64,000 nt of DNA from Mesostigma viride (Eukaryota > Streptophyta > Mesostigmatophyceae > Mesostigmatales > Mesostigmataceae). Positions 1-64,000 of the stretch are shown here, piece by piece (within the stretch, counting starts at the first letter, position 1; the number at the start of each line of letters is the position of its first letter). A program made the translations under genes and the position numbers. The stretch is from NCBI GenBank assembly GCA_009746045.1, contig RPFO01000436.1:48501-112500 (forward strand), given 5' to 3'. Under the pieces are notes generated by a model. The model did no database searches. It was not told where the DNA came from and was given only the letters and a program-made list of their open reading frames with translations.

Positions 1-895
1 GCCAGGTACTCGGCTGCTGCCAGCTCCAGAATTACTTCGGAGCGTGGCGTGGCCCAGTAGCCAAATTCTGTCACCATCGTGTCCAGAATTCCTGCCATCT
101 GCAGGAGCAGCATCCGCCTCTCCCCGCTGGCTGAGCTGCCGTGCATCGTCAGCATTAACGATGCACGGATGACTTCCCCCCCACGCTCTCTGCGTAGTCC
201 AGCATTCCCGGCAGCACCGCCTCCAGCATGTTGCTCACCAGCAGGACCGGCACTGCATGCCCGCTCAGCGCCACCCCCTTCGTGCGCGCCAGCCTGCCAG
301 CAGTCGCCGCTGCGGCTGGGCTTGCAGTTGCTGGAGTCTTTGCCTGGTCCAGCAGCTTCGACATGGCCGATATCAGGTCGCCAATATCTCCGCCAGTGCG
401 GGCGTTGCCCGGCGGGATGGAAGCCCTCCCGCTGGCGTTGCATAGCCCGTCTCGGTCCCCAGCAGCCGACCTATGTTCCGGTCTAGGTCCGCCACATCCT
501 GGTCGATCGCCCCAGGGCGCCATCCTCCTCGCCAGCGCCCGTCCACCATGCCCCGCCCCTCCGCTTCCACCTGCCGAAGGGGGAACACCCCCAGCTCCCA
601 CCCCACCTGCTGACACTGGTGGATCCGGCTCTGCAATAGCCTCCCCCAGTTGCGCTGCTAGCACATCGGCCAGGGCCTCCTCCCCATCCCAGTCGCTGAC
701 AAACCCCCTTTTCTCCAACACGTCCATGACGTTCTTGGCACGCCCCGGATTGAGCTTCTGGATCCGCTCTAGCCAATGCCCCTCCCCTAGGATCTTCTGG
801 ACCGCAGTTGCAGCCTCCTTTGGGGTGCATCCCTCCCTGGCTTCTTGCTTGAGCTTTGCTATGAAATTTCGCTCTGGGGCTGTCACTGAGGTCAT
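1..895 (-). pseudogene. gag-like ORF of copy 1 (partial, frameshifted)
   Basis: This is the first ORF of the retrotransposon, assigned as gag from its position upstream of RT. It starts with ATG at 895 (MTSVTAPERN) like the other copies and runs off the left window edge. No zinc knuckle is seen. Single-base differences from the other copies in the middle third switch the reading frame, so this copy is probably not translated in full. The middle is Ala/Gly/Pro-rich and the C-terminal third, seen in other copies, is helical. Confidence 0.75.
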
Positions 896-1160
896 GGTGG
901 GTTATAATGCTTGATGTGTTATATTGCGTTTTGTTTTTTGTGATGTGGTCACTTGAGGTTCTCAGGCAAAAGAAACAACCTGCTTCCCTGGAATGGAAGC
1001 CCACCTTTTATAGCAACCACCTCTCCAGCCAACCCCTACCTGGGTGGCTGGGGTACGGGTGCCAGCACAAAAAAATATTTTTTCTAAAATTATTTTTTCT
1101 TTTGGTGCTATATACGGCGTTGCATTCTCCGCTCAGCAGGTTAATTGATTAATTAATAAG

Positions 1161-1310
1161 CACGTGACTGCGTCACGTGGGTGCCAATACAGAGTAAAGG
1201 AACCTTCAACCCTTTATACACAGCGAGAAGGAGGGAGGGCGCCCTAGCTTCTCTCACTGCCGCAGGTGGGCAGGCCACAGAGCGCTCTCTCCACGGCATG
1301 GTGCCGGGGC
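1161..1310 (-). repeat. 3' region of the L1-like element, also found at 39184-39330
   Basis: This stretch holds a segment (gcgagaaggagggag and flanking bases) repeated with moderate divergence at 39184-39330. Both begin beside an AT-rich tail next to the shared 'gactgcgtca' stretch. That fits a conserved LINE 3' end plus a 5'-truncated second copy in the host-gene intron. Confidence 0.6.
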
Positions 1311-1550
1311 GCAACACTGTGGGTGCAATACAACCAGTGCAATACCATAGGTAGGCTGGCGCATAGCTTATGCTACAAATGTGAGGTGGGCGCAAGACGT
1401 CGGCTAATTAAGGCCGCAAGCTGATGGCCACAAGGTGCCAGAGCTAATTGAAGGTACTATAACGCTGTGCGCTAATATCGTTTCAAGTGCTGTAATGCCT
1501 AAGCTATCCCATAATCGATTGCCCCCATCTAGACAACTAGCTGGAGTGCT

Positions 1551-3013
1551 CTATCCCGGGGAGGCCCGGGGGGGCTTCCACAGTTTCTTATTGACATAGA
1601 GGTCCCCGCCCCGCCAGTACACTTGGGGCTTCTCGGGGTTGGTCTTGTGGCGGATGTAGTCGGGCCACTGATCGCGGCGTTGCTGCTGCTGGGCTGGCGT
1701 CAGGTCGTCGTCAAGCGACCAGGAGGTGTTCACCAGCTTCTTGCGGCGAGAGAGGAACCGAACTCGGGCTGTGATGTCGCTGAAGGTGAGGACCACTGGA
1801 GGGGGCCCAGCCTTGGCCCGTGGATGGGGCAGGCGGTAGGCGCCCTGCAGTATCGCACCTGGCAGCTGCATGCACGCCAAGAGCTGTTTCTTCAGCTCGT
1901 CGAGAAGAGAGTCTGGGGTCTCCTCCGGCGGCATGTCGAAGCGCCTGAGGATGACCCGGCAGCGGCGACGGTCGCGGTCAGCGGCCTCGCGGCGCGTGTC
2001 TTCCAGCTCCTGGCGCTTGGTGGTGATGGCGGTCGTGGTAGAGGATGCCTGGCTCTTGAGCAGGTCCGCCCAGGAGGCGCGAGTCGAGGGGTCATCGCTA
2101 GCCCTACCAGCAGGTTGGGCGGCGATGGTGGCCGTTCGCTCGGCGATCTCGGGGACCTGCGTGGCCAGGGCGTCTACCTTGGCAGCAACTGCCTCAAGTT
2201 TCACGGTGCCATGGCCGACTCGGCCTTCCACCTGGTTAAGGCGGGTGGTCACAGTGGCTGTGGCCTCGGAAACTTTGGTGGCAATGTGCTCTTGCGTAGC
2301 AGTAAACTGAGGCTGGAGCTTAAGGGCGACTCTGGCTTCAATGTTGTTGACCTTGGCCGAGAGAGTGTTGAGTGGGCCGTCAGGCGCGTTCAGGGCGGCG
2401 AGCTGCTCAGCCATCGGCGCCAGCTGCTCCGCCACTGCAGCTCGGATGGAGTCCGTGCTGGGGGAGGTGCTGCTCTGCGGGGATGCTGCAGCTGCTGTGG
2501 CTGCCCGTCTGCGCTCATGCAGGAGGCTCGATCGATCCTGAGGCCAGCGTAGCCAATCTGGGTGATGTCCTGGGCGTCGCAGCGCAGGTAGCTGCACATG
2601 ATGACTGCCTTCAAGTACGCCTCCGGTTCTTGAAGCAGCCATTCCCAGGCGGGCTTGGTGACCTTGTCGCCAGGGGTAGGCAGGAAAAGTTCGTCATGGC
2701 GGGCCAGGAACTTGATAACATCGTCACATTGTTCCTTCGTGAGCGTAAAGATTTCCAAGATGCAAAAATCCCGCTGGCCGGCGCCGAAGCGGCGGACGTC
2801 CCATTTGGTATGGGAAGTGCGGGTTTTCTTGGGAATGGGCGACGAGTTTGGCGTAGAGCACTGCGTCGAGGGAGGCAGACCGAGGGGGAGAGCTTCGATC
2901 AGCGCGAAAAGGTTGGCGTCCGCAGGAGTTGATGTCGCACGTGCTGCTGTCGACGGGAATGCCGACGACAGCTCAAAATGTTTGTCAAGGCTGCGTTTTG
3001 GTGGCATTTGCAA
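1551..3013 (-). pseudogene. L1-type ORF1 protein (RNA-binding), one frameshift
   Basis: Two overlapping frames (3013-2390 and 2642-1551) together make one protein of about 480 residues, with a frame switch near 2500. The N-terminal part is soluble and mixed. The middle is a long helical heptad-like segment (from about SIRAAVAEQLAPMAEQL). The C-terminal part matches the L1 ORF1 RRM-plus-CTD pattern: a basic RRCRVILRRFDMPPEE stretch, a VLTFSDITARVRFLSRRKKL segment, then SLDDDLTPAQQQ and DLYVNKKLW. In LINEs this protein coats element RNA. The frame break makes this copy's product doubtful. Confidence 0.7.
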
Positions 3014-3048
3014 AATACTGCGCTACAGCCGTAACCGATTATACTAGC

Positions 3049-3073
3049 AGATGCGTCTTGAAAAGACGCATCT
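3049..3073. other. Perfect 11-bp hairpin in the L1-like 5' leader
   Basis: agatgcgtctt and its reverse complement flank a 3-base loop, about 40 bp upstream of the ORF1 start. A related but imperfect sequence occurs near 12522-12560, which may be another 5' leader fragment. Confidence 0.6.
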
Positions 3074-3230
3074 GATGCAAGTAGCCTGACTGAATTTGGG
3101 GCTCAGACGCAAAAGTTCTGAGCTCCGCCGTCAGCCATGTCCGCTCGTGGCTCGTGGCTTATGATCTCAGCTGGTTAGCCATAGTATGCTCAGCAGGTTA
3201 GTCATAGATAAAATGAGCATAGCTCACCAA

Positions 3231-4118
3231 TTCATTCATTCATTCATTCATTCATTCATTCATTCATTCATTCATTCATTCATTCATTCATTCATTCATT
3301 CATTCATTCATTCATTCATTCATTCATTCATTCATTCATTCATTCATTCATTCATTCATTCATTCATTCATTCATTCATTCATTCATTCATTCATTCATT
3401 CATTCATTCATTCATTCATTCATTCATTCATTCATTCATTCATTCATTCATTCATTCATTCATTCATTCATTCATTCATTCATTCATTCATTCATTCATT
3501 CATTCATTCATTCATTCATTCATTCATTCATTCATTCATTCATTCATTCATTCATTCATTCATTCATTCATTCATTCATTCATTCATTCATTCATTCATT
3601 CATTCATTCATTCATTCATTCATTCATTCATTCATTCATTCATTCATTCATTCATTCATTCATTCATTCATTCATTCATTCATTCGATCATTCGATCATT
3701 CATTCATTCATTCATTCATTCATTCATTCATTCATTCATTCATTCATTCATTCATTCATTCATTCATTCATTCATTCATTCATTCATTCATTCATTCATT
3801 CATTCATTCATTCATTCATTCATTCATTCATTCATTCATTCATTCATTCATTCATTCATTCATTCATTCATTCATTCATTCATTCATTCATTCATTCATT
3901 CATTCATTCATTCATTCATTCATTCATTCATTCATTCATTCATTCATTCATTCATTCATTCATTCATTCATTCATTCATTCATTCATTCATTCATTCATT
4001 CATTCATTCATTCATTCATTCATTCATTCATTCATTCATTCATTCATTCATTCATTCATTCATTCATTCATTCATTCATTCATTCATTCATTCATTCATT
4101 CATTCATTCATTCATTCA
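3231..4118. repeat. (TTCA)n microsatellite between copy 1 and copy 2
   Basis: About 222 units of TTCA/CATT, pure except for two CGAT variants near 3685-3695. The left edge is the A1 end of copy 1 and the right edge is the B2 end of copy 2. Confidence 0.98.
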
Positions 4119-4315
4119 ATCCATTTCTGGCCTTGCCTTGCTTTGCATGCATCACCACAAAACATCAAATTTATTACAATATGTGTGCTAGCTCTATACG
4201 GTGGAATAACACAGACATGTCTACCAGATGGCAACACGGCCATCTGTATGCTAGGGTGAGCACACTATGTGAATGTGCAGGGCCAGCCCACAGCAGCTGT
4301 GCCCCTGCTCTACCC
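4119..4315 (-). repeat. B2 repeat of copy 2
   Basis: 197 bp, repeated as B1 at 4548-4744. The outermost bases ATCCATTTC (plus strand) are the element's 3' terminus. Confidence 0.92.
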
Positions 4316-4339
4316 CTTTTGCCAGGGTGGGTGGGTGGG

Positions 4340-4547
4340 AGGCAAAAGAAACAACCTGCTTCCCTAGAATGGAAGCCCACCCTTTATAGCAACCACCTCT
4401 CCAGCCAACCCCTACCTGGGTGGCTGGGGTACGGGTGCCAGCACAAAAAATATTTTTTTCTAAAATTATTTTTTCCTTTGGTGCTATACGGCGTTGCATT
4501 CTCCGCTCAGCAGGTTAGTCATAGATAAAATGAGCATAGCTCACCAA
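4340..4547 (-). repeat. A2 repeat of copy 2
   Basis: 208 bp, matching A1 at 9791-9998. It includes the CTTTATA (reverse TATAAAG) promoter-like stretch. The A2/B1 boundary joins CACCAA to ATCCATTTC, the same two terminal sequences found at the element's outer ends. Confidence 0.92.
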
Positions 4548-4744
4548 ATCCATTTCTGGCCTTGCCTTGCTTTGCATGCATCACCACAAAACATCAAATT
4601 TATTACAATATGTGTGCTAGCTCTATACGGTGGAATAACACAGACATGTCTACCAGATGGCAACACGGCCATCTGTATGCTAGGGTGAGCACACTATGTG
4701 AATGTGCAGGGCCAGCCCACAGCAGCTGTGCCCCTGCTCTACCC
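4548..4744 (-). repeat. B1 repeat of copy 2
   Basis: 197-bp copy of B2, lying between A2 and the 3' untranslated part that follows the recombinase. Confidence 0.92.
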
Positions 4745-5921
4745 ACATCTCCTTACATGGCTAACAGCCGAAAAATACGTAGGACATGCAAAAAAGAAAA
4801 CTTAAAACTACCTAGCTATGGGGGTACTTTGTCCCAACCCAGGTTCACCCTCGGGTTAGTTAAACCATTTCCCCCCTGACCTCCCACACAAGGGTGAGGT
4901 CAGTTGATAGCTAAAAGACGAGAGATAAAAACAGGAGGACGTCAAAACACGACGCCACCGAAGTGGCGCCGGAACGCCGCTGGGTCAAAACCCAGGGCCT
5001 GAGCCCAGAGGGCGGGTGGGATGTCGCGCCCCAGGAGGCTGCGGTGGAGGCCAATGTAGCGCGTGACCGAGAGGGCCGAAGCCCACCGGCCGCGCAGCTG
5101 GATGGCCTCCGGCGACTCGCCAGCGATGGCGTCGTGCGTCGCCCCCCCATGCCGGAGGCTGTGAAAAGAAAACATCCCTGGGATGCCCATGCGGGCCTGC
5201 ACAGCCTCCCACTGCTGCCTAGCCTGGCTGTACGTTAAGCCCCGAAAGAGGAGTGCCTCCGGGGGCTGGCCAGCCGTCAGACGTCGCAGGAGCCACAAAG
5301 AAAGTGGATCCCGGACGAGGACGTGCTGGGCCGCCCCCTGCGCAGTTTTGGGGTTGCGCAGCACAAGGGCACCGACCATGGGCCCTGGCTCGAGAAGGGG
5401 GTGGCCGGGATGAGCCACATCCCGAACCCGCAGCCCTAGCGCCTCGCTAATGCGTAAATACTGCTGGAAAGCAATAATAATCAACGCACTCAAGTGCACC
5501 TGTCGACGTGAAACTAGCAACAGGGCAGTGAAATAGCAAAGGCGCCAGGGCATAGGCGGAGGGCTGACAGCCGGAACAAGCCGCTGCCAACCTGCTAGCA
5601 GGCGGTCCGCCAGTACCCAATTCCGAACAATGTCGGGGTAGTACAGGTGGAGACAGGCCTTGGCATGCTGGCATAAGGTACGCCCCCGCCCGCCCCTGGC
5701 ATGGTAGACAGCAGAAATCCACTCACAGAAAATGGCTTCCGCGTCAGCTGGGTCGACAGGGCCAGGTGGCGCCCACGCCACGTAGACAGCCGCCGCACGC
5801 CGGTACGCTGGCAAGGTAGACACAGGGTTGACTGTGCCTTCCAAAAGTGCCAAGTCCCGAGGGCGTCGCGCCCCCTCAGGCCCAGGGTTGGGATGCACGT
5901 CACCACACCGGGTCAAGTCAG

Positions 5922-5926
5922 GAATC
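5922..5926. other. Target duplication of FB1 (left, GAATC)
   Basis: GAATC at 5922-5926 and 6475-6479. The uninterrupted site in copy 4 (near 17908) has it once. Confidence 0.9.
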
Positions 5927-6474
5927 AGTTACGTTAAATAGTGTCCGGAACCTTTTGCCCACTGAGGCAAATCGGGCCGGAACACTATTTTGCCCGGAAT
6001 AACCACTTTCGAGCACCCAAGTTAATTCGGCCGAATTAACTTGGGTGCCCGGAAGTGGTTATTCCGGGCAAAATAGTGTTACGGACCGATTTGCCTCAGG
6101 CGGCAAAAAGGTTCCGTCACTATTTAACGTAACTAAAACCTGTGCACCTTGGAGGTCAGGGGTTCGAATCCTCACTGAGGCAGCTCCGGCGCATTTAGTG
6201 GTGCGTGCTCAGCGGCCTAGGCGGATGTCTCGGGCTCTTCGTCCCCCCTCCACGAGGCCAGGTTTTAGTTACGTTAAATAGTGACGGAACCTTTTTGCCG
6301 CCTGAGGCAAATCGGTCCGTAACACTATTTTGCCCGGAATAACCACTTCCGGGCACCCAAGTTAATTCGGCCGAATTAACTTGGGTGCCCGGAAGTGGTT
6401 ATTCCGGGCAAAATAGTGTTACGGACCGATTTGCCTCAGGCGGCAAAAAGGTTCCGTCACTATTTAACGTAACT
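5927..6474. mobile_element. Fold-back element FB1 inserted in pol of copy 2
   Basis: This 548-bp insertion has the structure P-B-P: two 208-bp modules (5927-6134 and 6267-6474), each a near-perfect palindrome, around a 132-bp centre (6135-6266). The ends are AGTTACGTTAAATAG and its reverse complement. The centre holds an exact RNA polymerase III B-box match (GGTTCGAATCC, 6161-6171). No ORF of note is present. It looks like a non-autonomous element related in design to FB2 (30064-30889); the mobilising enzyme is unknown. Confidence 0.88.
6091..6171 (+). promoter_or_regulatory. Candidate Pol III A box and B box in FB1
   Basis: The B box GGTTCGAATCC (6161-6171) fits the tRNA consensus exactly. 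A weak A-box-like TTGCCTCAGGCGG begins 70 bp upstream, at 6091. FB2 has a better A box at nearly the same spacing (69 bp). Transcription is not demonstrated. Confidence 0.5.
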
Positions 6475-8435
6475 GAATCCAAGCGCCACGCCGACTGGCC
6501 TTGTCAGCTGGGTTGTGGTCGGTAGCCACCCAGACCCAGTGGCTCTGCGTGTCGCCAGCCAGTGACAGAGCGCAGTAGCGCCGAACCAGCTGGTTGAGGC
6601 GGTAGGAAGACGACCGCCCTCTGACAAACGCCCCCACCACAGCACTGGAGTCTACGAGCCGGACGACTCGCTTACCTCGACACGCCTTGGTCCGGCACGA
6701 CCACTCGACCCCCTGTGTCGCAGCAATCGCCTCCTTGACGTTGATGTGGTTAGGCTGCCCCCGCCACCGGTAGGACAGTGCCGTTCGCCAGTGGCCACTA
6801 TCCAGCAGGCTGTAGTCCCCCTCCTCCATGCGCTCCAGGTCCCAGTCCTCCCCAGACGTTAAAGCTGTCGTCCGCCACCCCCGCGCTTCGCGCCGGGTCG
6901 CCAGCCGGGCACAATCGGCCCCAGGCAGGTCCCTGTAGACCACCCCACCGCCGGAGCCGCTCGCATCACTTGCGACGACCCGGTCAGAAAGGGGCCGGGC
7001 CCTGGCCGCCCTCAAAAAGGGGGCCAGGTCGATCGCCGCCTGAAGCTCCTGGCGGGCCCCCGCAGGGAGGCGCCAGCGGCGCCCAGGCAGGGAGGCATTC
7101 ATGCTGCTAGCAGCCGGTACGTCTCAGACCACACCGAAAGCATGGGGCGGCACAGCAGATGCATCCACACCCACTTCCCAAGCACAGAACTAAGTTCGCG
7201 GTAGTATGTAAACCCGCGATCTAAGATTCTATGAGTAGCAGCGATAACTGCCACCACACGCTCAGGAACAGGCACCACGTCACCATCTCTTTGGTGAATG
7301 ACACCCACCGCCTGCACACCAGTCTGCTCTGCTGTCGCCCGTACCACCTTGTCAGACTTCTGCACCAGCCCAACAGCGGCGTAGGCAGCCTGAACACGAT
7401 CTAGCTGCTGATTCACCCCATCCACCGACGCACAGTGGGTGAAATGGAGGTCATCGATCGTCACAGCATGCATACCTTCCAGATCCTGCCGAGATTCGAA
7501 GCACGGCGAGGGCGCCAAGGGCGCAGCAGGGTCCTCCTCCAGCCTCAGCCGGACGGTCTCCCCCGCCTCGTTGGCCTCCGCCACCAGGATCAGCGCGGAC
7601 ATGTTGATGCTCAGCCCACGACTAGCCTCCAACGGCGGCTTGGGGCCACAGCGGTACAACACAGACTGATGCACACACTGGGCCACGGCGACGGCCAGCT
7701 TGTTGCCCATTGGCCAGCACAACATCCACGGCCACACCTTCCGACGAGCCCCACTCAGGCCCACCAGATCCGACCACACCGGCATCCACGCACAGTACCG
7801 CCGCATCCAAACTGGCAGGCGGAGTCTGTTGTAGTACGAATCCAAATCTGATACGCCCCCAAAAACATCCTCCCCAGCGCGCGTGGGCAAATCGCAAATC
7901 ACGCCAAGGTGTGGTAAAAAAGCGGGCATAGGATCTGGTAGTGGCATGTTGCCACGCCGGTTGTCCACAATCAGCCGTATACGGCCGTCGGGCTTTCCGA
8001 CCCCAAAAGTACCGTTCACCATAGGCGGCTCCTCCTCAAAAAATCCACCCAAAATCCCCCTCTCCACACACACCGTGCAAACCCGCGCGAACTCCTCCAT
8101 GCTACACCCCCGCGAGATCCGCATCGACTTCTGCAAGATCCGCTCTGCTGGGCTCAGCGTCCGTACCATCCTACTCTCATCATTCAAAATTGCTCCCCAA
8201 GAGGGGGGTAGTAAGTTCAGCACATCCACTTGGCCACCTTCCCCCGGACCAGGCAAGGCCAAGCGTGCGGCCACTAACGGTTCGTAAGGGGCTCCTTCAG
8301 CATATTCACCCCCATCCACTACAGATCCTGCCATTGCCGCTACGGAACCACCGTTCCGGCGGACAAAGGACCTGCAAGCATCATCGATCCCATCTAGGGC
8401 CGCCTGCTGCAGAGGCCCGGGCACACGGGCTGAAT

Positions 8436-8528
8436 CTACAGCAGGCGGGTCTCGCCCCCCCCCCCCATCCAGTTTAACGCCCTAACCGTCTGACAGGCTA
8501 GTGTGCGAGCATTAAAAGCCCGACTCAT
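8436..8528 (-). CDS. Short ORF leading into the 12-G run before pol (copy 2)
   Basis: This 30-codon ORF starts with ATG (MSRAFNARTL) just after the gag stop, reads through the G run as four glycines and ends at a TAG 21 nt past the run (ETRLL). The pol frame is the -1 frame across the run and has a TAG just upstream, with no early ATG. Slippage on the G run would fuse this leader to pol. That is inference: splicing or a non-AUG start is also possible. Confidence 0.4.
   Translation of the reverse strand: MSRAFNARTLACQTVRALNWMGGGGETRLL
8455..8466 (-). promoter_or_regulatory. 12-G run at the gag-pol junction (copy 2)
   Basis: The run has exactly 12 G on the coding strand in copies 2, 3, 4 and 5 (8455-8466, 14540-14551, 19888-19899, 29909-29920). 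It is a possible slippery site for pol expression. Confidence 0.5.
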
Positions 8529-8620
8529 CCTATCGCGCCTACGGCCTGAGCGTACCTGCTGCCACCAGTCACGAGGTGGCAGGGGTGCTGGAAGAGGTAG
8601 TGGAAGAAGGCACCGCTCCC

Positions 8621-9722
8621 TCACTTGTTGTTGTTGGACGGGCCGCCCTGCCCCTTCTTGCCGGGACCCTGCTCCAGCTTGTGCTGCAGCTTCCCCATGC
8701 TCATCGCCGCCCGCACCGCCGGAGACGCCAGCATTGCTCCACCCTCCTGGAATGGCAGCATTGCCGACGGAGTCCCCTTCCAACCCGTCGACCCCACATC
8801 CACCAGCTGGCATGCCGTGATCAGCTTTGCCAGGTACTCGGCTGCTGCCAGCTCCAGAATTACTTCGGAGCGTGGCGTGGCCCAGTAGCCAAATTCTGTC
8901 ACCATCGTGTCCAGAATTCCTGCCATCTGCAGGAGCAGCATCCTCCTCTCCCCGCTGGCTGAGCTGCCGTGCATCGTCAGCATTAACGATGCACGGATTG
9001 ACTTCCCCCCCACGCTCTCTGCGTAGTCCAGCATCCCGGCAGCACCGCCTCCAGCATGTTGCTCACCAGGACCGGCACTGCATGCCCGCTCAGCGCCACC
9101 CCCTTCGTGCGCGCCAGCCTGCCAGCAGTCGCCGCTGCGGCTGGGCTTGCAGTTGCTGGAGTCTTTGCCTGGTCCAGCAGCTTCGACATGGCCGATATCA
9201 GGTCGCCAATATCTCCGCCAGTGCGGGCGTTGCCCGGCGGGATGGAAGCCCTCCCGCTGGCGTTGCATAGCCCGTCTCGGTGCCCAGCAGCCGACCTATG
9301 TTCCGGTCTAGGTCCGCCACATCCTGGTCGATCGCCCCAGGGGCGCCATCCTCCTCGCCAGCGCCCGGTCCACCATGCCCCGCCCCTCCGCTTCCACCTG
9401 CCGAAGGGGGAACACCCCCAGCTCCCACCCCACCTGCTGACACTGGTGGATCCGGCTCTGCAATAGCCTCCCCCAGTTGCGCTGCTAGCACATCGGCCAG
9501 GGCCTCCTCCCCATCCCAGTCGCTGACAAACCCCCTTTTCTCCAACACGTCCATGACGTTCTTGGCACGCCCCGGATTGAGCTTCTGGATCCGCTCTAGC
9601 CAATGCCCCTCCCCTAGGATCTTCTGGACCGCAGTTGCGGCCTCCTTTGGGGTGCATCCCTCCCTGGCTTCTTGCTTGAGCTTTGCTATGAAATTCCGCT
9701 CTGGGGCTGTCACTGAGGTCAT
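8621..9722 (-). pseudogene. gag-like ORF of copy 2
   Basis: The start is ATG at 9722 (MTSVTAPERN) and the end is a GPSNNNK stop at 8621, about 367 codons. Single-base differences near 9235 and 9030 shift the frame twice relative to the reading seen in copy 5. The N-terminal ~90 residues are charged and helical, the middle is Gly/Ala/Pro-rich, and the C-terminal ~130 residues are helical, ending in a basic GKKGQGG tail that could bind RNA. Gag is assigned from position only. Confidence 0.75.
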
Positions 9723-9790
9723 GGTGGGTTATAATGCTTGATGTGTTATATTGCGTTTTGTTTTTTGTGATGTGGTCACTTGAGGTTCTC

Positions 9791-9998
9791 AGGCAAAAGA
9801 AACAACCTGCTTCCCTAGAATGGAAGCCCACCCTTTATAGCAACCACCTCTCCAGCCAACCCCTACCTGGGTGGCTGGGGTACGGGTGCCAGCACAAAAA
9901 ATATTTTTTTCTAAAATTATTTTTTCCTTTGGTGCTATACGGCGTTGCATTCTCCGCTCAGCAGGTTAGTCATAGATAAAATGAGCATAGCTCACCAA
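9791..9998 (-). repeat. A1 terminal repeat of copy 2
   Basis: 208 bp, matching A2. It ends at CACCAA, which runs directly into TTCATTCA. It contains the small inverted repeat TGAGCATAGCTCA close to the terminus and the promoter-like TATAAAG (minus strand, 9833-9839). Confidence 0.92.
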
Positions 9999-10330
9999 TT
10001 CATTCATTCATTCATTCATTCATTCATTCATTCATTCATTCATTCATTCATTCATTCATTCATTCATTCATTCATTCATTCATTCATTCATTCATTCATT
10101 CATTCATTCATTCATTCATTCATTCATTCATTCATTCATTCATTCATTCATTCATTCATTCATTCATTCATTCATTCATTCATTCATTCATTCATTCATT
10201 CATTCATTCATTCATTCATTCATTCATTCATTCATTCATTCATTCATTCATTCATTCATTCATTCATTCATTCATTCATTCATTCATTCATTCATTTCAT
10301 TCATTCATTCATTCATTTCATTCATTCATT
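9999..10330. repeat. (TTCA)n microsatellite right of copy 2
   Basis: About 83 units, with a few TTTCA interruptions near the right edge (10293-10330). It abuts the A1 end of copy 2. Confidence 0.97.
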
Positions 10331-10600
10331 TGTCCATCTTTTTATCTCGCTTTCCTGCTGACCAGATGCAAAAGTATCCCACGAGGTAGGCGACACTTCA
10401 ATCTCGCTTATTTTACACCTGGCACACCTGGGCTTCCTGTATGTGCCGATGCCCAGGTAAGTTGTTGAACGTTTTTTGCCTCCATGGTTTCCAATTTTAC
10501 TAGGAGTTCTTAGGAGCCTCTCTCCATTGACTTCTCTGTCTCTTTTGCTTTGGCCATGCCATGTTAGGGTAATGTCTTCCTTGCTGCCATGCTAGCGGGC
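10331..10600. other. Unassigned spacer
   Basis: Mixed-composition sequence between the TTCA array and the minisatellite. No ORF with recognisable content and no repeat structure seen. Confidence 0.5.
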
Positions 10601-11855
10601 CCACGTGCTTGTTCCTTGTCAAAGTAGGGAGGCTCGCGGGGTAGGTGGCTGGTCATGCTTGTACCTTATCAAGGGAGGGGCCCACGTAGGGTAGGTGGGT
10701 GGGCATGCGTGTACCTTGTCAAGGGAGGGATTCACGTATGGTAGGTGGGTGCACGAGCTTGGTCCTTGTCAAGAGGCACATACGTAGGGTAGGTGAGTGC
10801 ACGTGCTTGTTACTGGTCAGGGGAGGCATGGATGTGGGGTAGGCATGTGCACGTGCTTATTCCTTGTCAAGGGAGGGACGCACGTAGTGTAGGTGAGTTC
10901 ATGTGCTTGTTCCTTGTCAAAGGAGGGGTGCACACAGGGTGGGTGGGTGCACGTGCTCGTTCCTTGTCAAGGGAGGCATGCATGTGGGGTAGGCATGTGC
11001 ACGTGCTTGTTTCATGTCAAGGGAGGGATGCAGGTAGGGTAGGTGGGTGGGCTTGCTTGTTCCTTGTCAAGGGAGGGATGCACGTGCGGTAGATGAGTGC
11101 ACATGCTTGTTCCTTGTCAAAGGAGGGGGGCATGTGGAGTAGGAATGTGCACATGGTTGTTCCATGTCAAGGGAGGGATGCAGGTAGGGTAGGTGGGTGG
11201 GCATGCTTGTACCTTATCAAGGGAGGGGCGGACATCGGGTAGGTGGGTGCACGTGCTTGATCCTTGCCAAGGGAGGGATTCACGTACGGTAGGTGAGTGC
11301 ACATGCTTGTTCCTTGTCGAAGGAGGGGGGCACTTAGGGTAGGTGGGTGCACGTGCTTGTTGCTTGTCAAGAGGCACGTACATAGGGTTGGTGGGTGCAC
11401 GTGCTTGTTCCATGTCACAGGAGGGATGCACGTAGGGTAGGTGGGTGCACGTGCTTGTTACTGGTCAGGGGAGGCATGGATGTGGGGTAGGCATGTGCAC
11501 GTGCCTATTCCTTGTCAAGGGAGGGACGCGCGTAGTGTAGGTGAGTTCACGTGCTTGTTCCTTGTCAAAGGAGGGGTGCACACAGGGTGGGTGGGTGCAC
11601 GTGCTCGTTCGATTCTTGTCAAGGGAGGCATGCATGTGGGGTAGGCACGTGCACGTGCTTGTTCCTTGTCAAAGGAGGGGTGCACATAGGGTAGGTGGGT
11701 GCACGTGCCCGTTCGATTCTTGTCAAGGGAGGCATGCATGTGGGGTGGGGCATGTGCACGTGCTTGTTCCTTGTCAAGGGAGGGACACAACAGGGTATGT
11801 GGGTGGTTTTGCTGGTTCCTCGCCATGGGAGGGACGTAATAGGGTAGGTGAGTGC
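10601..11855. repeat. Minisatellite with ~52-bp units
   Basis: About 24 divergent units built around GTGCACGTGCTTGTTCCTTG, TCAAGGGAGGG and GTAGGGTAGGTGGGT. Unit length and sequence vary. ORFs through it are open on both strands only because of the repeat structure, and they are not treated as genes. Confidence 0.93.
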
Positions 11856-12540
11856 ACGCATCATTTTTTTCCTTATTCTCAGCCCATCAACTAGAACTTT
11901 CAGCTGCCAGTCCTCACTACTCTACGACCGTAACTGCATTCGGGTTCATGTTAAATACGTTGCGTTTTTCTTGGACGGCATGGAAGATGCTGTCATTTTC
12001 AAGAGAGGGATGCACGTACGTATTGGTGGTGGTGCACGCATCGTCCCTTTTCTTACTAGTTGCCTGTGTACTAGAAATTTCAACTGCTATTCCTCGCTAC
12101 CGTATGGCCGTAACTGCATTCGGGGCATTTTGCGTTTTCTATGAGTGCGTGACAGTTGCTGTCTTACTTGGACAAAGGCGGAATGAACTGCAGGCAATCC
12201 GGAATGATTAAGACGGGAAGTTGGTCAACTCGCACCAAAAGCGGAGCCGCCATATGGACGGCGGTACCTTTCAAATCAACATGGGCGATTACCCCTGGCC
12301 GAGCGGACTTGAGGGTGACAACAGCTTCAAGACGCCACCCTCATCGGCCAAGGTTCTACTGCCGTAACGGCTTGATTTATTACCTAAGATGTTCCGTGAA
12401 CTTCATGTGCGTCATCTCCACGATTTCATCATGAAGCCCACGTTGACAACATCGGATGGAAGTGATTCGTGCAATTGATTATTAATGACTTCTTAAACAT
12501 TTTAATGAAATGCCTAATTCAAAAATGCATCTTGAAAAGC
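11856..12540. other. Unassigned segment with an internal ~150-bp duplication
   Basis: Two diverged copies (about 11870-12010 and 12045-12145) share 'ccgtaactgcattcgg' and flanking sequence. No recognised gene is seen in the rest. Near 12522-12560 a stretch resembles the hairpin leader of the L1-like element. Confidence 0.5.
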
Positions 12541-12579
12541 AACATATCATGCAAGCCACTCACCATAGCCGGGGTCAAT

Positions 12580-13105
12580 GCATTTTAGTATTCGGGGCCA
12601 TAACCCGGACAGGCTGCGTTGTAGGCATGGGTTAGTATTATTACTGGGGCATAACCGGCCCCGTAACCACCGCAGTAGCCAGGGTTAACTACTGGGCCGT
12701 AACTACTGCAGGTTACGGGACGGTTGACGGACCCGTAACCAGGCCAGTAGCCAGGCCCGGTTATCAGAACTGGTCCCGTAACCATGCCGGTAACCCATCC
12801 CGGTTCTCAGAACTGGTCCCGTAACCATGCCAGTTTACCGCCCGGTAACTTCTACTTGGGCCGTAACCATGACCGTAACCCAGATAGGTTACGGGCATGG
12901 TTACGGCTCCGGTAAAAGTTACCGCCCAGTAAACGTTCCGGTAACTATTACCGCCCGGTAACCATTACCGGCCGGTATTTAGTCTGTCGCGTTTAAGGTT
13001 ACCGGCCGGTAACCTGGCCGGTAACCTGAAACGTACATGGTTACTGGCCAGTAACCGCCCCGGTAACCTCAACCGGGGCGTTTACGCCCCGTAAAATTAA
13101 CTCCT
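12580..13105. repeat. Cluster of degenerate GTTACCGG/CCGGTAAC motifs
   Basis: Roughly 500 bp packed with short inverted forms of GGTTACCGG (such as ccggtaac, cccgtaacc, gttaccggccggtaac). The motif occurs on both strands at irregular spacing, and it borders the broken left end of copy 3. No protein or known satellite is recognised. Confidence 0.75.
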
Positions 13106-13110
13106 AGTGC

Positions 13111-14566
13111 AGGTCGATCGCCGCCTGAAGCTCCTGGCGGGCCCCCGCAGGGAGGCGCCAGCGGCGCCCAGGCAGGGAGGCGTTCATTGCTGCTAGCAGC
13201 CGGTACGTCTCAGACCACACCGAAAGCATGGGGCGGCACAGCAGATGCATCCACACCCACTTCCCAAGCACAGAACTAAGTTCGCGGTAGTATGTAAACC
13301 CGCGATCTAAGATTCTATGAGTAGCAGCGATAACTGCCACCACACGCTCAGGAACAGGCACCACGTCACCATCTCTTTGGTGAATGACACCCACCGCCTG
13401 CACACCAGTCTGCTCTGCTGTCGCCCGTACCACCTTGTCAGACTTCTGCACCAGCCCAACAGCGGCGTAGGCAGCCTGAACACGATCTAGCTGCTGATTC
13501 ACCCCATCCACCGACGCACAGTGGGTGAAATGGAGGTCATCGATCGTCACAGCATGCATACCTTCCAGATCCTGCCGAGATTCGAAGCACGGCGAGGGCG
13601 CCAAGGGCGCAGCAGGGTCCTCCTCCAGCCTCAGCCGGACGGTCTCCCCCGCCTCGTTGGCCTCCGCCACCAGGATCAGCGCGGACATGTTGATGCTCAG
13701 CCCACGACTAGCCTCCAACGGCGGCTTGGGGCCACAGCGGTACAACACAGACTGATGCACACACTGGGCACGGCGACGGCCAGCTTGTTGCCCATTGGCC
13801 AGCACAACATCCACGGCCACACCTTCCGACGAGCCCCACTCAGGCCCACCAGATCCGACCACACCGGCATCCACGCACAGTACCGCCGCATCCAAACTGG
13901 CAGGCGGAGTCTGTTGTAGTACGAATCCAAATCTGATACGCCCCCAAAAACATCCTCCCCAGCGCGCGTGGGCAAATCGCAAATCACGCCAAGGTGTGGT
14001 AAAAAAGCGGGCATAGGATCTGGTAGTGGCATGTTGCCACGCCGGTTGTCCACAATCAGCCGTATACGGCCGTCGGGCTTTCCGACCCCAAAAGTACCGT
14101 TCACCATAGGCGGCTCCTCCTCAAAAAATCCACCCAAAATCCCCCTCTCCACACACACCGTGCAAACCCGCGCGAACTCCTCCATGCTACACCCCCGCGA
14201 GATCCGCATCGACTTCTGCAAGATCCGCTCTGCTGGGCTCAGCGTCCGTACCATCCTACTCTCATCATTCAAAATTGCTCCCCAAGAGGGGGGTAGTAAG
14301 TTCAGCACATCCACTTGGCCACCTTCCCCCGGACCAGGCAAGGCCAAGCGTGCGGCCACTAACGGCTCGTAAGGGGCTCCTTCAGCATATTCACCCCCAT
14401 CCACTACAGATCCTGCCATTGCCGCTACGGAACCACCGTTCCGGCGGACAAAGGACCTGCAAGCATCATCGATCCCATCTAGGGCCGCCTGCTGCAGAGG
14501 CCCGGGCACACGGGCAGAATCTACAGCAGGCGGGTCTCGCCCCCCCCCCCCATCCAGTTTAACGCC
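13111..14566 (-). pseudogene. Truncated pol of copy 3 (RT and start of RNase H)
   Basis: The RT frame starts just after the 12-G run (14540-14551). A one-base deletion near 13770 (relative to copy 2) splits it into two frames (14509-13697 and 13982-13104). The IDD motif is in the second. The sequence stops early in RNase H, so no complete polymerase can be made. Confidence 0.88.
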
Positions 14567-14705
14567 CTAACCGTCTGACAGGCTAGTGTGCGAGCATTAA
14601 AAGCCCGACTCATCCTATCGCGCCTACGGCCTGAGCGTACCTGCTGCCACCAGTCACGAGGTGGCAGGGGTGCTGGAAGAGGTAGTGGAAGAAGGCACCG
14701 CTCCC

Positions 14706-15806
14706 TCACTTGTTGTTGTTGGACGGGCCGCCCTGCCCCTTCTTGCCGGGACCCTGCTCCAGCTTGTGCTGCAGCTTCCCCATGCTCATCGCCGCCCGCA
14801 CCGCCGGAGACGCCAGCATTGCTCCACCCTCCTGGAATGGCAGCATTGCCGACGGAGTCCCCTTCCAACCCGTCGACCCCACATCCACCAGCTGGCATGC
14901 CGTGATCAGCTTTGCCAGGTACTCGGCTGCTGCCAGCTCCAGAATTACTTCGGAGCGTGGCGTGGCCCAGTAGCCAAATTCTGTCACCATCGTGTCCAGA
15001 ATTCCTGCCATCTGCAGGAGCAGCATCCTCCTCTCCCCGCTGGCTGAGCTGCCGTGCATCGTCAGCATTAACGATGCACGGATTGACTTCCCCCCCACGC
15101 TCTCTGCGTAGTCCAGCATCCCGGCAGCACCGCCTCCAGCATGTTGCTCACCAGGACCGGCACTGCATGCCCGCTCAGCGCCACCCCTTCGTGCGCGCCA
15201 GCCTGCCAGCAGTCGCCGCTGCGGCTGGGCTTGCAGTTGCTGGAGTCTTTGCCTGGTCCAGCAGCTTCGACATGGCCGATATCAGGTCGCCAATATCTCC
15301 GCCAGTGCGGGCGTTGCCCGGGCGGGATGGAAGCCCTCCCGCTGGCGTTGCATAGCCCGTCTCGGTGCCCAGCAGCCGACCTATGTTCCGGTCTAGGTCC
15401 GCCACATCCTGGTCGATCGCCCCAGGGGCGCCATCCTCCTCGCCAGCGCCCGGTCCACCATGCCCCGCCCCTCCGCCTCCACCTGCCGAAGGGGGAACAC
15501 CCCCAGCTCCCACCCCACCTGCTGACACTGGTGGATCCGGCTCTGCAATAGCCTCCCCCAGTTGCGCTGCTAGCACATCGGCCAGGGCCTCCTCCCCATC
15601 CCAGTCGCTGACAAACCCCCTTTTCTCCACACGTCCATGACGTTCTTGGCACGCCCCGGATTGAGCTTCTGGATCCGCTCTAGCCAATGCCCCTCCCCTA
15701 GGATCTTCTGGACCGCAGTTGCGGCCTCCTTTGGGGTGCATCCCTCCCTGGCTTCTTGCTTGAGCTTTGCTATGAAATTCCGCTCTGGGGCTGTCACTGA
15801 GGTCAT
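14706..15806 (-). pseudogene. gag-like ORF of copy 3
   Basis: Same start and end as the other copies. At least three single-base changes (near 15627, 15186 and 15118) move the reading frame, although total length is a multiple of three. Probably non-functional. Confidence 0.75.
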
Positions 15807-15874
15807 GGTGGGTTATAATGCTTGATGTGTTATATTGCGTTTTGTTTTTTGTGATGTGGTCACTTGAGGTTCTC

Positions 15875-16081
15875 AGGCAAAAGAAACAACCTGCTTCCCT
15901 AGAATGGAAGCCCACCCTTTATAGCAACCACCTCTCCAGCCAACCCCTACCTGGGTGGCTGGGGTACGGGTGCCAGCACAAAAAATATTTTTTCTAAAAT
16001 TATTTTTTCCTTTGGTGCTATACGGCGTTGCATTCTCCGCTCAGCAGGTTAGTCATAGATAAAATGAGCATAGCTCACCAA
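15875..16081 (-). repeat. A1 terminal repeat of copy 3
   Basis: 207 bp, nearly identical to A1 of copies 2 and 4, ending in the shared CACCAA terminus. Confidence 0.9.
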
Positions 16082-16169
16082 TTCATTCATTCATTCATTC
16101 ATTCATTCATTCATTCATTCATTCATTCATTCATTCATTCATTCATTCATTCATTCATTCATTCATTCA
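16082..16169. repeat. (TTCA)n microsatellite between copy 3 and copy 4
   Basis: About 22 units joining the A1 end of copy 3 to a B2 of copy 4 that lacks its outer ~60 bp. Confidence 0.97.
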
Positions 16170-16928
16170 ATATGTGTGCTAGCTCTATACGGTGGAATAA
16201 CACAGACATGTCTACCAGATGGCAACACGGCCATCTGTATGCTAGGGTGAGCACACTATGTGAATGTGCAGGGCCAGCCCACAGCAGCTGTGCCCCTGCT
16301 CTACCCCTTTTGCCAGGGTGGGTGGGTGGGAGGCAAAAGAAACAACCTGCTTCCCTAGAATGGAAGCCCACCCTTTATAGCAACCACCTCTCCAGCCAAC
16401 CCCTACCTGGGTGGCTGGGGTACGGGTGCCAGCACAAAAAATATTTTTTCTAAAATTATTTTTTCTTTGGTGCTATACGGCGTTGCATTCTCCGCTCAGC
16501 AGGTTAGTCATAGATAAAATGAGCATAGCTCACCAAATCCATTTCTGGCCTTGCCTTGCTTTGCATGCATCACCACAAAACATCAAATTTATTACAATAT
16601 GTGTGCTAGCTCTATACGGTGGAATAACACAGACATGTCTACCAGATGGCAACACGGCCATCTGTATGCTAGGGTGAGCACACTATGTGAATGTGCAGGG
16701 CCAGCCCACAGCAGCTGTGCCCCTGCTCTACCCACATCTCCTTACATGGCTAACAGCCGAAAATACGTAGGACATGCAAAAAAGAAAACTTAAACTACCT
16801 AGCTATGGGGGTACTTTGTCCCAACCCAGGTTCACCCTCGGGTTAGTTAAACCATTTCCCCCCTGACCTCCCACACAAGGGTGAGGTCAGTTGATAGCTA
16901 AAAGACGAGAGATAAAAACAGGAGGACG

Positions 16929-19914
16929 TCAAAACTCGACGCCACCGAAGTGGCGCCGGAAAGCCGCTGGGTCAAAACCCAGGGCCTGAGCCCAGAGGGC
17001 GGGTGGGATGTCGCGCCCCAGGAGGCTGCGGTGGAGGCCAATGTAGCGCGTGACCGAGAGGGCCGAAGCCCACCGGCCGCGCAGCTGGATGGCCTCCGGC
17101 GACTCGCCAGCGATGGCGTCGTGCGTCGCCCCCCCATGCCGGAGGCTGTGAAAAGAAAACATCCCTGGGATGCCCATGCGGGCCTGCACAGCCTCCCACT
17201 GCTGCCTAGCCTGGCTGTACGTTAAGCCCGAAAGAGGAGTGCATCCGGGGGCTGGCCAGCCGTCAGACGTCGCAGGAGCCACAAAGAAAGTGGATCCCGG
17301 ACGAGGACGTGCTGGGCCGCCCCCTGCGCAGTTTTGGGGTTGCGCAGCACAAGGGCACCGACCATGGGCCCTGGCTCGAGAAGGGGGTGGCCGGGATGAG
17401 CCACATCCCGAACCCGCAGCCCTAGCGCCTCGCTAATGCGTAAATACTGCTGGAAAGCAATAATAATCAACGCACTCAAATGCACCTGTCGACGTGAAAC
17501 TAGCAACAGGGCAGTGAAATAGCAAAGGCGCCAGGGCATAGGCGGAGGGCTGACAGCCGGAACAAGCCGCTGCCAACCTGCTAGCAGGCGGTCCGCCAGT
17601 ACCCAATTCCGAACAATGTCGGGGTAGTACAGGTGCAGACAGGCCTTGGCATGCTGGCATAAGGTACGCCCCCGCCCGCCTCTGGCATGGTAGACAGCAG
17701 AAATCCACTCACAGAAAATGGCTTCCGCGTCAGCTGGGTCGACAGGGCCAGGTGGCGCCCACGCCACGTAGACAGCCGCCGCACGCCGGTACGCTGGCAA
17801 GGTAGACACAGGGTTGACTGTGCCCTCCAAAAGTGCCAAGTCCCGAGGGCGTCGCGCCCCCTCAGGCCCAGGGTTGGGATGCACGTCACCACACCGGGTC
17901 AAGTCAGGAATCCAAGCGCCACGCCGACTGGCCTTGTCAGCTGGGTTGTGGTCGGTAGCCACCCAGACCCAGTGGCTCTGCATGTCGCCAGCCAGTGACA
18001 GAGCGCAGTAGCGCCGAACCAGCTGGTTGAGGCGGTAGGAAGACGACCGCCCTCTGACAAACGCCCCCACCACAGCACTGGAGTCTACGAGCCGGACGAC
18101 TCGCTTACCTCGACACGCCTTGGTCCGGCACGACCACTCGACCCCCTGTGTCGCAGCAATCGCCTCCTTGACGTTGATGTGGTTAGGCTGCCCCCGCCAC
18201 CGGTAGGACAGTGCCGTACGCCAGTGGCCACTATCCAGCAGGCTGTAGTCCCCCTCCTCCATGCGCTCCAGGTCCCAGTCCTCCCCAGACGTTAAAGCTG
18301 TCGTCCGCCACCCCCGCGCTTCGCGCCGGGTCGCCAGCCGGGCACAATCGGCCCCAGGCAGGTCCCTGTAGACCACCCCACCGCCGGAGCCGCTCGCATC
18401 ACTTGCGACGACCCGGTCAGAAAGGGGCCGGGCCCTGGCCGCCCTCAAAAAGGGGGCCAGGTCGATCGCCGCCTGAAGCTCCTGGCGGGCCCCCGCAGGG
18501 AGGCGCCAGCGGCGCCCAGGCAGGGAGGCATTCATGGCTGCTAGCAGCCGGTACGTCTCAGACCACACCGAAAGCATGGGGCGGCACAGCAGATGCATCC
18601 ACACCCACTTCCCAAGCACAGAACTAAGTTCGCGGTAGTATGTAAACCCGCGATCTAAGATTCTATGAGTAGCAGCGATAACTGCCACCACACGCTCAGG
18701 AACAGGCACCACGTCACCATCTCTTTGGTGAATGACCCCACCGCCTGCACACCAGTCTGCTCTGCTGTCGCCCGTACCACCTTGTCAGACTTCTGCACCA
18801 GCCCAACAGCGGCGTAGGCAGCCTGAACACGATCTAGCTGCTGATTCACCCCATCCACCGACGCACAGTGGGTGAAATGGAGGTCATCGATCGTCACAGC
18901 ATGCATACCTTCCAGATCCTGCCGAGATTCGAAGCACGGCGAGGGCGCCAAGGGCGCAGCAGGGTCCTCCTCCAGCCTCAGCCGGACGGTCTCCCCCGCC
19001 TCGTTGGCCTCCGCCACCAGGATCAGCGCGGACATGTTGATGCTCAGCCCACGACTAGCCTCCAACGGCGGCTTGGGGCCACAGCGGTACAACACAGACT
19101 GATGCACACACTGGGCCACGGCGACGGCCAGCTTGTTGCCCATTGGCCAGCACAACATCCACGGCCACACCTTCCGACGAGCCCCACTCAGGCCCACCAG
19201 ATCCGACCACACCGGCATCCACGCACAGTACCGCCGCATCCAAACTGGCAGGCGGAGTCTGTTGTAGTACGAATCCAAATCTGATACGCCCCCAAAAACA
19301 TCCTCCCCAGCGCGCGTGGGCAAATCGCAAATCACGCCAAGGTGTGGTAAAAAAGCGGGCATAGGATCTGGTAGTGGCATGTTGCCACGCCGGTTGTCCA
19401 CAATCAGCCGTATACGGCCGTCGGGCTTTCCGACCCCAAAAGTACCGTTCACCATAGGCGGCTCCTCCTCAAAAAATCCACCCAAAATCCCCCTCTCCAC
19501 ACACACCGTGCAAACCCGCGCGAACTCCTCCATGCTACACCCCCGCGAGATCCGCATCGACTTCTGCAAGATCCGCTCTGCTGGGCTCAGCGTCCGTACC
19601 ATCCTACTCTCATCATTCAAAATTGCTCCCCAAGAGGGGGGTAGTAAGTTCAGCACATCCACTTGGCCACCTTCCCCCGGACCAGGCAAGGCCAAGCGTG
19701 CGGCCACTAACGGTTCGTAAGGGGCTCCTTCAGCATATTCACCCCCATCCACTACAGATCCTGCCATTGCCGCTACGGAACCACCGTTCCGGCGGACAAA
19801 GGACCTGCAAGCATCATCGATCCCATCTAGGGCCGCCTGCTGCAGAGGCCCGGGCACACGGGCTGAATCTACAGCAGGCGGGTCTCGCCCCCCCCCCCCA
19901 TCCAGTTTAACGCC
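16929..19914 (-). pseudogene. pol of copy 4: RT - RNase H - 2A-like - tyrosine recombinase, two frame breaks
   Basis: RT (19914 to about 18730) is followed by a small deletion near 18735. A long frame (18712-17222) then covers the RT end, RNase H and most of the recombinase, including the GDVHPNPGP motif. A one-base deletion at about 17227, shared with copy 5, moves the last ~100 recombinase residues (HSLRHGG, GRW and VTRYIG) into the next frame (17282-16929). All catalytic motifs are recognisable, but the protein is interrupted. Confidence 0.9.
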
Positions 19915-20053
19915 CTAACCGTCTGACAGGCTAGTGTGCGAGCATTAAAAGCCCGACTCATCCTATCGCGCCTACGGCCTGAGCGTACCTGCTGCCACCA
20001 GTCACGAGGTGGCAGGGGTGCTGGAAGAGGTAGTGGAAGAAGGCACCGCTCCC

Positions 20054-21156
20054 TCACTTGTTGTTGTTGGACGGGCCGCCCTGCCCCTTCTTGCCGGGAC
20101 CCTGCTCCAGCTTGTGCTGCAGCTTCCCCATGCTCATCGCCGCCCGCACCGCCGGAGACGCCAGCATTGCTCCACCCTCCTGGAATGGCAGCATTGCCGA
20201 CGGAGTCCCCTTCCAACCCGTCGACCCCACATCCACCAGCTGGCATGCCGTGATCAGCTTTGCCAGGTACTCGGCTGCTGCCAGCTCCAGAATTACTTCG
20301 GAGCGTGGCGTGGCCCAGTAGCCAAATTCTGTCACCATCGTGTCCAGAATTCCTGCCATCTGCAGGAGCAGCATCCGCCTCTCCCCGCTGGCTGAGCTGC
20401 CGTGCATCGTCAGCATTAACGATGCACGGATTGACTTCCCCCCCACGCTCTCTGCGTAGTCCAGCATCCCGGCAGCACCGCCTCCAGCATGTTGCTCACC
20501 AGGACCGGCACTGCATGCCCGCTCAGCGCCACCCCCTTCGTGCGCGCCAGCCTGCCAGCAGTCGCCGCTGCGGCTGGGCTTGCAGTTGCTGGAGTCTTTG
20601 CCTGGTCCAGCAGCTTCGACATGGCCGATATCAGGTCGCCAATATCTCCGCCAGTGCGGGCGTTGCCCGGGCGGGATGGAAGCCCTCCCGCTGGCGTTGC
20701 ATAGCCCGTCTCGGTCCCCAGCAGCCGACCTATGTTCCGGTCTAGGTCCGCCACATCCTGGTCGATCGCCCCAGGGGCGCCATCCTCCTCGCCAGCGCCC
20801 GGTCCACCATGCCCCGCCCCTCCGCTTCCACCTGCCGAAGGGGGAACACCCCCAGCTCCCACCCCACCTGCTGACACTGGTGGATCCGGCTCTGCAATAG
20901 CCTCCCCCAGTTGCGCTGCTAGCACATCGGCCAGGGCCTCCTCCCCATCCCAGTCGCTGACAAACCCCCTTTTCTCCAACACGTCCATGACGTTCTTGGC
21001 ACGCCCCGGATTGAGCTTCTGGATCCGCTCTAGCCAATGCCCCTCCCCTAGGATCTTCTGGACCGCAGTTGCGGCCTCCTTTGGGGTGCATCCCTCCCTG
21101 GCTTCTTGCTTGAGCTTTGCTATGAAATTCCGCTCTGGGGCTGTCACTGAGGTCAT
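20054..21156 (-). pseudogene. gag-like ORF of copy 4
   Basis: From ATG at 21156 the gag frame stays open for about 230 codons to AVLPG. A one-base difference near 20466 then shifts the C-terminal part (MLDYAESVGGKS to GPSNNNK) into another frame. Otherwise as in copies 2 and 5. Confidence 0.78.
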
Positions 21157-21224
21157 GGTGGGTTATAATGCTTGATGTGTTATATTGCGTTTTGTTTTTT
21201 GTGATGTGGTCACTTGAGGTTCTC

Positions 21225-21431
21225 AGGCAAAAGAAACAACCTGCTTCCCTAGAATGGAAGCCCACCCTTTATAGCAACCACCTCTCCAGCCAACCCCTAC
21301 CTGGGTGGCTGGGGTACGGGTGCCAGCACAAAAAATATTTTTTCTAAAATTATTTTTTCCTTTGGTGCTATACGGCGTTGCATTCTCCGCTCAGCAGGTT
21401 AGTCATAGATAAAATGAGCATAGCTCACCAA
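21225..21431 (-). repeat. A1 terminal repeat of copy 4
   Basis: 207 bp, with the terminal CACCAA joined to TTCA at the same base as in copies 1-3. Confidence 0.9.
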
Positions 21432-21963
21432 TTCATTCATTCATTCATTCATTCATTCATTCATTCATTCATTCATTCATTCATTCATTCATTCATTCAT
21501 TCATTCATTCATTCATTCATTCATTCATTCATTCATTCATTCATTCATTCATTCATTCATTCATTCATTCATTCATTCATTCATTCATTCATTCATTCAT
21601 TCATTCATTCATTCATTCATTCATTCATTCATTCATTCATTCATTCATTCATTCATTCATTCATTCATTCATTCATTCATTCATTCATTCATTCATTCAT
21701 TCATTCATTCATTCATTCATTCATTCATTCATTCATTCATTCATTCATTCATTCATTCATTCATTCATTCATTCATTCATTCATTCATTCATTCATTCAT
21801 TCATTCATTCATTCATTCATTCATTCATTCATTCATTCATTCATTCATTCATTCATTCATTCATTCATTCATTCATTCATTCATTCATTCATTCATTCAT
21901 TCATTCATTCATTCATTCATTCATTCATTCATTCATTCATTCATTCATTCATTCATTCATTCA
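21432..21963. repeat. (TTCA)n microsatellite right of copy 4
   Basis: About 133 pure units. The right edge passes into non-repetitive AT-rich sequence (aatacatttcttg). Confidence 0.97.
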
Positions 21964-23964
21964 ATACATTTCTTGTTTTTGGTCCATTGGAGTTCCTTCC
22001 CACCAAGAGAAACATTTATTTTACATTTTTGTGTGCTAGGCTTTATACGGACAGCCTATACCACACCTTCAAACTCAGTGCACATCATTATCAAGTTGGT
22101 TATTGTAGCACCATGCTGGGGGCCCAGCATACTCGACAGAGTGAGATCATACGCCGTATAATACGGTATAATACGGTATAATACGTAATACGCTGGCTTT
22201 GAGCGTATGATTCATACGTTATAATACGTTTTAGCGTATAATGACGTATAATGTCCATGTTCCCAAGAAAAGTCCTTATTTTAGGACCAGTTTGAATTAA
22301 AAAATATATGTGCAAAGATCAAATTTTGACCCTGGCATTTTTACCACTGACAGATAACACACTTTTTGAATTTTGGACAAAAACCTGGGTTCAAATAATT
22401 ACATTTAGTGCCTGAATGGACCCTGGCCCATGGCAGGCCTCAAACCGCGAATTTGGTCAAAATGAGAATTTAGGACCAATAGGACCAATTAGTGTCAACG
22501 CATGACCATGCTATCCACACGGTCCCTTGAGCATCTTACAAGCGCTAGGGGACCCTACGAGGCCTTGGGATGGCGGGGCAGCGTATAACAAGGCCATACC
22601 CTGCTGTGGCTGCCTCTATATATACGCGTGCTTAACGGTGTCACAGATGGTGCAGGTAATGCAATATACGGTTGCATGGTTGCTGAGGTTGCCCGGCTTG
22701 AACATGGCCCACCCCTTGCGGTAAACTTTCTCTAAGCATATGCCAAACCTTCTTTGACATCACGGACATGCTGGCCACCACCCAGCGATGAAAAAACATT
22801 GCATTTGCATTGCAACTAACACATGAATGCAGCCAAATCAAGTTACAGAGCAACGTTGTGCTAACATGCAACGCTTTGTGAGCGAATTCAGGGTGCATGT
22901 AACACGTAAACCATATTGTATATACTGTCTGAGAACACCCTGAACGACTGCAGGCCATAGGACCATGGTTTATAACTAACACATGAGTAAAACTGTTCTT
23001 ACGCATGTGTGTTTTAGCTGCAGCGGACGACGAAGATAGAGACGTAAAAAATTGTATGACGTAAACCAACTATGTGTGACAGTTATGTGCACAGAGAGCG
23101 TCCCCTCTTTTTAGGCATAGCTTACTGACTCAAAACACCACGACAGCGTTGCCAGTTACACTCATGATCTAGGGCACCCCGGCACGTACCTGCTACTTAC
23201 GTCGCCTCATTCAGATGGTTGCAAAAAAGTCGCTGAAATCCGCAGCGAGGTCAGCTTTCCGAGAGCTGAGCGCACCAAAGCTGGCCAACCGGTTCAAAAA
23301 TGATATAAACCACGCTTGTGCTGCGTTCTAGGTCCAAGAAATACCGAAAGTGAAGACCTACAAGGTGCGCTCGCTGCCCAGCCTGAACGTCCCTAAAACA
23401 TGGTCGACAATGGAAATCGGGCAAGAATATCACGGCCCAGGCGCTCCCATGTCAAATACTCCGTTTATAAACTCCATACTATAATCAAAATCGTCCACAA
23501 AAATTTCCTGGCTCGATTCGCACCACCATTGCTAATACACTAACATGTTTGTGCCAAAATCGACCCTCCGCGAGCAGGCGATCTGCGACCCATTTGTGTT
23601 GTGCCGCTGTGCTACAGCGCTACACATAAAAACTTGCGCAGAAAATTTCACAGCCTTTAAGCATAACTAACGACCTTTCGTTTTTGCTACTGGGCGCCCG
23701 AAATGATAAACGCACGTGAAAACGCCGGCCACGATTGTCAGGTCGCCATATCCACCTCAGATCATTCCCGCACCCACTTTTTCGCTCCAAAATCGGTTAT
23801 ATTTTTGGTCGAGGTACCTACTTTCCCGCCATTATACCCGGTACCCGGGTACGGAATCCGGGTACCATGTGCCGGTACCACGGGTCGGGTACATCATGCC
23901 GGGTACGGTCCACATGGGGTACGGTCCATATAGTGACCCCCCCCCGGTACCTCGGTTATAGTAA

Positions 23965-24003
23965 ATTGGTCCTTAATTTAGGACTTTGTCCTAAATTAAG
24001 GAC
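23965..24003. other. Perfect 17-bp hairpin (GGTCCTTAATTTAGGAC)
   Basis: The 17-bp arms are separated by about three bases. The same AGGACC/GGTCCT words occur at 22275 and 22465, so it may be part of a repeat family rather than a regulatory stem-loop. Confidence 0.55.
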
Positions 24004-25099
24004 CGTGGGAGGCTTAACAATAATACCGTATTATACCGTATGATGCCGTGTTTTCCGCGTTTTTTTTACGTTTTGCGCGGCTAGGATGCCAGAACGACAG
24101 GGCAACGATTTGAAGCCACAGATTTCGTATCTCTACTATAAGTACTGACCCGTCTGAACTTTCACAATTCGACGCGATCTTATTTTGACATTGTGGTGCA
24201 CAGTGCGCGCACCGTGCGGAGGTGGCCATGGCGACGTGCGTTCCGATAAAATATGGCTAATCCGGCGGGCGACAGGCGAAAAAATTAAGCCGATGGTTAA
24301 AAGTGATGTTCTATTATGATGTTTCATAGCAAGATCTGCACTATTTGCAAATTCGCTGCCTTTGTTGGTACAGATTTGCACGGGGGTCTCATCCAACGTC
24401 AATTTGGCCGCGATGAATAATCTAGCATGTGTGCCTGCGACGGTAGAACTCGACATTCGTGGGTTATTTTGATGCAGCAAGAGCCGTTTAGTAACGGACA
24501 CCATGAAAATAACCTAAGCATCTTCGATCTGCGGCCATTTCCTGTCATTTCTAAAATGATTTCGTTCAGGCCTGCGCGATCCGCGGTTAATCCATCCATG
24601 GCTGGCTGGCTTTTCTTGCGCGCCTGGGTAGGAAATAATGCCGGCCGTGGTACGTTGATTTGCCGCATGTCACCGCCCAGTCTGTTTGCGCTCTTAATGA
24701 ACCTGGCATGAAACTTTTTGCGCCGTTTCTGGGTTTTTCTTGCTATTTTGTTCTCCACTTGTTGCAGTTGTGCTATCAGATTTTCCGCAGCTTTCAATGG
24801 TTTTCCTTACGCTGCGTATGCCATGCTTCCTAAAGCTACCCAGAATTGATCGGGCAGTTATCTGGCTTTGCTACGCTTCCTGTATGGAGGTTTTCACACG
24901 GTAGACATTCTATATTGCGTAGTCAAGGACCCTAGCTGCCTGGGAGCGGCATCACCGTTGCAAGGAGCTGGCGAGCTCATAGACGCCTGTCATGCTCTTC
25001 AGCCTGCTGGAAAACAAGGTTGTTGTATGGAAGGTGAGAATATGTGAGTTACTTATCACATCCCCACCTGTTTAGCCTCCGTGGTTCCCCAACGGGGAC

Positions 25100-25150
25100 A
25101 CGAGATTAATTAATATTAATTAATTAATTCAGTTAATTAATTAATTAATG
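25100..25150. repeat. TTAA/TTAATTAA simple repeat
   Basis: A short run of attaattaatt units. Surrounding sequence to 25560 is AT-rich with no gene recognised. Confidence 0.8.
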
Positions 25151-25271
25151 CACACCACGAGTCACACACCTGTAGTCACATGCAGCTCAGTATATTCACA
25201 TAGCATCGCACCATGCAAACATACTACATGCATTAATTGTATACTACTGTAGTATTTGCGTGCATGCACAG

Positions 25272-25370
25272 CCACATATATATATTAAAATATATAATTA
25301 CTTGCATCAAAGTGAAGGCACCCAAGTAAACATAACCAATATAAAGCCACATATATACACATACACACAA
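25272..25370. repeat. Diverged repeat pair, member 1 (partner at 26386-26480)
   Basis: Both members share catatatatattaaaa followed by aattactt...agtgaa...cactcaa-like sequence and an ATATACA-rich end. The function is unknown. Confidence 0.6.
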
Positions 25371-25670
25371 TTATGCATGCGCACGTTTACATTCTCAGTA
25401 TTACATGCAATACATCGATCGTGTCCACAATATCCACCGTATAGAGTATAGCCGAGGGTAGGGCAACCTTGGATTATGTCCAAAACAGTGTTAAAAACAT
25501 GTGGATTGATGGTGGGTGTCTTAAAATGTGTAAAATCAGAGTATTCTGAGTGTGTCCGTACGAAAACGTATAATACCGTATTATACCGCATTATACCGTA
25601 TTATACATTATACTCCACCGTGACCGTATAACGCGTATAACGTACGATCTCACTCTGATACTCGAACACA

Positions 25671-26340
25671 AGGTGTTGCCCCCACACCTCCTTCTTGGCC
25701 ACCAAGGCTGTCGCCAACCTTGGTGCCGATTTTCTTTCCGCCCATGGCCCCCCTCCTGCACGCCGCCACGGCTGTACTGCCGCCCCCGTGTGGCCGCTAC
25801 GGTTTCCCGGCGGACGCAGGGCGGCACCCATGTCGTTCCCCCCGTTAGGGGGGCGGTTTCCAGCGGCTGCTCATTAGGCCTTACGCCCCCGGACCGTCTC
25901 TCACAAGCCCAGGACCCATCACCAGCCCCACCCCCGAGGCTGGGATTTCCCGGCATTGAAACCTTTGTGGCGATAGGCCCTCTACCCTACCAAGGCCTTG
26001 GCTTGGAAACTGCTTATAGCCAAGGCCCTGACCAGGGCTTGTGTTGTTGCTGAAAAGAGGCCTCCCTACGTCCCCTACACCACTCTAAGTACTGACTATC
26101 ATTCACATTGCGCCACGCAGGCCTGCCGGCTGGCGCAGGTACAAGGTGTACTGACTGCCAATCACAGTTGCGCCACGCCTGGCGGCTGGCGCAGGTAACA
26201 AGGTCTAGTGACGTACGTTAGAAGCTACCTAGGCCTGCACTCCGGAACCACACTCAGCCTAGGCACAAAAAGGGCCGGCCGGTGCAGTTCCCTCGTGACA
26301 AGCGCTAGTCTTACGCTACCTACGGCAGGTCGGTCCCCTT
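25671..26340. other. GC-rich unassigned segment
   Basis: This stretch contrasts with the AT-rich sequence on each side. Both strands have short ORFs (for example minus strand 25956-25591, Gly/Arg-rich), but none resembles a family I know. A ~60-bp stretch containing gcgccacgc and gctggcgcaggta occurs twice (about 26090-26145 and 26155-26200). Confidence 0.45.
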
Positions 26341-26362
26341 TGAGCCCGTCCACGCGTCATAT

Positions 26363-26396
26363 ATAAAATGAGCGAAGCTCAGCAATTCATATATAT
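26363..26396. other. Diverged relative of the A1 terminus
   Basis: taaaatgagcgaagctcagcaattcat resembles the plus-strand A1 end of the minus copies (taaaatgagcatagctcaccaattcat) and keeps the TGAGC-NNN-GCTCA inverted repeat with a different loop. It could be a relic of a related element. Confidence 0.45.
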
Positions 26397-26650
26397 ATTA
26401 AAAATATAATTACTTACAACAGAGTGAAATCACTCAAACCAAAGCAAACGCCCAGCTATAAACCTATATACAGAGCCATGTCAAAGCTCTATACTACGAT
26501 AAGACCAATGGAAACGCCTAACGGGAGGAACCTAATAGCCCTGCTGCACCGCAAAATCTGCCCGCGTACGGCATATATATACACGTATACACGTAGTAGT
26601 GCACCAATATGAGGTGCCAATTATTGATCTTAACAACGAGACCGGCTCAC

Positions 26651-26857
26651 TTGGTGAGCTATGCTCATTTTATCTATGACTAACCTGCTGAGCGGAGAAT
26701 GCAACGCCGTATAGCACCAAAGGAAAAAATAATTTTAGAAAAAATATTTTTTGTGCTGGCACCCGTACCCCAGCCACCCAGGTAGGGGTTGGCTGGAGAG
26801 GTGGTTGCTATAAAGGGTGGGCTTCCATTCTAGGGAAGCAGGTTGTTTCTTTTGCCT
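26651..26857 (+). repeat. A1 terminal repeat of copy 5
   Basis: 207 bp, repeated as A2 at 34107-34312. Confidence 0.92.
26809..26815 (+). promoter_or_regulatory. TATA-like box in A1, upstream of gag
   Basis: TATAAAG lies 111 bp before the gag ATG (26926), in every A repeat. It is a plausible core promoter for the element's RNA; the start site is unknown. Confidence 0.45.
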
Positions 26858-26925
26858 GAGAACCTCAAGTGACCACATCACAAAAAACAAAACGCAATAT
26901 AACACATCAAGCATTATAACCCACC

Positions 26926-28036
26926 ATGACCTCAGTGACAGCCCCAGAGCGGAATTTCATAGCAAAGCTCAAGCAAGAAGCCAGGGAGGGATGCACCCCA
27001 AAGGAGGCCGCAACTGCGGTCCAGAAGATCCTAGGGGAGGGGCATTGGCTAGAGCGGATCCAGAAGCTCAATCCGGGGCGTGCCAAGAACGTCATGGACG
27101 TGTTGGAGAAAAGGGGGTTTGTCAGCGACTGGGATGGGGAGGAGGCCCTGGCCGATGTGCTAGCAGCGCAACTGGGGGAGGCTATTGCAGAGCCGGATCC
27201 ACCAGTGTCAGCAGGTGGGGTGGGAACTGGGGGTGTTCGGTGTTCCCCCTTCGGCAGGTGGAAGCGGAGGGGCGGGGCATGGTGGACCGGGCGCTGGCGA
27301 GGAGGATGGCGCCCCTGGGGCGATCGACCAGGATGTGGCGGACCTAGACCGGAACATAGGTCGGCTGCTGGGCACCGAGACGGGCTATGCAACGCCAGCG
27401 GGAGGGCTTCCATCCCGCCCGGGCAACGCCCGCACTGGCGGAGATATTGGCGACCTGATATCGGCCATGTCGAAGCTGCTGGACCAGGCAAAGACTCCAG
27501 CAACTGCAAGCCTAGCCGCAGCGGCGACTGCTGGCAGGCTGGCGCGCACGAAGGGGGTGGCGCTGAGCGGGCATGCAGTGCCGGTCCTGGTGAGCAACAT
27601 GCTGGAGGCGGTGCTGCCGGGGATGCTGGACTACGCAGAGAGCGTGGGGGGGAAGTCAATCCGTGCATCGTTAATGCTGACGATGCACGGCAGCTCAGCC
27701 AGCGGGGAGAGGAGGATGCTGCTCCTGCAGATGGCAGGAATTCTGGACACGATGGTGACAGAATTTGGCTACTGGGCCACGCCACGCTCCGAAGTAATTC
27801 TGGAGCTGGCAGCAGCCGAGTACCTGGCAAAGCTGATCACGGCATGCCAGCTGGTGGATGTGGGGTCGACAGGGTGGAAGGGGACGCCGTCGGCAATGCT
27901 GCCATTCCAGGAGGGTGGAGCAATGCTGGCGTCTCCGGCGGTGCGGGCGGCGATGAGCATGGGGAAGCTGCAGCACAAGCTGGAGCAGGGTCCCGGCAAG
28001 AAGGGGCAGGGCGGCCCGTCCAACAACAACAAGTGA
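26926..28036 (+). pseudogene. gag-like ORF of copy 5 (one frame break)
   Basis: From ATG at 26926 the frame is open to about residue 103. A small duplication near 27235 (ggtgttcggtgttcc) shifts the frame. The rest (GVPPSAGGSGG through GPSNNNK, stop at 28034-28036) is open in the next frame. This is the least damaged gag in the window, about 370 codons in total. Only position and the basic C-terminus support the gag assignment; no zinc knuckle or capsid domain is recognised. Confidence 0.78.
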
Positions 28037-28141
28037 GGGAGCGGTGCCGTCTTCCACTACCTCTTCCAGCACCCCTGCCACCTCGTGACTGGTGGCAGCA
28101 GGTACGCTCAGGCCGTAGGCGCGATAGGATGAGTCGGGCTT

Positions 28142-28145
28142 TTAA
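28142..28145. other. TTAA target duplication (left) of the 1.7 kb element
   Basis: TTAA at 28142-28145 and 29866-29869. The uninterrupted copies have it once, in the same context (cttttaatgctcgc on the coding strand). Confidence 0.88.
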
Positions 28146-29865
28146 CACGTCGTTCGTCACTGCACCTATTCTTAGGACTGAGTTCAACTCAGTCCTATTC
28201 TTAGGACTGAGTTTTTGGGTTTCGTAGAAAATTCGCCCAAGTCGGAATGTTTGTCCAAAAAATTCCCTCAAAATTTATTCAAATACTACGTGAAATGACC
28301 TTTCTTAGACATATTTTTGCGATTTTTTTGGATTTTGTTTGGGCGGCTAAATGTACGGTCAAAGTACAGGTGGTAAGGGTACTTTTTCACGTGAAACGTG
28401 AGTTCCGGAAATGCACGACCTAGCCATGGCGGCTTGCGCCCATGCATGCAGTTTACGTTTGCGGACGATTTAGCTGGTAAAACCCAGGAAATAGATTTTA
28501 TATGTCCTAAAGATGACACAAACCAATTTTTAGCTCCCGGGGATGCGATTTACCAGGTGTCGGCACTGCTCTTGCTGGAAAAAACTGCGACCAGGCAGGT
28601 TGACGGAATTGATGACTAAATTTACTTTACGGTGCAGTTCGAAGGGTTTATATGCTTCTTTCTACTTATTATCATGCATGTGTGTAGAATTAAGTCAGTG
28701 GCAGTAAAGATTTGATGATTTCGACCACTCTGTCATGTCATGGTTTGTGTGCCGCAAGTGTCACTTTTGCGGGCACCGCCTGGGCCAAGATAACGCCATC
28801 CGTGCACGGTAAAGCTGAAATATCGTCACCTCATCGTTTTGTTATGTTCTTACATGAGTTTGAGCTTGCAAGGCGCTGTCAGTTTCGAATCTTGATGCGC
28901 TTTCTTGACCGTTGCCTGCCCCTCTCTAAACCCCCCATTTTTTATGATGTTACCAGGCATTTGCCTTACCCTAGTGTACTTTTGCAGTTTTTTAGGCGCT
29001 GTATGGGTTTAAATACCTTCATAGATGTTAGTCATTCTTTTGCTACGTTCATACTGCGTGATTGTATGGCCATGGGCTGCATCCAGCGTGCTTTCAAGCT
29101 TATACGGGTGAGTGAAGAATCTTGGTGATAAACCACTGTCATCATGTGCCAGCAAGTATGTTGGCCATGCCATGGCAAGGCAAAACAGTGTTAGCCATCT
29201 CTATTCTTGTTAAAAACAATTGAAATATGCTTAACCTACCCATTATATTGGTGGTTAAGGCTCATAATAAAACCCTTTGTAGGTAGGTATCAATGCCCAT
29301 TCCCTACGTGCGTGCATAGGCTCTCACACATATACTAAGGTATAATATAACTGCAATGTGATGATGCAAGTATGTTTTCCTGTTATGCTAGAAGGGAAAT
29401 GAGTTGATTGGCATGGTTGGTTGCCACGGTGGTGTGTAGTATGACCGCACTTACATGCTTGCACATTGCTAGCAACCTCGAAACCCATTCTTAGGGCTGG
29501 TGGTTTTTGGTGAGTTTCAGGTAGAGGCTGTGGCCAAATTGAGCCCAGTTTTTTTCCATGTTTCAAGAACTATATTGTTTACACGCCTATATTTTTTCAA
29601 CATGCATATGGATTTTATTGAATTTTCCCAACTCGTCCTTCCACAGAAAATTGCCAAATCGCGAGCATGGGTTGACACCCTTGTAAAATTTTACATGATT
29701 TGGTCAACATATGATTTTTTAGGCATATGCCCAAGCATTAGCATGATATTGAGTGCTCTGATGCATATCAAACATATGGGGTACCCCCCTACCCTTACCG
29801 CTACATGATCTCAAAGTTGGCATACTCAGTCCTATTTTTAGGACTGAGTTTTGACGTACGACGTG
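28146..29865. mobile_element. TTAA-flanked DNA element (1720 bp) inserted between gag and pol of copy 5
   Basis: The 14-bp terminal inverted repeat CACGTCGTWCGTCA has one mismatch. Subterminal palindromes are built from CTTAGGACTGAG. TTAA duplications are typical of piggyBac and Kolobok superfamilies. Interior ORFs (28398-28619 and 28712-29128 on plus) show no DDE transposase motif I recognise, but their conceptual peptides resemble those of the element at 41387-43085 read on the opposite strand. The pair forms one non-autonomous or decayed family. Confidence 0.75.
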
Positions 29866-30058
29866 TTAATGCTCGCACACTAGCCTGTCAGACGGCGTTA
29901 AACTGGATGGGGGGGGGGGGCGAGACCCGCCTGCTGTAGATTCAGCCCGTGTGCCCGGGCCTCTGCAGCAGGCGGCCCTAGATGGGATCGATGATGCTTG
30001 CAGGTCCTTTGTCCGCCGGAACGGTGGTTCCGTAGCGGCAATGGCAGGATCTGTAGTG

Positions 30059-30063
30059 GATGG
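30059..30063. other. Target duplication of FB2 (left, GATGG)
   Basis: GATGG at 30059-30063 and 30890-30894; present once in copies 2-4. Confidence 0.9.
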
Positions 30064-30335
30064 AGTTAGGTTAATATTGTGCGGAAACCTTTTTGCCACT
30101 TGGGCTACTCAGGTTCCGCACAATATTACCCTAACTAAAACCTAGCCTCTTGGGGCGAGGACGAATCACTAGGCTCGGAACACCCGTATGCATGAATATG
30201 ATCGAATATAAGCATCTCGTTGGTGCAAATATCGATATGAATATGATCGAATATGAGCATCTCCTTGGTGCGCATATGATTAGAGCCGGGTGCCAAATCG
30301 GAACGAATTATTCCCCAAATAATCCGCTTCCGAGT

Positions 30336-30346
30336 GGATTCGAACC
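30336..30346 (-). promoter_or_regulatory. B box of the left tRNA-like module in FB2
   Basis: GGTTCGAATCC on the minus strand, the mirror of the plus-strand box at 30607-30617. Confidence 0.5.
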
Positions 30347-30537
30347 TGCGCCCCGCAAGGATCCAGGTCTTAGTTAGGTTAATATTGTGCGGAAACCTTT
30401 TTGCCACTTGGGCTACTCAGGTTCCGCACAATATTACCGGCGATAACCACTCGCCGGACACTCAAGTTCACACCGGTGTGAACTTGAGTGTCCGGCGAGT
30501 GGTTATCGCCGGTAATATTGTGCGGAATTAACCTGAG

Positions 30538-30617
30538 TAGCCCAAGTGGCAAAAAGGTTTCCGCACAATATTAACCTAACTAAGACCTGGATCCTTGCGG
30601 GGCGCAGGTTCGAATCC
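30538..30617 (+). promoter_or_regulatory. A box and B box of the right tRNA-like module in FB2
   Basis: TAGCCCAAGTGG (30538-30549) resembles the tRNA A box and GGTTCGAATCC (30607-30617) matches the B box, 69 bp apart. The A box lies in the palindrome and the B box in the tRNA-like module. The surrounding sequence resembles a tRNA with a long variable arm, but no full cloverleaf is claimed. Confidence 0.5.
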
Positions 30618-32752
30618 ACTCGGAAGCGGATTATTTGGGGAATAATTCGTTCCGATTTGGCACCCGGCTCTAATCATATGCGCACCAAGGAGATGCTCAT
30701 ATTCGATCATATTCATATCGATATTTGCACCAACGAGATGCTTATATTCGATCATATTCATGCATACGGGTGTTCCGAGCCTAGTGATTCGTCCTCGCCC
30801 CAAGAGGCTAGGTTTTAGTTAGGTTAATATTGTGCGGAAACCTTTTTGCCACTTGGGCTACTCAGGTTCCGCACAATATTAACCTAACTGATGGGGGTGA
30901 ATATGCTGAAGGAGCCCCTTACGAACCGTTAGTGGCCGCACGCTTGGCTTTGCCTGGTCCGGGGGAAGGTGGCCAAGTGGATGTGCTGAACTTACTACCC
31001 CCCTCTTGGGGAGCAATTTTGAATGATGAGAGTAGGATGGTACGGACGCTGAGCCCAGCAGAGCGGATCTTGCAGAAGTCGATGCGGATCTCGCGGGGGT
31101 GTAGCATGGAGGAGTCGATCGCGCGGGTTTGCACGGTCTGTGTGGAGAGGGGGATTTTGGGTGGATTTTTTGAGGAGGAGCCGCCTATGGTGAACGGTAC
31201 TTTTGGGGTCGGAAAGCCCGACGGCCGTATACGGCTGATTGTGGACAACCGGCAGGGCAACATGCCACTACCAGATCCTATGCCCGCTTTTTTACCACAC
31301 CTTGGCGTGATTTGCGATTTGCCCACGCGCGCTGGGGAGGATGTTTTTGGGGGCGTATCAGATTTGGATTCGTACTACAACAGACTCCGCCTGCCAGTTT
31401 GGATGCGGCGGTACTGTGCGTGGATGCCGGTGTGGTCGGATCTGGTGGGCCTGAGTGGGGCTCGTCGGAAGGTGTGGCCGTGGATGTTGTGCTGGCCAAT
31501 GGGCAACAAGCTGGCCGTCGCGGTGGCCCAGTGTGTGCATCAGTCTGTGTTGTACCGCTGTGGCCCCAAGCCGCCGTTGGAGGCTAGTCGTGGGCTGAGC
31601 ATCAACATGTCCGCGCTGATCCTGGTGGCGGAGGCCAACGAGGCGGGGGAGACCGTCCGGCTGAGGCTGGAGGAGGACCCTGCTGCGCCCTTGGCGCCCT
31701 CGCCGTGCTTCGAATCTCGGCAGGATCTGGAAGGTATGCATGCTGTGACGATCGATGACCTCCATTTCACCCACTGTGCGTCGGTGGATGGGGTGAATCA
31801 GCAGCTAGATCGTGTTCAGGCTGCCTACGCCGCTGTTGGGCTGGTGCAGAAGTCTGACAAGGTGGTACGGGCGACAGCAGAGCAGACTGGTGTGCAGGCG
31901 GTGGGGGTCATTCACCAAAGGGATGGTGACGTGGTGCCTGTTCCTGAGCGTGTGGTGGCAGTTATCGCCGCTACTCATAGAATCTTAGATCGCGGGTTTA
32001 CATACTACCGCGAACTTAGTTCTGTGCTTGGGAAGTGGGTGTGGATGCATCTGCTGTGCCGCCCCATGCTTTCGGTGTGGTCTGAGACGTACCGGCTGCT
32101 AGCAGCCATGAATGCCTCCCTGCCTGGGCGCCGCTGGCGCCTCCCTGCGGGGGCCCGCCAGGAGCTTCAGGCGGCGATCGACCTGGCCCCCTTTTTGAGG
32201 GCGGCCAGGGCCCGGCCCCTTTCTGACCGGGTCGTCGCAAGTGATGCGAGCGGCTCCGGCGGTGGGGTGGTCTACAGGGACCTGCCTGGGGCCGATTGTG
32301 CCCGGCTGGCGACCCGGCGCGAAGCGCGGGGGTGGCGGACGACAGCTTTAACGTCTGGGGAGGACTGGGACCTGGAGCGCATGGAGGAGGGGGACTACAG
32401 CCTGCTGGATAGTGGCCACTGGCGTACGGCACTGTCCTACCGGTGGCGGGGGCAGCCTAACCACATCAACGTCAAGGAGGCGATTGCTGCGACACAGGGG
32501 GTCGAGTGGTCGTGCCGGACCAAGGCGTGTCGAGGTAAGCGAGTCGTCCGGCTCGTAGACTCCAGTGCTGTGGTGGGGGCGTTTGTCAGAGGGCGGTCGT
32601 CTTCCTACCGCCTCAACCAGCTGGTTCGGCGCTACTGCGCTCTGTCACTGGCTGGCGACATGCAGAGCCACTGGGTCTGGGTGGCTACCGACCACAACCC
32701 AGCTGACAAGGCCAGTCGGCGTGGCGCTTGGATTCCTGACTTGACCCGGTGT

Positions 32753-32779
32753 GGTGACGTGCATCCCAACCCTGGGCCT
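32753..32779 (+). other. 2A-like (stop-carry-on) motif in pol
   Basis: The codons read GDVHPNPGP, placed exactly between the end of RNase H and the start of the recombinase. The canonical 2A consensus is DxExNPGP; here the Glu position is His. A working site would release the recombinase from RT-RNase H during translation. The same motif is in copies 2 and 4. Confidence 0.6.
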
Positions 32780-33752
32780 GAGGGGGCGCGACGCCCTCGG
32801 GACTTGGCACTTTTGGAGGGCACAGTCAACCCTGTGTCTACCTTGCCAGCGTACCGGCGTGCGGCGGCTGTCTACGTGGCGTGGGCGCCACCTGGCCCTG
32901 TCGACCCAGCTGACGCGGAAGCCATTTTCTGTGAGTGGATTTCTGCTGTCTACCATGCCAGAGGCGGGCGGGGGCGTACCTTATGCCAGCATGCCAAGGC
33001 CTGTCTGCACCTGTACTACCCCGACATTGTTCGGAATTGGGTACTGGCGGACCGCCTGCTAGCAGGTTGGCAGCGGCTTGTTCCGGCTGTCAGCCCTCCG
33101 CCTATGCCCTGGCGCCTTTGCTATTTCACTGCCCTGTTGCTAGTTTCACGTCGACAGGTGCATTTGAGTGCGTTGATTATTATTGCTTTCCAGCAGTATT
33201 TACGCATTAGCGAGGCGCTAGGGCTGCGGGTTCGGGATGTGGCTCATCCCGGCCACCCCCTTCTCGAGCCAGGGCCCATGGTCGGTGCCCTTGTGCTGCG
33301 CAACCCCAAAACTGCGCAGGGGGCGGCCCAGCACGTCCTCGTCCGGGATCCACTTTCTTTGTGGCTCCTGCGACGTCTGACGGCTGGCCAGCCCCCGGAT
33401 GCACTCCTCTTTCGGGCTTAACGTACAGCCAGGCTAGGCAGCAGTGGGAGGCTGTGCAGGCCCGCATGGGCATCCCAGGGATGTTTTCTTTTCACAGCCT
33501 CCGGCATGGGGGGGCGACGCACGACGCCATCGCTGGCGAGTCGCCGGAGGCCATCCAGCTGCGCGGCCGGTGGGCTTCGGCCCTCTCGGTCACGCGCTAC
33601 ATTGGCCTCCACCGCAGCCTCCTGGGGCGCGACATCCCACCCGCCCTCTGGGCTCAGGCCCTGGGTTTTGACCCAGCGGCTTTCCGGCGCCACTTCGGTG
33701 GCGTCGAGTTTTGACGTCCTCCTGTTTTTATCTCTCGTCTTTTAGCTATCAA

Positions 33753-33780
33753 CTGACCTCACCCTTGTGTGGGAGGTCAG
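33753..33780 (+). other. Hairpin after the recombinase stop
   Basis: CTGACCTC and GAGGTCAG form an 8-bp stem around 12 bases, in the 3' untranslated part of all copies that keep it (for example 4869-4897, minus). Confidence 0.5.
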
Positions 33781-33909
33781 GGGGGAAATGGTTTAACTAA
33801 CCCGAGGGTGAACCTGGGTTGGGACAAAGTACCCCCATAGCTAGGTAGTTTAAGTTTTCTTTTTTGCATGTCCTACGTATTTTCGGCTGTTAGCCATGTA
33901 AGGAGATGT

Positions 33910-34106
33910 GGGTAGAGCAGGGGCACAGCTGCTGTGGGCTGGCCCTGCACATTCACATAGTGTGCTCACCCTAGCATACAGATGGCCGTGTTGCCATCTG
34001 GTAGACATGTCTGTGTTATTCCACCGTATAGAGCTAGCACACATATTGTAATAAATTTGATGTTTTGTGGTGATGCATGCAAAGCAAGGCAAGGCCAGAA
34101 ATGGAT
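33910..34106 (+). repeat. B1 repeat of copy 5
   Basis: 197 bp, identical in extent to B2 (34337-34533). Confidence 0.92.
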
Positions 34107-34312
34107 TTGGTGAGCTATGCTCATTTTATCTATGACTAACCTGCTGAGCGGAGAATGCAACGCCGTATAGCACCAAAGAAAAAATAATTTTAGAAAAAAT
34201 ATTTTTTGTGCTGGCACCCGTACCCCAGCCACCCAGGTAGGGGTTGGCTGGAGAGGTGGTTGCTATAAAGGGTGGGCTTCCATTCTAGGGAAGCAGGTTG
34301 TTTCTTTTGCCT
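34107..34312 (+). repeat. A2 repeat of copy 5
   Basis: 206 bp copy of A1. A short CCCACCCACCC linker separates it from B2. Confidence 0.92.
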
Positions 34313-34336
34313 CCCACCCACCCACCCTGGCAAAAG

Positions 34337-34533
34337 GGGTAGAGCAGGGGCACAGCTGCTGTGGGCTGGCCCTGCACATTCACATAGTGTGCTCACCCTA
34401 GCATACAGATGGCCGTGTTGCCATCTGGTAGACATGTCTGTGTTATTCCACCGTATAGAGCTAGCACACATATTGTAATAAATTTGATGTTTTGTGGTGA
34501 TGCATGCAAAGCAAGGCAAGGCCAGAAATGGAT
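34337..34533 (+). repeat. B2 repeat of copy 5
   Basis: 197-bp copy of B1 that ends the element with GAAATGGAT. Confidence 0.92.
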
Positions 34534-35429
34534 AAAGACCGATCTAATCAGCCGTAGTTATTCTCAGTTTTATCCTGAATTTCGTGTAGCTGTAAGAGCA
34601 GGGTAAGACTCAGTAACTTCTTTTATTATATAAAGAGCGTTGTTGTGCTCAAGAAAGAGCGGCCCCAAACGGACCAGCTAGGGAAATTATTCAAGCCATG
34701 GACGGCCGGCTCTCCTCAGTCTCCTGGTTTCCACAATTTTGATTTTCCGAATTTTTCACACCGTTGCCAGCTTACACGCAAGTATTTCAAGTTCCGGGCC
34801 TCAATTGAATCGACCCCGTACGAACTTCGCAAGATACACGGAGTTATCGACATCTTGGGATTGCCACGTTTGTCCGCCGTGATGCTGCTACTTGCTGACG
34901 AGGGCCATTATCCGGCCCTATGCTTACGTGCCTCGATGGCACTGCTTGAATGTGGGCCAAGGATCCTCGATGCGTTTGGAAGTTGGAAGCCGGGGAACCC
35001 CCTCATTTTTTGCCCGGCATTCAATCAGTAAAACTGTGGTGTCTGTGGTGATGTGGACTCGTCTGATTTAGGGGCACATAAGTCAGGTGTGGGTGGGATT
35101 TTATTGTTTAAGGTTTGCGTGTCATAACTCGCACTAAGGCGGGCAGCGCACGGAATTGGAATAGAATTCACGGGTTGACTACTGAGGCCTGACGCAGTGA
35201 TTGGCATGCCAGACCTTGGACATTACGCAGGTGTTTGTCATAAGCGCGAGAGCTGTCGTCGTCTTCAGCCATGGCCGCGCATGGCGGCTAAGCATCTTTG
35301 AAAAATAAGGCGGGTCTGCTTTATTCTGCGATTGAGGATTTCCTGACGGTCGTAAAGCCGGGACGCTCTTTTTATTGCGCGTCACCGGGCTTGTGAGCCT
35401 AACACCGCGGCTAGATTCGACTATAGAAA
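34534..35429. other. Upstream region of the ArfGAP gene
   Basis: No repeat is seen. An open frame (34645-35031, plus, 128 codons) has GC-balanced, protein-like composition but no recognised domain. It could be part of an upstream exon or a chance ORF. The promoter and 5' UTR of the ArfGAP gene should lie here, but no clear TATA box is assigned. Confidence 0.4.
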
Positions 35430-35483
35430 ATGACGAGCATGTTGTTCACCACCCTCGAGGACTCGCCGATGATGCGAAAGCAG
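35430..35483 (+). CDS. Exon 1 (BAR start)
   Basis: Encodes [23 protein letters not shown] is typical of the ACAP N-terminus. Ends in phase 0 at cag|gttcgt. Confidence 0.85.
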
Positions 35484-38400
35484 GTTCGTCTCAGGTCGCG
35501 CATGCACTCGTGAACGTGTTATAAGGCCAGCACGCGGAGCCCTTCTGGCGGTACTGGCCACCCTTCGCTTCTGACATTTCATTTTTCCTGTCCAACGCGC
35601 GTGCTGGACAACACTTACGTTTGTCCCTTTCAGTTGTCCTCCCTGGAAGAGGATGCAAATGCACTTCGCGAGAGATGCGCGAAATTCACCAAAGGAATTA
35701 AGAAGTACTCGTAAGTTCGTGCTTCTGACTTTTGCTTGGTCTGGCGACGTCACATATACATGAGCGAAGTTTCCCTTTAGACACGCTTTTGAACGCCTTG
35801 CGAAGCAGGTCTTGCTTTAGAATGAGCTACCCTGTGCACTGAAGATAGCCCTTCCTCCAGCACTTATGGCAGCAGTGGGTATGCTTCCCTGCGTGCTTAT
35901 GTGTGGTAAGCAGCATTCACGATGATGCTGGGCAGGCCATGACTGACTTTGAATGCGGGAGCCATTAATATTGGATATTAACATTAACTGCATACGTGGA
36001 GCACTTTGGGGCAGATAGCTGCTTTCCCGCCCCCCCCCCCAAAAAAAAATATAAATCCTCAGTTGATAGAGGTTACTCAACCTTGGGCCCCTTACAATAT
36101 TATATCGCGGCCCCTTAAGAGTATTATATCACGGCCCCTTGTAATATTATATCTTGGGCCCTTATTGTATTATATCGCGGCCCCTTATAGTATCATATCT
36201 TGGGCCCTTATAGTATTATATCTTGGGCCCTTTTAGTATTCTAACTGCGGGCCCTTATAGTATTGTATCGCGGCCCCTTGATAGTATTATATCGCAGCTT
36301 CATTTGAAAGCTCGGGGCACGTCCCTGCATATCACCAGCTGTGCAATTGACGTACGTACCCAAACTCCCATAGTTTAGAAAGGAAGTCTGCATAATAACT
36401 CCCGTAGTTTGCAATGGCGAGTTGATACAAAGGGCAGAGTCTTCCGCACGACAATAGTGTTACAAGACAGAGGTCTCCCCCCCCCCCAACACCTTACAAC
36501 ATATTAAAAACACACACACACACACACACACCTACAACCGTTTACAAGCCCCGCTTCTCCCGAGGCTTATCCCCTTCCTGCCTCGCTCCCACTCCATTCC
36601 CTTCCCATCTTCTCCCAGCCCCAGCTCCCACTCCATGCTCCCCTCTCCAGGCTCTTTTTCCTCCCTCTGCCCATCCCCTGGAGCTGGGCAAAGCGACCCC
36701 TTCTGGAAAGGTTGCCTTCACGAAGCCTATGAATTGATTGTGTTTAAAGATTATCATCATATAGTAGCAGTTTGGGCAAAGCGACCTCTTCTGGAAAGGT
36801 TGCCCTCATGAAGCGTAGCCTTGGTGAAGATCCTTTCGCTCAGATTTCCTTTGCTCACCTACCTTAGCGCTGCACTCACCGCAAGCACCGCACCCACCTT
36901 CAGCACTGCTCTGACGTAGTCCTCTCGCCCGATATCTTCCTCCTCTTCTTGCCCCTCCCCCCCCCCCCACCACCCCGCCCGACCCACCCTTCCTTTTTCC
37001 TCCACGCCTGACACTCCCCAATACTGCCGATGCCCCCCACTTTTCCCGGCACATACCCCTTCACCATTTCTATCAAACGGAGTTTACAGTCCATTCTGGT
37101 ACTTCCAACAGGAAAGATAATACTTATTGCTCGCCAGAATTTATATTTCGCACCGCTCCTACGCCTTTTTGTTGCTTGCCCTCGTCCCCCGCTTCCTGCC
37201 CTCTCTCCCCACACCCTTTACCTGGCCCTCTCCACTTGACCTCCTGTCCATTCCCCATGGCCGGCTGCCCTCCCTCTCCCCGTTTTCCCTCCCACTTTTC
37301 CCTCCCCCTTTTCACTCCATTTCCCCCCTCTCCTTTCCCCTCGCCCTTTTTCCCTCACCCCTTTCCCCTCCTTCCTTCCCCTTCTCCCTTGCGCTCCCCC
37401 CTTTTAACTGCGTGTACTGTAACTGGGTGATAAGCATGATACTAAATGAAATAAAATGAAATAAGGAATGATACTAAAGGAAATATAATTTAGTAGAGAA
37501 TTATAATAAATAATCGATTTTTTGAACAATCCAGCTGTGCAGCAAGCTGCTGTGCACGCACTTTGCTTGTAGAAATCCTGTGAATCATTGGCCAGTCAGT
37601 TAACAACTACCTGTGAACGATCCTTCGTAAACCACAGTTGACTGCTGTTCCTGTGCAGCGATCTGCGCATGGGGCCCTGTGGATGGCTCTCTAAGTGTCC
37701 ACTCACATTTAGCTATCGCTAAGTATTGATGACAGCTGCTATGCCTTTACAGCGAGCTGCAGCGCACGGAACTTTGTGAATGTATAATCCATGATCGATC
37801 AACTAACTTCGAGCGATCACATGCTAATCACTGTGGCTGCTGTGCCTGTGCAGCGAGCTGCTGCGCACGGAGCCTGAGGTCATGTTTGCCGGCGTGATCG
37901 AAGCGTTTGCCGATGGAGGAGTGGATGACCCCATGAGCGTTGCGATCGGAGGTGAGGGTGCAGTCGGTGCATGGATACTACCCTGTGATCAGGCGTGCGC
38001 TGTGTGTTCTGATGGGACGAACCCATCAGAGCGTTGCGGTTGGAGGTGACAATTCACTGGTTATGTTTACCCCCTACAGCAAGCCCGCTCCTGGTGCAGC
38101 TGCACGAGGCTTTGCACATATCCTTTTCTGTTAGTGAACTCGTGGCCCTGTTACTAATCTCGTGGCCCTTTTGCTAATCTCGTGGCCCTTTTGCTAATCT
38201 CGTGGCCCTTTTGCTAATCTCGTGGCCCTTTTGCTAATCTCGTGGCCCTTTTGCTAATCTCGTGGCCCTTTTGCTAATCTCGTGGCCCTTTTGCTAATCT
38301 CGTGACCCTTTTGCTAATCTCGTGGCCCTTTTGCTAATCTCGTGGCCCTTTTGCTAATCTCGTGGCCCTTTTGCTAATCTCGTGGCCCTTTTGCTAATCT

Positions 38401-41400
38401 CGTGGCCCTTTTGCTAATCTCGTGGCCCTTTTGCTAATCTCGTGGCCCTTTTGCTAATCTCGTGGCCCTTTTGCTAATCTCGTGGCCCTTTTGCTAATCT
38501 CGTGGCCCTTTTGCTAATCTCGTGGCCCTTTTGCTAATCTCGTGACCCTTTTGCTAATCTCGTGGCCCTTTTGCTAATCTCGTGACCCTTTTGCTAATCT
38601 CGTGGCCCTTTTGCTAATCTCGTGGCCCTTTTGCTAATCTCGTGGCCCTTTTGCTAATCTCGTGGCCCTTTTGCTAATCTCGTGGCCCTTTTGCTAATCT
38701 CGTGGCCCTTTTGCTAATCTCGTGACCCTTTTGCTAATCTCGTGGCCCTTTTGCTAATCTCGTGGCCCTTTTGCTAATCTCGTGACCCTTTTGCTAATCT
38801 CGTGACCCTTTTGCTAATCTCGTGGCCCTTTTGCTAATCTCGTGGCCCTTTTGCTAATCTCGTGGCCCTTTTGCTAATCTCGTGGCCCTTTTGCTAATCT
38901 CGTGGCCCTTTTGCTAATCTCGTGGCCCTTTTGCTAATCTCGTGGCCCTTTTGCTAATCTCGTGGCCCTTTTGCTTATCTCGTGGCCCTTTTGCTAATCT
39001 CGTGGCCCTTTTGCTAATCTCGTGGCCCTCTCTTTTGCTGTCCCGACCAGGGCCCATCATGGCCTAACGGTACGTCGCGCGTCTGCCCCTTGTATCACCC
39101 ACCCATCAGCCCATGGTCCATGGGTGGATCCTACCACTGCAGTCCCCTTCATCATACCTTTGCATGCCCCGTTACACAAAAAAATAAAGCACGCGACTGC
39201 GTCATGTGGGTCCCAAGGAAGAAACCGCCAACCCCCTGATAGGTGATATACAGCGAGAAGGAGGGAGTGCGCCGTAGCTTCTCTCACCACCTGGGGGGCA
39301 AAGCCACAGAGTATACTCTGCGCACTAAGGCCCCGTTATGGCGAGAGCTGTATGAGATTGACCTGCTGTCCGAGAAGCCATCATTGTGAAAGCTGTACGG
39401 GACTTTTTTGATCGCTAAACTTGAGCTCTCGGTGTTTTTCCTCGTTTATGACTCACTTGCTGTGTACTGCAGGGCCCGTGATGGCCAAGCTGTACAAGAC
39501 TCTGCTACCTTTTTCGTCACTAAACATGACGTATTGGCGTTTTCCCTTGTTTACTGCGTTGGCTGTTAACTGCAGGGCCCGTGATGGCCAAGCTGTACGA
39601 GACGCTGCGAGAGATCGGCTCCTCGCGCGAGGTGCTGCGTGCGCAAGTGGACCACATGCTGCTGGACCGCGTGACCGCCTTCTCCACCAACTACCTGACC
39701 AGCATCAAGGTGCGCGCGGGCGAGGGGGGGAGGGGGAAGAAGAAGAGAAGATGGGAACTTGAAGATCAGGCGATTGAAGATCAGGCGATGAGGGGAGGAA
39801 GAAGAAGAAGAAGAGAATATTGGGAAATTAAGATCAGGCGATGAGGGGAGGAAGAAGAAGAAGAAGAGAATATTGGGAAATTAAGATCAGGCGATGAGGG
39901 GAGGAAGAAGAAGAAGAAGAGAATATTGGGAAATTAAGATCAGGCGATGAGGGGAGGAAGAAGAAGAAGAAGAGAATATTGGGAAATTAAGATCAGGCGA
40001 TGAGGGGAGGAAGAAGAAGAAGAAGAGAGTATTGGGAAATTAAGATCAGGCGATGAGGGGAGGAAGAAGAAGAAGAAGAGAATATTGGGAAATTAAGATC
40101 AGGCGATTGGGGGGGGGGGGGGGAAGAGAAGTCTATTGTTGTATGGGGCAGTGTTTCTGCGTCTAAGGATTTTGTCTAGTAAAAACCACATGCTGCTGGA
40201 TGGCGCCACTCCCTGACAAGAGCGCTAAGGTACCCCATGCAAGCTGCCCACTGCTTTAGTTCTTGGTGTTCCTCTCAAAGGGTCTGGCTGGCGATGACTG
40301 CGGCTTCGCATGGCAAAAGGGTGCTGGCTGGCGATGACTGCGGCTTGGCATGGCAAAAGGGTGCTGGCTGGCGATAACCGCGGCTTGGCATGGCAAAAGG
40401 GTGCTGGCTGGCGATGACTGCGGCTTGGCATGGCAAAAGGGTGCTGGCTGGCGATAACTGCGGCTTCGCATGGCAAAAGGTTGCTGGCTGGCGATGACTG
40501 CGGCTTGGCATGGCAAAAGGGTGCTGGCTGGCGATACTGTTGAAGGTTGATGGAGGATTGTTCCTCGTGTATGGGCCGCTCGTATGGAAGCTTGGGGCGA
40601 AAGCCTTGCTGCAAGAGCCGGGCAAAGGGATTCTCCTATCAATTGCTGTCTATGGTTAATATGCTTCAGTGATGCACAACTCGCCTGATTTTGCATGTTC
40701 TGTGACCCACCCCGTTTTTGTTTCTGTTCTCCATTTTCCCTTTTCTTCTGCTCCCCCAGCTAACTAACCACTGTCCCCTTGTCCCCCCCCCCATTTACTT
40801 TACCTTCATCCTGCTTGTATCTCTCCTGCTTGCTTGATTTGGTCCACCCCCCCCTCCCGGCTCCTCAGGATGTCCGGAAAAAGTTCGACAAGGCCAGCGC
40901 TGACTACGACACGGTGCGCGATGGCTCCCTTCCTTTCTCGCGTCTTGTGCACATGCAATAATCTTTTTCAAATCAATTTGACGTCGTCTACCTTTCTGGA
41001 CCCCTTCTGATACCTGTGAAGATGCCGCCCCATAAAACAAGAGCTAGACTTTGCCAGGAATGTGCAGCATATACCAGAGTGTGATAGCACCTGTAAACGT
41101 ATTACTTCCCATGAAATGTACGCCAGCGACGTGTGCTTGGTTGGGATAGGCATTCGCTAAAAGCGCCTTTCTTGTCATTCACATGGCGCGTGCAACAATG
41201 TCTGCCAGCATGTTGGAACACTGCCACGCACCGTCCTCGTTGGACTTTCTTCCTCTGCATAATCTTCCTCGGAGTTCTTCCACTGCATAGCAAGCAGATT
41301 TTTGTGGTTGTACATTTACTTGCCCAGCAGATTGTTCATGGCATGACATGGCATAAATCTCTGTTCCTCGCCACCATGACACTTAACCCCTAAATGGGCA

Positions 41401-44400
41401 GAAATACTGCCGATGCATCGGCTGTAACTTCACAATTTTGCAAACCAGATGCCATCCAACCCACCCATATCCAATGGCTGTCCTTGGGGGCCAAGCATGT
41501 CCATGAGTTGCCCTTCGGGTTGGTATATCACAACCTTACATATATGCAGGGTAGGCCATGTATAACTGCCGTCAAAGTCAGGGGGGTCAAGACGAGCGTT
41601 TTCATTTTTGGTAGAATGTGCATTTTGAATTATGTTGTAAGAGCTAGGCACCTACCACTTCAGGGATGATAAACAATTAGTTGCTGAACAGTTTGAGCCA
41701 TTGGGGTCATCATTTGGGTGGGTATGCCAGCAGTTACACCCAGTACAGCCCATAGGGGTACCGTTGGTAAAAAGCAACCAAGGGGGTCGGAGTGGGCATA
41801 CTACCTACTAATACCTACTAATATGGCCCCCAACCATGCCACACAATACATTTCCCTTCCACAATGATGGGGAAACATAACTGCATCATCACACTACCCT
41901 TACATGGCACCTATGTGCAGGTGCCACCTTGTCCATGCACGTAGGTAACGTGGTACGGATACCCTACGTAAGGCATGCATTCTAGGAGGCAGCCACCAAC
42001 AAACTAGTGATTTTAAGCCTATTTCAGCTTGCCCTAGCAAGGATAAACTAGGCCTAAGCTGCTATAGCTTGCCAGGTGATGGCCAGCACACCTGGTGGCA
42101 CATGCTGACAATGGGAAGCTTCTACTCACCGGTTACATGCTTGATGATGCCACAGAGACCAGCCAACTGCCTCACACTCATGCAATATGTGTGTGGGAAA
42201 TGTATAACAAACATATATGGAGGTATTCAAACCCATACAGCATCTAAAACTTATCACCATCACACTGTGGCAGGTCAACTGACTGAGGGAAGCATCTAAG
42301 AAGGGTGTTTTAGAAAGGGGCCAGGCCAGGGTCAAGAAAGAGCATGAATAATGCAAAAAGAATGTGCTACACAAACTAGAACGTATATATAAACGTCAAA
42401 CATCGATAGGAAAACGATGCTGAAGCTTTACCAGGCATGGATGGCGTTACCTTGGCCCAGGCGGTGGCCGCAAAATGGCGCATTTCGGCGCACCAAAGTT
42501 GTGCAGCATGGTCGCTGGATTCGGCGATTTCTGGCCACCCTTGCACGTTTACGACTACTATGTATCATAAAAAGTACAAAGAAACCAATATATCCTTTAA
42601 AATACGCCGGAAAGGTATTGCTGTCAACGTTTCTATCGTCCGGCCTGATCGCAGTTTTTTCCAGCAAGAACGCTGCCGACACCTATCAAATGGCATTCCC
42701 GCGGTCCAAAAATTGGCCTGTGTGATCTTTAGGACGTATAAAATCAATTTCCTAAGTTTGGTCAGAAAATTCGAACGAAAACGTAAATGCCATGCGTGGG
42801 CGCAAGCCGCCATGGCCAGGTCGTCGTTTTCCGGAATGCACGTTGTACGTGAAAAAGTACCCTGACCCCTTGTACTTTGACCGGCCAGAACACCTCTATA
42901 ACTTTGTCAGAAGTATGCAAACCCTAGTACCATGCTGTGAGGAAAATTATAAACTTTCGATCTTCTCAGCTAAACTTTTCCTAATTCTCAATAGTTTTCG
43001 CGGCATTTGGTCCCCCGAGAAGGGGCCGACGTGTCGGCTGTAACTCAGTTTTAGGCGGAAAATCGGCAGCCAGACCATTTAGGGGTTAACTGCGGTGTTA
43101 GAATGCTCGCAGCCAAAGACAACTGACCTGTTTGAATGCCTCTATAAGAGCGCAACCAACAGACAATTGACCTATCAGAATGCTCGCAGCCAACAGGCAA
43201 CTGATCTAATAAAGTGCTCGCAGCTAACCCACAACTGACGTATTCAAATGCTCGCAGCCAACCCACAACTGACCTATTCAAATGCTCGCAGCCAACGCAC
43301 AACTGACCTATTCAAATGCTCGCAGCCACCACACCACTGACATATTAGAGCTTGCAGCCTGTGCAGGTGTCGCTCCTGCTGGCATACCCAGTGACGGAAA
43401 TCGGCCAACGTGTTATCATGAAAACGATGTCGGCCTTTCGGTCATAATGGTGGTGTGGTACCATTTCCCGCCACTCTTCCAAATTCATGTACCCTGATAT
43501 CCTCTGCATGCATGCAGGCCCATTATCATTTCCTCTGTATGCTTGCACGTGCATGATTCTGACCCGTTGATGACCTGGTTCCTGCCACACCATCGTGCAC
43601 AAATCTCCTCCTACCCCCCCCCCTCCCCCCCGCCACGTCAATTCCATCTGCTTTGTTCTTTGTCGACATGATATCAGGCGCGGGAGCGGTGCTTGTCGCT
43701 CAAGAAGGAAGCCAAGCCGGAGCTGCTCCAAGAGTCGCAGCAGGTGGGTTTCGCCTGGCATTTGTGCTTACGGTGTGCTCCTACTTGTAGCCACATGACC
43801 AAGAAGGAAGCCAAGCCGGAGCTGATGACAAGATATGAAGTGCGGTAATGCCTGGCAAGTTTGTTACGGTGTGCCCGTGTTTGGTAGTTGCGTGGCATAG
43901 TTGCTGTGTACCCATATCATGCCTGGCAGGTGACATGGATCGGGTAGTCATTCAACTACTTCAGGATCGTAATGTCCTTGACTAATAGCTGCGGGACTTG
44001 GCAAGAATATGCGCTGTTGGCCACTCGGAAAAGTATGAATTAAACTTTTGCCGAGGTCTTTTTGGTAGGGTGGGGAGGGGGAACCAAACGTAGTCTGCTC
44101 CCTTGGGGCCTGTGGTCTGCCCACAAAATGGTTCTGTCATCTTGGTTTGTGTGTGCATGCGTATGTGGGTATACATCATCAGAGCGATATGCTAACTGGC
44201 TGCCAATGGTCCCCTCATTTTCTGTTCCCTTCAACTTGTGCGCAGGGGTTGCAAGAGGCACGCTACAATTACGAGCAGGCACGCTGCCACCTGGTGAGCT
44301 TCGAGGATGTCATATCCTATACATCCCATATCCCATATCCCATATCCCATATCCCATATCCCATATCCCATATCCCATATCCCATATCCCATATCCCATA

Positions 44401-47400
44401 TCCCATATCCCATATCCCATATCCCATATCCCATATCCCATAGCCCATAGCCCATATCCCATATCCCATATCCCATATCCCATATCCCATATCCCATATC
44501 CCATATCCCATATCCCATATCCCATATCCCATATTCCATATCCCATATCCTATAGATCGTATCCTTGGCGCAAAAAACTTAAAAATGATGGATGGATGTA
44601 TCTCACCACCAAGGCCGTCTTGCGGTCTCACACTCTAATCCTGCAGTCCCAGTAGACTCCCATTATGTTGGCATGGATGCCTGGCCGCGTCCTGTTTATG
44701 GTCTACAGTCCTATTTACGTCCCTAGTTCTATCCTATCTGCTTGCCGTGCTAGTAGAACTACGTTGGGTTCTGGCGCATGGGCGTGAAGGCGTTGTTTGG
44801 GCCCACCCTTTTGTGCTCTTGGTTTGCATGCTGGGTGGTGGTTGGTGGATCATTGCTTGAGCCATCCGGGGGGGATGATGATGGATCACAATGGTCGGGA
44901 ATGCTCTTGGTTTGCATGCTGGGTGGTTGGTGGATCATTGCTTGAGCCATCCGGGGGGGATGATGATGGATCACAATGGTCGGGAATGCTCTTGGTTTGC
45001 ATGCTGGGTGGTTGGTGGATCATTGCTTGAGCCATCCGGGGGGATGATGATGGATCACAATGGTCGGGAATGCTCTTGGTTTGCATGCTGGGTGGTTGGT
45101 GGATCATTGCTTGAGTCATCCGGGGGGATGATGATGGATCACAATGGTCGGGAATGCTCTTGGTTTGCATGCTGGGTGGTTGGTGGATCATTGCTTGAGT
45201 CATCCGGGGGGGATGATGCTGGATCACAATGGTCGGGAATGCTCTTGGTTTGCATGCTGGGTGGTGGTTGGTGGATCATTGCTTGAGTCATCCGGGGGGA
45301 TGATGATGGATCACAATGGTCGGGAATGCTCTTGGTTTGCATGCTGGGTGGTTGGTGGATCATTGCTTGAGCCATCCGGGGGGATGATGATGGATCACAA
45401 TGGTCGGGAATGCTCTTGGTTTGCATGCTGGGTGGTGGTTGGTGGATCATTGCTTGAGTCATCCGGGGGGGATGATGATGGATCACAATGGTCGGGAATG
45501 CTCTTGGTTTGCATGCTGGGTGGTTGGTGGATCATTGCTTGAGTCATCCGGGGGGGATGATGATGGATCACAATGGTCGGGAATGCTCTTGGTTTGCATG
45601 CTGGGTGGTTGGTGGATCATTGCTTGAGCCATCCGGGGGGGATGATGATGGATCACAATGGTCGGGAATGCTCTTGGTTTGCATGCTGGGTGGTTGGTGG
45701 ATCATTGCTTGAGCCATCCGGGGGGGATGATGATGGATCACAATGGTCGGGAATGCTCTTGGTTTGCATGCTGGGTGGTTGGTGGATCATTGCTTGAGTC
45801 ATCCGGGGGGATGATGATGGATCACAATGGTCGGGAATGCTCTTGGTTTGCATGCTGGGTGGTTGGTGGATCATTGCTTGAGTCATCCGGGGGGGATGAT
45901 GATGGATCACAATGGTCGGGAATGCTCTTGGTTTGCATGCTGGGTGGTGGTTGGTGGATCATTGCTTGAGCCATCCGGGGGGATGATGATGGATCACAAT
46001 GGTCGGGAATGCTCTTGGTTTGCATGCTGGGTGGTTGGTGGATCATTGCTTGAGCCATCCGGGGGGATGATGATGGATCACAATGGTCGGGAATGCTCTT
46101 GGTTTGCATGCTGGGTGGTGGTTGGTGGATCATTGCTTGAGCCATCCGGGGGGGATGATGATGGATCACAATGGTCGGGAATGCTCTTGGTTTGCATGCT
46201 GGGTGGTTGGTGGATCATTGCTTGAGCCATCCGGGGGGATGATGATGGATCACAATGGTCGGGAATGCTCTTGGTTTGCATGCTGGGTGGTTGGTGGATC
46301 ATTGCTTGAGCCATCCGGGGGGGATGATGATGGATGACAATGGTCGGGAATGCTCTTGGTTTGCATGCTGGGTGGTTGGTGGATCATTGCTTGAGCCATC
46401 CGGGGGGGATGATGATGGATCACAATGGTCGGGAATGCTCTTGGTTTGCATGCTGGGTGGTTGGTGGATCATTGCTTGAGTCATCCGGGGGGATGATGAT
46501 GGATCACAATGGTCGGGAATGCTCTTGGTTTGCATGCTGGGTGGTTGGTGGATCATTGCTTGAGCCATCCGGGGGGATGATGATGGATCACAATGGTCGG
46601 GAATGCTCTTGGTTTGCATGCTGGGTGGTTGGTGGATCATTGCTTGAGCCATCCGGGGGGATGATGATGGATCACAATGGTCGGGAATGCTCTTGGTTTG
46701 CATGCTGGGTGGTTGGTGGATCATTGCTTGAGCCATCCGGGGGGGATGATGATGGATCACAATGGTCGGGAATGCTCTTGGTTTGCATGCTGGGTGGTTG
46801 GTGGATCATTGCTTGAGCCATCCGGGGGGATGATGATGGATCACAATGGTCGGGAATGCTCTTGGTTTGCATGCTGGGTGGTGGTTGGTGGATCATTGCT
46901 TGAGCCATCCGGGGGGATGATGATGGATCACAATGGTCGGGAATGCTCTTGGTTTGCATGCTGGGTGGTTGGTGGATCATTGCTTGAGCCATCCGGGGGG
47001 ATGATGATGGATCACAATGGTCGGGAATGCTCTTGGTTTGCATGCTGGGTGGTTGGTGGATCATTGCTTGAGTCATCCGGGGGGGATGATGATGGATCAC
47101 AATGGTCGGGAATGCTCTTGGTTTGCATGCTGGGTGGTTGGTGGATCATTGCTTGAGTCATCCGGGGGGATGATGATGGATCACAATGGTCGGGAATGCT
47201 CTTGGTTTGCATGCTGGGTGGTTGGTGGATCATTGCTTGAGCCATCCGGGGGGGATGATGATGGATCACAATGGTCGGGAATGCTCTTGGTTTGCATGCT
47301 GGGTGGTTGGTGGATCATTGCTTGAGCCATCCGGGGGGGATGATGATGGATCACAATGGTCGGGAATGCTCTTGGTTTGCATGCTGGGTGGTTGGTGGAT

Positions 47401-50400
47401 CATTGCTTGAGCCATCCGGGGGGGATGATGATGGATCACAATGGTCGGGAATGCTCTTGGTTTGCATGCTGGGTGGTGGTTGGTGGATCATTGCTTGAGC
47501 CATCCGGGGGGATGATGATGGATCACAATGGTCGGGAATGCTCTTGGTTTGCATGCTGGGTGGTTGGTGGATCATTGCTTGAGCCATCCGGGGGGAATGA
47601 TGATGGATCACAATGGTCGGGAATGCTCTTGGTTTGCATGCTGGGTGGTTGGTGGATCATTGCTTGAGCCATCCGGGGGGGATGATGATGGATCACAATG
47701 GTCGGGAATGCTCTTGGTTTGCATGCTGGGTGGTTGGTGGATCATTGCTTGAGTCATCCGGGGGGGATGATGATGGATCACAATGGTCGGGAATGCTCTT
47801 GGTTTGCATGCTGGGTGGTTGGTGGATCATTGCTTGAGCCATCCGGGGGGATGATGATGGATCACAATGGTCGGGAATGCTCTTGGTTTGCATGCTGGGT
47901 GGTTGGTGGATCATTGCTTGAGCCATCCGGGGGGGATGATGATGGATCACAATGGTCGGGAATGCTCTTGGTTTGCATGCTGGGTGGTTGGTGGATCATT
48001 GCTTGAGTCATCCGGGGGGATGATGATGGATCACAATGGTCGGGAATGCTCTTGGTTTGCATGCTGGGTGGTGGTTGGTGGATCATTGCTTGAGCCATCC
48101 GGGGGGGATGATGATGGATCACAATGGTCGGGAATGCTCTTGGTTTGCATGCTGGGTGGTTGGTGGATCATTGCTTGAGCCATCCGGGGGGGATGATGAT
48201 GGATCACAATGGTCGGGAATGCTCTTGGTTTGCATGCTGGGTGGTTGGTGGATCATTGCTTGAGTCATCCGGGGGGATGATGATGGATCACAATGGTCGG
48301 GAATGCTCTTGGTTTGCATGCTGGGTGGTGGTTGGTGGATCATTGCTTGAGTCATCCGGGGGGATGATGATGGATCACAATGGTCGGGAATGCTCTTGGT
48401 TTGCATGCTGGGTGGTTGGTGGATCATTGCTTGAGCCATCCGGGGGGATGATGATGGATCACAATGGTCGGGAATGCTCTTGGTTTGCATGCTGGGTGGT
48501 GGTTGGTGGATCATTGCTTGAGCCATCCGGGGGGATGATGATGGATCACAATGGTCGGGAATGCCCTTGGTTTGCATGCTGGGTGGTTGGTGGATCATTG
48601 CTTGAGCCATCCGGGGGGGATGATGATGGATCACAATGGTCGGGAATGCCCTTGGTTTGCATGCTGGGTGGTGGTTGGTGGATCATTGCTTGAGTCATCC
48701 GGGGGGGATGATGATGGATCACAATGGTCGGGAATGCTCTTGGTTTGCATGCTGGGTGGTTGGTGGATCATTGCTTGAGTCATCCGGGGGGATGATGATG
48801 GATCACAATGGTCGGGAATGCTCTTGGTTTGCATGCTGGGTGGTTGGTGGATCATTGCTTGAGCCATCCGGGGGGATGATGATGGATCACAATGGTCGGG
48901 AATGCTCTTGGTTTGCATGCTGGGTGGTTGGTGGATCATTGCTTGAGCCATCCGGGGGGGATGATGATGGATCACAATGGTCGGGAATGCTCTTGGTTTG
49001 CATGCTGGGTGGTTGGTGGATCATTGCTTGAGTCATCCGGGGGGATGATGATGGATCACAATGGTCGGGAATGCTCTTGGTTTGCATGCTGGGTGGTTGG
49101 TGGATCATTGCTTGAGCCATCCGGGGGGATGATGATGGATCACAATGGTCGGGAATGCTCTTGGTTTGCATGCTGGGTGGTTGGTGGATCATTGCTTGAG
49201 CCATCCGGGGGGGATGATGATGGATCACAATGGTCGGGAATGCTCTTGGTTTGCATGCTGGGTGGTTGGTGGATCATTGCTTAAGCCATCCGGGGGGGAT
49301 GATGATGGATCACAATGGTCGGGAATGCCCTGGAAAACCAGTCGCCATCTGCATTTGCCAATGTTCCTTGGGCGCATACTGATGGTGCTTGCACGGGTCT
49401 TCTTCTTATGGCTCACCTGTGATGAACAGTCTCCCCCCCCCCCCCCCCCCCCCCTTTCCCCATTCCCCCATTCCCCTTGCACCAACCTCCTCACCTCCTG
49501 TCCAGCCCCTGGTGGTGTCCCTGACCAGTAGCAGGGTCGCAAGAAGTTGTACTCTTTGAAGAAACGTGCCCTTAGAAGAAATAGTGCTATGAGTTCCCTT
49601 CAAGCATCCTTTTGCCATGGGTTATAGCTAATCATAACAAAGCACCTTCAGTAACAAGGCCCTCCCTCTAAACCCCAAACTATAACCCCCCGTCTACCAC
49701 CGGCCTTGCCAACCTCTTCGCAAACAGGTGGTGGCACTGACCGACATCGAGGCGCGCAAGAAGTTTGAGTTCCTCGAGGCGGTTGGCTTCATCATGGACT
49801 CGCACCTCAAGTTCTTCCGTCAGTCGGCATCCATGCTGCACGCGCTGGAGCCCTACCTGCAGCAGGTGTGTGTGGGGGGGAAGGAAGTGGTCACTTTATT
49901 TACAAAGCCACCACATTGAGGGTATCGCCTTGTGGAGGAGCTGCTGAATACCGATTGAGGGTTACGGTTTATGGATGCGTCTGCTGAATAGTAAATGAGG
50001 ATCTTGCCCTGTGGATATGACGCTGCTACGTTATTGGTCGAGTCTCAAACTGCCTCTGTTGGTATACCCCTGTCCCCTTCTCTCCCACAACACCATACTG
50101 GGGCTGTCATCGCAACCCCCCTGCTGGCACCCGCGCGCACGTGCAGGTGCTGCACTTCACGGAGCAGTCGCGAGAACAGGCCAAGGCCGAGCGGGTGAGT
50201 ATCAGTTTGCACAGCATTACCTGTTTGAACGAGCTGGCTTGCTATGTTTGTTCTTCTCTTCTATGCATGCGTGAGCAGGCAGGCCTAATAATTATTATGA
50301 CCCTTGTTTTCTCATGAGGCTCAAACATGCATCCCTGGACGTTTCGTTTCCATTTGCATAGCGGTGTTGACCCCCCGCTGGGCTGTAGTGCTGCCCCTAG

Positions 50401-52454
50401 TCCCACCCACCCACCCGCCCTCCTTCTCTTAAGGGCAGCACTGGTGGGTCACGCCAGAGCTACACGCCACACGGAGCAGTTGACACGCTGATTTAGTATT
50501 TTGTCACCTTGACATAGGTCTCAAACCTGGCCCTAACTGCCCTCGGCATCACCGCCCCCTGAATCGCAGGCATCGCTGGTTGACCACACCACCAGCTACA
50601 TTCTATCTGGAGCATGTAATCTGTGCATGATGAGTGGACTGCATTGTTTGAGTGCATTACTTATTTTCATTGCATCACGCATTCTCCAGCCTCACCCTTG
50701 CACCCGTTCACCTTCCCTTACAGGTAGCGCTCATGGCACCGCACCAACAACTACATGTTGCAAATGATACTTTTGCTCCCGGTTGCAGTCACTCGGACGA
50801 GGGGGGGGGGGTTTGAAAACAAGAAAACTTACACACTCAGATGTCGTGTTCTCTGCTGCCCTGGTCGGCTGCCCTGGTCTGCTGCCCTGGTCCGCTGCCC
50901 TGGTCCGCTGCCCTTGTCGGCTGCCCTGGTCCGCTGCCCTGGTCTGCTGCCCCCCGCGTTATTTCTTGCGCCCATCACACCAGGCGGCGCTGGTCGACCG
51001 CACCAACAACTACATGGAGCACGTGCGCGCGGAGACGGACGCGGTACTCGCGTCGGGGCCCGACCTGGCGGCGTCCAACGCCAACGCGATGGTGGAGCAG
51101 CGCAACACCATCGAGGCCGCCGTCGCGCAGTCATCGTCCAAGGTAACCTACTGGTGACGGTTGTTAGTGTTCACTGGTGACAGCAACAACATGAAGTGGT
51201 ATCCACCAGGTGACGGCTATACTGTTAATGGTATTATGGTTTAACGTTATGATGTTAATGCTATGCCACTAATGGTACTGTGTTGCAGAGGTGCTTGGAT
51301 AGGTACATGGGCATTACTAATACTATCGTTAACCAAATGACAGTAGTATAGCAACTTTTATGTGGACGAACAGCGATACTTGTGTCGAGTGTTGGATTGT
51401 GGCTCAGGCATCGTCCAATGTAGTTTTGAGGACAGCAGGGATCGTAGCGAAGAAAACAAAGAAAACTATAAAGAGGAGCTTCTATTTGATTTATTTTTTT
51501 TGTGTGTGTATCAGATGGCTGTCCTGGGCCGGCTGTCGTAATCCCCAGTGCTCCCTGTTCAACCAAGCAGGGCACAAAACGCCTGGCAATAAGTAAATGT
51601 CTCGATTGTTAATGTGTGTCTTATACCGTGACTACGTTGTCCAACCTCCCCAGACCCAGACCCAACAGGTGATTGGGGGTCCAGCACGGCTTCCTAATGA
51701 AACAGAGCACGCCATCCCTTATCACAGTCGTTAGTAGTTGTGTGGTGCTCTACCTACCCCTACCCCATGTGATCATAATCCAGCTGGGCTACCTGCCCAA
51801 GCAGCACCGTACATATATCCTGTATCAACTGTCATGAATAGTTGCTTTGGATTCCACATCCTGCTAACCCTGCAGGTCATCGTGATCAAGCAGGGCTACC
51901 TGCTCAAGCAGAGCACCTCGCGCGTTGTTCGGGACTTTGAGCGGCGCTTTTTCGTGATGGACAACCGGGGCATGCTCTACCACTACAACAAGAAGGGGAC
52001 AATCGACCGGCAGTCACCGGTGCGTGTATAGTAGCATGCACTCGTATGTATTCTATTTATTGTGTATAGTATTGCAGCGCACCCACGGCTGTTTGCCTAG
52101 GGCCCCCAGCATGGCAGTCATCTGTTATCGTTATCTCTTATTCATCTGTTACCGTATCTTTTATTCAACTCTGATATCGCATCTCTTATTCATCTGTTAC
52201 CGTATCTTTTATTCAACTCTGATATCGCATCTTTTATTCATCTGTTACCGTATCTTTTATTCAACTCTTATTATAACTTTTACTCATCTCTGATATCGCA
52301 TCTCTTATTTATCTGTTATCGTTCTTCCATCTTCTATTAATCTGTCATCGCTATGTTCCAGGCCCCCCGGTGGGGGGATGAAGGCGAGGTGCTGTAGGTG
52401 GACATGGGGGGCATGTCTCAGGACTAACTGGTTAATCCATTTTTTTCACTTGTT

Positions 52455-52550
<96 letters not shown>

Positions 52551-55500
52551 CCACACACACACACACCAGGCGCCCCAGGGTGATGAGGGCGAGATGCTGG
52601 ACATGGACATGGGCATCAACCTGCTCACCTGCACGCTCAAGAAGGACGCGGACGCGGCCGACCTGCGCTTCTGCTTCCGCGTAATCTCGCCCACCAAGAC
52701 GCTCGTGCTGCAGGTGAAGGGGGGTGGTGGTAGCCATCATGCTGGACCGAATAGGTCACTGTAGGTAGGACAGGGGCGATGGGAACGCGGCCGACCTGCG
52801 CTTCTGCTTCTGGTAACTTCCCCCCCCAAAAGTACTGACAAAGTAAGTGCCAACACTGGTAATACCCTTTTGCTGCAGGTGAGGGGAGGGGAGGGCATGT
52901 CAAGAGAGGCCTGTCAAGAGGCCATGCTATCTTTAGAACTCAGCCAATGTCTTAAGTTGTGCGGTTAAATAGTAATTGCGTTTAAATAGTAATTGCGGTT
53001 AAAGAATGCTGTCAAGCCATTGTAGGCTTATCACACCACACGCGCACACACACCCACGCCCACACCCACGCACCACCACCGCACCACCGCCACAAACAAA
53101 CCCTGCAGGTGGAGACTGCACTGGACTGCTCCTGCTTGCAGGCACTTACGTTCATTGCTTTCTCCGCATGCTCTTCTACCCCTATTCGCCTTGATTGTGG
53201 TGCCCCCTTTTCAGGCGGAGAATGAGCCGGACCGATCCTCCTGGATGCAAGCTATCCAGCTGGTCATCGAAACACTGCTTAACAGCCAGGAGCTCATCAG
53301 CGTGGCCCGGTTGCCGCCGCGGACCAACGCCAGCTTTAGTCAGGGGTCGTTCGGGGCCACCGGGTCCCGCCACCCAAGCAACAGTGACATCTCGACAGGT
53401 GTAGCGCTCTCGGCGCTTGCGGCCGGGGGAGGGGCAGGCGGCAGCTCTCAGAATCTGGCCCGGTGAGTGCTGTTGGCTGTTATTGATTGCGGTGCTCGGT
53501 GCCTATTTGGCCTACTAGGCTGCGCCTATTCGGGCTGGTGGGTGCTCTGGGCTACTGTGTTGGTGCCGTGTTGTGTGCCACTCTCCGGCTGCCCTCTTCC
53601 TTCTCCCTTCTGCTGTCATCTCCCCTTGCTGTCTCGCTTGCCCCCTTGTGGTGCGTGTGCTCCTTGCTATGCTTGTTCTGTAAGTGTTATAGTACGGGCA
53701 GTTACTATGTATAGGCTGTTATGTTATAGTTAGCTCACCATCTGCTCTTGCATGGCATGACGTAGTCCTGTGTGCTCTTGTTCTGCCTGACCATCCTTTT
53801 TGCATTCCTGTAATTCTCAACTGGCTGCTGGCATACTGTCTGTCTTCAACGGGCTATGTATTCACGGCCCCATGGGCTTCTGTGTGCTTTTGCTTTCTTT
53901 GCTGACCATCCTTATCTCATGCCGTCTCCTGTACACATGGATGTGCATGGCGCCATGTGCTACTGTATGGTATGGTTCCACCGTGATGCCGTCATACGTC
54001 ACCACAAGCTGTTAGCTGACTACGTGTTAGCTGACCATCCTTAAGGCATCTCCTGCTCATGCATGACAACATGCGTTCCCGCACTTGCAGGCCGGTATCA
54101 GACAAGTCAGCAGGAACTCCGGGCGAGGATGGCAAAGGTGGGGGCAGCGGTGCGCATGTCACAAGTATACCCAGCTTCGGGGACAGATAGCATCAGCTAG
54201 TAACAGCAGCAAAAATGGACAGGTGGGGCCAGAGTTGGCGTCTTACAAAGTTATGTGGATGTGAGAATATACTCGACACAGTTGGGTGTAGGTGCATGCA
54301 CGGGTGCACCCATGCCATGGTGGTGGGTGTGCATGCATGGTACATAGGGCTTGGGTAATTGTGTGGGAGCATGCTAGCCACCTATAGCAAGCACGCTTGG
54401 TGGGGCCAGCGGTGCACGCTCTGTGCGTGTTTCGCACACAGTGGGCACTATCTCTAGGAGTAGATGTAATAGACTAGTACTGTTGTGTTTCATGTGATAG
54501 GTACTGTCCCTAGGAATAGATATTATAGCCTAGAACTTATAGTAGCATCGGCTACTAAAGTCACCGATACATGAGCTCCCTGGTTTGTCCGTAAACAGAA
54601 TCGATCAGGAACACAGGAGATCTTGGTGTGTTTCTAATCAGAATAGGGCAATAGTGCAAACGTGAGGGAGGCTCCCCTAACGTTTGCACTAGGTAAGTAC
54701 CACAGGCGACCAAAAAAAACATATTGGCGTGTCAAAAGAAAGTTATAGGTCAAGAGTGCTCCTGCTGCCTCGCCAGTGGGTCTGCATGACCTTCTTTTGC
54801 ATGTGGTCCCGAGGATGCCTGGTCTGTTTTGTTCTCTTTATCCTTCTCTTCTTTTCTTATCATACATCGACAGCACTGTGTGTCAGTCAGTCAGTTTATT
54901 CCCACGCCGGTTGTCCGACAGAGTTATATTTAGTGGAGCCATGGGCTGGTCCGGCCTTACAAAAGTACTTGCATACTAGGGTACTTGGCCCCTTCATAAG
55001 GCACTAGACTCGAACGCGCGCGTGTGTGTTTTGCATGTGTAGTCCTGACGATGCCTGATCTGTTTTTTCCTCTCTTCCTCTTGTCATTCTCTTGTTTTCT
55101 TACTACATATCATGCGTTGACAGGAAAAGTGTCAAAAATATAAATATACTTCACGCACGTACGCATGGACACACACACACACAAACCCTCGCACTCTGAA
55201 ATGCCCCTAAGTTTATACTACCCCTCTCCCCCCCCCCCCCCGCGCCCCCCACGCATTCCATTTCCTTTCCCTCGTTGCAACCCCACTCAAAATTCCGGGA
55301 TGCTGCTGTGCACTCTCAAGCTTTCTCCTTGCCTCTGTTTCCTTCCCGTGGCAGGCACTAGATAAATCCATGTTGTCAAACCTTAAGCGACCCCCCGCCC
55401 CGTCAAATCCGCACTGCAGTTTGCCATTCTGCGCTCTCTTCTCTCCTTCTTGTTGCTGGCGCGACATGAATCCTTATTCTCAAACCCCTGCATGTTGGCG

Positions 55501-58500
55501 CGTGTGCTAATGTATTTGCATGCGCTCGGTTACCCCTTAACCTCAAACTCTTGCATTCCTTACTCTTGAACCCTTGCATGCGTACTCGTTGCAGGCGCTC
55601 GGTTAACCCCCGCGGATGGAGCCAACACCATATCCGACGGCCGTCAGGCGCCCAATTCTGCCAGGGACTTGGCTGACAGTGAGGACGGGTCGACGCACTC
55701 GGTGCGGGAGGGTTCCGTCTCGGGGGGCCCCCCCGCTATATTCACGCGCGCCGTGTCGGTGAGTGGGCCTTGATTAATGATTGGTACATTCGTTTGTCAT
55801 TGATGAGGTGGTTGGGTGGGGGCAGGAATGTTGGGTGGCCCCCCCGCCATCTTTGCGTGCGCCGTGTCGGCATGTGATGGGTTACGCTTGTATTATACGT
55901 CGGTGACTTGTAGGGTTAAAGTTGTTGGGCTAGGCTGCATGAGGGCCACCCCTCCTCTGGTGATGACCATCACAGTGACCATGATAGTGACCATGACCAT
56001 TGTACTAGGCTACTCGAGGGCAACCCCTCGCAGAAGGGGTCGCCTTGCCCAGTTCCAGGATGATTTTGGTGTATGGAGCTCGCTTGATACAAGTGATCGT
56101 GCCTTGAGGGTGGGGGAGGGGATGTTGTGTCAGGAAGTCCGTACGCTATTTCCGCACGAGCCGTGTCGGGGAGTGTGTGGTTGGGCTGGTTAAAGGTGGT
56201 TGGGTGATAATCACTTCCTTGTCCCGTGTACTTTGTCATGGACCCCTCCTACCCTTACTCAACTAACAGGGCGCCATCACCTCCCAGGTGGCAAGCGATA
56301 CGCGGCCCCCTCTGGAGGTGCTGCGGAGCGTTCCTGGGAACCAGATCTGCGCCGACTGTGGCGCGCCGGACCCTGTCTGGGCGTCCCTCAACCTGGGTGT
56401 CCTTATGTGCATCGGTGGGTGGGCATATAGGACAAGGAGGGTACCTGTGGAGACTAGCGTGTGCAGCTGGGCGGGCGCGATGTTCTACTATTACAATGGG
56501 ATGGGCCCTGAGGCATGCTGCTGTGCACGGGCGCGTGAGCAAGACTCGTGCGCAAGAAAACATGATTTTACTACTGAAATACGCGCAGCTGGCGCCCAGC
56601 GGTGGGATAGGGCTCGTGGTCGGAATGCCGGCATCCCTTAACCTGACCTCTCCCATGTCCCCCATGTCTTAATAGCAGTATCTTATTGCCTTAGTTATTA
56701 CAGTAGTGTTTCCATGCCTTAGCCCCCCTTCACCTCCCCCCCACCAGCCTTTCTCTGACGACTTTTGAACATTGTTGTCACCCTCCGATTCCCGAATTCC
56801 GATGCTTGTGGGAATCAAATTCTGTTGGGGGAATGTTCTACTCCCCTTCCTGGAATGTCACAGATTGCTCGGGGACGCACCGGCAGCTGGGTGTGCACAT
56901 ATCCAAGGTATGCTCGCCTCCACTACTGCCGCATTGGAATAACGAGCGGGGTGTGCACTACTCCAAGGCATCCACTAACTAAATGCTGCCGTGGCCGTCC
57001 ACACTGCTTTCTAGTTTGGCATTGTACATCCGCACACAAGGGCATACACCTGTCCAGGCACTGGGGCACCCACAACCATGTCTTTGGGTGAACTTACAAA
57101 TAATTGTCAGAATCACAAGTGATCGATAGTCGCTGCTGAAATAAATTAAGGCGTTATTGTGATCCCCACTTGTGCATCATGGGCATGGAAGCAATGCCAC
57201 ACACAAGGATACACACACAGACAGGGATATATACACACACGGATACATACACACGCACACACAGGCTGACTGACGGCCACCAACTGCGCTTGCTTATGTT
57301 GGTCAAATCTGTAAGATACAAGCAAGCCTAGTAGGTGCTGCCACCCATGTGCGGCCAACGTGGACATTCCAACAGGTGCAGTTGCTCATGCGCTTTAATA
57401 TTCGAGAAATGTTCCTCACTAAATATATACTAGAGTACTGGTGTACTGGTTTAGTCTACTGCAAGTGCGTTTGAGAAATGTCTGTGTGGATATCTTCCCT
57501 TTTGTACAACCCCTCTTCACTTGTGTACAACCCCTCACTACTCACACGTTCTTATGACCATCCATTCTTTCAACAATCTACTCTTCCAACCATCTACTGT
57601 TTGCCAGGGCGCTCTACCTTCATCTCTCACCCCTCATCGCTCACGCATTCTCGACAAGTCTGTATGTGAGCAAGAAAGTGTATGACCGCCATCTGCTCGC
57701 TGTCATTGGAAACACCCTGACTCTCCCAGGCGCTCGCCCAGTACTGGATGAGTAGTCCACATACTGCTATCACGAGTAGGGGGTATGTGGACAAGCAAGC
57801 TTGTGGACTGCTGCCATCTGCTTCCTGCAATTGTATCCCATTTGACTCTCCCTGGCAACTTGCACTGAGCTACTGTCTATTTACAGCAAGAAAGCTATGT
57901 TGCAAATGCTATTGCAGTCTGTGTGCTGTCACTACCATGGACTACTATACCAGTTCCTTCCCCATACACAACCCACCAGCTGCGCTCTCTCACGCTGGAC
58001 GCGTAACCGTGTGGTCATTAGCCTTTCACTCTATCTTTGATGTTTCTTTGCTGTATCGCCCACCAGTTGGTCTCGCTCATATTCGTCCTGCGCGTGTGCA
58101 CGCAACGCTGTTGGCTATCCGGCCCGTATGGCGAACCCTTAATGTATTCGCATGCTGCATCCACCACCAGGTGCGCTCGCTCACGCTCGACGTGCGCGCA
58201 TGGATCCCTTCCATCATGGCCATGTTCCAAGAGCTGGGAAACAACGCCGTCAACGAGGTGGGTGGGTGGGTGGGTGGGTGGGTGGGTGGGTGGGTGGGTG
58301 GGTGGGTGGGTGGGTGGGTGGGTGGGTGGGTGGGTGGGTGGGTGGGTGGGTGGGTGGGTGGGTGGGTGGGTGGGTGGGTGGGTGGGTGGGTGGGTGGGTG
58401 GGTGGGTGGGTGGGTGGGTGGGTGGGTGGGTGGGTGGGTGGGTGGGTGGGTGGGTGGGTGGGTGGGTGGGTGGGTGGGTGGGTGGGTGGGTGGGTGGGTG

Positions 58501-61500
58501 GGTGGGTGGGTGGGTGGGTGGGTGGGGTGGGTGGGTGGGTGGGTGGGTGGGTGGGTGGGTGGGTGGGTGGGTGGGTGGGTGGGTGGGTGGGTGGTGGGTG
58601 GGTGGGTGGGTGGGTGGGTGGGTGGGTGGGTGGGTGGGTGGGTGGGTGGGTGGGTGGGTGGGTGGGTTGGTGGGTGGGTGGGCGGGTGGGTGCGGGGGTG
58701 GGTGGGCGGGTGGGTGGGCAACAACGCTGTCAACAAGGTCGGTGCATCCCTTGCTAGCCATTTCTTTTTGCCGCCCCTATCGTGTCCTCTCTGCTCGTCA
58801 TTGTTTGCATTTCCTACCATTTGTTCACACATTCCTTTCCTCTCATTTCCTTTGCTGAGACTTTAAACATCGTGTTAACGGCTTGCTCCCCCCTTCCCTG
58901 CCGTCGCATGGTCTGCTATCGCATTGCTTCTATGACTACTATAATTATTATTCATAATAACCATGAACTATAAACTGTTTGCTCACACATCCTTGGCTAC
59001 CACATCCTTTGCTGTCATATCGTCTCTCTCACGCAGGTATGGGAAGAAGCGCTGCTGCGCGCCAAGGCCCAGGACGCGAGCGAGCTCGCCAACAATGGGG
59101 GCGCGGGGGCGGCCGCGGCCGCCGACGATTCCTGGCTGTGGAGCGCTGACGACGACGACGACGATGAAGAGAGCACAGGACTCGTCTGCACTCCCGTGTC
59201 AACACTCGCGAAGCACGCGGCGCTGGCCATGAAGGGACCTGGGGCGGCAGCGGGGGCTGGGGCGGCAGGCAAGGGGGACGCGGCGGCGGCCCCCCCAATG
59301 ATCGCCAAGCCGAACAGGAATGATCCGATGTCGGTGAAGGAGCAGTACATTCGTGCAAAGGTAATGGTTGTGTTCCTGACGAGCTCGACATTGTGTCTTC
59401 TATAACAAGCCGAACAAGAATGACCCGGCGTTGGTCAGGGAGAGCATCGCATTTGTGCCAACTGCCATGGTAATGGTCATTTGCTTCTATAGCTTACGGT
59501 TATTTGTTGGGTGTTTGCTTACCATTCTAGTTATGGTTGACTATATAATGCAAATCGTGGTTCTCTGAACATAGTTTATTTATAGTGAGATGGAAGGGTA
59601 GCCGCTATAGCTAGGTTAGAGGGTTCAATTGACATACCTTTTGAGGCCGGTGCGGCCTGATCCGGATCGGTAGTGGCACTGGATTTGACCAGTTTTTCCT
59701 GGCCAGGTGGCAGGAGCTACGTTGAGATATAAACCTGCCACTGTCTAGGTTTCTTTGTTAATGACGTAGTTATTAACTAGATCTAGATTCTTTCTCTCAC
59801 GCAGTATGTGATCTAATAGCCCCGGCAGACCTACATAAGCCGCCGGCAATTAGAACGCCAGTTCGCGTCATTTGTTCAGACGCAAAATTTGCGTTGCGAG
59901 ATAATGCCGTCCGGGCCAAGGCCGCGTGACACGCAAAAAATACAAAAGCAAACCCACCTAGCTAAGGTCGGCCTCTTTTCTTTTCCCGCCCACCCTCCCT
60001 GCGTGTTTGGGGGTAAGGCTAGCCTTTGCCAAGCAATAAGTGTTCCCATGAGCATCGGCGGCCGGGATGTGGCCTGCCTTTTGTATGTGCTCCACTTATT
60101 GTTTTAATAAAGAGTCTGGTTACCCTGGAGTTCCACGGTTAATAGGACAAATTTTCTATACAATCTTTTACTTCCGATGACGTGGTGCGTTTATATACAT
60201 CTCCCACGCGATGCAATATACTTTTTCTCTACCACGCACCACGTGGACTGCCAGGTGGTGCAACCTTTGATTATTATGTTTATACTCTTCTCTCTGCGCA
60301 TAGTCCAATTCATTTCTCTTATCTCCATGGAAGAATGTGGATCACGGGGGACACACGTCACACTTGGGCGCTCTGTTTCCTTTCTTGGTGTTTCATTTCT
60401 TGGTTATGTCACTTGGGCTCTCTGTTTCCTTTCTTGGTGTTTCATTTCTTGGTTATGTCACTTGGGCTCTCTGTTTCCTTTCTTGGTGTTTCATTTCTTG
60501 GTTATGTCACTTGGGCTCTCTGTTTCCTTTCTTGGTGTTTCATTTCTTGGTTATGTCACTTGGGCTCTCTGTTTCCTTTCTTGGTGTTTCATTTCTTGGT
60601 TATGTCCTGGGTAGTCTTGGTTATGTCCCAGCAATGCATAGACTGGCGCTTCGTCGCCAGTGAAGACATCACCCACATTCTAGCGCGTAGGCATGTCTCC
60701 CTGTGCACTTTGGTCCCTTTCTGCCATCGACTCTCGTAACACACCGACAGCACATAGACCATTGCTTTATGTTTATGCGAGGAAGATGAATAACCGCACT
60801 CTTGCGTTTGTTCCCTGACAGCACACTCTGGACCCTCTGGTGCCATTCATCTGCCAATCATTTTTCCTGCCCCCCCCCAGTACGTCGACCGCCGGTTTGT
60901 CATCAACGAGGAGATCACCCGCAACCCTGAGGGAGCGGCTCAGCAGCTCTGGGACGCTGTGGCATCTGCCCGCATTAAGGATGCGATGCGGCTCCTAGTC
61001 CATGGAGTGGGCGTGAACGTGGTCTATCGCACCGAGGCAGCGTTTGAGCTGGAGTCGGCGGCAGAGGACGCGGCGGCGGCGTGTGCGGTGGGGGAGGGGC
61101 CGGGGAGCCCCCGGATGCAGCCCCCCATGCCGGTGGTACCAACTGCCAGGTGAGATAGTTATAATGATGGAAATGCCCAGAACCAGCTAATTAGTTAACA
61201 TAATATTCAACCATGCATGCTGGCGGCATCAGCTGCCAGGTGAGATAGTCATAACTATGGGAATGCCCAGAACCAGCTAATTAGTTAACGTAAGATGCAA
61301 CCCTCCATGCTGACGGCATCAGCTGCCAGGTTAGACAGTATATAGCCTCTACTGCTGGTCATAATGAAATATAGTAGGTTTGTCAAATCGCAGACACCGG
61401 AAGCGTGATGGATGGAGAGCAGGCTTGGACCATACTGCTGGAGGGAGGGGTCGACATTGGGATTGGCAGTCACGTGTTAAGGGGTTATTTTTGGAATCGC

Positions 61501-62456
61501 TCAACAACAATCGTAAGGGTTTGTGGGGGTAATCGCCCCAATGGTGGCGGCATCATCTGCCATGAGAGAGGGGGAGCCAAACGCAGCCTTCGATGTCCGC
61601 TGATTGGTGGAGATCGAAGAGTCATGTGCAGTGATGCCTGCGGCTAGGTGAGATGCTGGCAGCAGTTAACGAGATGGAGAGCGGGCTCAACTGTTTTTTG
61701 CATGTGCCCCACTCCTTTAAGCTCTAACCTCCTCAACCATCCCCTCAACCCGAATCCACATAAGCCCCTTCCAGCTTACGTCCCTAAACACCTCCATATT
61801 TCCCGACCCCGAGCACAAGCACAAGTCCCAACTGCCAGACACCCTCCCCCTTACCTTTTCAAACCCCCGCTTTCTTCCCTCCCCCATTCCTCTCCTCCCC
61901 TTCCCCCCCCCCCCCTTCCCCTTCTCTCCCCCCCCCCCCACTCTTCCCCCACTGCTCTCTCTCACTTCCCTCCCCCCTTCTGCCCTCCCCTCCCATTTCC
62001 CCCCCCCTTCCTCCCCCCCACCTGCCGCCCCCTCCCCAACCTCTTCACTCCCCCACCTGCCCCCCCCCCCGAAATTCCACCCCCCCCATTTCTCTCCCCC
62101 ACCTGTTCCCTCCACAACAGCAGCGGGGCCGCCAGCACCGCCCCCGCAGGCACCGCTGCCACTTCCGCGACCGCCGCGGCCGCGTCCACCAACGTCGAAG
62201 ACGAGTTCTCGCGCATGGCCACCCTTGCGTCCCGTGCCCGCGCGCGCGCTGCGAGCGACGAGATGTGGCAGAAGGCCAAGGAAGGGCGCGGCGTGCGGCT
62301 GTTACACCGCGCCTGCGCCTCGGGCCACGACGCCGTCGTCGAGCTGCTGCTCCAGCACGGCGCGAGGCCCAACGAGATGGACCGCCACCAGCGCACGCCG
62401 CTGCACTACTGCATGCTGTACGGGCGCAGCGAGGCCGCCAAGCTGCTGCTGTCGAG
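35430..62456 (+). CDS. ACAP/AGD-type Arf GTPase-activating protein (BAR-PH-ArfGAP-ankyrin), 21 exons seen, 3' end outside
   Basis: The spliced exons give 939 codons plus two bases, all joined in phase by GT-AG introns. Residues ~1-289 form a BAR domain (membrane curvature, dimerisation). ~290-405 is a PH domain (phosphoinositide binding), ~405-550 a Ser/Gly-rich linker, ~555-670 the ArfGAP zinc finger (CxxC-x16-CxxC) with its catalytic Arg. An acidic/Ala-rich insert and ankyrin repeats follow. Animal ACAPs and plant AGD1-4 share this order and promote GTP hydrolysis on Arf at membranes. The start is chosen because an in-frame TAG lies at 35424. The gene continues past 62456. Confidence 0.93.
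35634..35710 (+). CDS. Exon 2 (BAR helix 1)
   Basis: Begins after cccctttcag-type acceptor sequence and encodes [20 protein letters not shown] and onward, an amphipathic helix. Ends with two bases of a split Ser codon before gtaagt. Confidence 0.9.
36080..36300. repeat. ~22-bp minisatellite in intron 2
   Basis: About ten units of GGCCCCTTATAGTATTATAT with alternating CGC and CTT ends. The last unit fades at 36297. Confidence 0.9.
36509..36532. repeat. (CA)n in intron 2
   Basis: Short dinucleotide run. The following 36540-37420 is C/T-rich with no gene recognised on either strand. Confidence 0.85.
37536..37771 (+). pseudogene. Three exon 3 acceptor ghosts
   Basis: Degenerate copies of the exon 3 acceptor and first codons occur at 37536-37560, 37649-37672 and 37748-37771, each about 100 bp apart, before the true exon at 37854. 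Confidence 0.75.
37854..37951 (+). CDS. Exon 3 (BAR)
   Basis: Encodes [20 protein letters not shown] and [12 protein letters not shown]. Chosen over the three upstream ghosts because only this copy stays open and joins both neighbours in phase. Confidence 0.88.
38127..39027. repeat. 20-bp tandem array in intron 3
   Basis: About 44 units of cttttgctaatctcgtggcc, with rare gtgaccc and gcttatc variants. No spacers, so not a CRISPR array. Confidence 0.97.
39046..39505 (+). pseudogene. Exon 4 acceptor ghosts
   Basis: A clear copy at 39469-39505 repeats the acceptor and the next ~30 coding bases (AGGGCCCGTGATGGCCAAGC). Weaker ones lie at 39331-39356 and 39046-39070. Confidence 0.75.
39184..39330 (-). 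mobile_element. 3' fragment of the L1-like element in intron 3
   Basis: Homologous to 1161-1310. The 3' end lies beside an A-rich stretch (aaaaaaataaag on plus), on the minus strand. 5' truncated. Confidence 0.55.
39576..39709 (+). CDS. Exon 4 (BAR)
   Basis: Encodes [20 protein letters not shown] and continues to [10 protein letters not shown], a long helix as in ACAP BAR domains. Donor aag|gtgcgc. Confidence 0.92.
39765..40110. repeat. 53-bp minisatellite in intron 4
   Basis: About six units containing gatcaggcgatgagggg, AAG repeats and attgggaaattaa, ending in a G run. Confidence 0.93.
40275..40540. repeat. 40-bp minisatellite in intron 4
   Basis: Six to seven units of ggcatggcaaaagggtgctg plus gctggcgatgactgcggctt. 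Long minus-strand ORFs across it are repeat artefacts. Confidence 0.93.
40869..40913 (+). CDS. Exon 5 (BAR)
   Basis: 15 codons, [15 protein letters not shown], matching the KKxFDKAxxxYD pattern of ACAP BAR domains. Confidence 0.92.
41387..43085. mobile_element. TTAA-flanked DNA element (1699 bp) in intron 5
   Basis: An 11-bp inverted repeat CCCCTAAATGG at both ends, with TTAA at 41383-41386 and 43086-43089, gives a piggyBac-like signature. Interior sequence on the minus strand is homologous to the element at 28146-29865; both give peptides with RCMGLNT/CCMGLNT and a C-W/L-LEKT stretch. No intact transposase is visible. Confidence 0.75.
43090..43345. repeat. ~35-bp minisatellite in intron 5
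   Basis: About seven units of atgctcgcagccaaccca plus caactgacctattcaa, starting directly at the TTAA of the transposon. Confidence 0.9.
43678..43743 (+). CDS. Exon 6 (BAR)
   Basis: Encodes [20 protein letters not shown] and QQ. In phase on both sides; donor cag|gtgggt. Confidence 0.9.
43798..43828 (+). pseudogene. Exon 6 ghost
   Basis: A 24-base stretch coding for KKEAKPEL is repeated about 90 bp downstream and then diverges. Confidence 0.8.
44246..44293 (+). CDS. Exon 7 (BAR)
   Basis: 16 codons, [16 protein letters not shown], like the EAR..Y..AR segment of ACAPs. Confidence 0.9.
44321..44555. repeat. (CCCATAT)n heptamer array in intron 7
   Basis: About 33 units starting ~27 bp after the exon 7 donor, with CCCATAG variants near the middle. 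Confidence 0.97.
44815..49330. repeat. 85-bp minisatellite in intron 7
   Basis: About 53 units. Variants are a 6- or 7-G run, single or double GGT after gctgggt, and gccatcc or gtcatcc. It fills most of the 5.4 kb intron. ORFs on both strands are artefacts of the repeat. Confidence 0.98.
49728..49865 (+). CDS. Exon 8 (BAR)
   Basis: Encodes [20 protein letters not shown] followed by a helix rich in F/H ([20 protein letters not shown]), the best-conserved BAR stretch of ACAP proteins. Confidence 0.94.
50147..50194 (+). CDS. Exon 9 (BAR end)
   Basis: 16 codons, [16 protein letters not shown]. Donor cgg|gtgagt. Confidence 0.9.
50724..50757 (+). pseudogene. Exon 10 acceptor ghost
   Basis: After a cag it repeats, with changes, the first ~34 bases of exon 10 (gcaccaacaactacatg is shared) and then diverges. 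Confidence 0.75.
50860..50955. repeat. CTGCCCTGGTC(C/T)G repeats in intron 9
   Basis: About seven short units before the exon 10 acceptor, giving a pyrimidine-rich stretch. Confidence 0.8.
50984..51142 (+). CDS. Exon 10 (BAR-PH linker)
   Basis: 53 codons ([20 protein letters not shown] onward), helical, ending AAVAQSSSK. Donor aag|gtaacc. Confidence 0.9.
51771..51808 (+). pseudogene. Exon 11 acceptor ghost
   Basis: Repeats the ATCxxxATCxAGCxGGGCTACCTG pattern of exon 11 with several substitutions, ~100 bp before the real exon. Confidence 0.75.
51876..52019 (+). CDS. Exon 11 (PH domain, first half)
   Basis: Encodes the start of the PH fold: [12 protein letters not shown], then [19 protein letters not shown]. 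The Lys/Arg positions fit phosphoinositide-binding PH loops. Confidence 0.94.
52130..52340. repeat. ~44-bp minisatellite in intron 11
   Basis: Four to five units of catctgttaccgtatctttt plus attcaactctgatatcgc. Confidence 0.9.
52359..52414 (+). pseudogene. Exon 12 acceptor ghost
   Basis: Repeats the acceptor and the GGTGATGAGGGCGAGATGCT region in altered form, including a stop codon (tag) in the frame. Confidence 0.8.
52458..52567. repeat. (CT)n(CA)n tract forming the exon 12 acceptor
   Basis: About 36 CT units are followed by about 18 CA units, ending acacaccag at the exon. The microsatellite supplies the polypyrimidine tract. Confidence 0.95.
52570..52713 (+). CDS. Exon 12 (PH domain, second half)
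   Basis: Encodes [20 protein letters not shown] and [13 protein letters not shown], the later beta strands of the PH domain. Confidence 0.93.
52785..52812 (+). pseudogene. Exon 12 internal ghost
   Basis: acgcggccgacctgcgcttc and following bases repeat an exon 12 segment ~70 bp after its donor. Confidence 0.8.
53215..53462 (+). CDS. Exon 13 (PH C-terminal helix and linker)
   Basis: [15 protein letters not shown] supplies the C-terminal PH helix with its invariant Trp. A Ser/Gly/Ala-rich linker follows. Ends two bases into an Arg codon. Confidence 0.93.
54091..54137 (+). CDS. Exon 14 (linker)
   Basis: Short Pro/Ser/Gly segment [15 protein letters not shown]. The phase fits both neighbours; no other evidence supports it. 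Confidence 0.75.
55517..55541 (+). pseudogene. Exon 15 acceptor ghost
   Basis: gcgctcggttaccccttaa resembles the first codons of exon 15 (gcgctcggttaaccccc), ~80 bp upstream. Confidence 0.6.
55595..55758 (+). CDS. Exon 15 (linker)
   Basis: Encodes [20 protein letters not shown] and an acidic Ser-rich stretch, ending [10 protein letters not shown]. Low complexity; likely disordered. Confidence 0.8.
55837..56174 (+). pseudogene. Two exon 15 donor ghosts
   Basis: The last ~35 bases of exon 15 with the donor are repeated at 55837-55870 and, more diverged, at 56138-56174 (gccgtgtcgggg). Confidence 0.75.
56270..56414 (+). CDS. Exon 16 (ArfGAP zinc finger, first part)
   Basis: Encodes [20 protein letters not shown] and onward to LMCI. 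The first two zinc-binding Cys (C565, C568) and the third (C585) are present at CxxC-x16-C spacing. Confidence 0.96.
56864..56907 (+). CDS. Exon 17 (ArfGAP zinc finger, catalytic Arg)
   Basis: [15 protein letters not shown]: supplies the fourth Cys and the Arg of the GTHR motif that acts in GTP hydrolysis. Joined to exon 16 through a split Asp codon. Confidence 0.94.
56945..56970 (+). pseudogene. Exon 17 donor ghost
   Basis: gcggggtgtgcactactccaagg repeats the exon 17 end in altered form, 50 bp downstream. Confidence 0.65.
57974..58101 (+). pseudogene. Two exon 18 acceptor ghosts
   Basis: caccagctgcgctctctcac (57974) and caccagttggtctcgctcat (58061) both resemble caccaggtgcgctcgctcac at the real acceptor. 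Confidence 0.75.
58171..58257 (+). CDS. Exon 18 (ArfGAP core)
   Basis: Encodes [20 protein letters not shown] and ELGNNAVNE, the S-L-x-L-D-x-W and GN segment of ArfGAP domains. Confidence 0.95.
58258..58718. repeat. (GGTG)n array beginning at the exon 18 donor
   Basis: About 115 GGTG units, the first of which is the 5' splice site gag|gtgggt. A few GGGCG and GTTG variants lie at the right end. The WVGG and HPPT ORFs across it are artefacts. Confidence 0.97.
58718..58740 (+). pseudogene. Exon 18 donor ghost
   Basis: gcaacaacgctgtcaacaag followed by gtc repeats the exon 18 end on the far side of the GGTG array. Confidence 0.8.
59037..59360 (+). CDS. Exon 19 (ArfGAP end with acidic/Ala-Gly insert)
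   Basis: [12 protein letters not shown] continues the ArfGAP fold. An Asp/Glu run and an Ala/Gly-rich stretch follow. The end, [18 protein letters not shown], matches the conserved ArfGAP C-terminus KEQYIxAKYV when joined to exon 20. Confidence 0.93.
59403..59478 (+). pseudogene. Exon 19 donor ghost
   Basis: The last ~70 bases of exon 19 with the gtaatgg donor are repeated with substitutions 45 bp downstream. Confidence 0.85.
60350..60610. repeat. 49-bp minisatellite in intron 19
   Basis: About five units of cacttgggctctctgtttcc plus tttcttggtgtttcatttc. Confidence 0.95.
60881..61149 (+). CDS. Exon 20 (ankyrin region start)
   Basis: [11 protein letters not shown] completes the ArfGAP end. 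[20 protein letters not shown] reads like the first ankyrin repeat of ACAPs. A low-complexity Ala/Pro tail follows. Confidence 0.93.
61224..61338 (+). pseudogene. Two exon 20 donor ghosts
   Basis: agctgccaggtgagatag (61224) and agctgccaggttagac (61312) repeat the exon 20 donor, within ~90-bp tandem copies that also share ccagaaccagctaattag. Confidence 0.75.
61860..62110. repeat. C-rich polypyrimidine stretch before exon 21
   Basis: Long C/CT tracts, up to 12 C. ORFs here are compositional. Confidence 0.85.
62121..62456 (+). CDS. Exon 21 (ankyrin repeats)
   Basis: After an Ala/Ser-rich lead, [20 protein letters not shown] and [20 protein letters not shown] form at least one and a half ankyrin repeats. 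It ends two bases into a codon, so at least one more exon lies beyond. The acceptor could also be at 62124. Confidence 0.92.
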
Positions 62457-62523
62457 GTGAGGATGACCTTATGTAGAGACCTTATAGAGAGACCCTTGCG
62501 ACACTTGTGCATGCTGCACTGTA

Positions 62524-62696
62524 GACGGGCGCAGCGAGGTGGCAAAGCTGCTGCTGTCGAGGTATAATGACCGCCCCCCTGTAGTGACCACCACCATCCT
62601 TTGAGTGACCCCCGGTTTAGAATAACTTTTGCTGCACTGGGGCATGCTGCGCGAGCGCGGCAAGGGGGCTGCCAAAGCTGCTGCTGTCCAGGTATA
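62524..62696 (+). pseudogene. Two exon 21 donor ghosts
   Basis: gctgctgctgtcgaggta (62524-62566) and gctgctgctgtccaggta (62641-62696) with preceding gggcgcagcgagg-like sequence repeat the exon 21 end. Confidence 0.85.
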
Positions 62697-62699
62697 GTG

Positions 62700-63230
62700 A
62701 CCGCCCCTACGTGACCTGTGCATGCTGTCAAGGTTAGCCCGGCTATATTGACCTCTGTAGCCACCCCCTATGCCACCCCGATAACAACCCTTCTAAGGGA
62801 TCCCCTGCACCCACCCCTCTGCGGCCAGCTGTTGGTTACGGGCGCATTGGACCAATGTGCCTTGCTGTAGACATTGCCGTGGCTTCCTCTCCAGTGGCCG
62901 CCCCGCAGTTGGCCGTTTGCGGCTGCTCTCTAAGCCCTCACGAGCAATGCTTGTCATCCTGGAGAATTTTCTCCCTTTGCTTTTTGAAGCCCCAACCTCC
63001 GACCCACCCGATCGCCACCTTGTCACATCGCGAAACCGGGCTTGCGCTGGGGATGCAGGTGCATGCTATCTCGAGCATGCTCCTCATTCATCCACGCGCC
63101 TCATTCACCCACGCACACTCATGTACACCCATTCACGCACCGGACATCCCTCCTTCGGCAACCCTGGCCCTTTAGGACCGTTTGGAACCGGAACGGTGCA
63201 GGGGCATGCACACGCGCACTCGCTTGGAAA
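62700..63230. other. Start of the intron after exon 21
   Basis: No further exon that continues the ankyrin frame could be identified. C/T-rich, with short ORFs only. Confidence 0.5.
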
Positions 63231-64000
63231 TTCACCCTCTCACCCAGCTCCCCTCACCCACTCACCCCCTCACCCCTCACTCACCCACCCACTCACCCAC
63301 TCACCCACTCACCCACTCACCCACTCACCCACTCACCCACTCACCCACTCGCCCACTCGCCCACTCACCCCCTCACCCCCTCACTCACCCACCCACTCAC
63401 CCACTCACCCACTCACCCACTCACCCACTCACCCACTCACTCACCCACCCACTCACCCCCTCACTCACCCACCCACTCACCCACTCACCCACTCACCCAC
63501 TCACCCACTCACCCACTCACCCACTCACCCACTCACCCACTCGCCCACTCGCCCACTCACCCCTCACCCCCTCACTCACCCACCCACTCACCCACTCACC
63601 CACTCACCCACTCACCCACTCACCCACTCACCCACTCACCCACTCACCCACTCACCCACTCACCCACTCACCCACTCACCCACTCACCCACTCACCCACT
63701 CGCCCACTCACCCACTCACCCACTCACCCACTCACCCACTCCCTTCCTCGCCCACTCGCCCACTCGCCCACTCGCCCACTCACCCACTCACCCACTCACC
63801 CACTCACCCACTCACCCACTCACCCACACACCTACTCACCCACTCACCCACTCACCCACTCACCCACTCACCCACTCACCCACTCACCCACTCACCCACT
63901 CGCCCACTCACCCACTCACCCACTCACCCACTCACCCACTCCCTTCCTCGCCCACTCGCCCACTCGCCCACTCGCCCACTCACCCACTCACCCACTCACC
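63231..64000. repeat. (CTCACCCA)n octamer array, runs off the window
   Basis: About 95 units with CTCGCCCA and cccttcctcg variants. A ~180-bp higher-order repeat (for example the cactcccttcctcgccca variant at 63737 and 63937) is visible. Confidence 0.96.

Follow-up and report, generated by a model that had tools for sequence, protein, structure and literature searches.

The window, a stretch of 64,000 nucleotides from Mesostigma viride (contig RPFO01000436.1, positions 48,501 to 112,500), harbors a gene of which 20 GT-AG exons were rebuilt over 35634-62456, all bordered by AG and GT and with a reading frame open through 921 codons. All features described here lie on the forward strand. The encoded protein shows the domain order BAR, PH, ArfGAP, and ankyrin (Pfam BAR_3, PH, ArfGap, and ankyrin at 4-220, 274-385, 535-624, and 871-920, all above cut-offs), and by name we take the gene to be an ArfGAP of the ACAP/AGD type. 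The ArfGAP part was matched in 3jue (ARFGAP with coiled-coil, ANK repeat and PH domain-containing protein 1; whole-chain E 1.5e-27). The original prediction had counted 21 exons; the rebuilt model has 20, and the exon numbering therefore differs between the two.

The introns of this gene contain partial copies of exon edges, called ghosts in the following. To detect them, 60 bp of exon sequence only were taken from each edge and aligned with stretches of at most 500 bp, both from the intron flanking that edge and from the other introns. At a score of at least 14, ghosts are present in the facing intron for 19 of the 40 edges, which belong to 13 of the 20 exons; at a score of at least 12, 35 ghosts are found at 22 edges of 15 exons. 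The own intron is the best match for 13/20 donor edges (summed score 316, permuted mean 172) and for 10/20 acceptor edges (270 vs 170), and neither sum was equalled in 5000 permutations. When introns were swapped, a score of at least 14 was reached in 1.3% of 760 comparisons. This null is conservative, since the downstream intron of one exon is the upstream intron of its neighbour and some true pairs are thus included. Inverted edges reached score 14 in only one of 40 cases, and the middles of the four exons of at least 180 bp scored at most 10. In the intron on the wrong side, donor edges had their best match in 0/20 cases (sum 167 vs 170, P 0.59). Acceptor edges did so in 3/20 (194 vs 167, P 0.009), namely at E5, E8, and E16 only (66, 48, and 44 bp), where the 60-bp query spans the exon entirely or almost so and thereby catches the donor ghosts. 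The ghosts announced beside at least 12 exons are thus borne out, as are their placement in the intron faced by the copied edge and the occurrence of two or three per exon (e.g. at the E3 and E10 acceptors and the E19 donor).

Five exons lack a ghost at score 12, i.e. E1 (35634..35710, the first exon found, at the start of the BAR domain), E4 (40869..40913), E6 (44246..44293), E8 (50147..50194, its own intron ranking best with score 11), and E13 (54091..54137). The acceptor of E2 (37854..37951) is preceded by a ghost at 37753..37770 (17/18 identical, shift 101 bp from its source, AG kept), with the intron side copied up to the junction, and by a second one at 37545..37558 (shift 311), which is weak alone (score 12) and extends with its intron side to 22/24 over 37535-37558; its donor-edge ghost lies at 38015..38045 (25/31, shift 92, GT kept). 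Upstream of E3 (39576..39709), ghosts are located at 39473..39505 (31/33, shift 103, AG kept, intron side again copied up to the junction), 39332..39357 (22/26, shift 246), and 39051..39074 (19/24, shift 525). Its donor counts among the 19 edges through a copy at 40185..40214 (24/30, shift 534), the source of which lies 29 bp inside the exon, off the edge. In the same intron, 68 bp past the donor, begins an array of 6.2 units of 53 bp (39777..40107); the unit resembles the intron start (39719-39776), without an exon part. E5 (43678..43743) has a donor-side ghost at 43800..43833 (31/34, shift 99), with the intron copied from the junction onward, and E7 (49728..49865) an acceptor-edge ghost at 49512..49548 (29/38, shift 216) with a similar, C-rich intron side.

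For E9 (50984..51142), two acceptor-edge ghosts with AG kept (50727..50762, 30/36, shift 260; 50574..50601, 24/28, shift 414) and a donor-edge ghost with GT kept (51399..51418, 17/20, shift 277) were found. The acceptor of E10 (51876..52019) has three, at 51769..51804 (30/36, shift 107, intron side copied too), 51680..51710 (24/31, shift 206), and 51536..51569 (27/36, shift 344). E11 (52570..52713) is flanked by an acceptor-side ghost at 52373..52408 (30/36, shift 205) and a donor-side one at 52778..52829 (44/53, shift 133), which derives from 16 bp inside the edge. The acceptor-edge ghost of E12 (53215..53462) is weak (53111..53136, score 12, 19/26, shift 106). At E14 (55595..55758), the acceptor-edge ghost has lost its AG (55522..55536, 14/15, shift 73; intron side similar at shift 86) and the first donor-edge ghost its GT (55833..55869, 31/37, shift 111; intron side similar from the junction at the 2% null level); a second donor-edge ghost lies at 56109..56168 (41/60, shift 408).

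Of the exons encoding the ArfGAP domain, E15 (56270..56414) has only a weak ghost (56630-56645, score 12) and E16 (56864..56907) a donor-edge ghost devoid of GT (56945..56967, 19/23, shift 60). E17 (58171..58257) has two acceptor-edge ghosts with AG kept, at 58072..58094 (18/23, shift 104; at the 1% null level, the similarity of the intron side extends to the junction) and 57981..58001 (19/21, shift 191); a (GGTG) x 115 array (58257..58718) separates its real donor from the ghost donor at the far end (58715..58737, 20/23, GT kept). The donor-edge ghost of E18 (59037..59360) is located at 59406..59461 (42/56, shift 100). E19 (60881..61149) shows an acceptor-edge ghost at 60641..60677 (26/37, shift 246) and three donor-edge ghosts, the first (61205..61239, 25/35, shift 90, GT kept, intron side copied from the junction onward) contained in a 90-bp tandem array (61143-61339), the others at 61294..61329 (28/36, shift 180, GT kept) and 61536..61562 (20/27, shift 414). 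Finally, the ankyrin exon E20 (62121..62456) is followed by two donor-edge ghosts with GT kept, at 62508..62561 (45/55, shift 106) and 62631..62691 (47/61, shift 231).

The duplicated units are preferentially close to 100 bp long. Among the nearest ghosts, 11/22 lie within 90-111 bp of their source, the other 11 outside this band and up to 534 bp away; against a log-uniform distribution over 30-550 bp, the excess has a binomial P of ~9e-8, in a band picked after viewing the data. Independently of the edge procedure, an 8-mer profile gives 79 exon-intron matches at shifts 90-119, with a baseline of 0.6 per 10 bp. The distance of 50-130 bp originally proposed for most ghosts holds, with 14/22 nearest ghosts within 60-133 bp, and is refined by this preference.

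At 7/20 edges, the intron bases between junction and ghost are homologous at the ghost's own shift (1% null level), and at 10/20 when the 5% level is applied, so that at least at those seven edges the copied units span the splice site; exon edge and adjoining intron form one direct repeat. This homology reaches the junction base in six cases (acceptors of E2, E3, and E17; donors of E5, E14, and E19). Ten of the 20 edges, including the E2 and E20 donors, show no intron-side similarity below the 5% null level, nor do 20/30 single ghosts, many of them farther rungs; the units at these edges presumably spanned the junction as well. Scattered reinsertion of reverse-transcribed or gene-converted exon pieces would agree with these silent edges and with copies located 200-500 bp from their source exon, and is nevertheless highly improbable, as the ghosts are direct, specific for one side, and in part co-copied with intron sequence. 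Beyond the ghosts, the sequence is closer to the own intron (mean 8.9) than to the neighbouring exon (5.1); a search for an mRNA-derived, processed origin in 24 ghost flanks revealed no continuation into the neighbouring exon at a score of at least 12 and hence no exon-exon junction.

The ghosts decay like non-coding DNA. The 30 ghosts with a score of at least 13 are 80% identical to their exons (819/1019 columns), with differences at all three codon positions (56/334, 49/337, and 77/330) and a modest third-position excess (chi-square P 0.02). Frameshifting indels occur in 11/30 and a stop in two more, and 11/26 have lost the splice dinucleotide. That the ghosts function as alternative splice sites or as partial alternative exons is very unlikely. 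The third-position excess and the AG or GT kept in 15/26 ghosts could be taken to favor such a role. Synonymous substitutions in the real exon would, however, also raise the third-position count, and an identity of about 80% would leave a similar share of dinucleotides in place, so that their retention speaks neither for nor against duplication followed by decay. Disrupted frames, lost dinucleotides, and the copying of exon edges or pieces argue against a functional role. Tandemly duplicated alternative exons would comprise the whole exon, both splice sites, and an open frame; here, only edges and pieces are copied. Both the local duplication across splice junctions and the decay of the redundant exon end that the original prediction described are thereby supported for this gene.

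The ladders at E2, E10, E17, E19, and E20 have roughly one period each, and with the arrays of 53 and 90 bp nearby they recall minisatellites, seeded at a few junctions by few primary duplications and spread by unequal crossing over or slippage. Since 13 exons have ghosts of their own (score at least 14), at least about 13 primary events would be needed; this explanation, which we regard as unlikely for the whole, accounts only for the extra rungs.

Duplication is not confined to junctions. Local copies were detected for 78/817 tested windows in intron interiors (9.6%) and, with a candidate transposon masked too, for 111/873 (12.7%), vs 0.5% in the null, and no distance class from the junction lacks them (4.8% to 23.7%). 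Tandem duplication might thus be uniform across introns, with no special role for junctions, and best seen at edges, where the exon copy does not decay. In simulations with 30% divergence, junction duplications were recovered in 65% of cases when the exon served as reference and in 9% when two decaying intron copies were compared, which agrees with this model. Once duplication ages are fitted to 18 ghost edges, however, the model predicts detection in about 45% of intron windows (43% at a constant rate), well above the value seen. Only an old burst (divergence 0.26-0.42) lowers the prediction to 11%, and the fit places its weight mostly at 0.14-0.22, with some at 0.42. We therefore consider uniform duplication possible though rather doubtful; junctions look enriched over interiors even after modelling of decay.

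Recurrent junction-spanning tandem duplication, followed by decay of the spare exon end within a longer intron, is the best explanation, and a probable one, for this one gene, as judged from its sequence. DNA blocks, mostly of about 100 bp and spanning a splice junction, would have been duplicated repeatedly in tandem, each event leaving the splice site and its exon edge present twice, head to tail. For the protein to remain intact, splicing would have to use the copy still attached to the exon body, i.e. the downstream acceptor or the upstream donor. The other copy, carrying the severed exon piece, would end up inside the intron, unconstrained, and decay; each event would lengthen the intron by ~100 bp, and repeated events would produce the ladders. 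The identity, side, orientation, spacing, and decay of the ghosts are seen in the sequence, as is the copied intron side at 7 to 10 of the 20 edges; this order of events, the net intron growth, and the continued use of the exon-joined copy are what we infer. A possible mutational step would be, for example, that two staggered nicks some 100 bp apart are filled in and their ends joined. The detached donor ghosts of E3 and E11 would require a later loss of the edge.

To our knowledge, the origin of intron length is poorly understood. It is conceivable, as a tentative extension, that introns in this lineage grow mainly by tandem duplication in ~100-bp units focused on exon-intron junctions. Exons would then be fixed reference copies, and every gene would contain a datable fossil record of intron lengthening. 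Should ghosts prove general here, the lengthening of introns could be followed one event at a time, since a ghost gives its source and approximate breakpoint and, from its divergence from the conserved exon, an approximate age. Ghosts would also reveal neutral substitution patterns next to an ancestor that is known, and would serve as natural tests of splicing choice between two copies of one splice site.

Introner elements, dispersed and near-identical, create new introns and are a source of intron sequence in algae and other eukaryotes. Unlike these, ghosts are local copies of the own exon, and in this gene ghost-bearing edges match their own intron and not others. With intronic minisatellites they share the head-to-tail arrangement, and several arrays occur in the same introns; the ghost ladders, however, are short, with diverged members that are anchored to the edge of the respective exon. 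A candidate mutational source is the repair of staggered breaks, which, for induced breaks in mouse embryonic stem cells, is described to yield direct tandem duplications with further rounds possible (PMC5730883); the portion of that report considered here describes no link to splice junctions or preference for 100 bp. In Drosophila, partial exon duplication with intronization is reported to generate novel intron positions from coding sequence with a proto-splice site (PMC2891723). There, as here, one copy of a duplicated exonic stretch turns intronic, whereas the block described here includes an existing junction. In the AGGT model of intron gain, a duplicated exonic AGGT provides both splice sites of one new intron; in this gene, no intron was observed between two copies of the same exon stretch, and the two ends of each ghost-bearing intron belong to different exons. 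Also close in kind are the ATP2A1 and potato RdRp cases, in which, as far as the account goes, short tandem duplications within the gene supply duplicated splice signals, the copied block in potato RdRp including intron-exon structure and an 83-bp intronic duplication also being noted (PMC4974935). Splice signals are likewise doubled by short tandem duplication in the gene described here; unlike in those cases as outlined there, where one event makes a new intron, existing introns appear to be lengthened, and many junctions of one gene are affected, some of them more than once, units close to 100 bp being preferred.

Exon ends of this gene have been duplicated locally and in direct orientation into the introns that they face, where degenerate copies of the edges, here called ghosts, lie at a preferred spacing. 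The gene is encoded on the plus strand, and its exons E1-E20 (35634-62456) were located manually, guided by open frames and GT-AG signals. Their concatenation gives 921 stop-free codons with AG/GT at every junction; the model is computed, E13 and the joint between E19 and E20 are judged its least supported parts, and the gene presumably extends past the located exons at both ends. The protein harbors BAR, PH, ArfGAP, and ankyrin domains. A comparison with solved structures gave a strong match between the ArfGAP region and 3jue (ARFGAP with coiled-coil, ANK repeat and PH domain-containing protein 1) and a weak match to the ankyrin part of that chain. GC content amounts to 65% in exons and 51% in introns. 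Base composition, gene type, and repeat style tentatively point to a green alga as the source. No relatives were found among the viral contigs searched; one weak match (query residues 12-41) fell on an ArfGAP-like piece at 6559-6645 of PBPM01000043.1 (L001), filed as a Rhodospirillaceae bin, which is perhaps eukaryotic contamination.

Edges were queried with 60 bp of exon only, and the splice consensus therefore cannot add to the score; targets were up to 500 bp of the intron facing the edge (own intron) and the corresponding segment of the remaining introns. At 13 of the 20 donor edges and 10 of the 20 acceptor edges, the top score went to the own intron, and the summed scores (donors 316, permuted mean 172; acceptors 270, permuted mean 170) were reached in none of 5000 permutations. 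On the exon's other flank, 0 of 20 donor edges (P 0.59) and 3 of 20 acceptor edges (P 0.009) ranked best; the latter belong to E5, E8, and E16, which match on the wrong side because these exons measure only 66, 48, and 44 bp and the query takes in the exon completely or almost completely. Ghosts were then listed by comparing 80-bp edges with up to 1000 bp of intron. At a score of at least 12, this gave 35 ghosts at 22 edges of 15 exons, E12 and E15 having one each, of score 12, and E1, E4, E6, E8, and E13 having none. At a score of at least 14, ghosts were present at 19 edges of 13 exons; swapped introns reached this level in 1.3% of 760 comparisons and inverted edges in 1 of 40; central segments of the four longest exons scored no higher than 10. 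Chance similarity as the source of the ghosts is rejected by the edge permutations, the swapped-intron null, and the inverted and exon-middle controls, and inverted or dispersed insertion by the inverted-edge control and a comparison of the ghost flanks.

The distances between an edge and its nearest ghost (shifts) are 60, 73, 90, 92, 99, 100, 101, 103, 104, 106, 106, 107, 111, 133, 205, 216, 246, 250, 260, 277, 480, and 534 bp. Half of them (11 of 22) fall between 90 and 111 bp, with a binomial P of about 9e-8 against a log-uniform spread over 30-550 bp for this band, which was picked post hoc. Several ghosts of one edge may form a ladder, with some farther rungs near multiples of the shift (e.g. 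E10 at 107, 206, and 344; E2 at 101 and 311). The peak agrees with that of a profile of 8-mer self-matches, obtained with arrays masked and without the exon-edge procedure, in which exon-intron matches number 23, 46, and 10 at shifts of 90-99, 100-109, and 110-119 (baseline 0.6 per 10 bp). Matches between introns are also raised from about 80 to 139 (21, 44, 3, 17, 14, and 14 per bin; baseline 2.8), an excess that probably stems in large part from the 90-bp array of E19, and exon-exon matches number 0-3 per bin at shifts above 30. In the mobile-DNA-rich stretch 1-35200, matches at shifts of 90-119 do not clearly rise above background (19, 8, and 15 per 10-bp bin; baseline 9.4). The copies are judged too diverged for base-exact placement of breakpoints.

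Tandem duplication of an exon end together with the intron start, or the mirror case, is expected to co-copy the intron side and to leave ghost flanks resembling the own intron. For the 30 ghosts of score at least 13, only the intron bases from the junction to the nearest ghost (up to 80) were aligned at the ghost's shift. The intron side lay below the 1% null level for 7 of 30 ghosts and 7 of 20 edges, E17 sitting exactly at 0.01, and below the 5% level for 10 of 20 edges (acceptors of E2, E3, E7, E10, E14, and E17; donors of E5, E14, E18, and E19). The copied block spans the junction at these 7-10 of 20 edges, and we infer the same for the remaining ones. In six cases, the intron-side match reaches the junction base itself. 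Ten of the nearest ghosts tested have shifts of 90-111, and eight of these are below the 5% level, the E2 and E20 donors being the exceptions, and among the 30 ghosts the farther rungs mostly lack intron-side homology above the null. Ghost flanks score on average 8.9 against the own intron vs 5.1 against the next exon (Wilcoxon P 0.0005); none of 24 flanks matches the next exon at a score of at least 12, by which mRNA-derived copies are rejected. Junction-crossing alignments exceed all 250 null scores in 20 of 24 cases, yet are no independent proof of spanning, since they include the very exon part used to detect the ghosts and owe their long spans partly to cheap gaps. An earlier intron-side count of 10/19, based on hand-picked shifts, used a window that overran the ghost's exon part and contained some matches partly of ghost vs ghost, above all at E20; it is superseded by the 30-ghost test.

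The exon parts of these 30 ghosts (5 of the 35 score below 13) retain 80% identity (819/1019); those of the E2 and E3 acceptors and of the E5 and E19 donors are regarded as the freshest. Differences are nearly even across the codon positions (56/334, 49/337, and 77/330; chi-square P 0.02), with a third-position surplus of the kind that synonymous substitutions in the functional exon would contribute. Frameshifting indels occur in 11 of 30 ghosts, a stop codon in two more, and the splice dinucleotide (AG or GT) is kept in 15 of 26. The ghosts decay without coding constraint, in a manner compatible with occasional splicing; working alternative exons are rejected, on sequence grounds only, by the frameshifts, stops, and lost dinucleotides.

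Local copies are also detected within introns, in 78 of 817 interior tests against a null of 0.5% and, with a candidate transposon also masked, in 111 of 873 (12.7%; 4.8%-23.7% by distance from the junction), compared with 17 of 38 exon edges in the matched test. An archive effect explains part of this contrast, because the exon remains readable whereas both intron copies decay. A simulation of uniform duplication, in which the unit was assumed to be 103 +/- 8 bp and 18 ghosts served to fit the ages, predicted an interior detection of about 45% (43% at constant rate), against the 12.7% observed; only an old burst would bring the prediction down to 11%. By our own arithmetic, under this simple decay model and for one gene, duplication would be four- to sixfold enriched across junctions, with the caveat that intron sequence rich in arrays or derived from transposons may have arisen more recently than the junctions. 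Junction-touching intron windows reach a score of at least 14 in 15 of 38 cases, or in 9 of 32 once six that look like simple repeats or arrays on visual inspection are set aside (donors of E3, E6, and E17; acceptors of E9, E11, and E20). Upstream of E13, intron-only local copies at 53753-54091 (windows in 53753-53993 scoring 15-20) show a ladder-like pattern in which an exon part was not detected.

The introns total 24.1 kb, or 13.7 kb after masking, of which 35 ghosts with one unit of about 100 bp each would represent some 3.5 kb. Recurrent duplication would thereby have lengthened the introns, with the splice site of the exon-joined copy, i.e. the copy used in the reconstructed open frame, presumably staying in use. 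An 85-bp satellite (44814-49328; 53 copies, 97% matches) makes up most of intron 6, and an array of 44.5 copies of a 20-bp unit (98%) adjoins an E3 ghost in intron 2 (38139-39029). Within 58257-58737, a (GGTG) array starts at the E17 donor and ends at a donor-edge ghost, an arrangement suggestive of microsatellite expansion between two donor copies. Intron 4 contains a candidate non-autonomous transposon (41383-43089) with inverted, TTAA-framed ends, TTAA-CCCCTAAATGG and CCATTTAGGGG-TTAA, which we take to be piggyBac-like. Outside the gene, an array of the 8-bp unit TCACCCAC runs from 63232 to the window end at 64000, and reading frames resembling reverse transcriptase and tyrosine recombinase, presumably DIRS-like and accompanied by (ATTC)n arrays, recur several times on both strands within 1-35000. 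A coding scan of 1-35200 recognized no other gene among its 60 best segments, many of which are repeated copies of a retroelement-like reading-frame set; this result covers the segments that were identified, to which several, including the best-scoring coding-like segment outside the gene (1557-2540, minus strand, 328 aa), do not belong.

The mutational step might be end joining of staggered breaks, from which tandem duplications arise in mouse cells and reportedly also in Arabidopsis (PMC5730883). Replication slippage could be an alternative, and the extra rungs of ladders may stem from unequal exchange; the preference for about 100 bp is left unaccounted for by any of these steps. The open-access titles and abstract openings searched gave no account of recurrent junction-spanning duplication lengthening introns, which is weak evidence of absence. 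Tandem duplication is a proposed and sometimes documented route to new introns (PMC4974935, PMC2891723). That process makes introns, whereas here existing introns would have been lengthened, at most exons of one gene and with a preferred unit.
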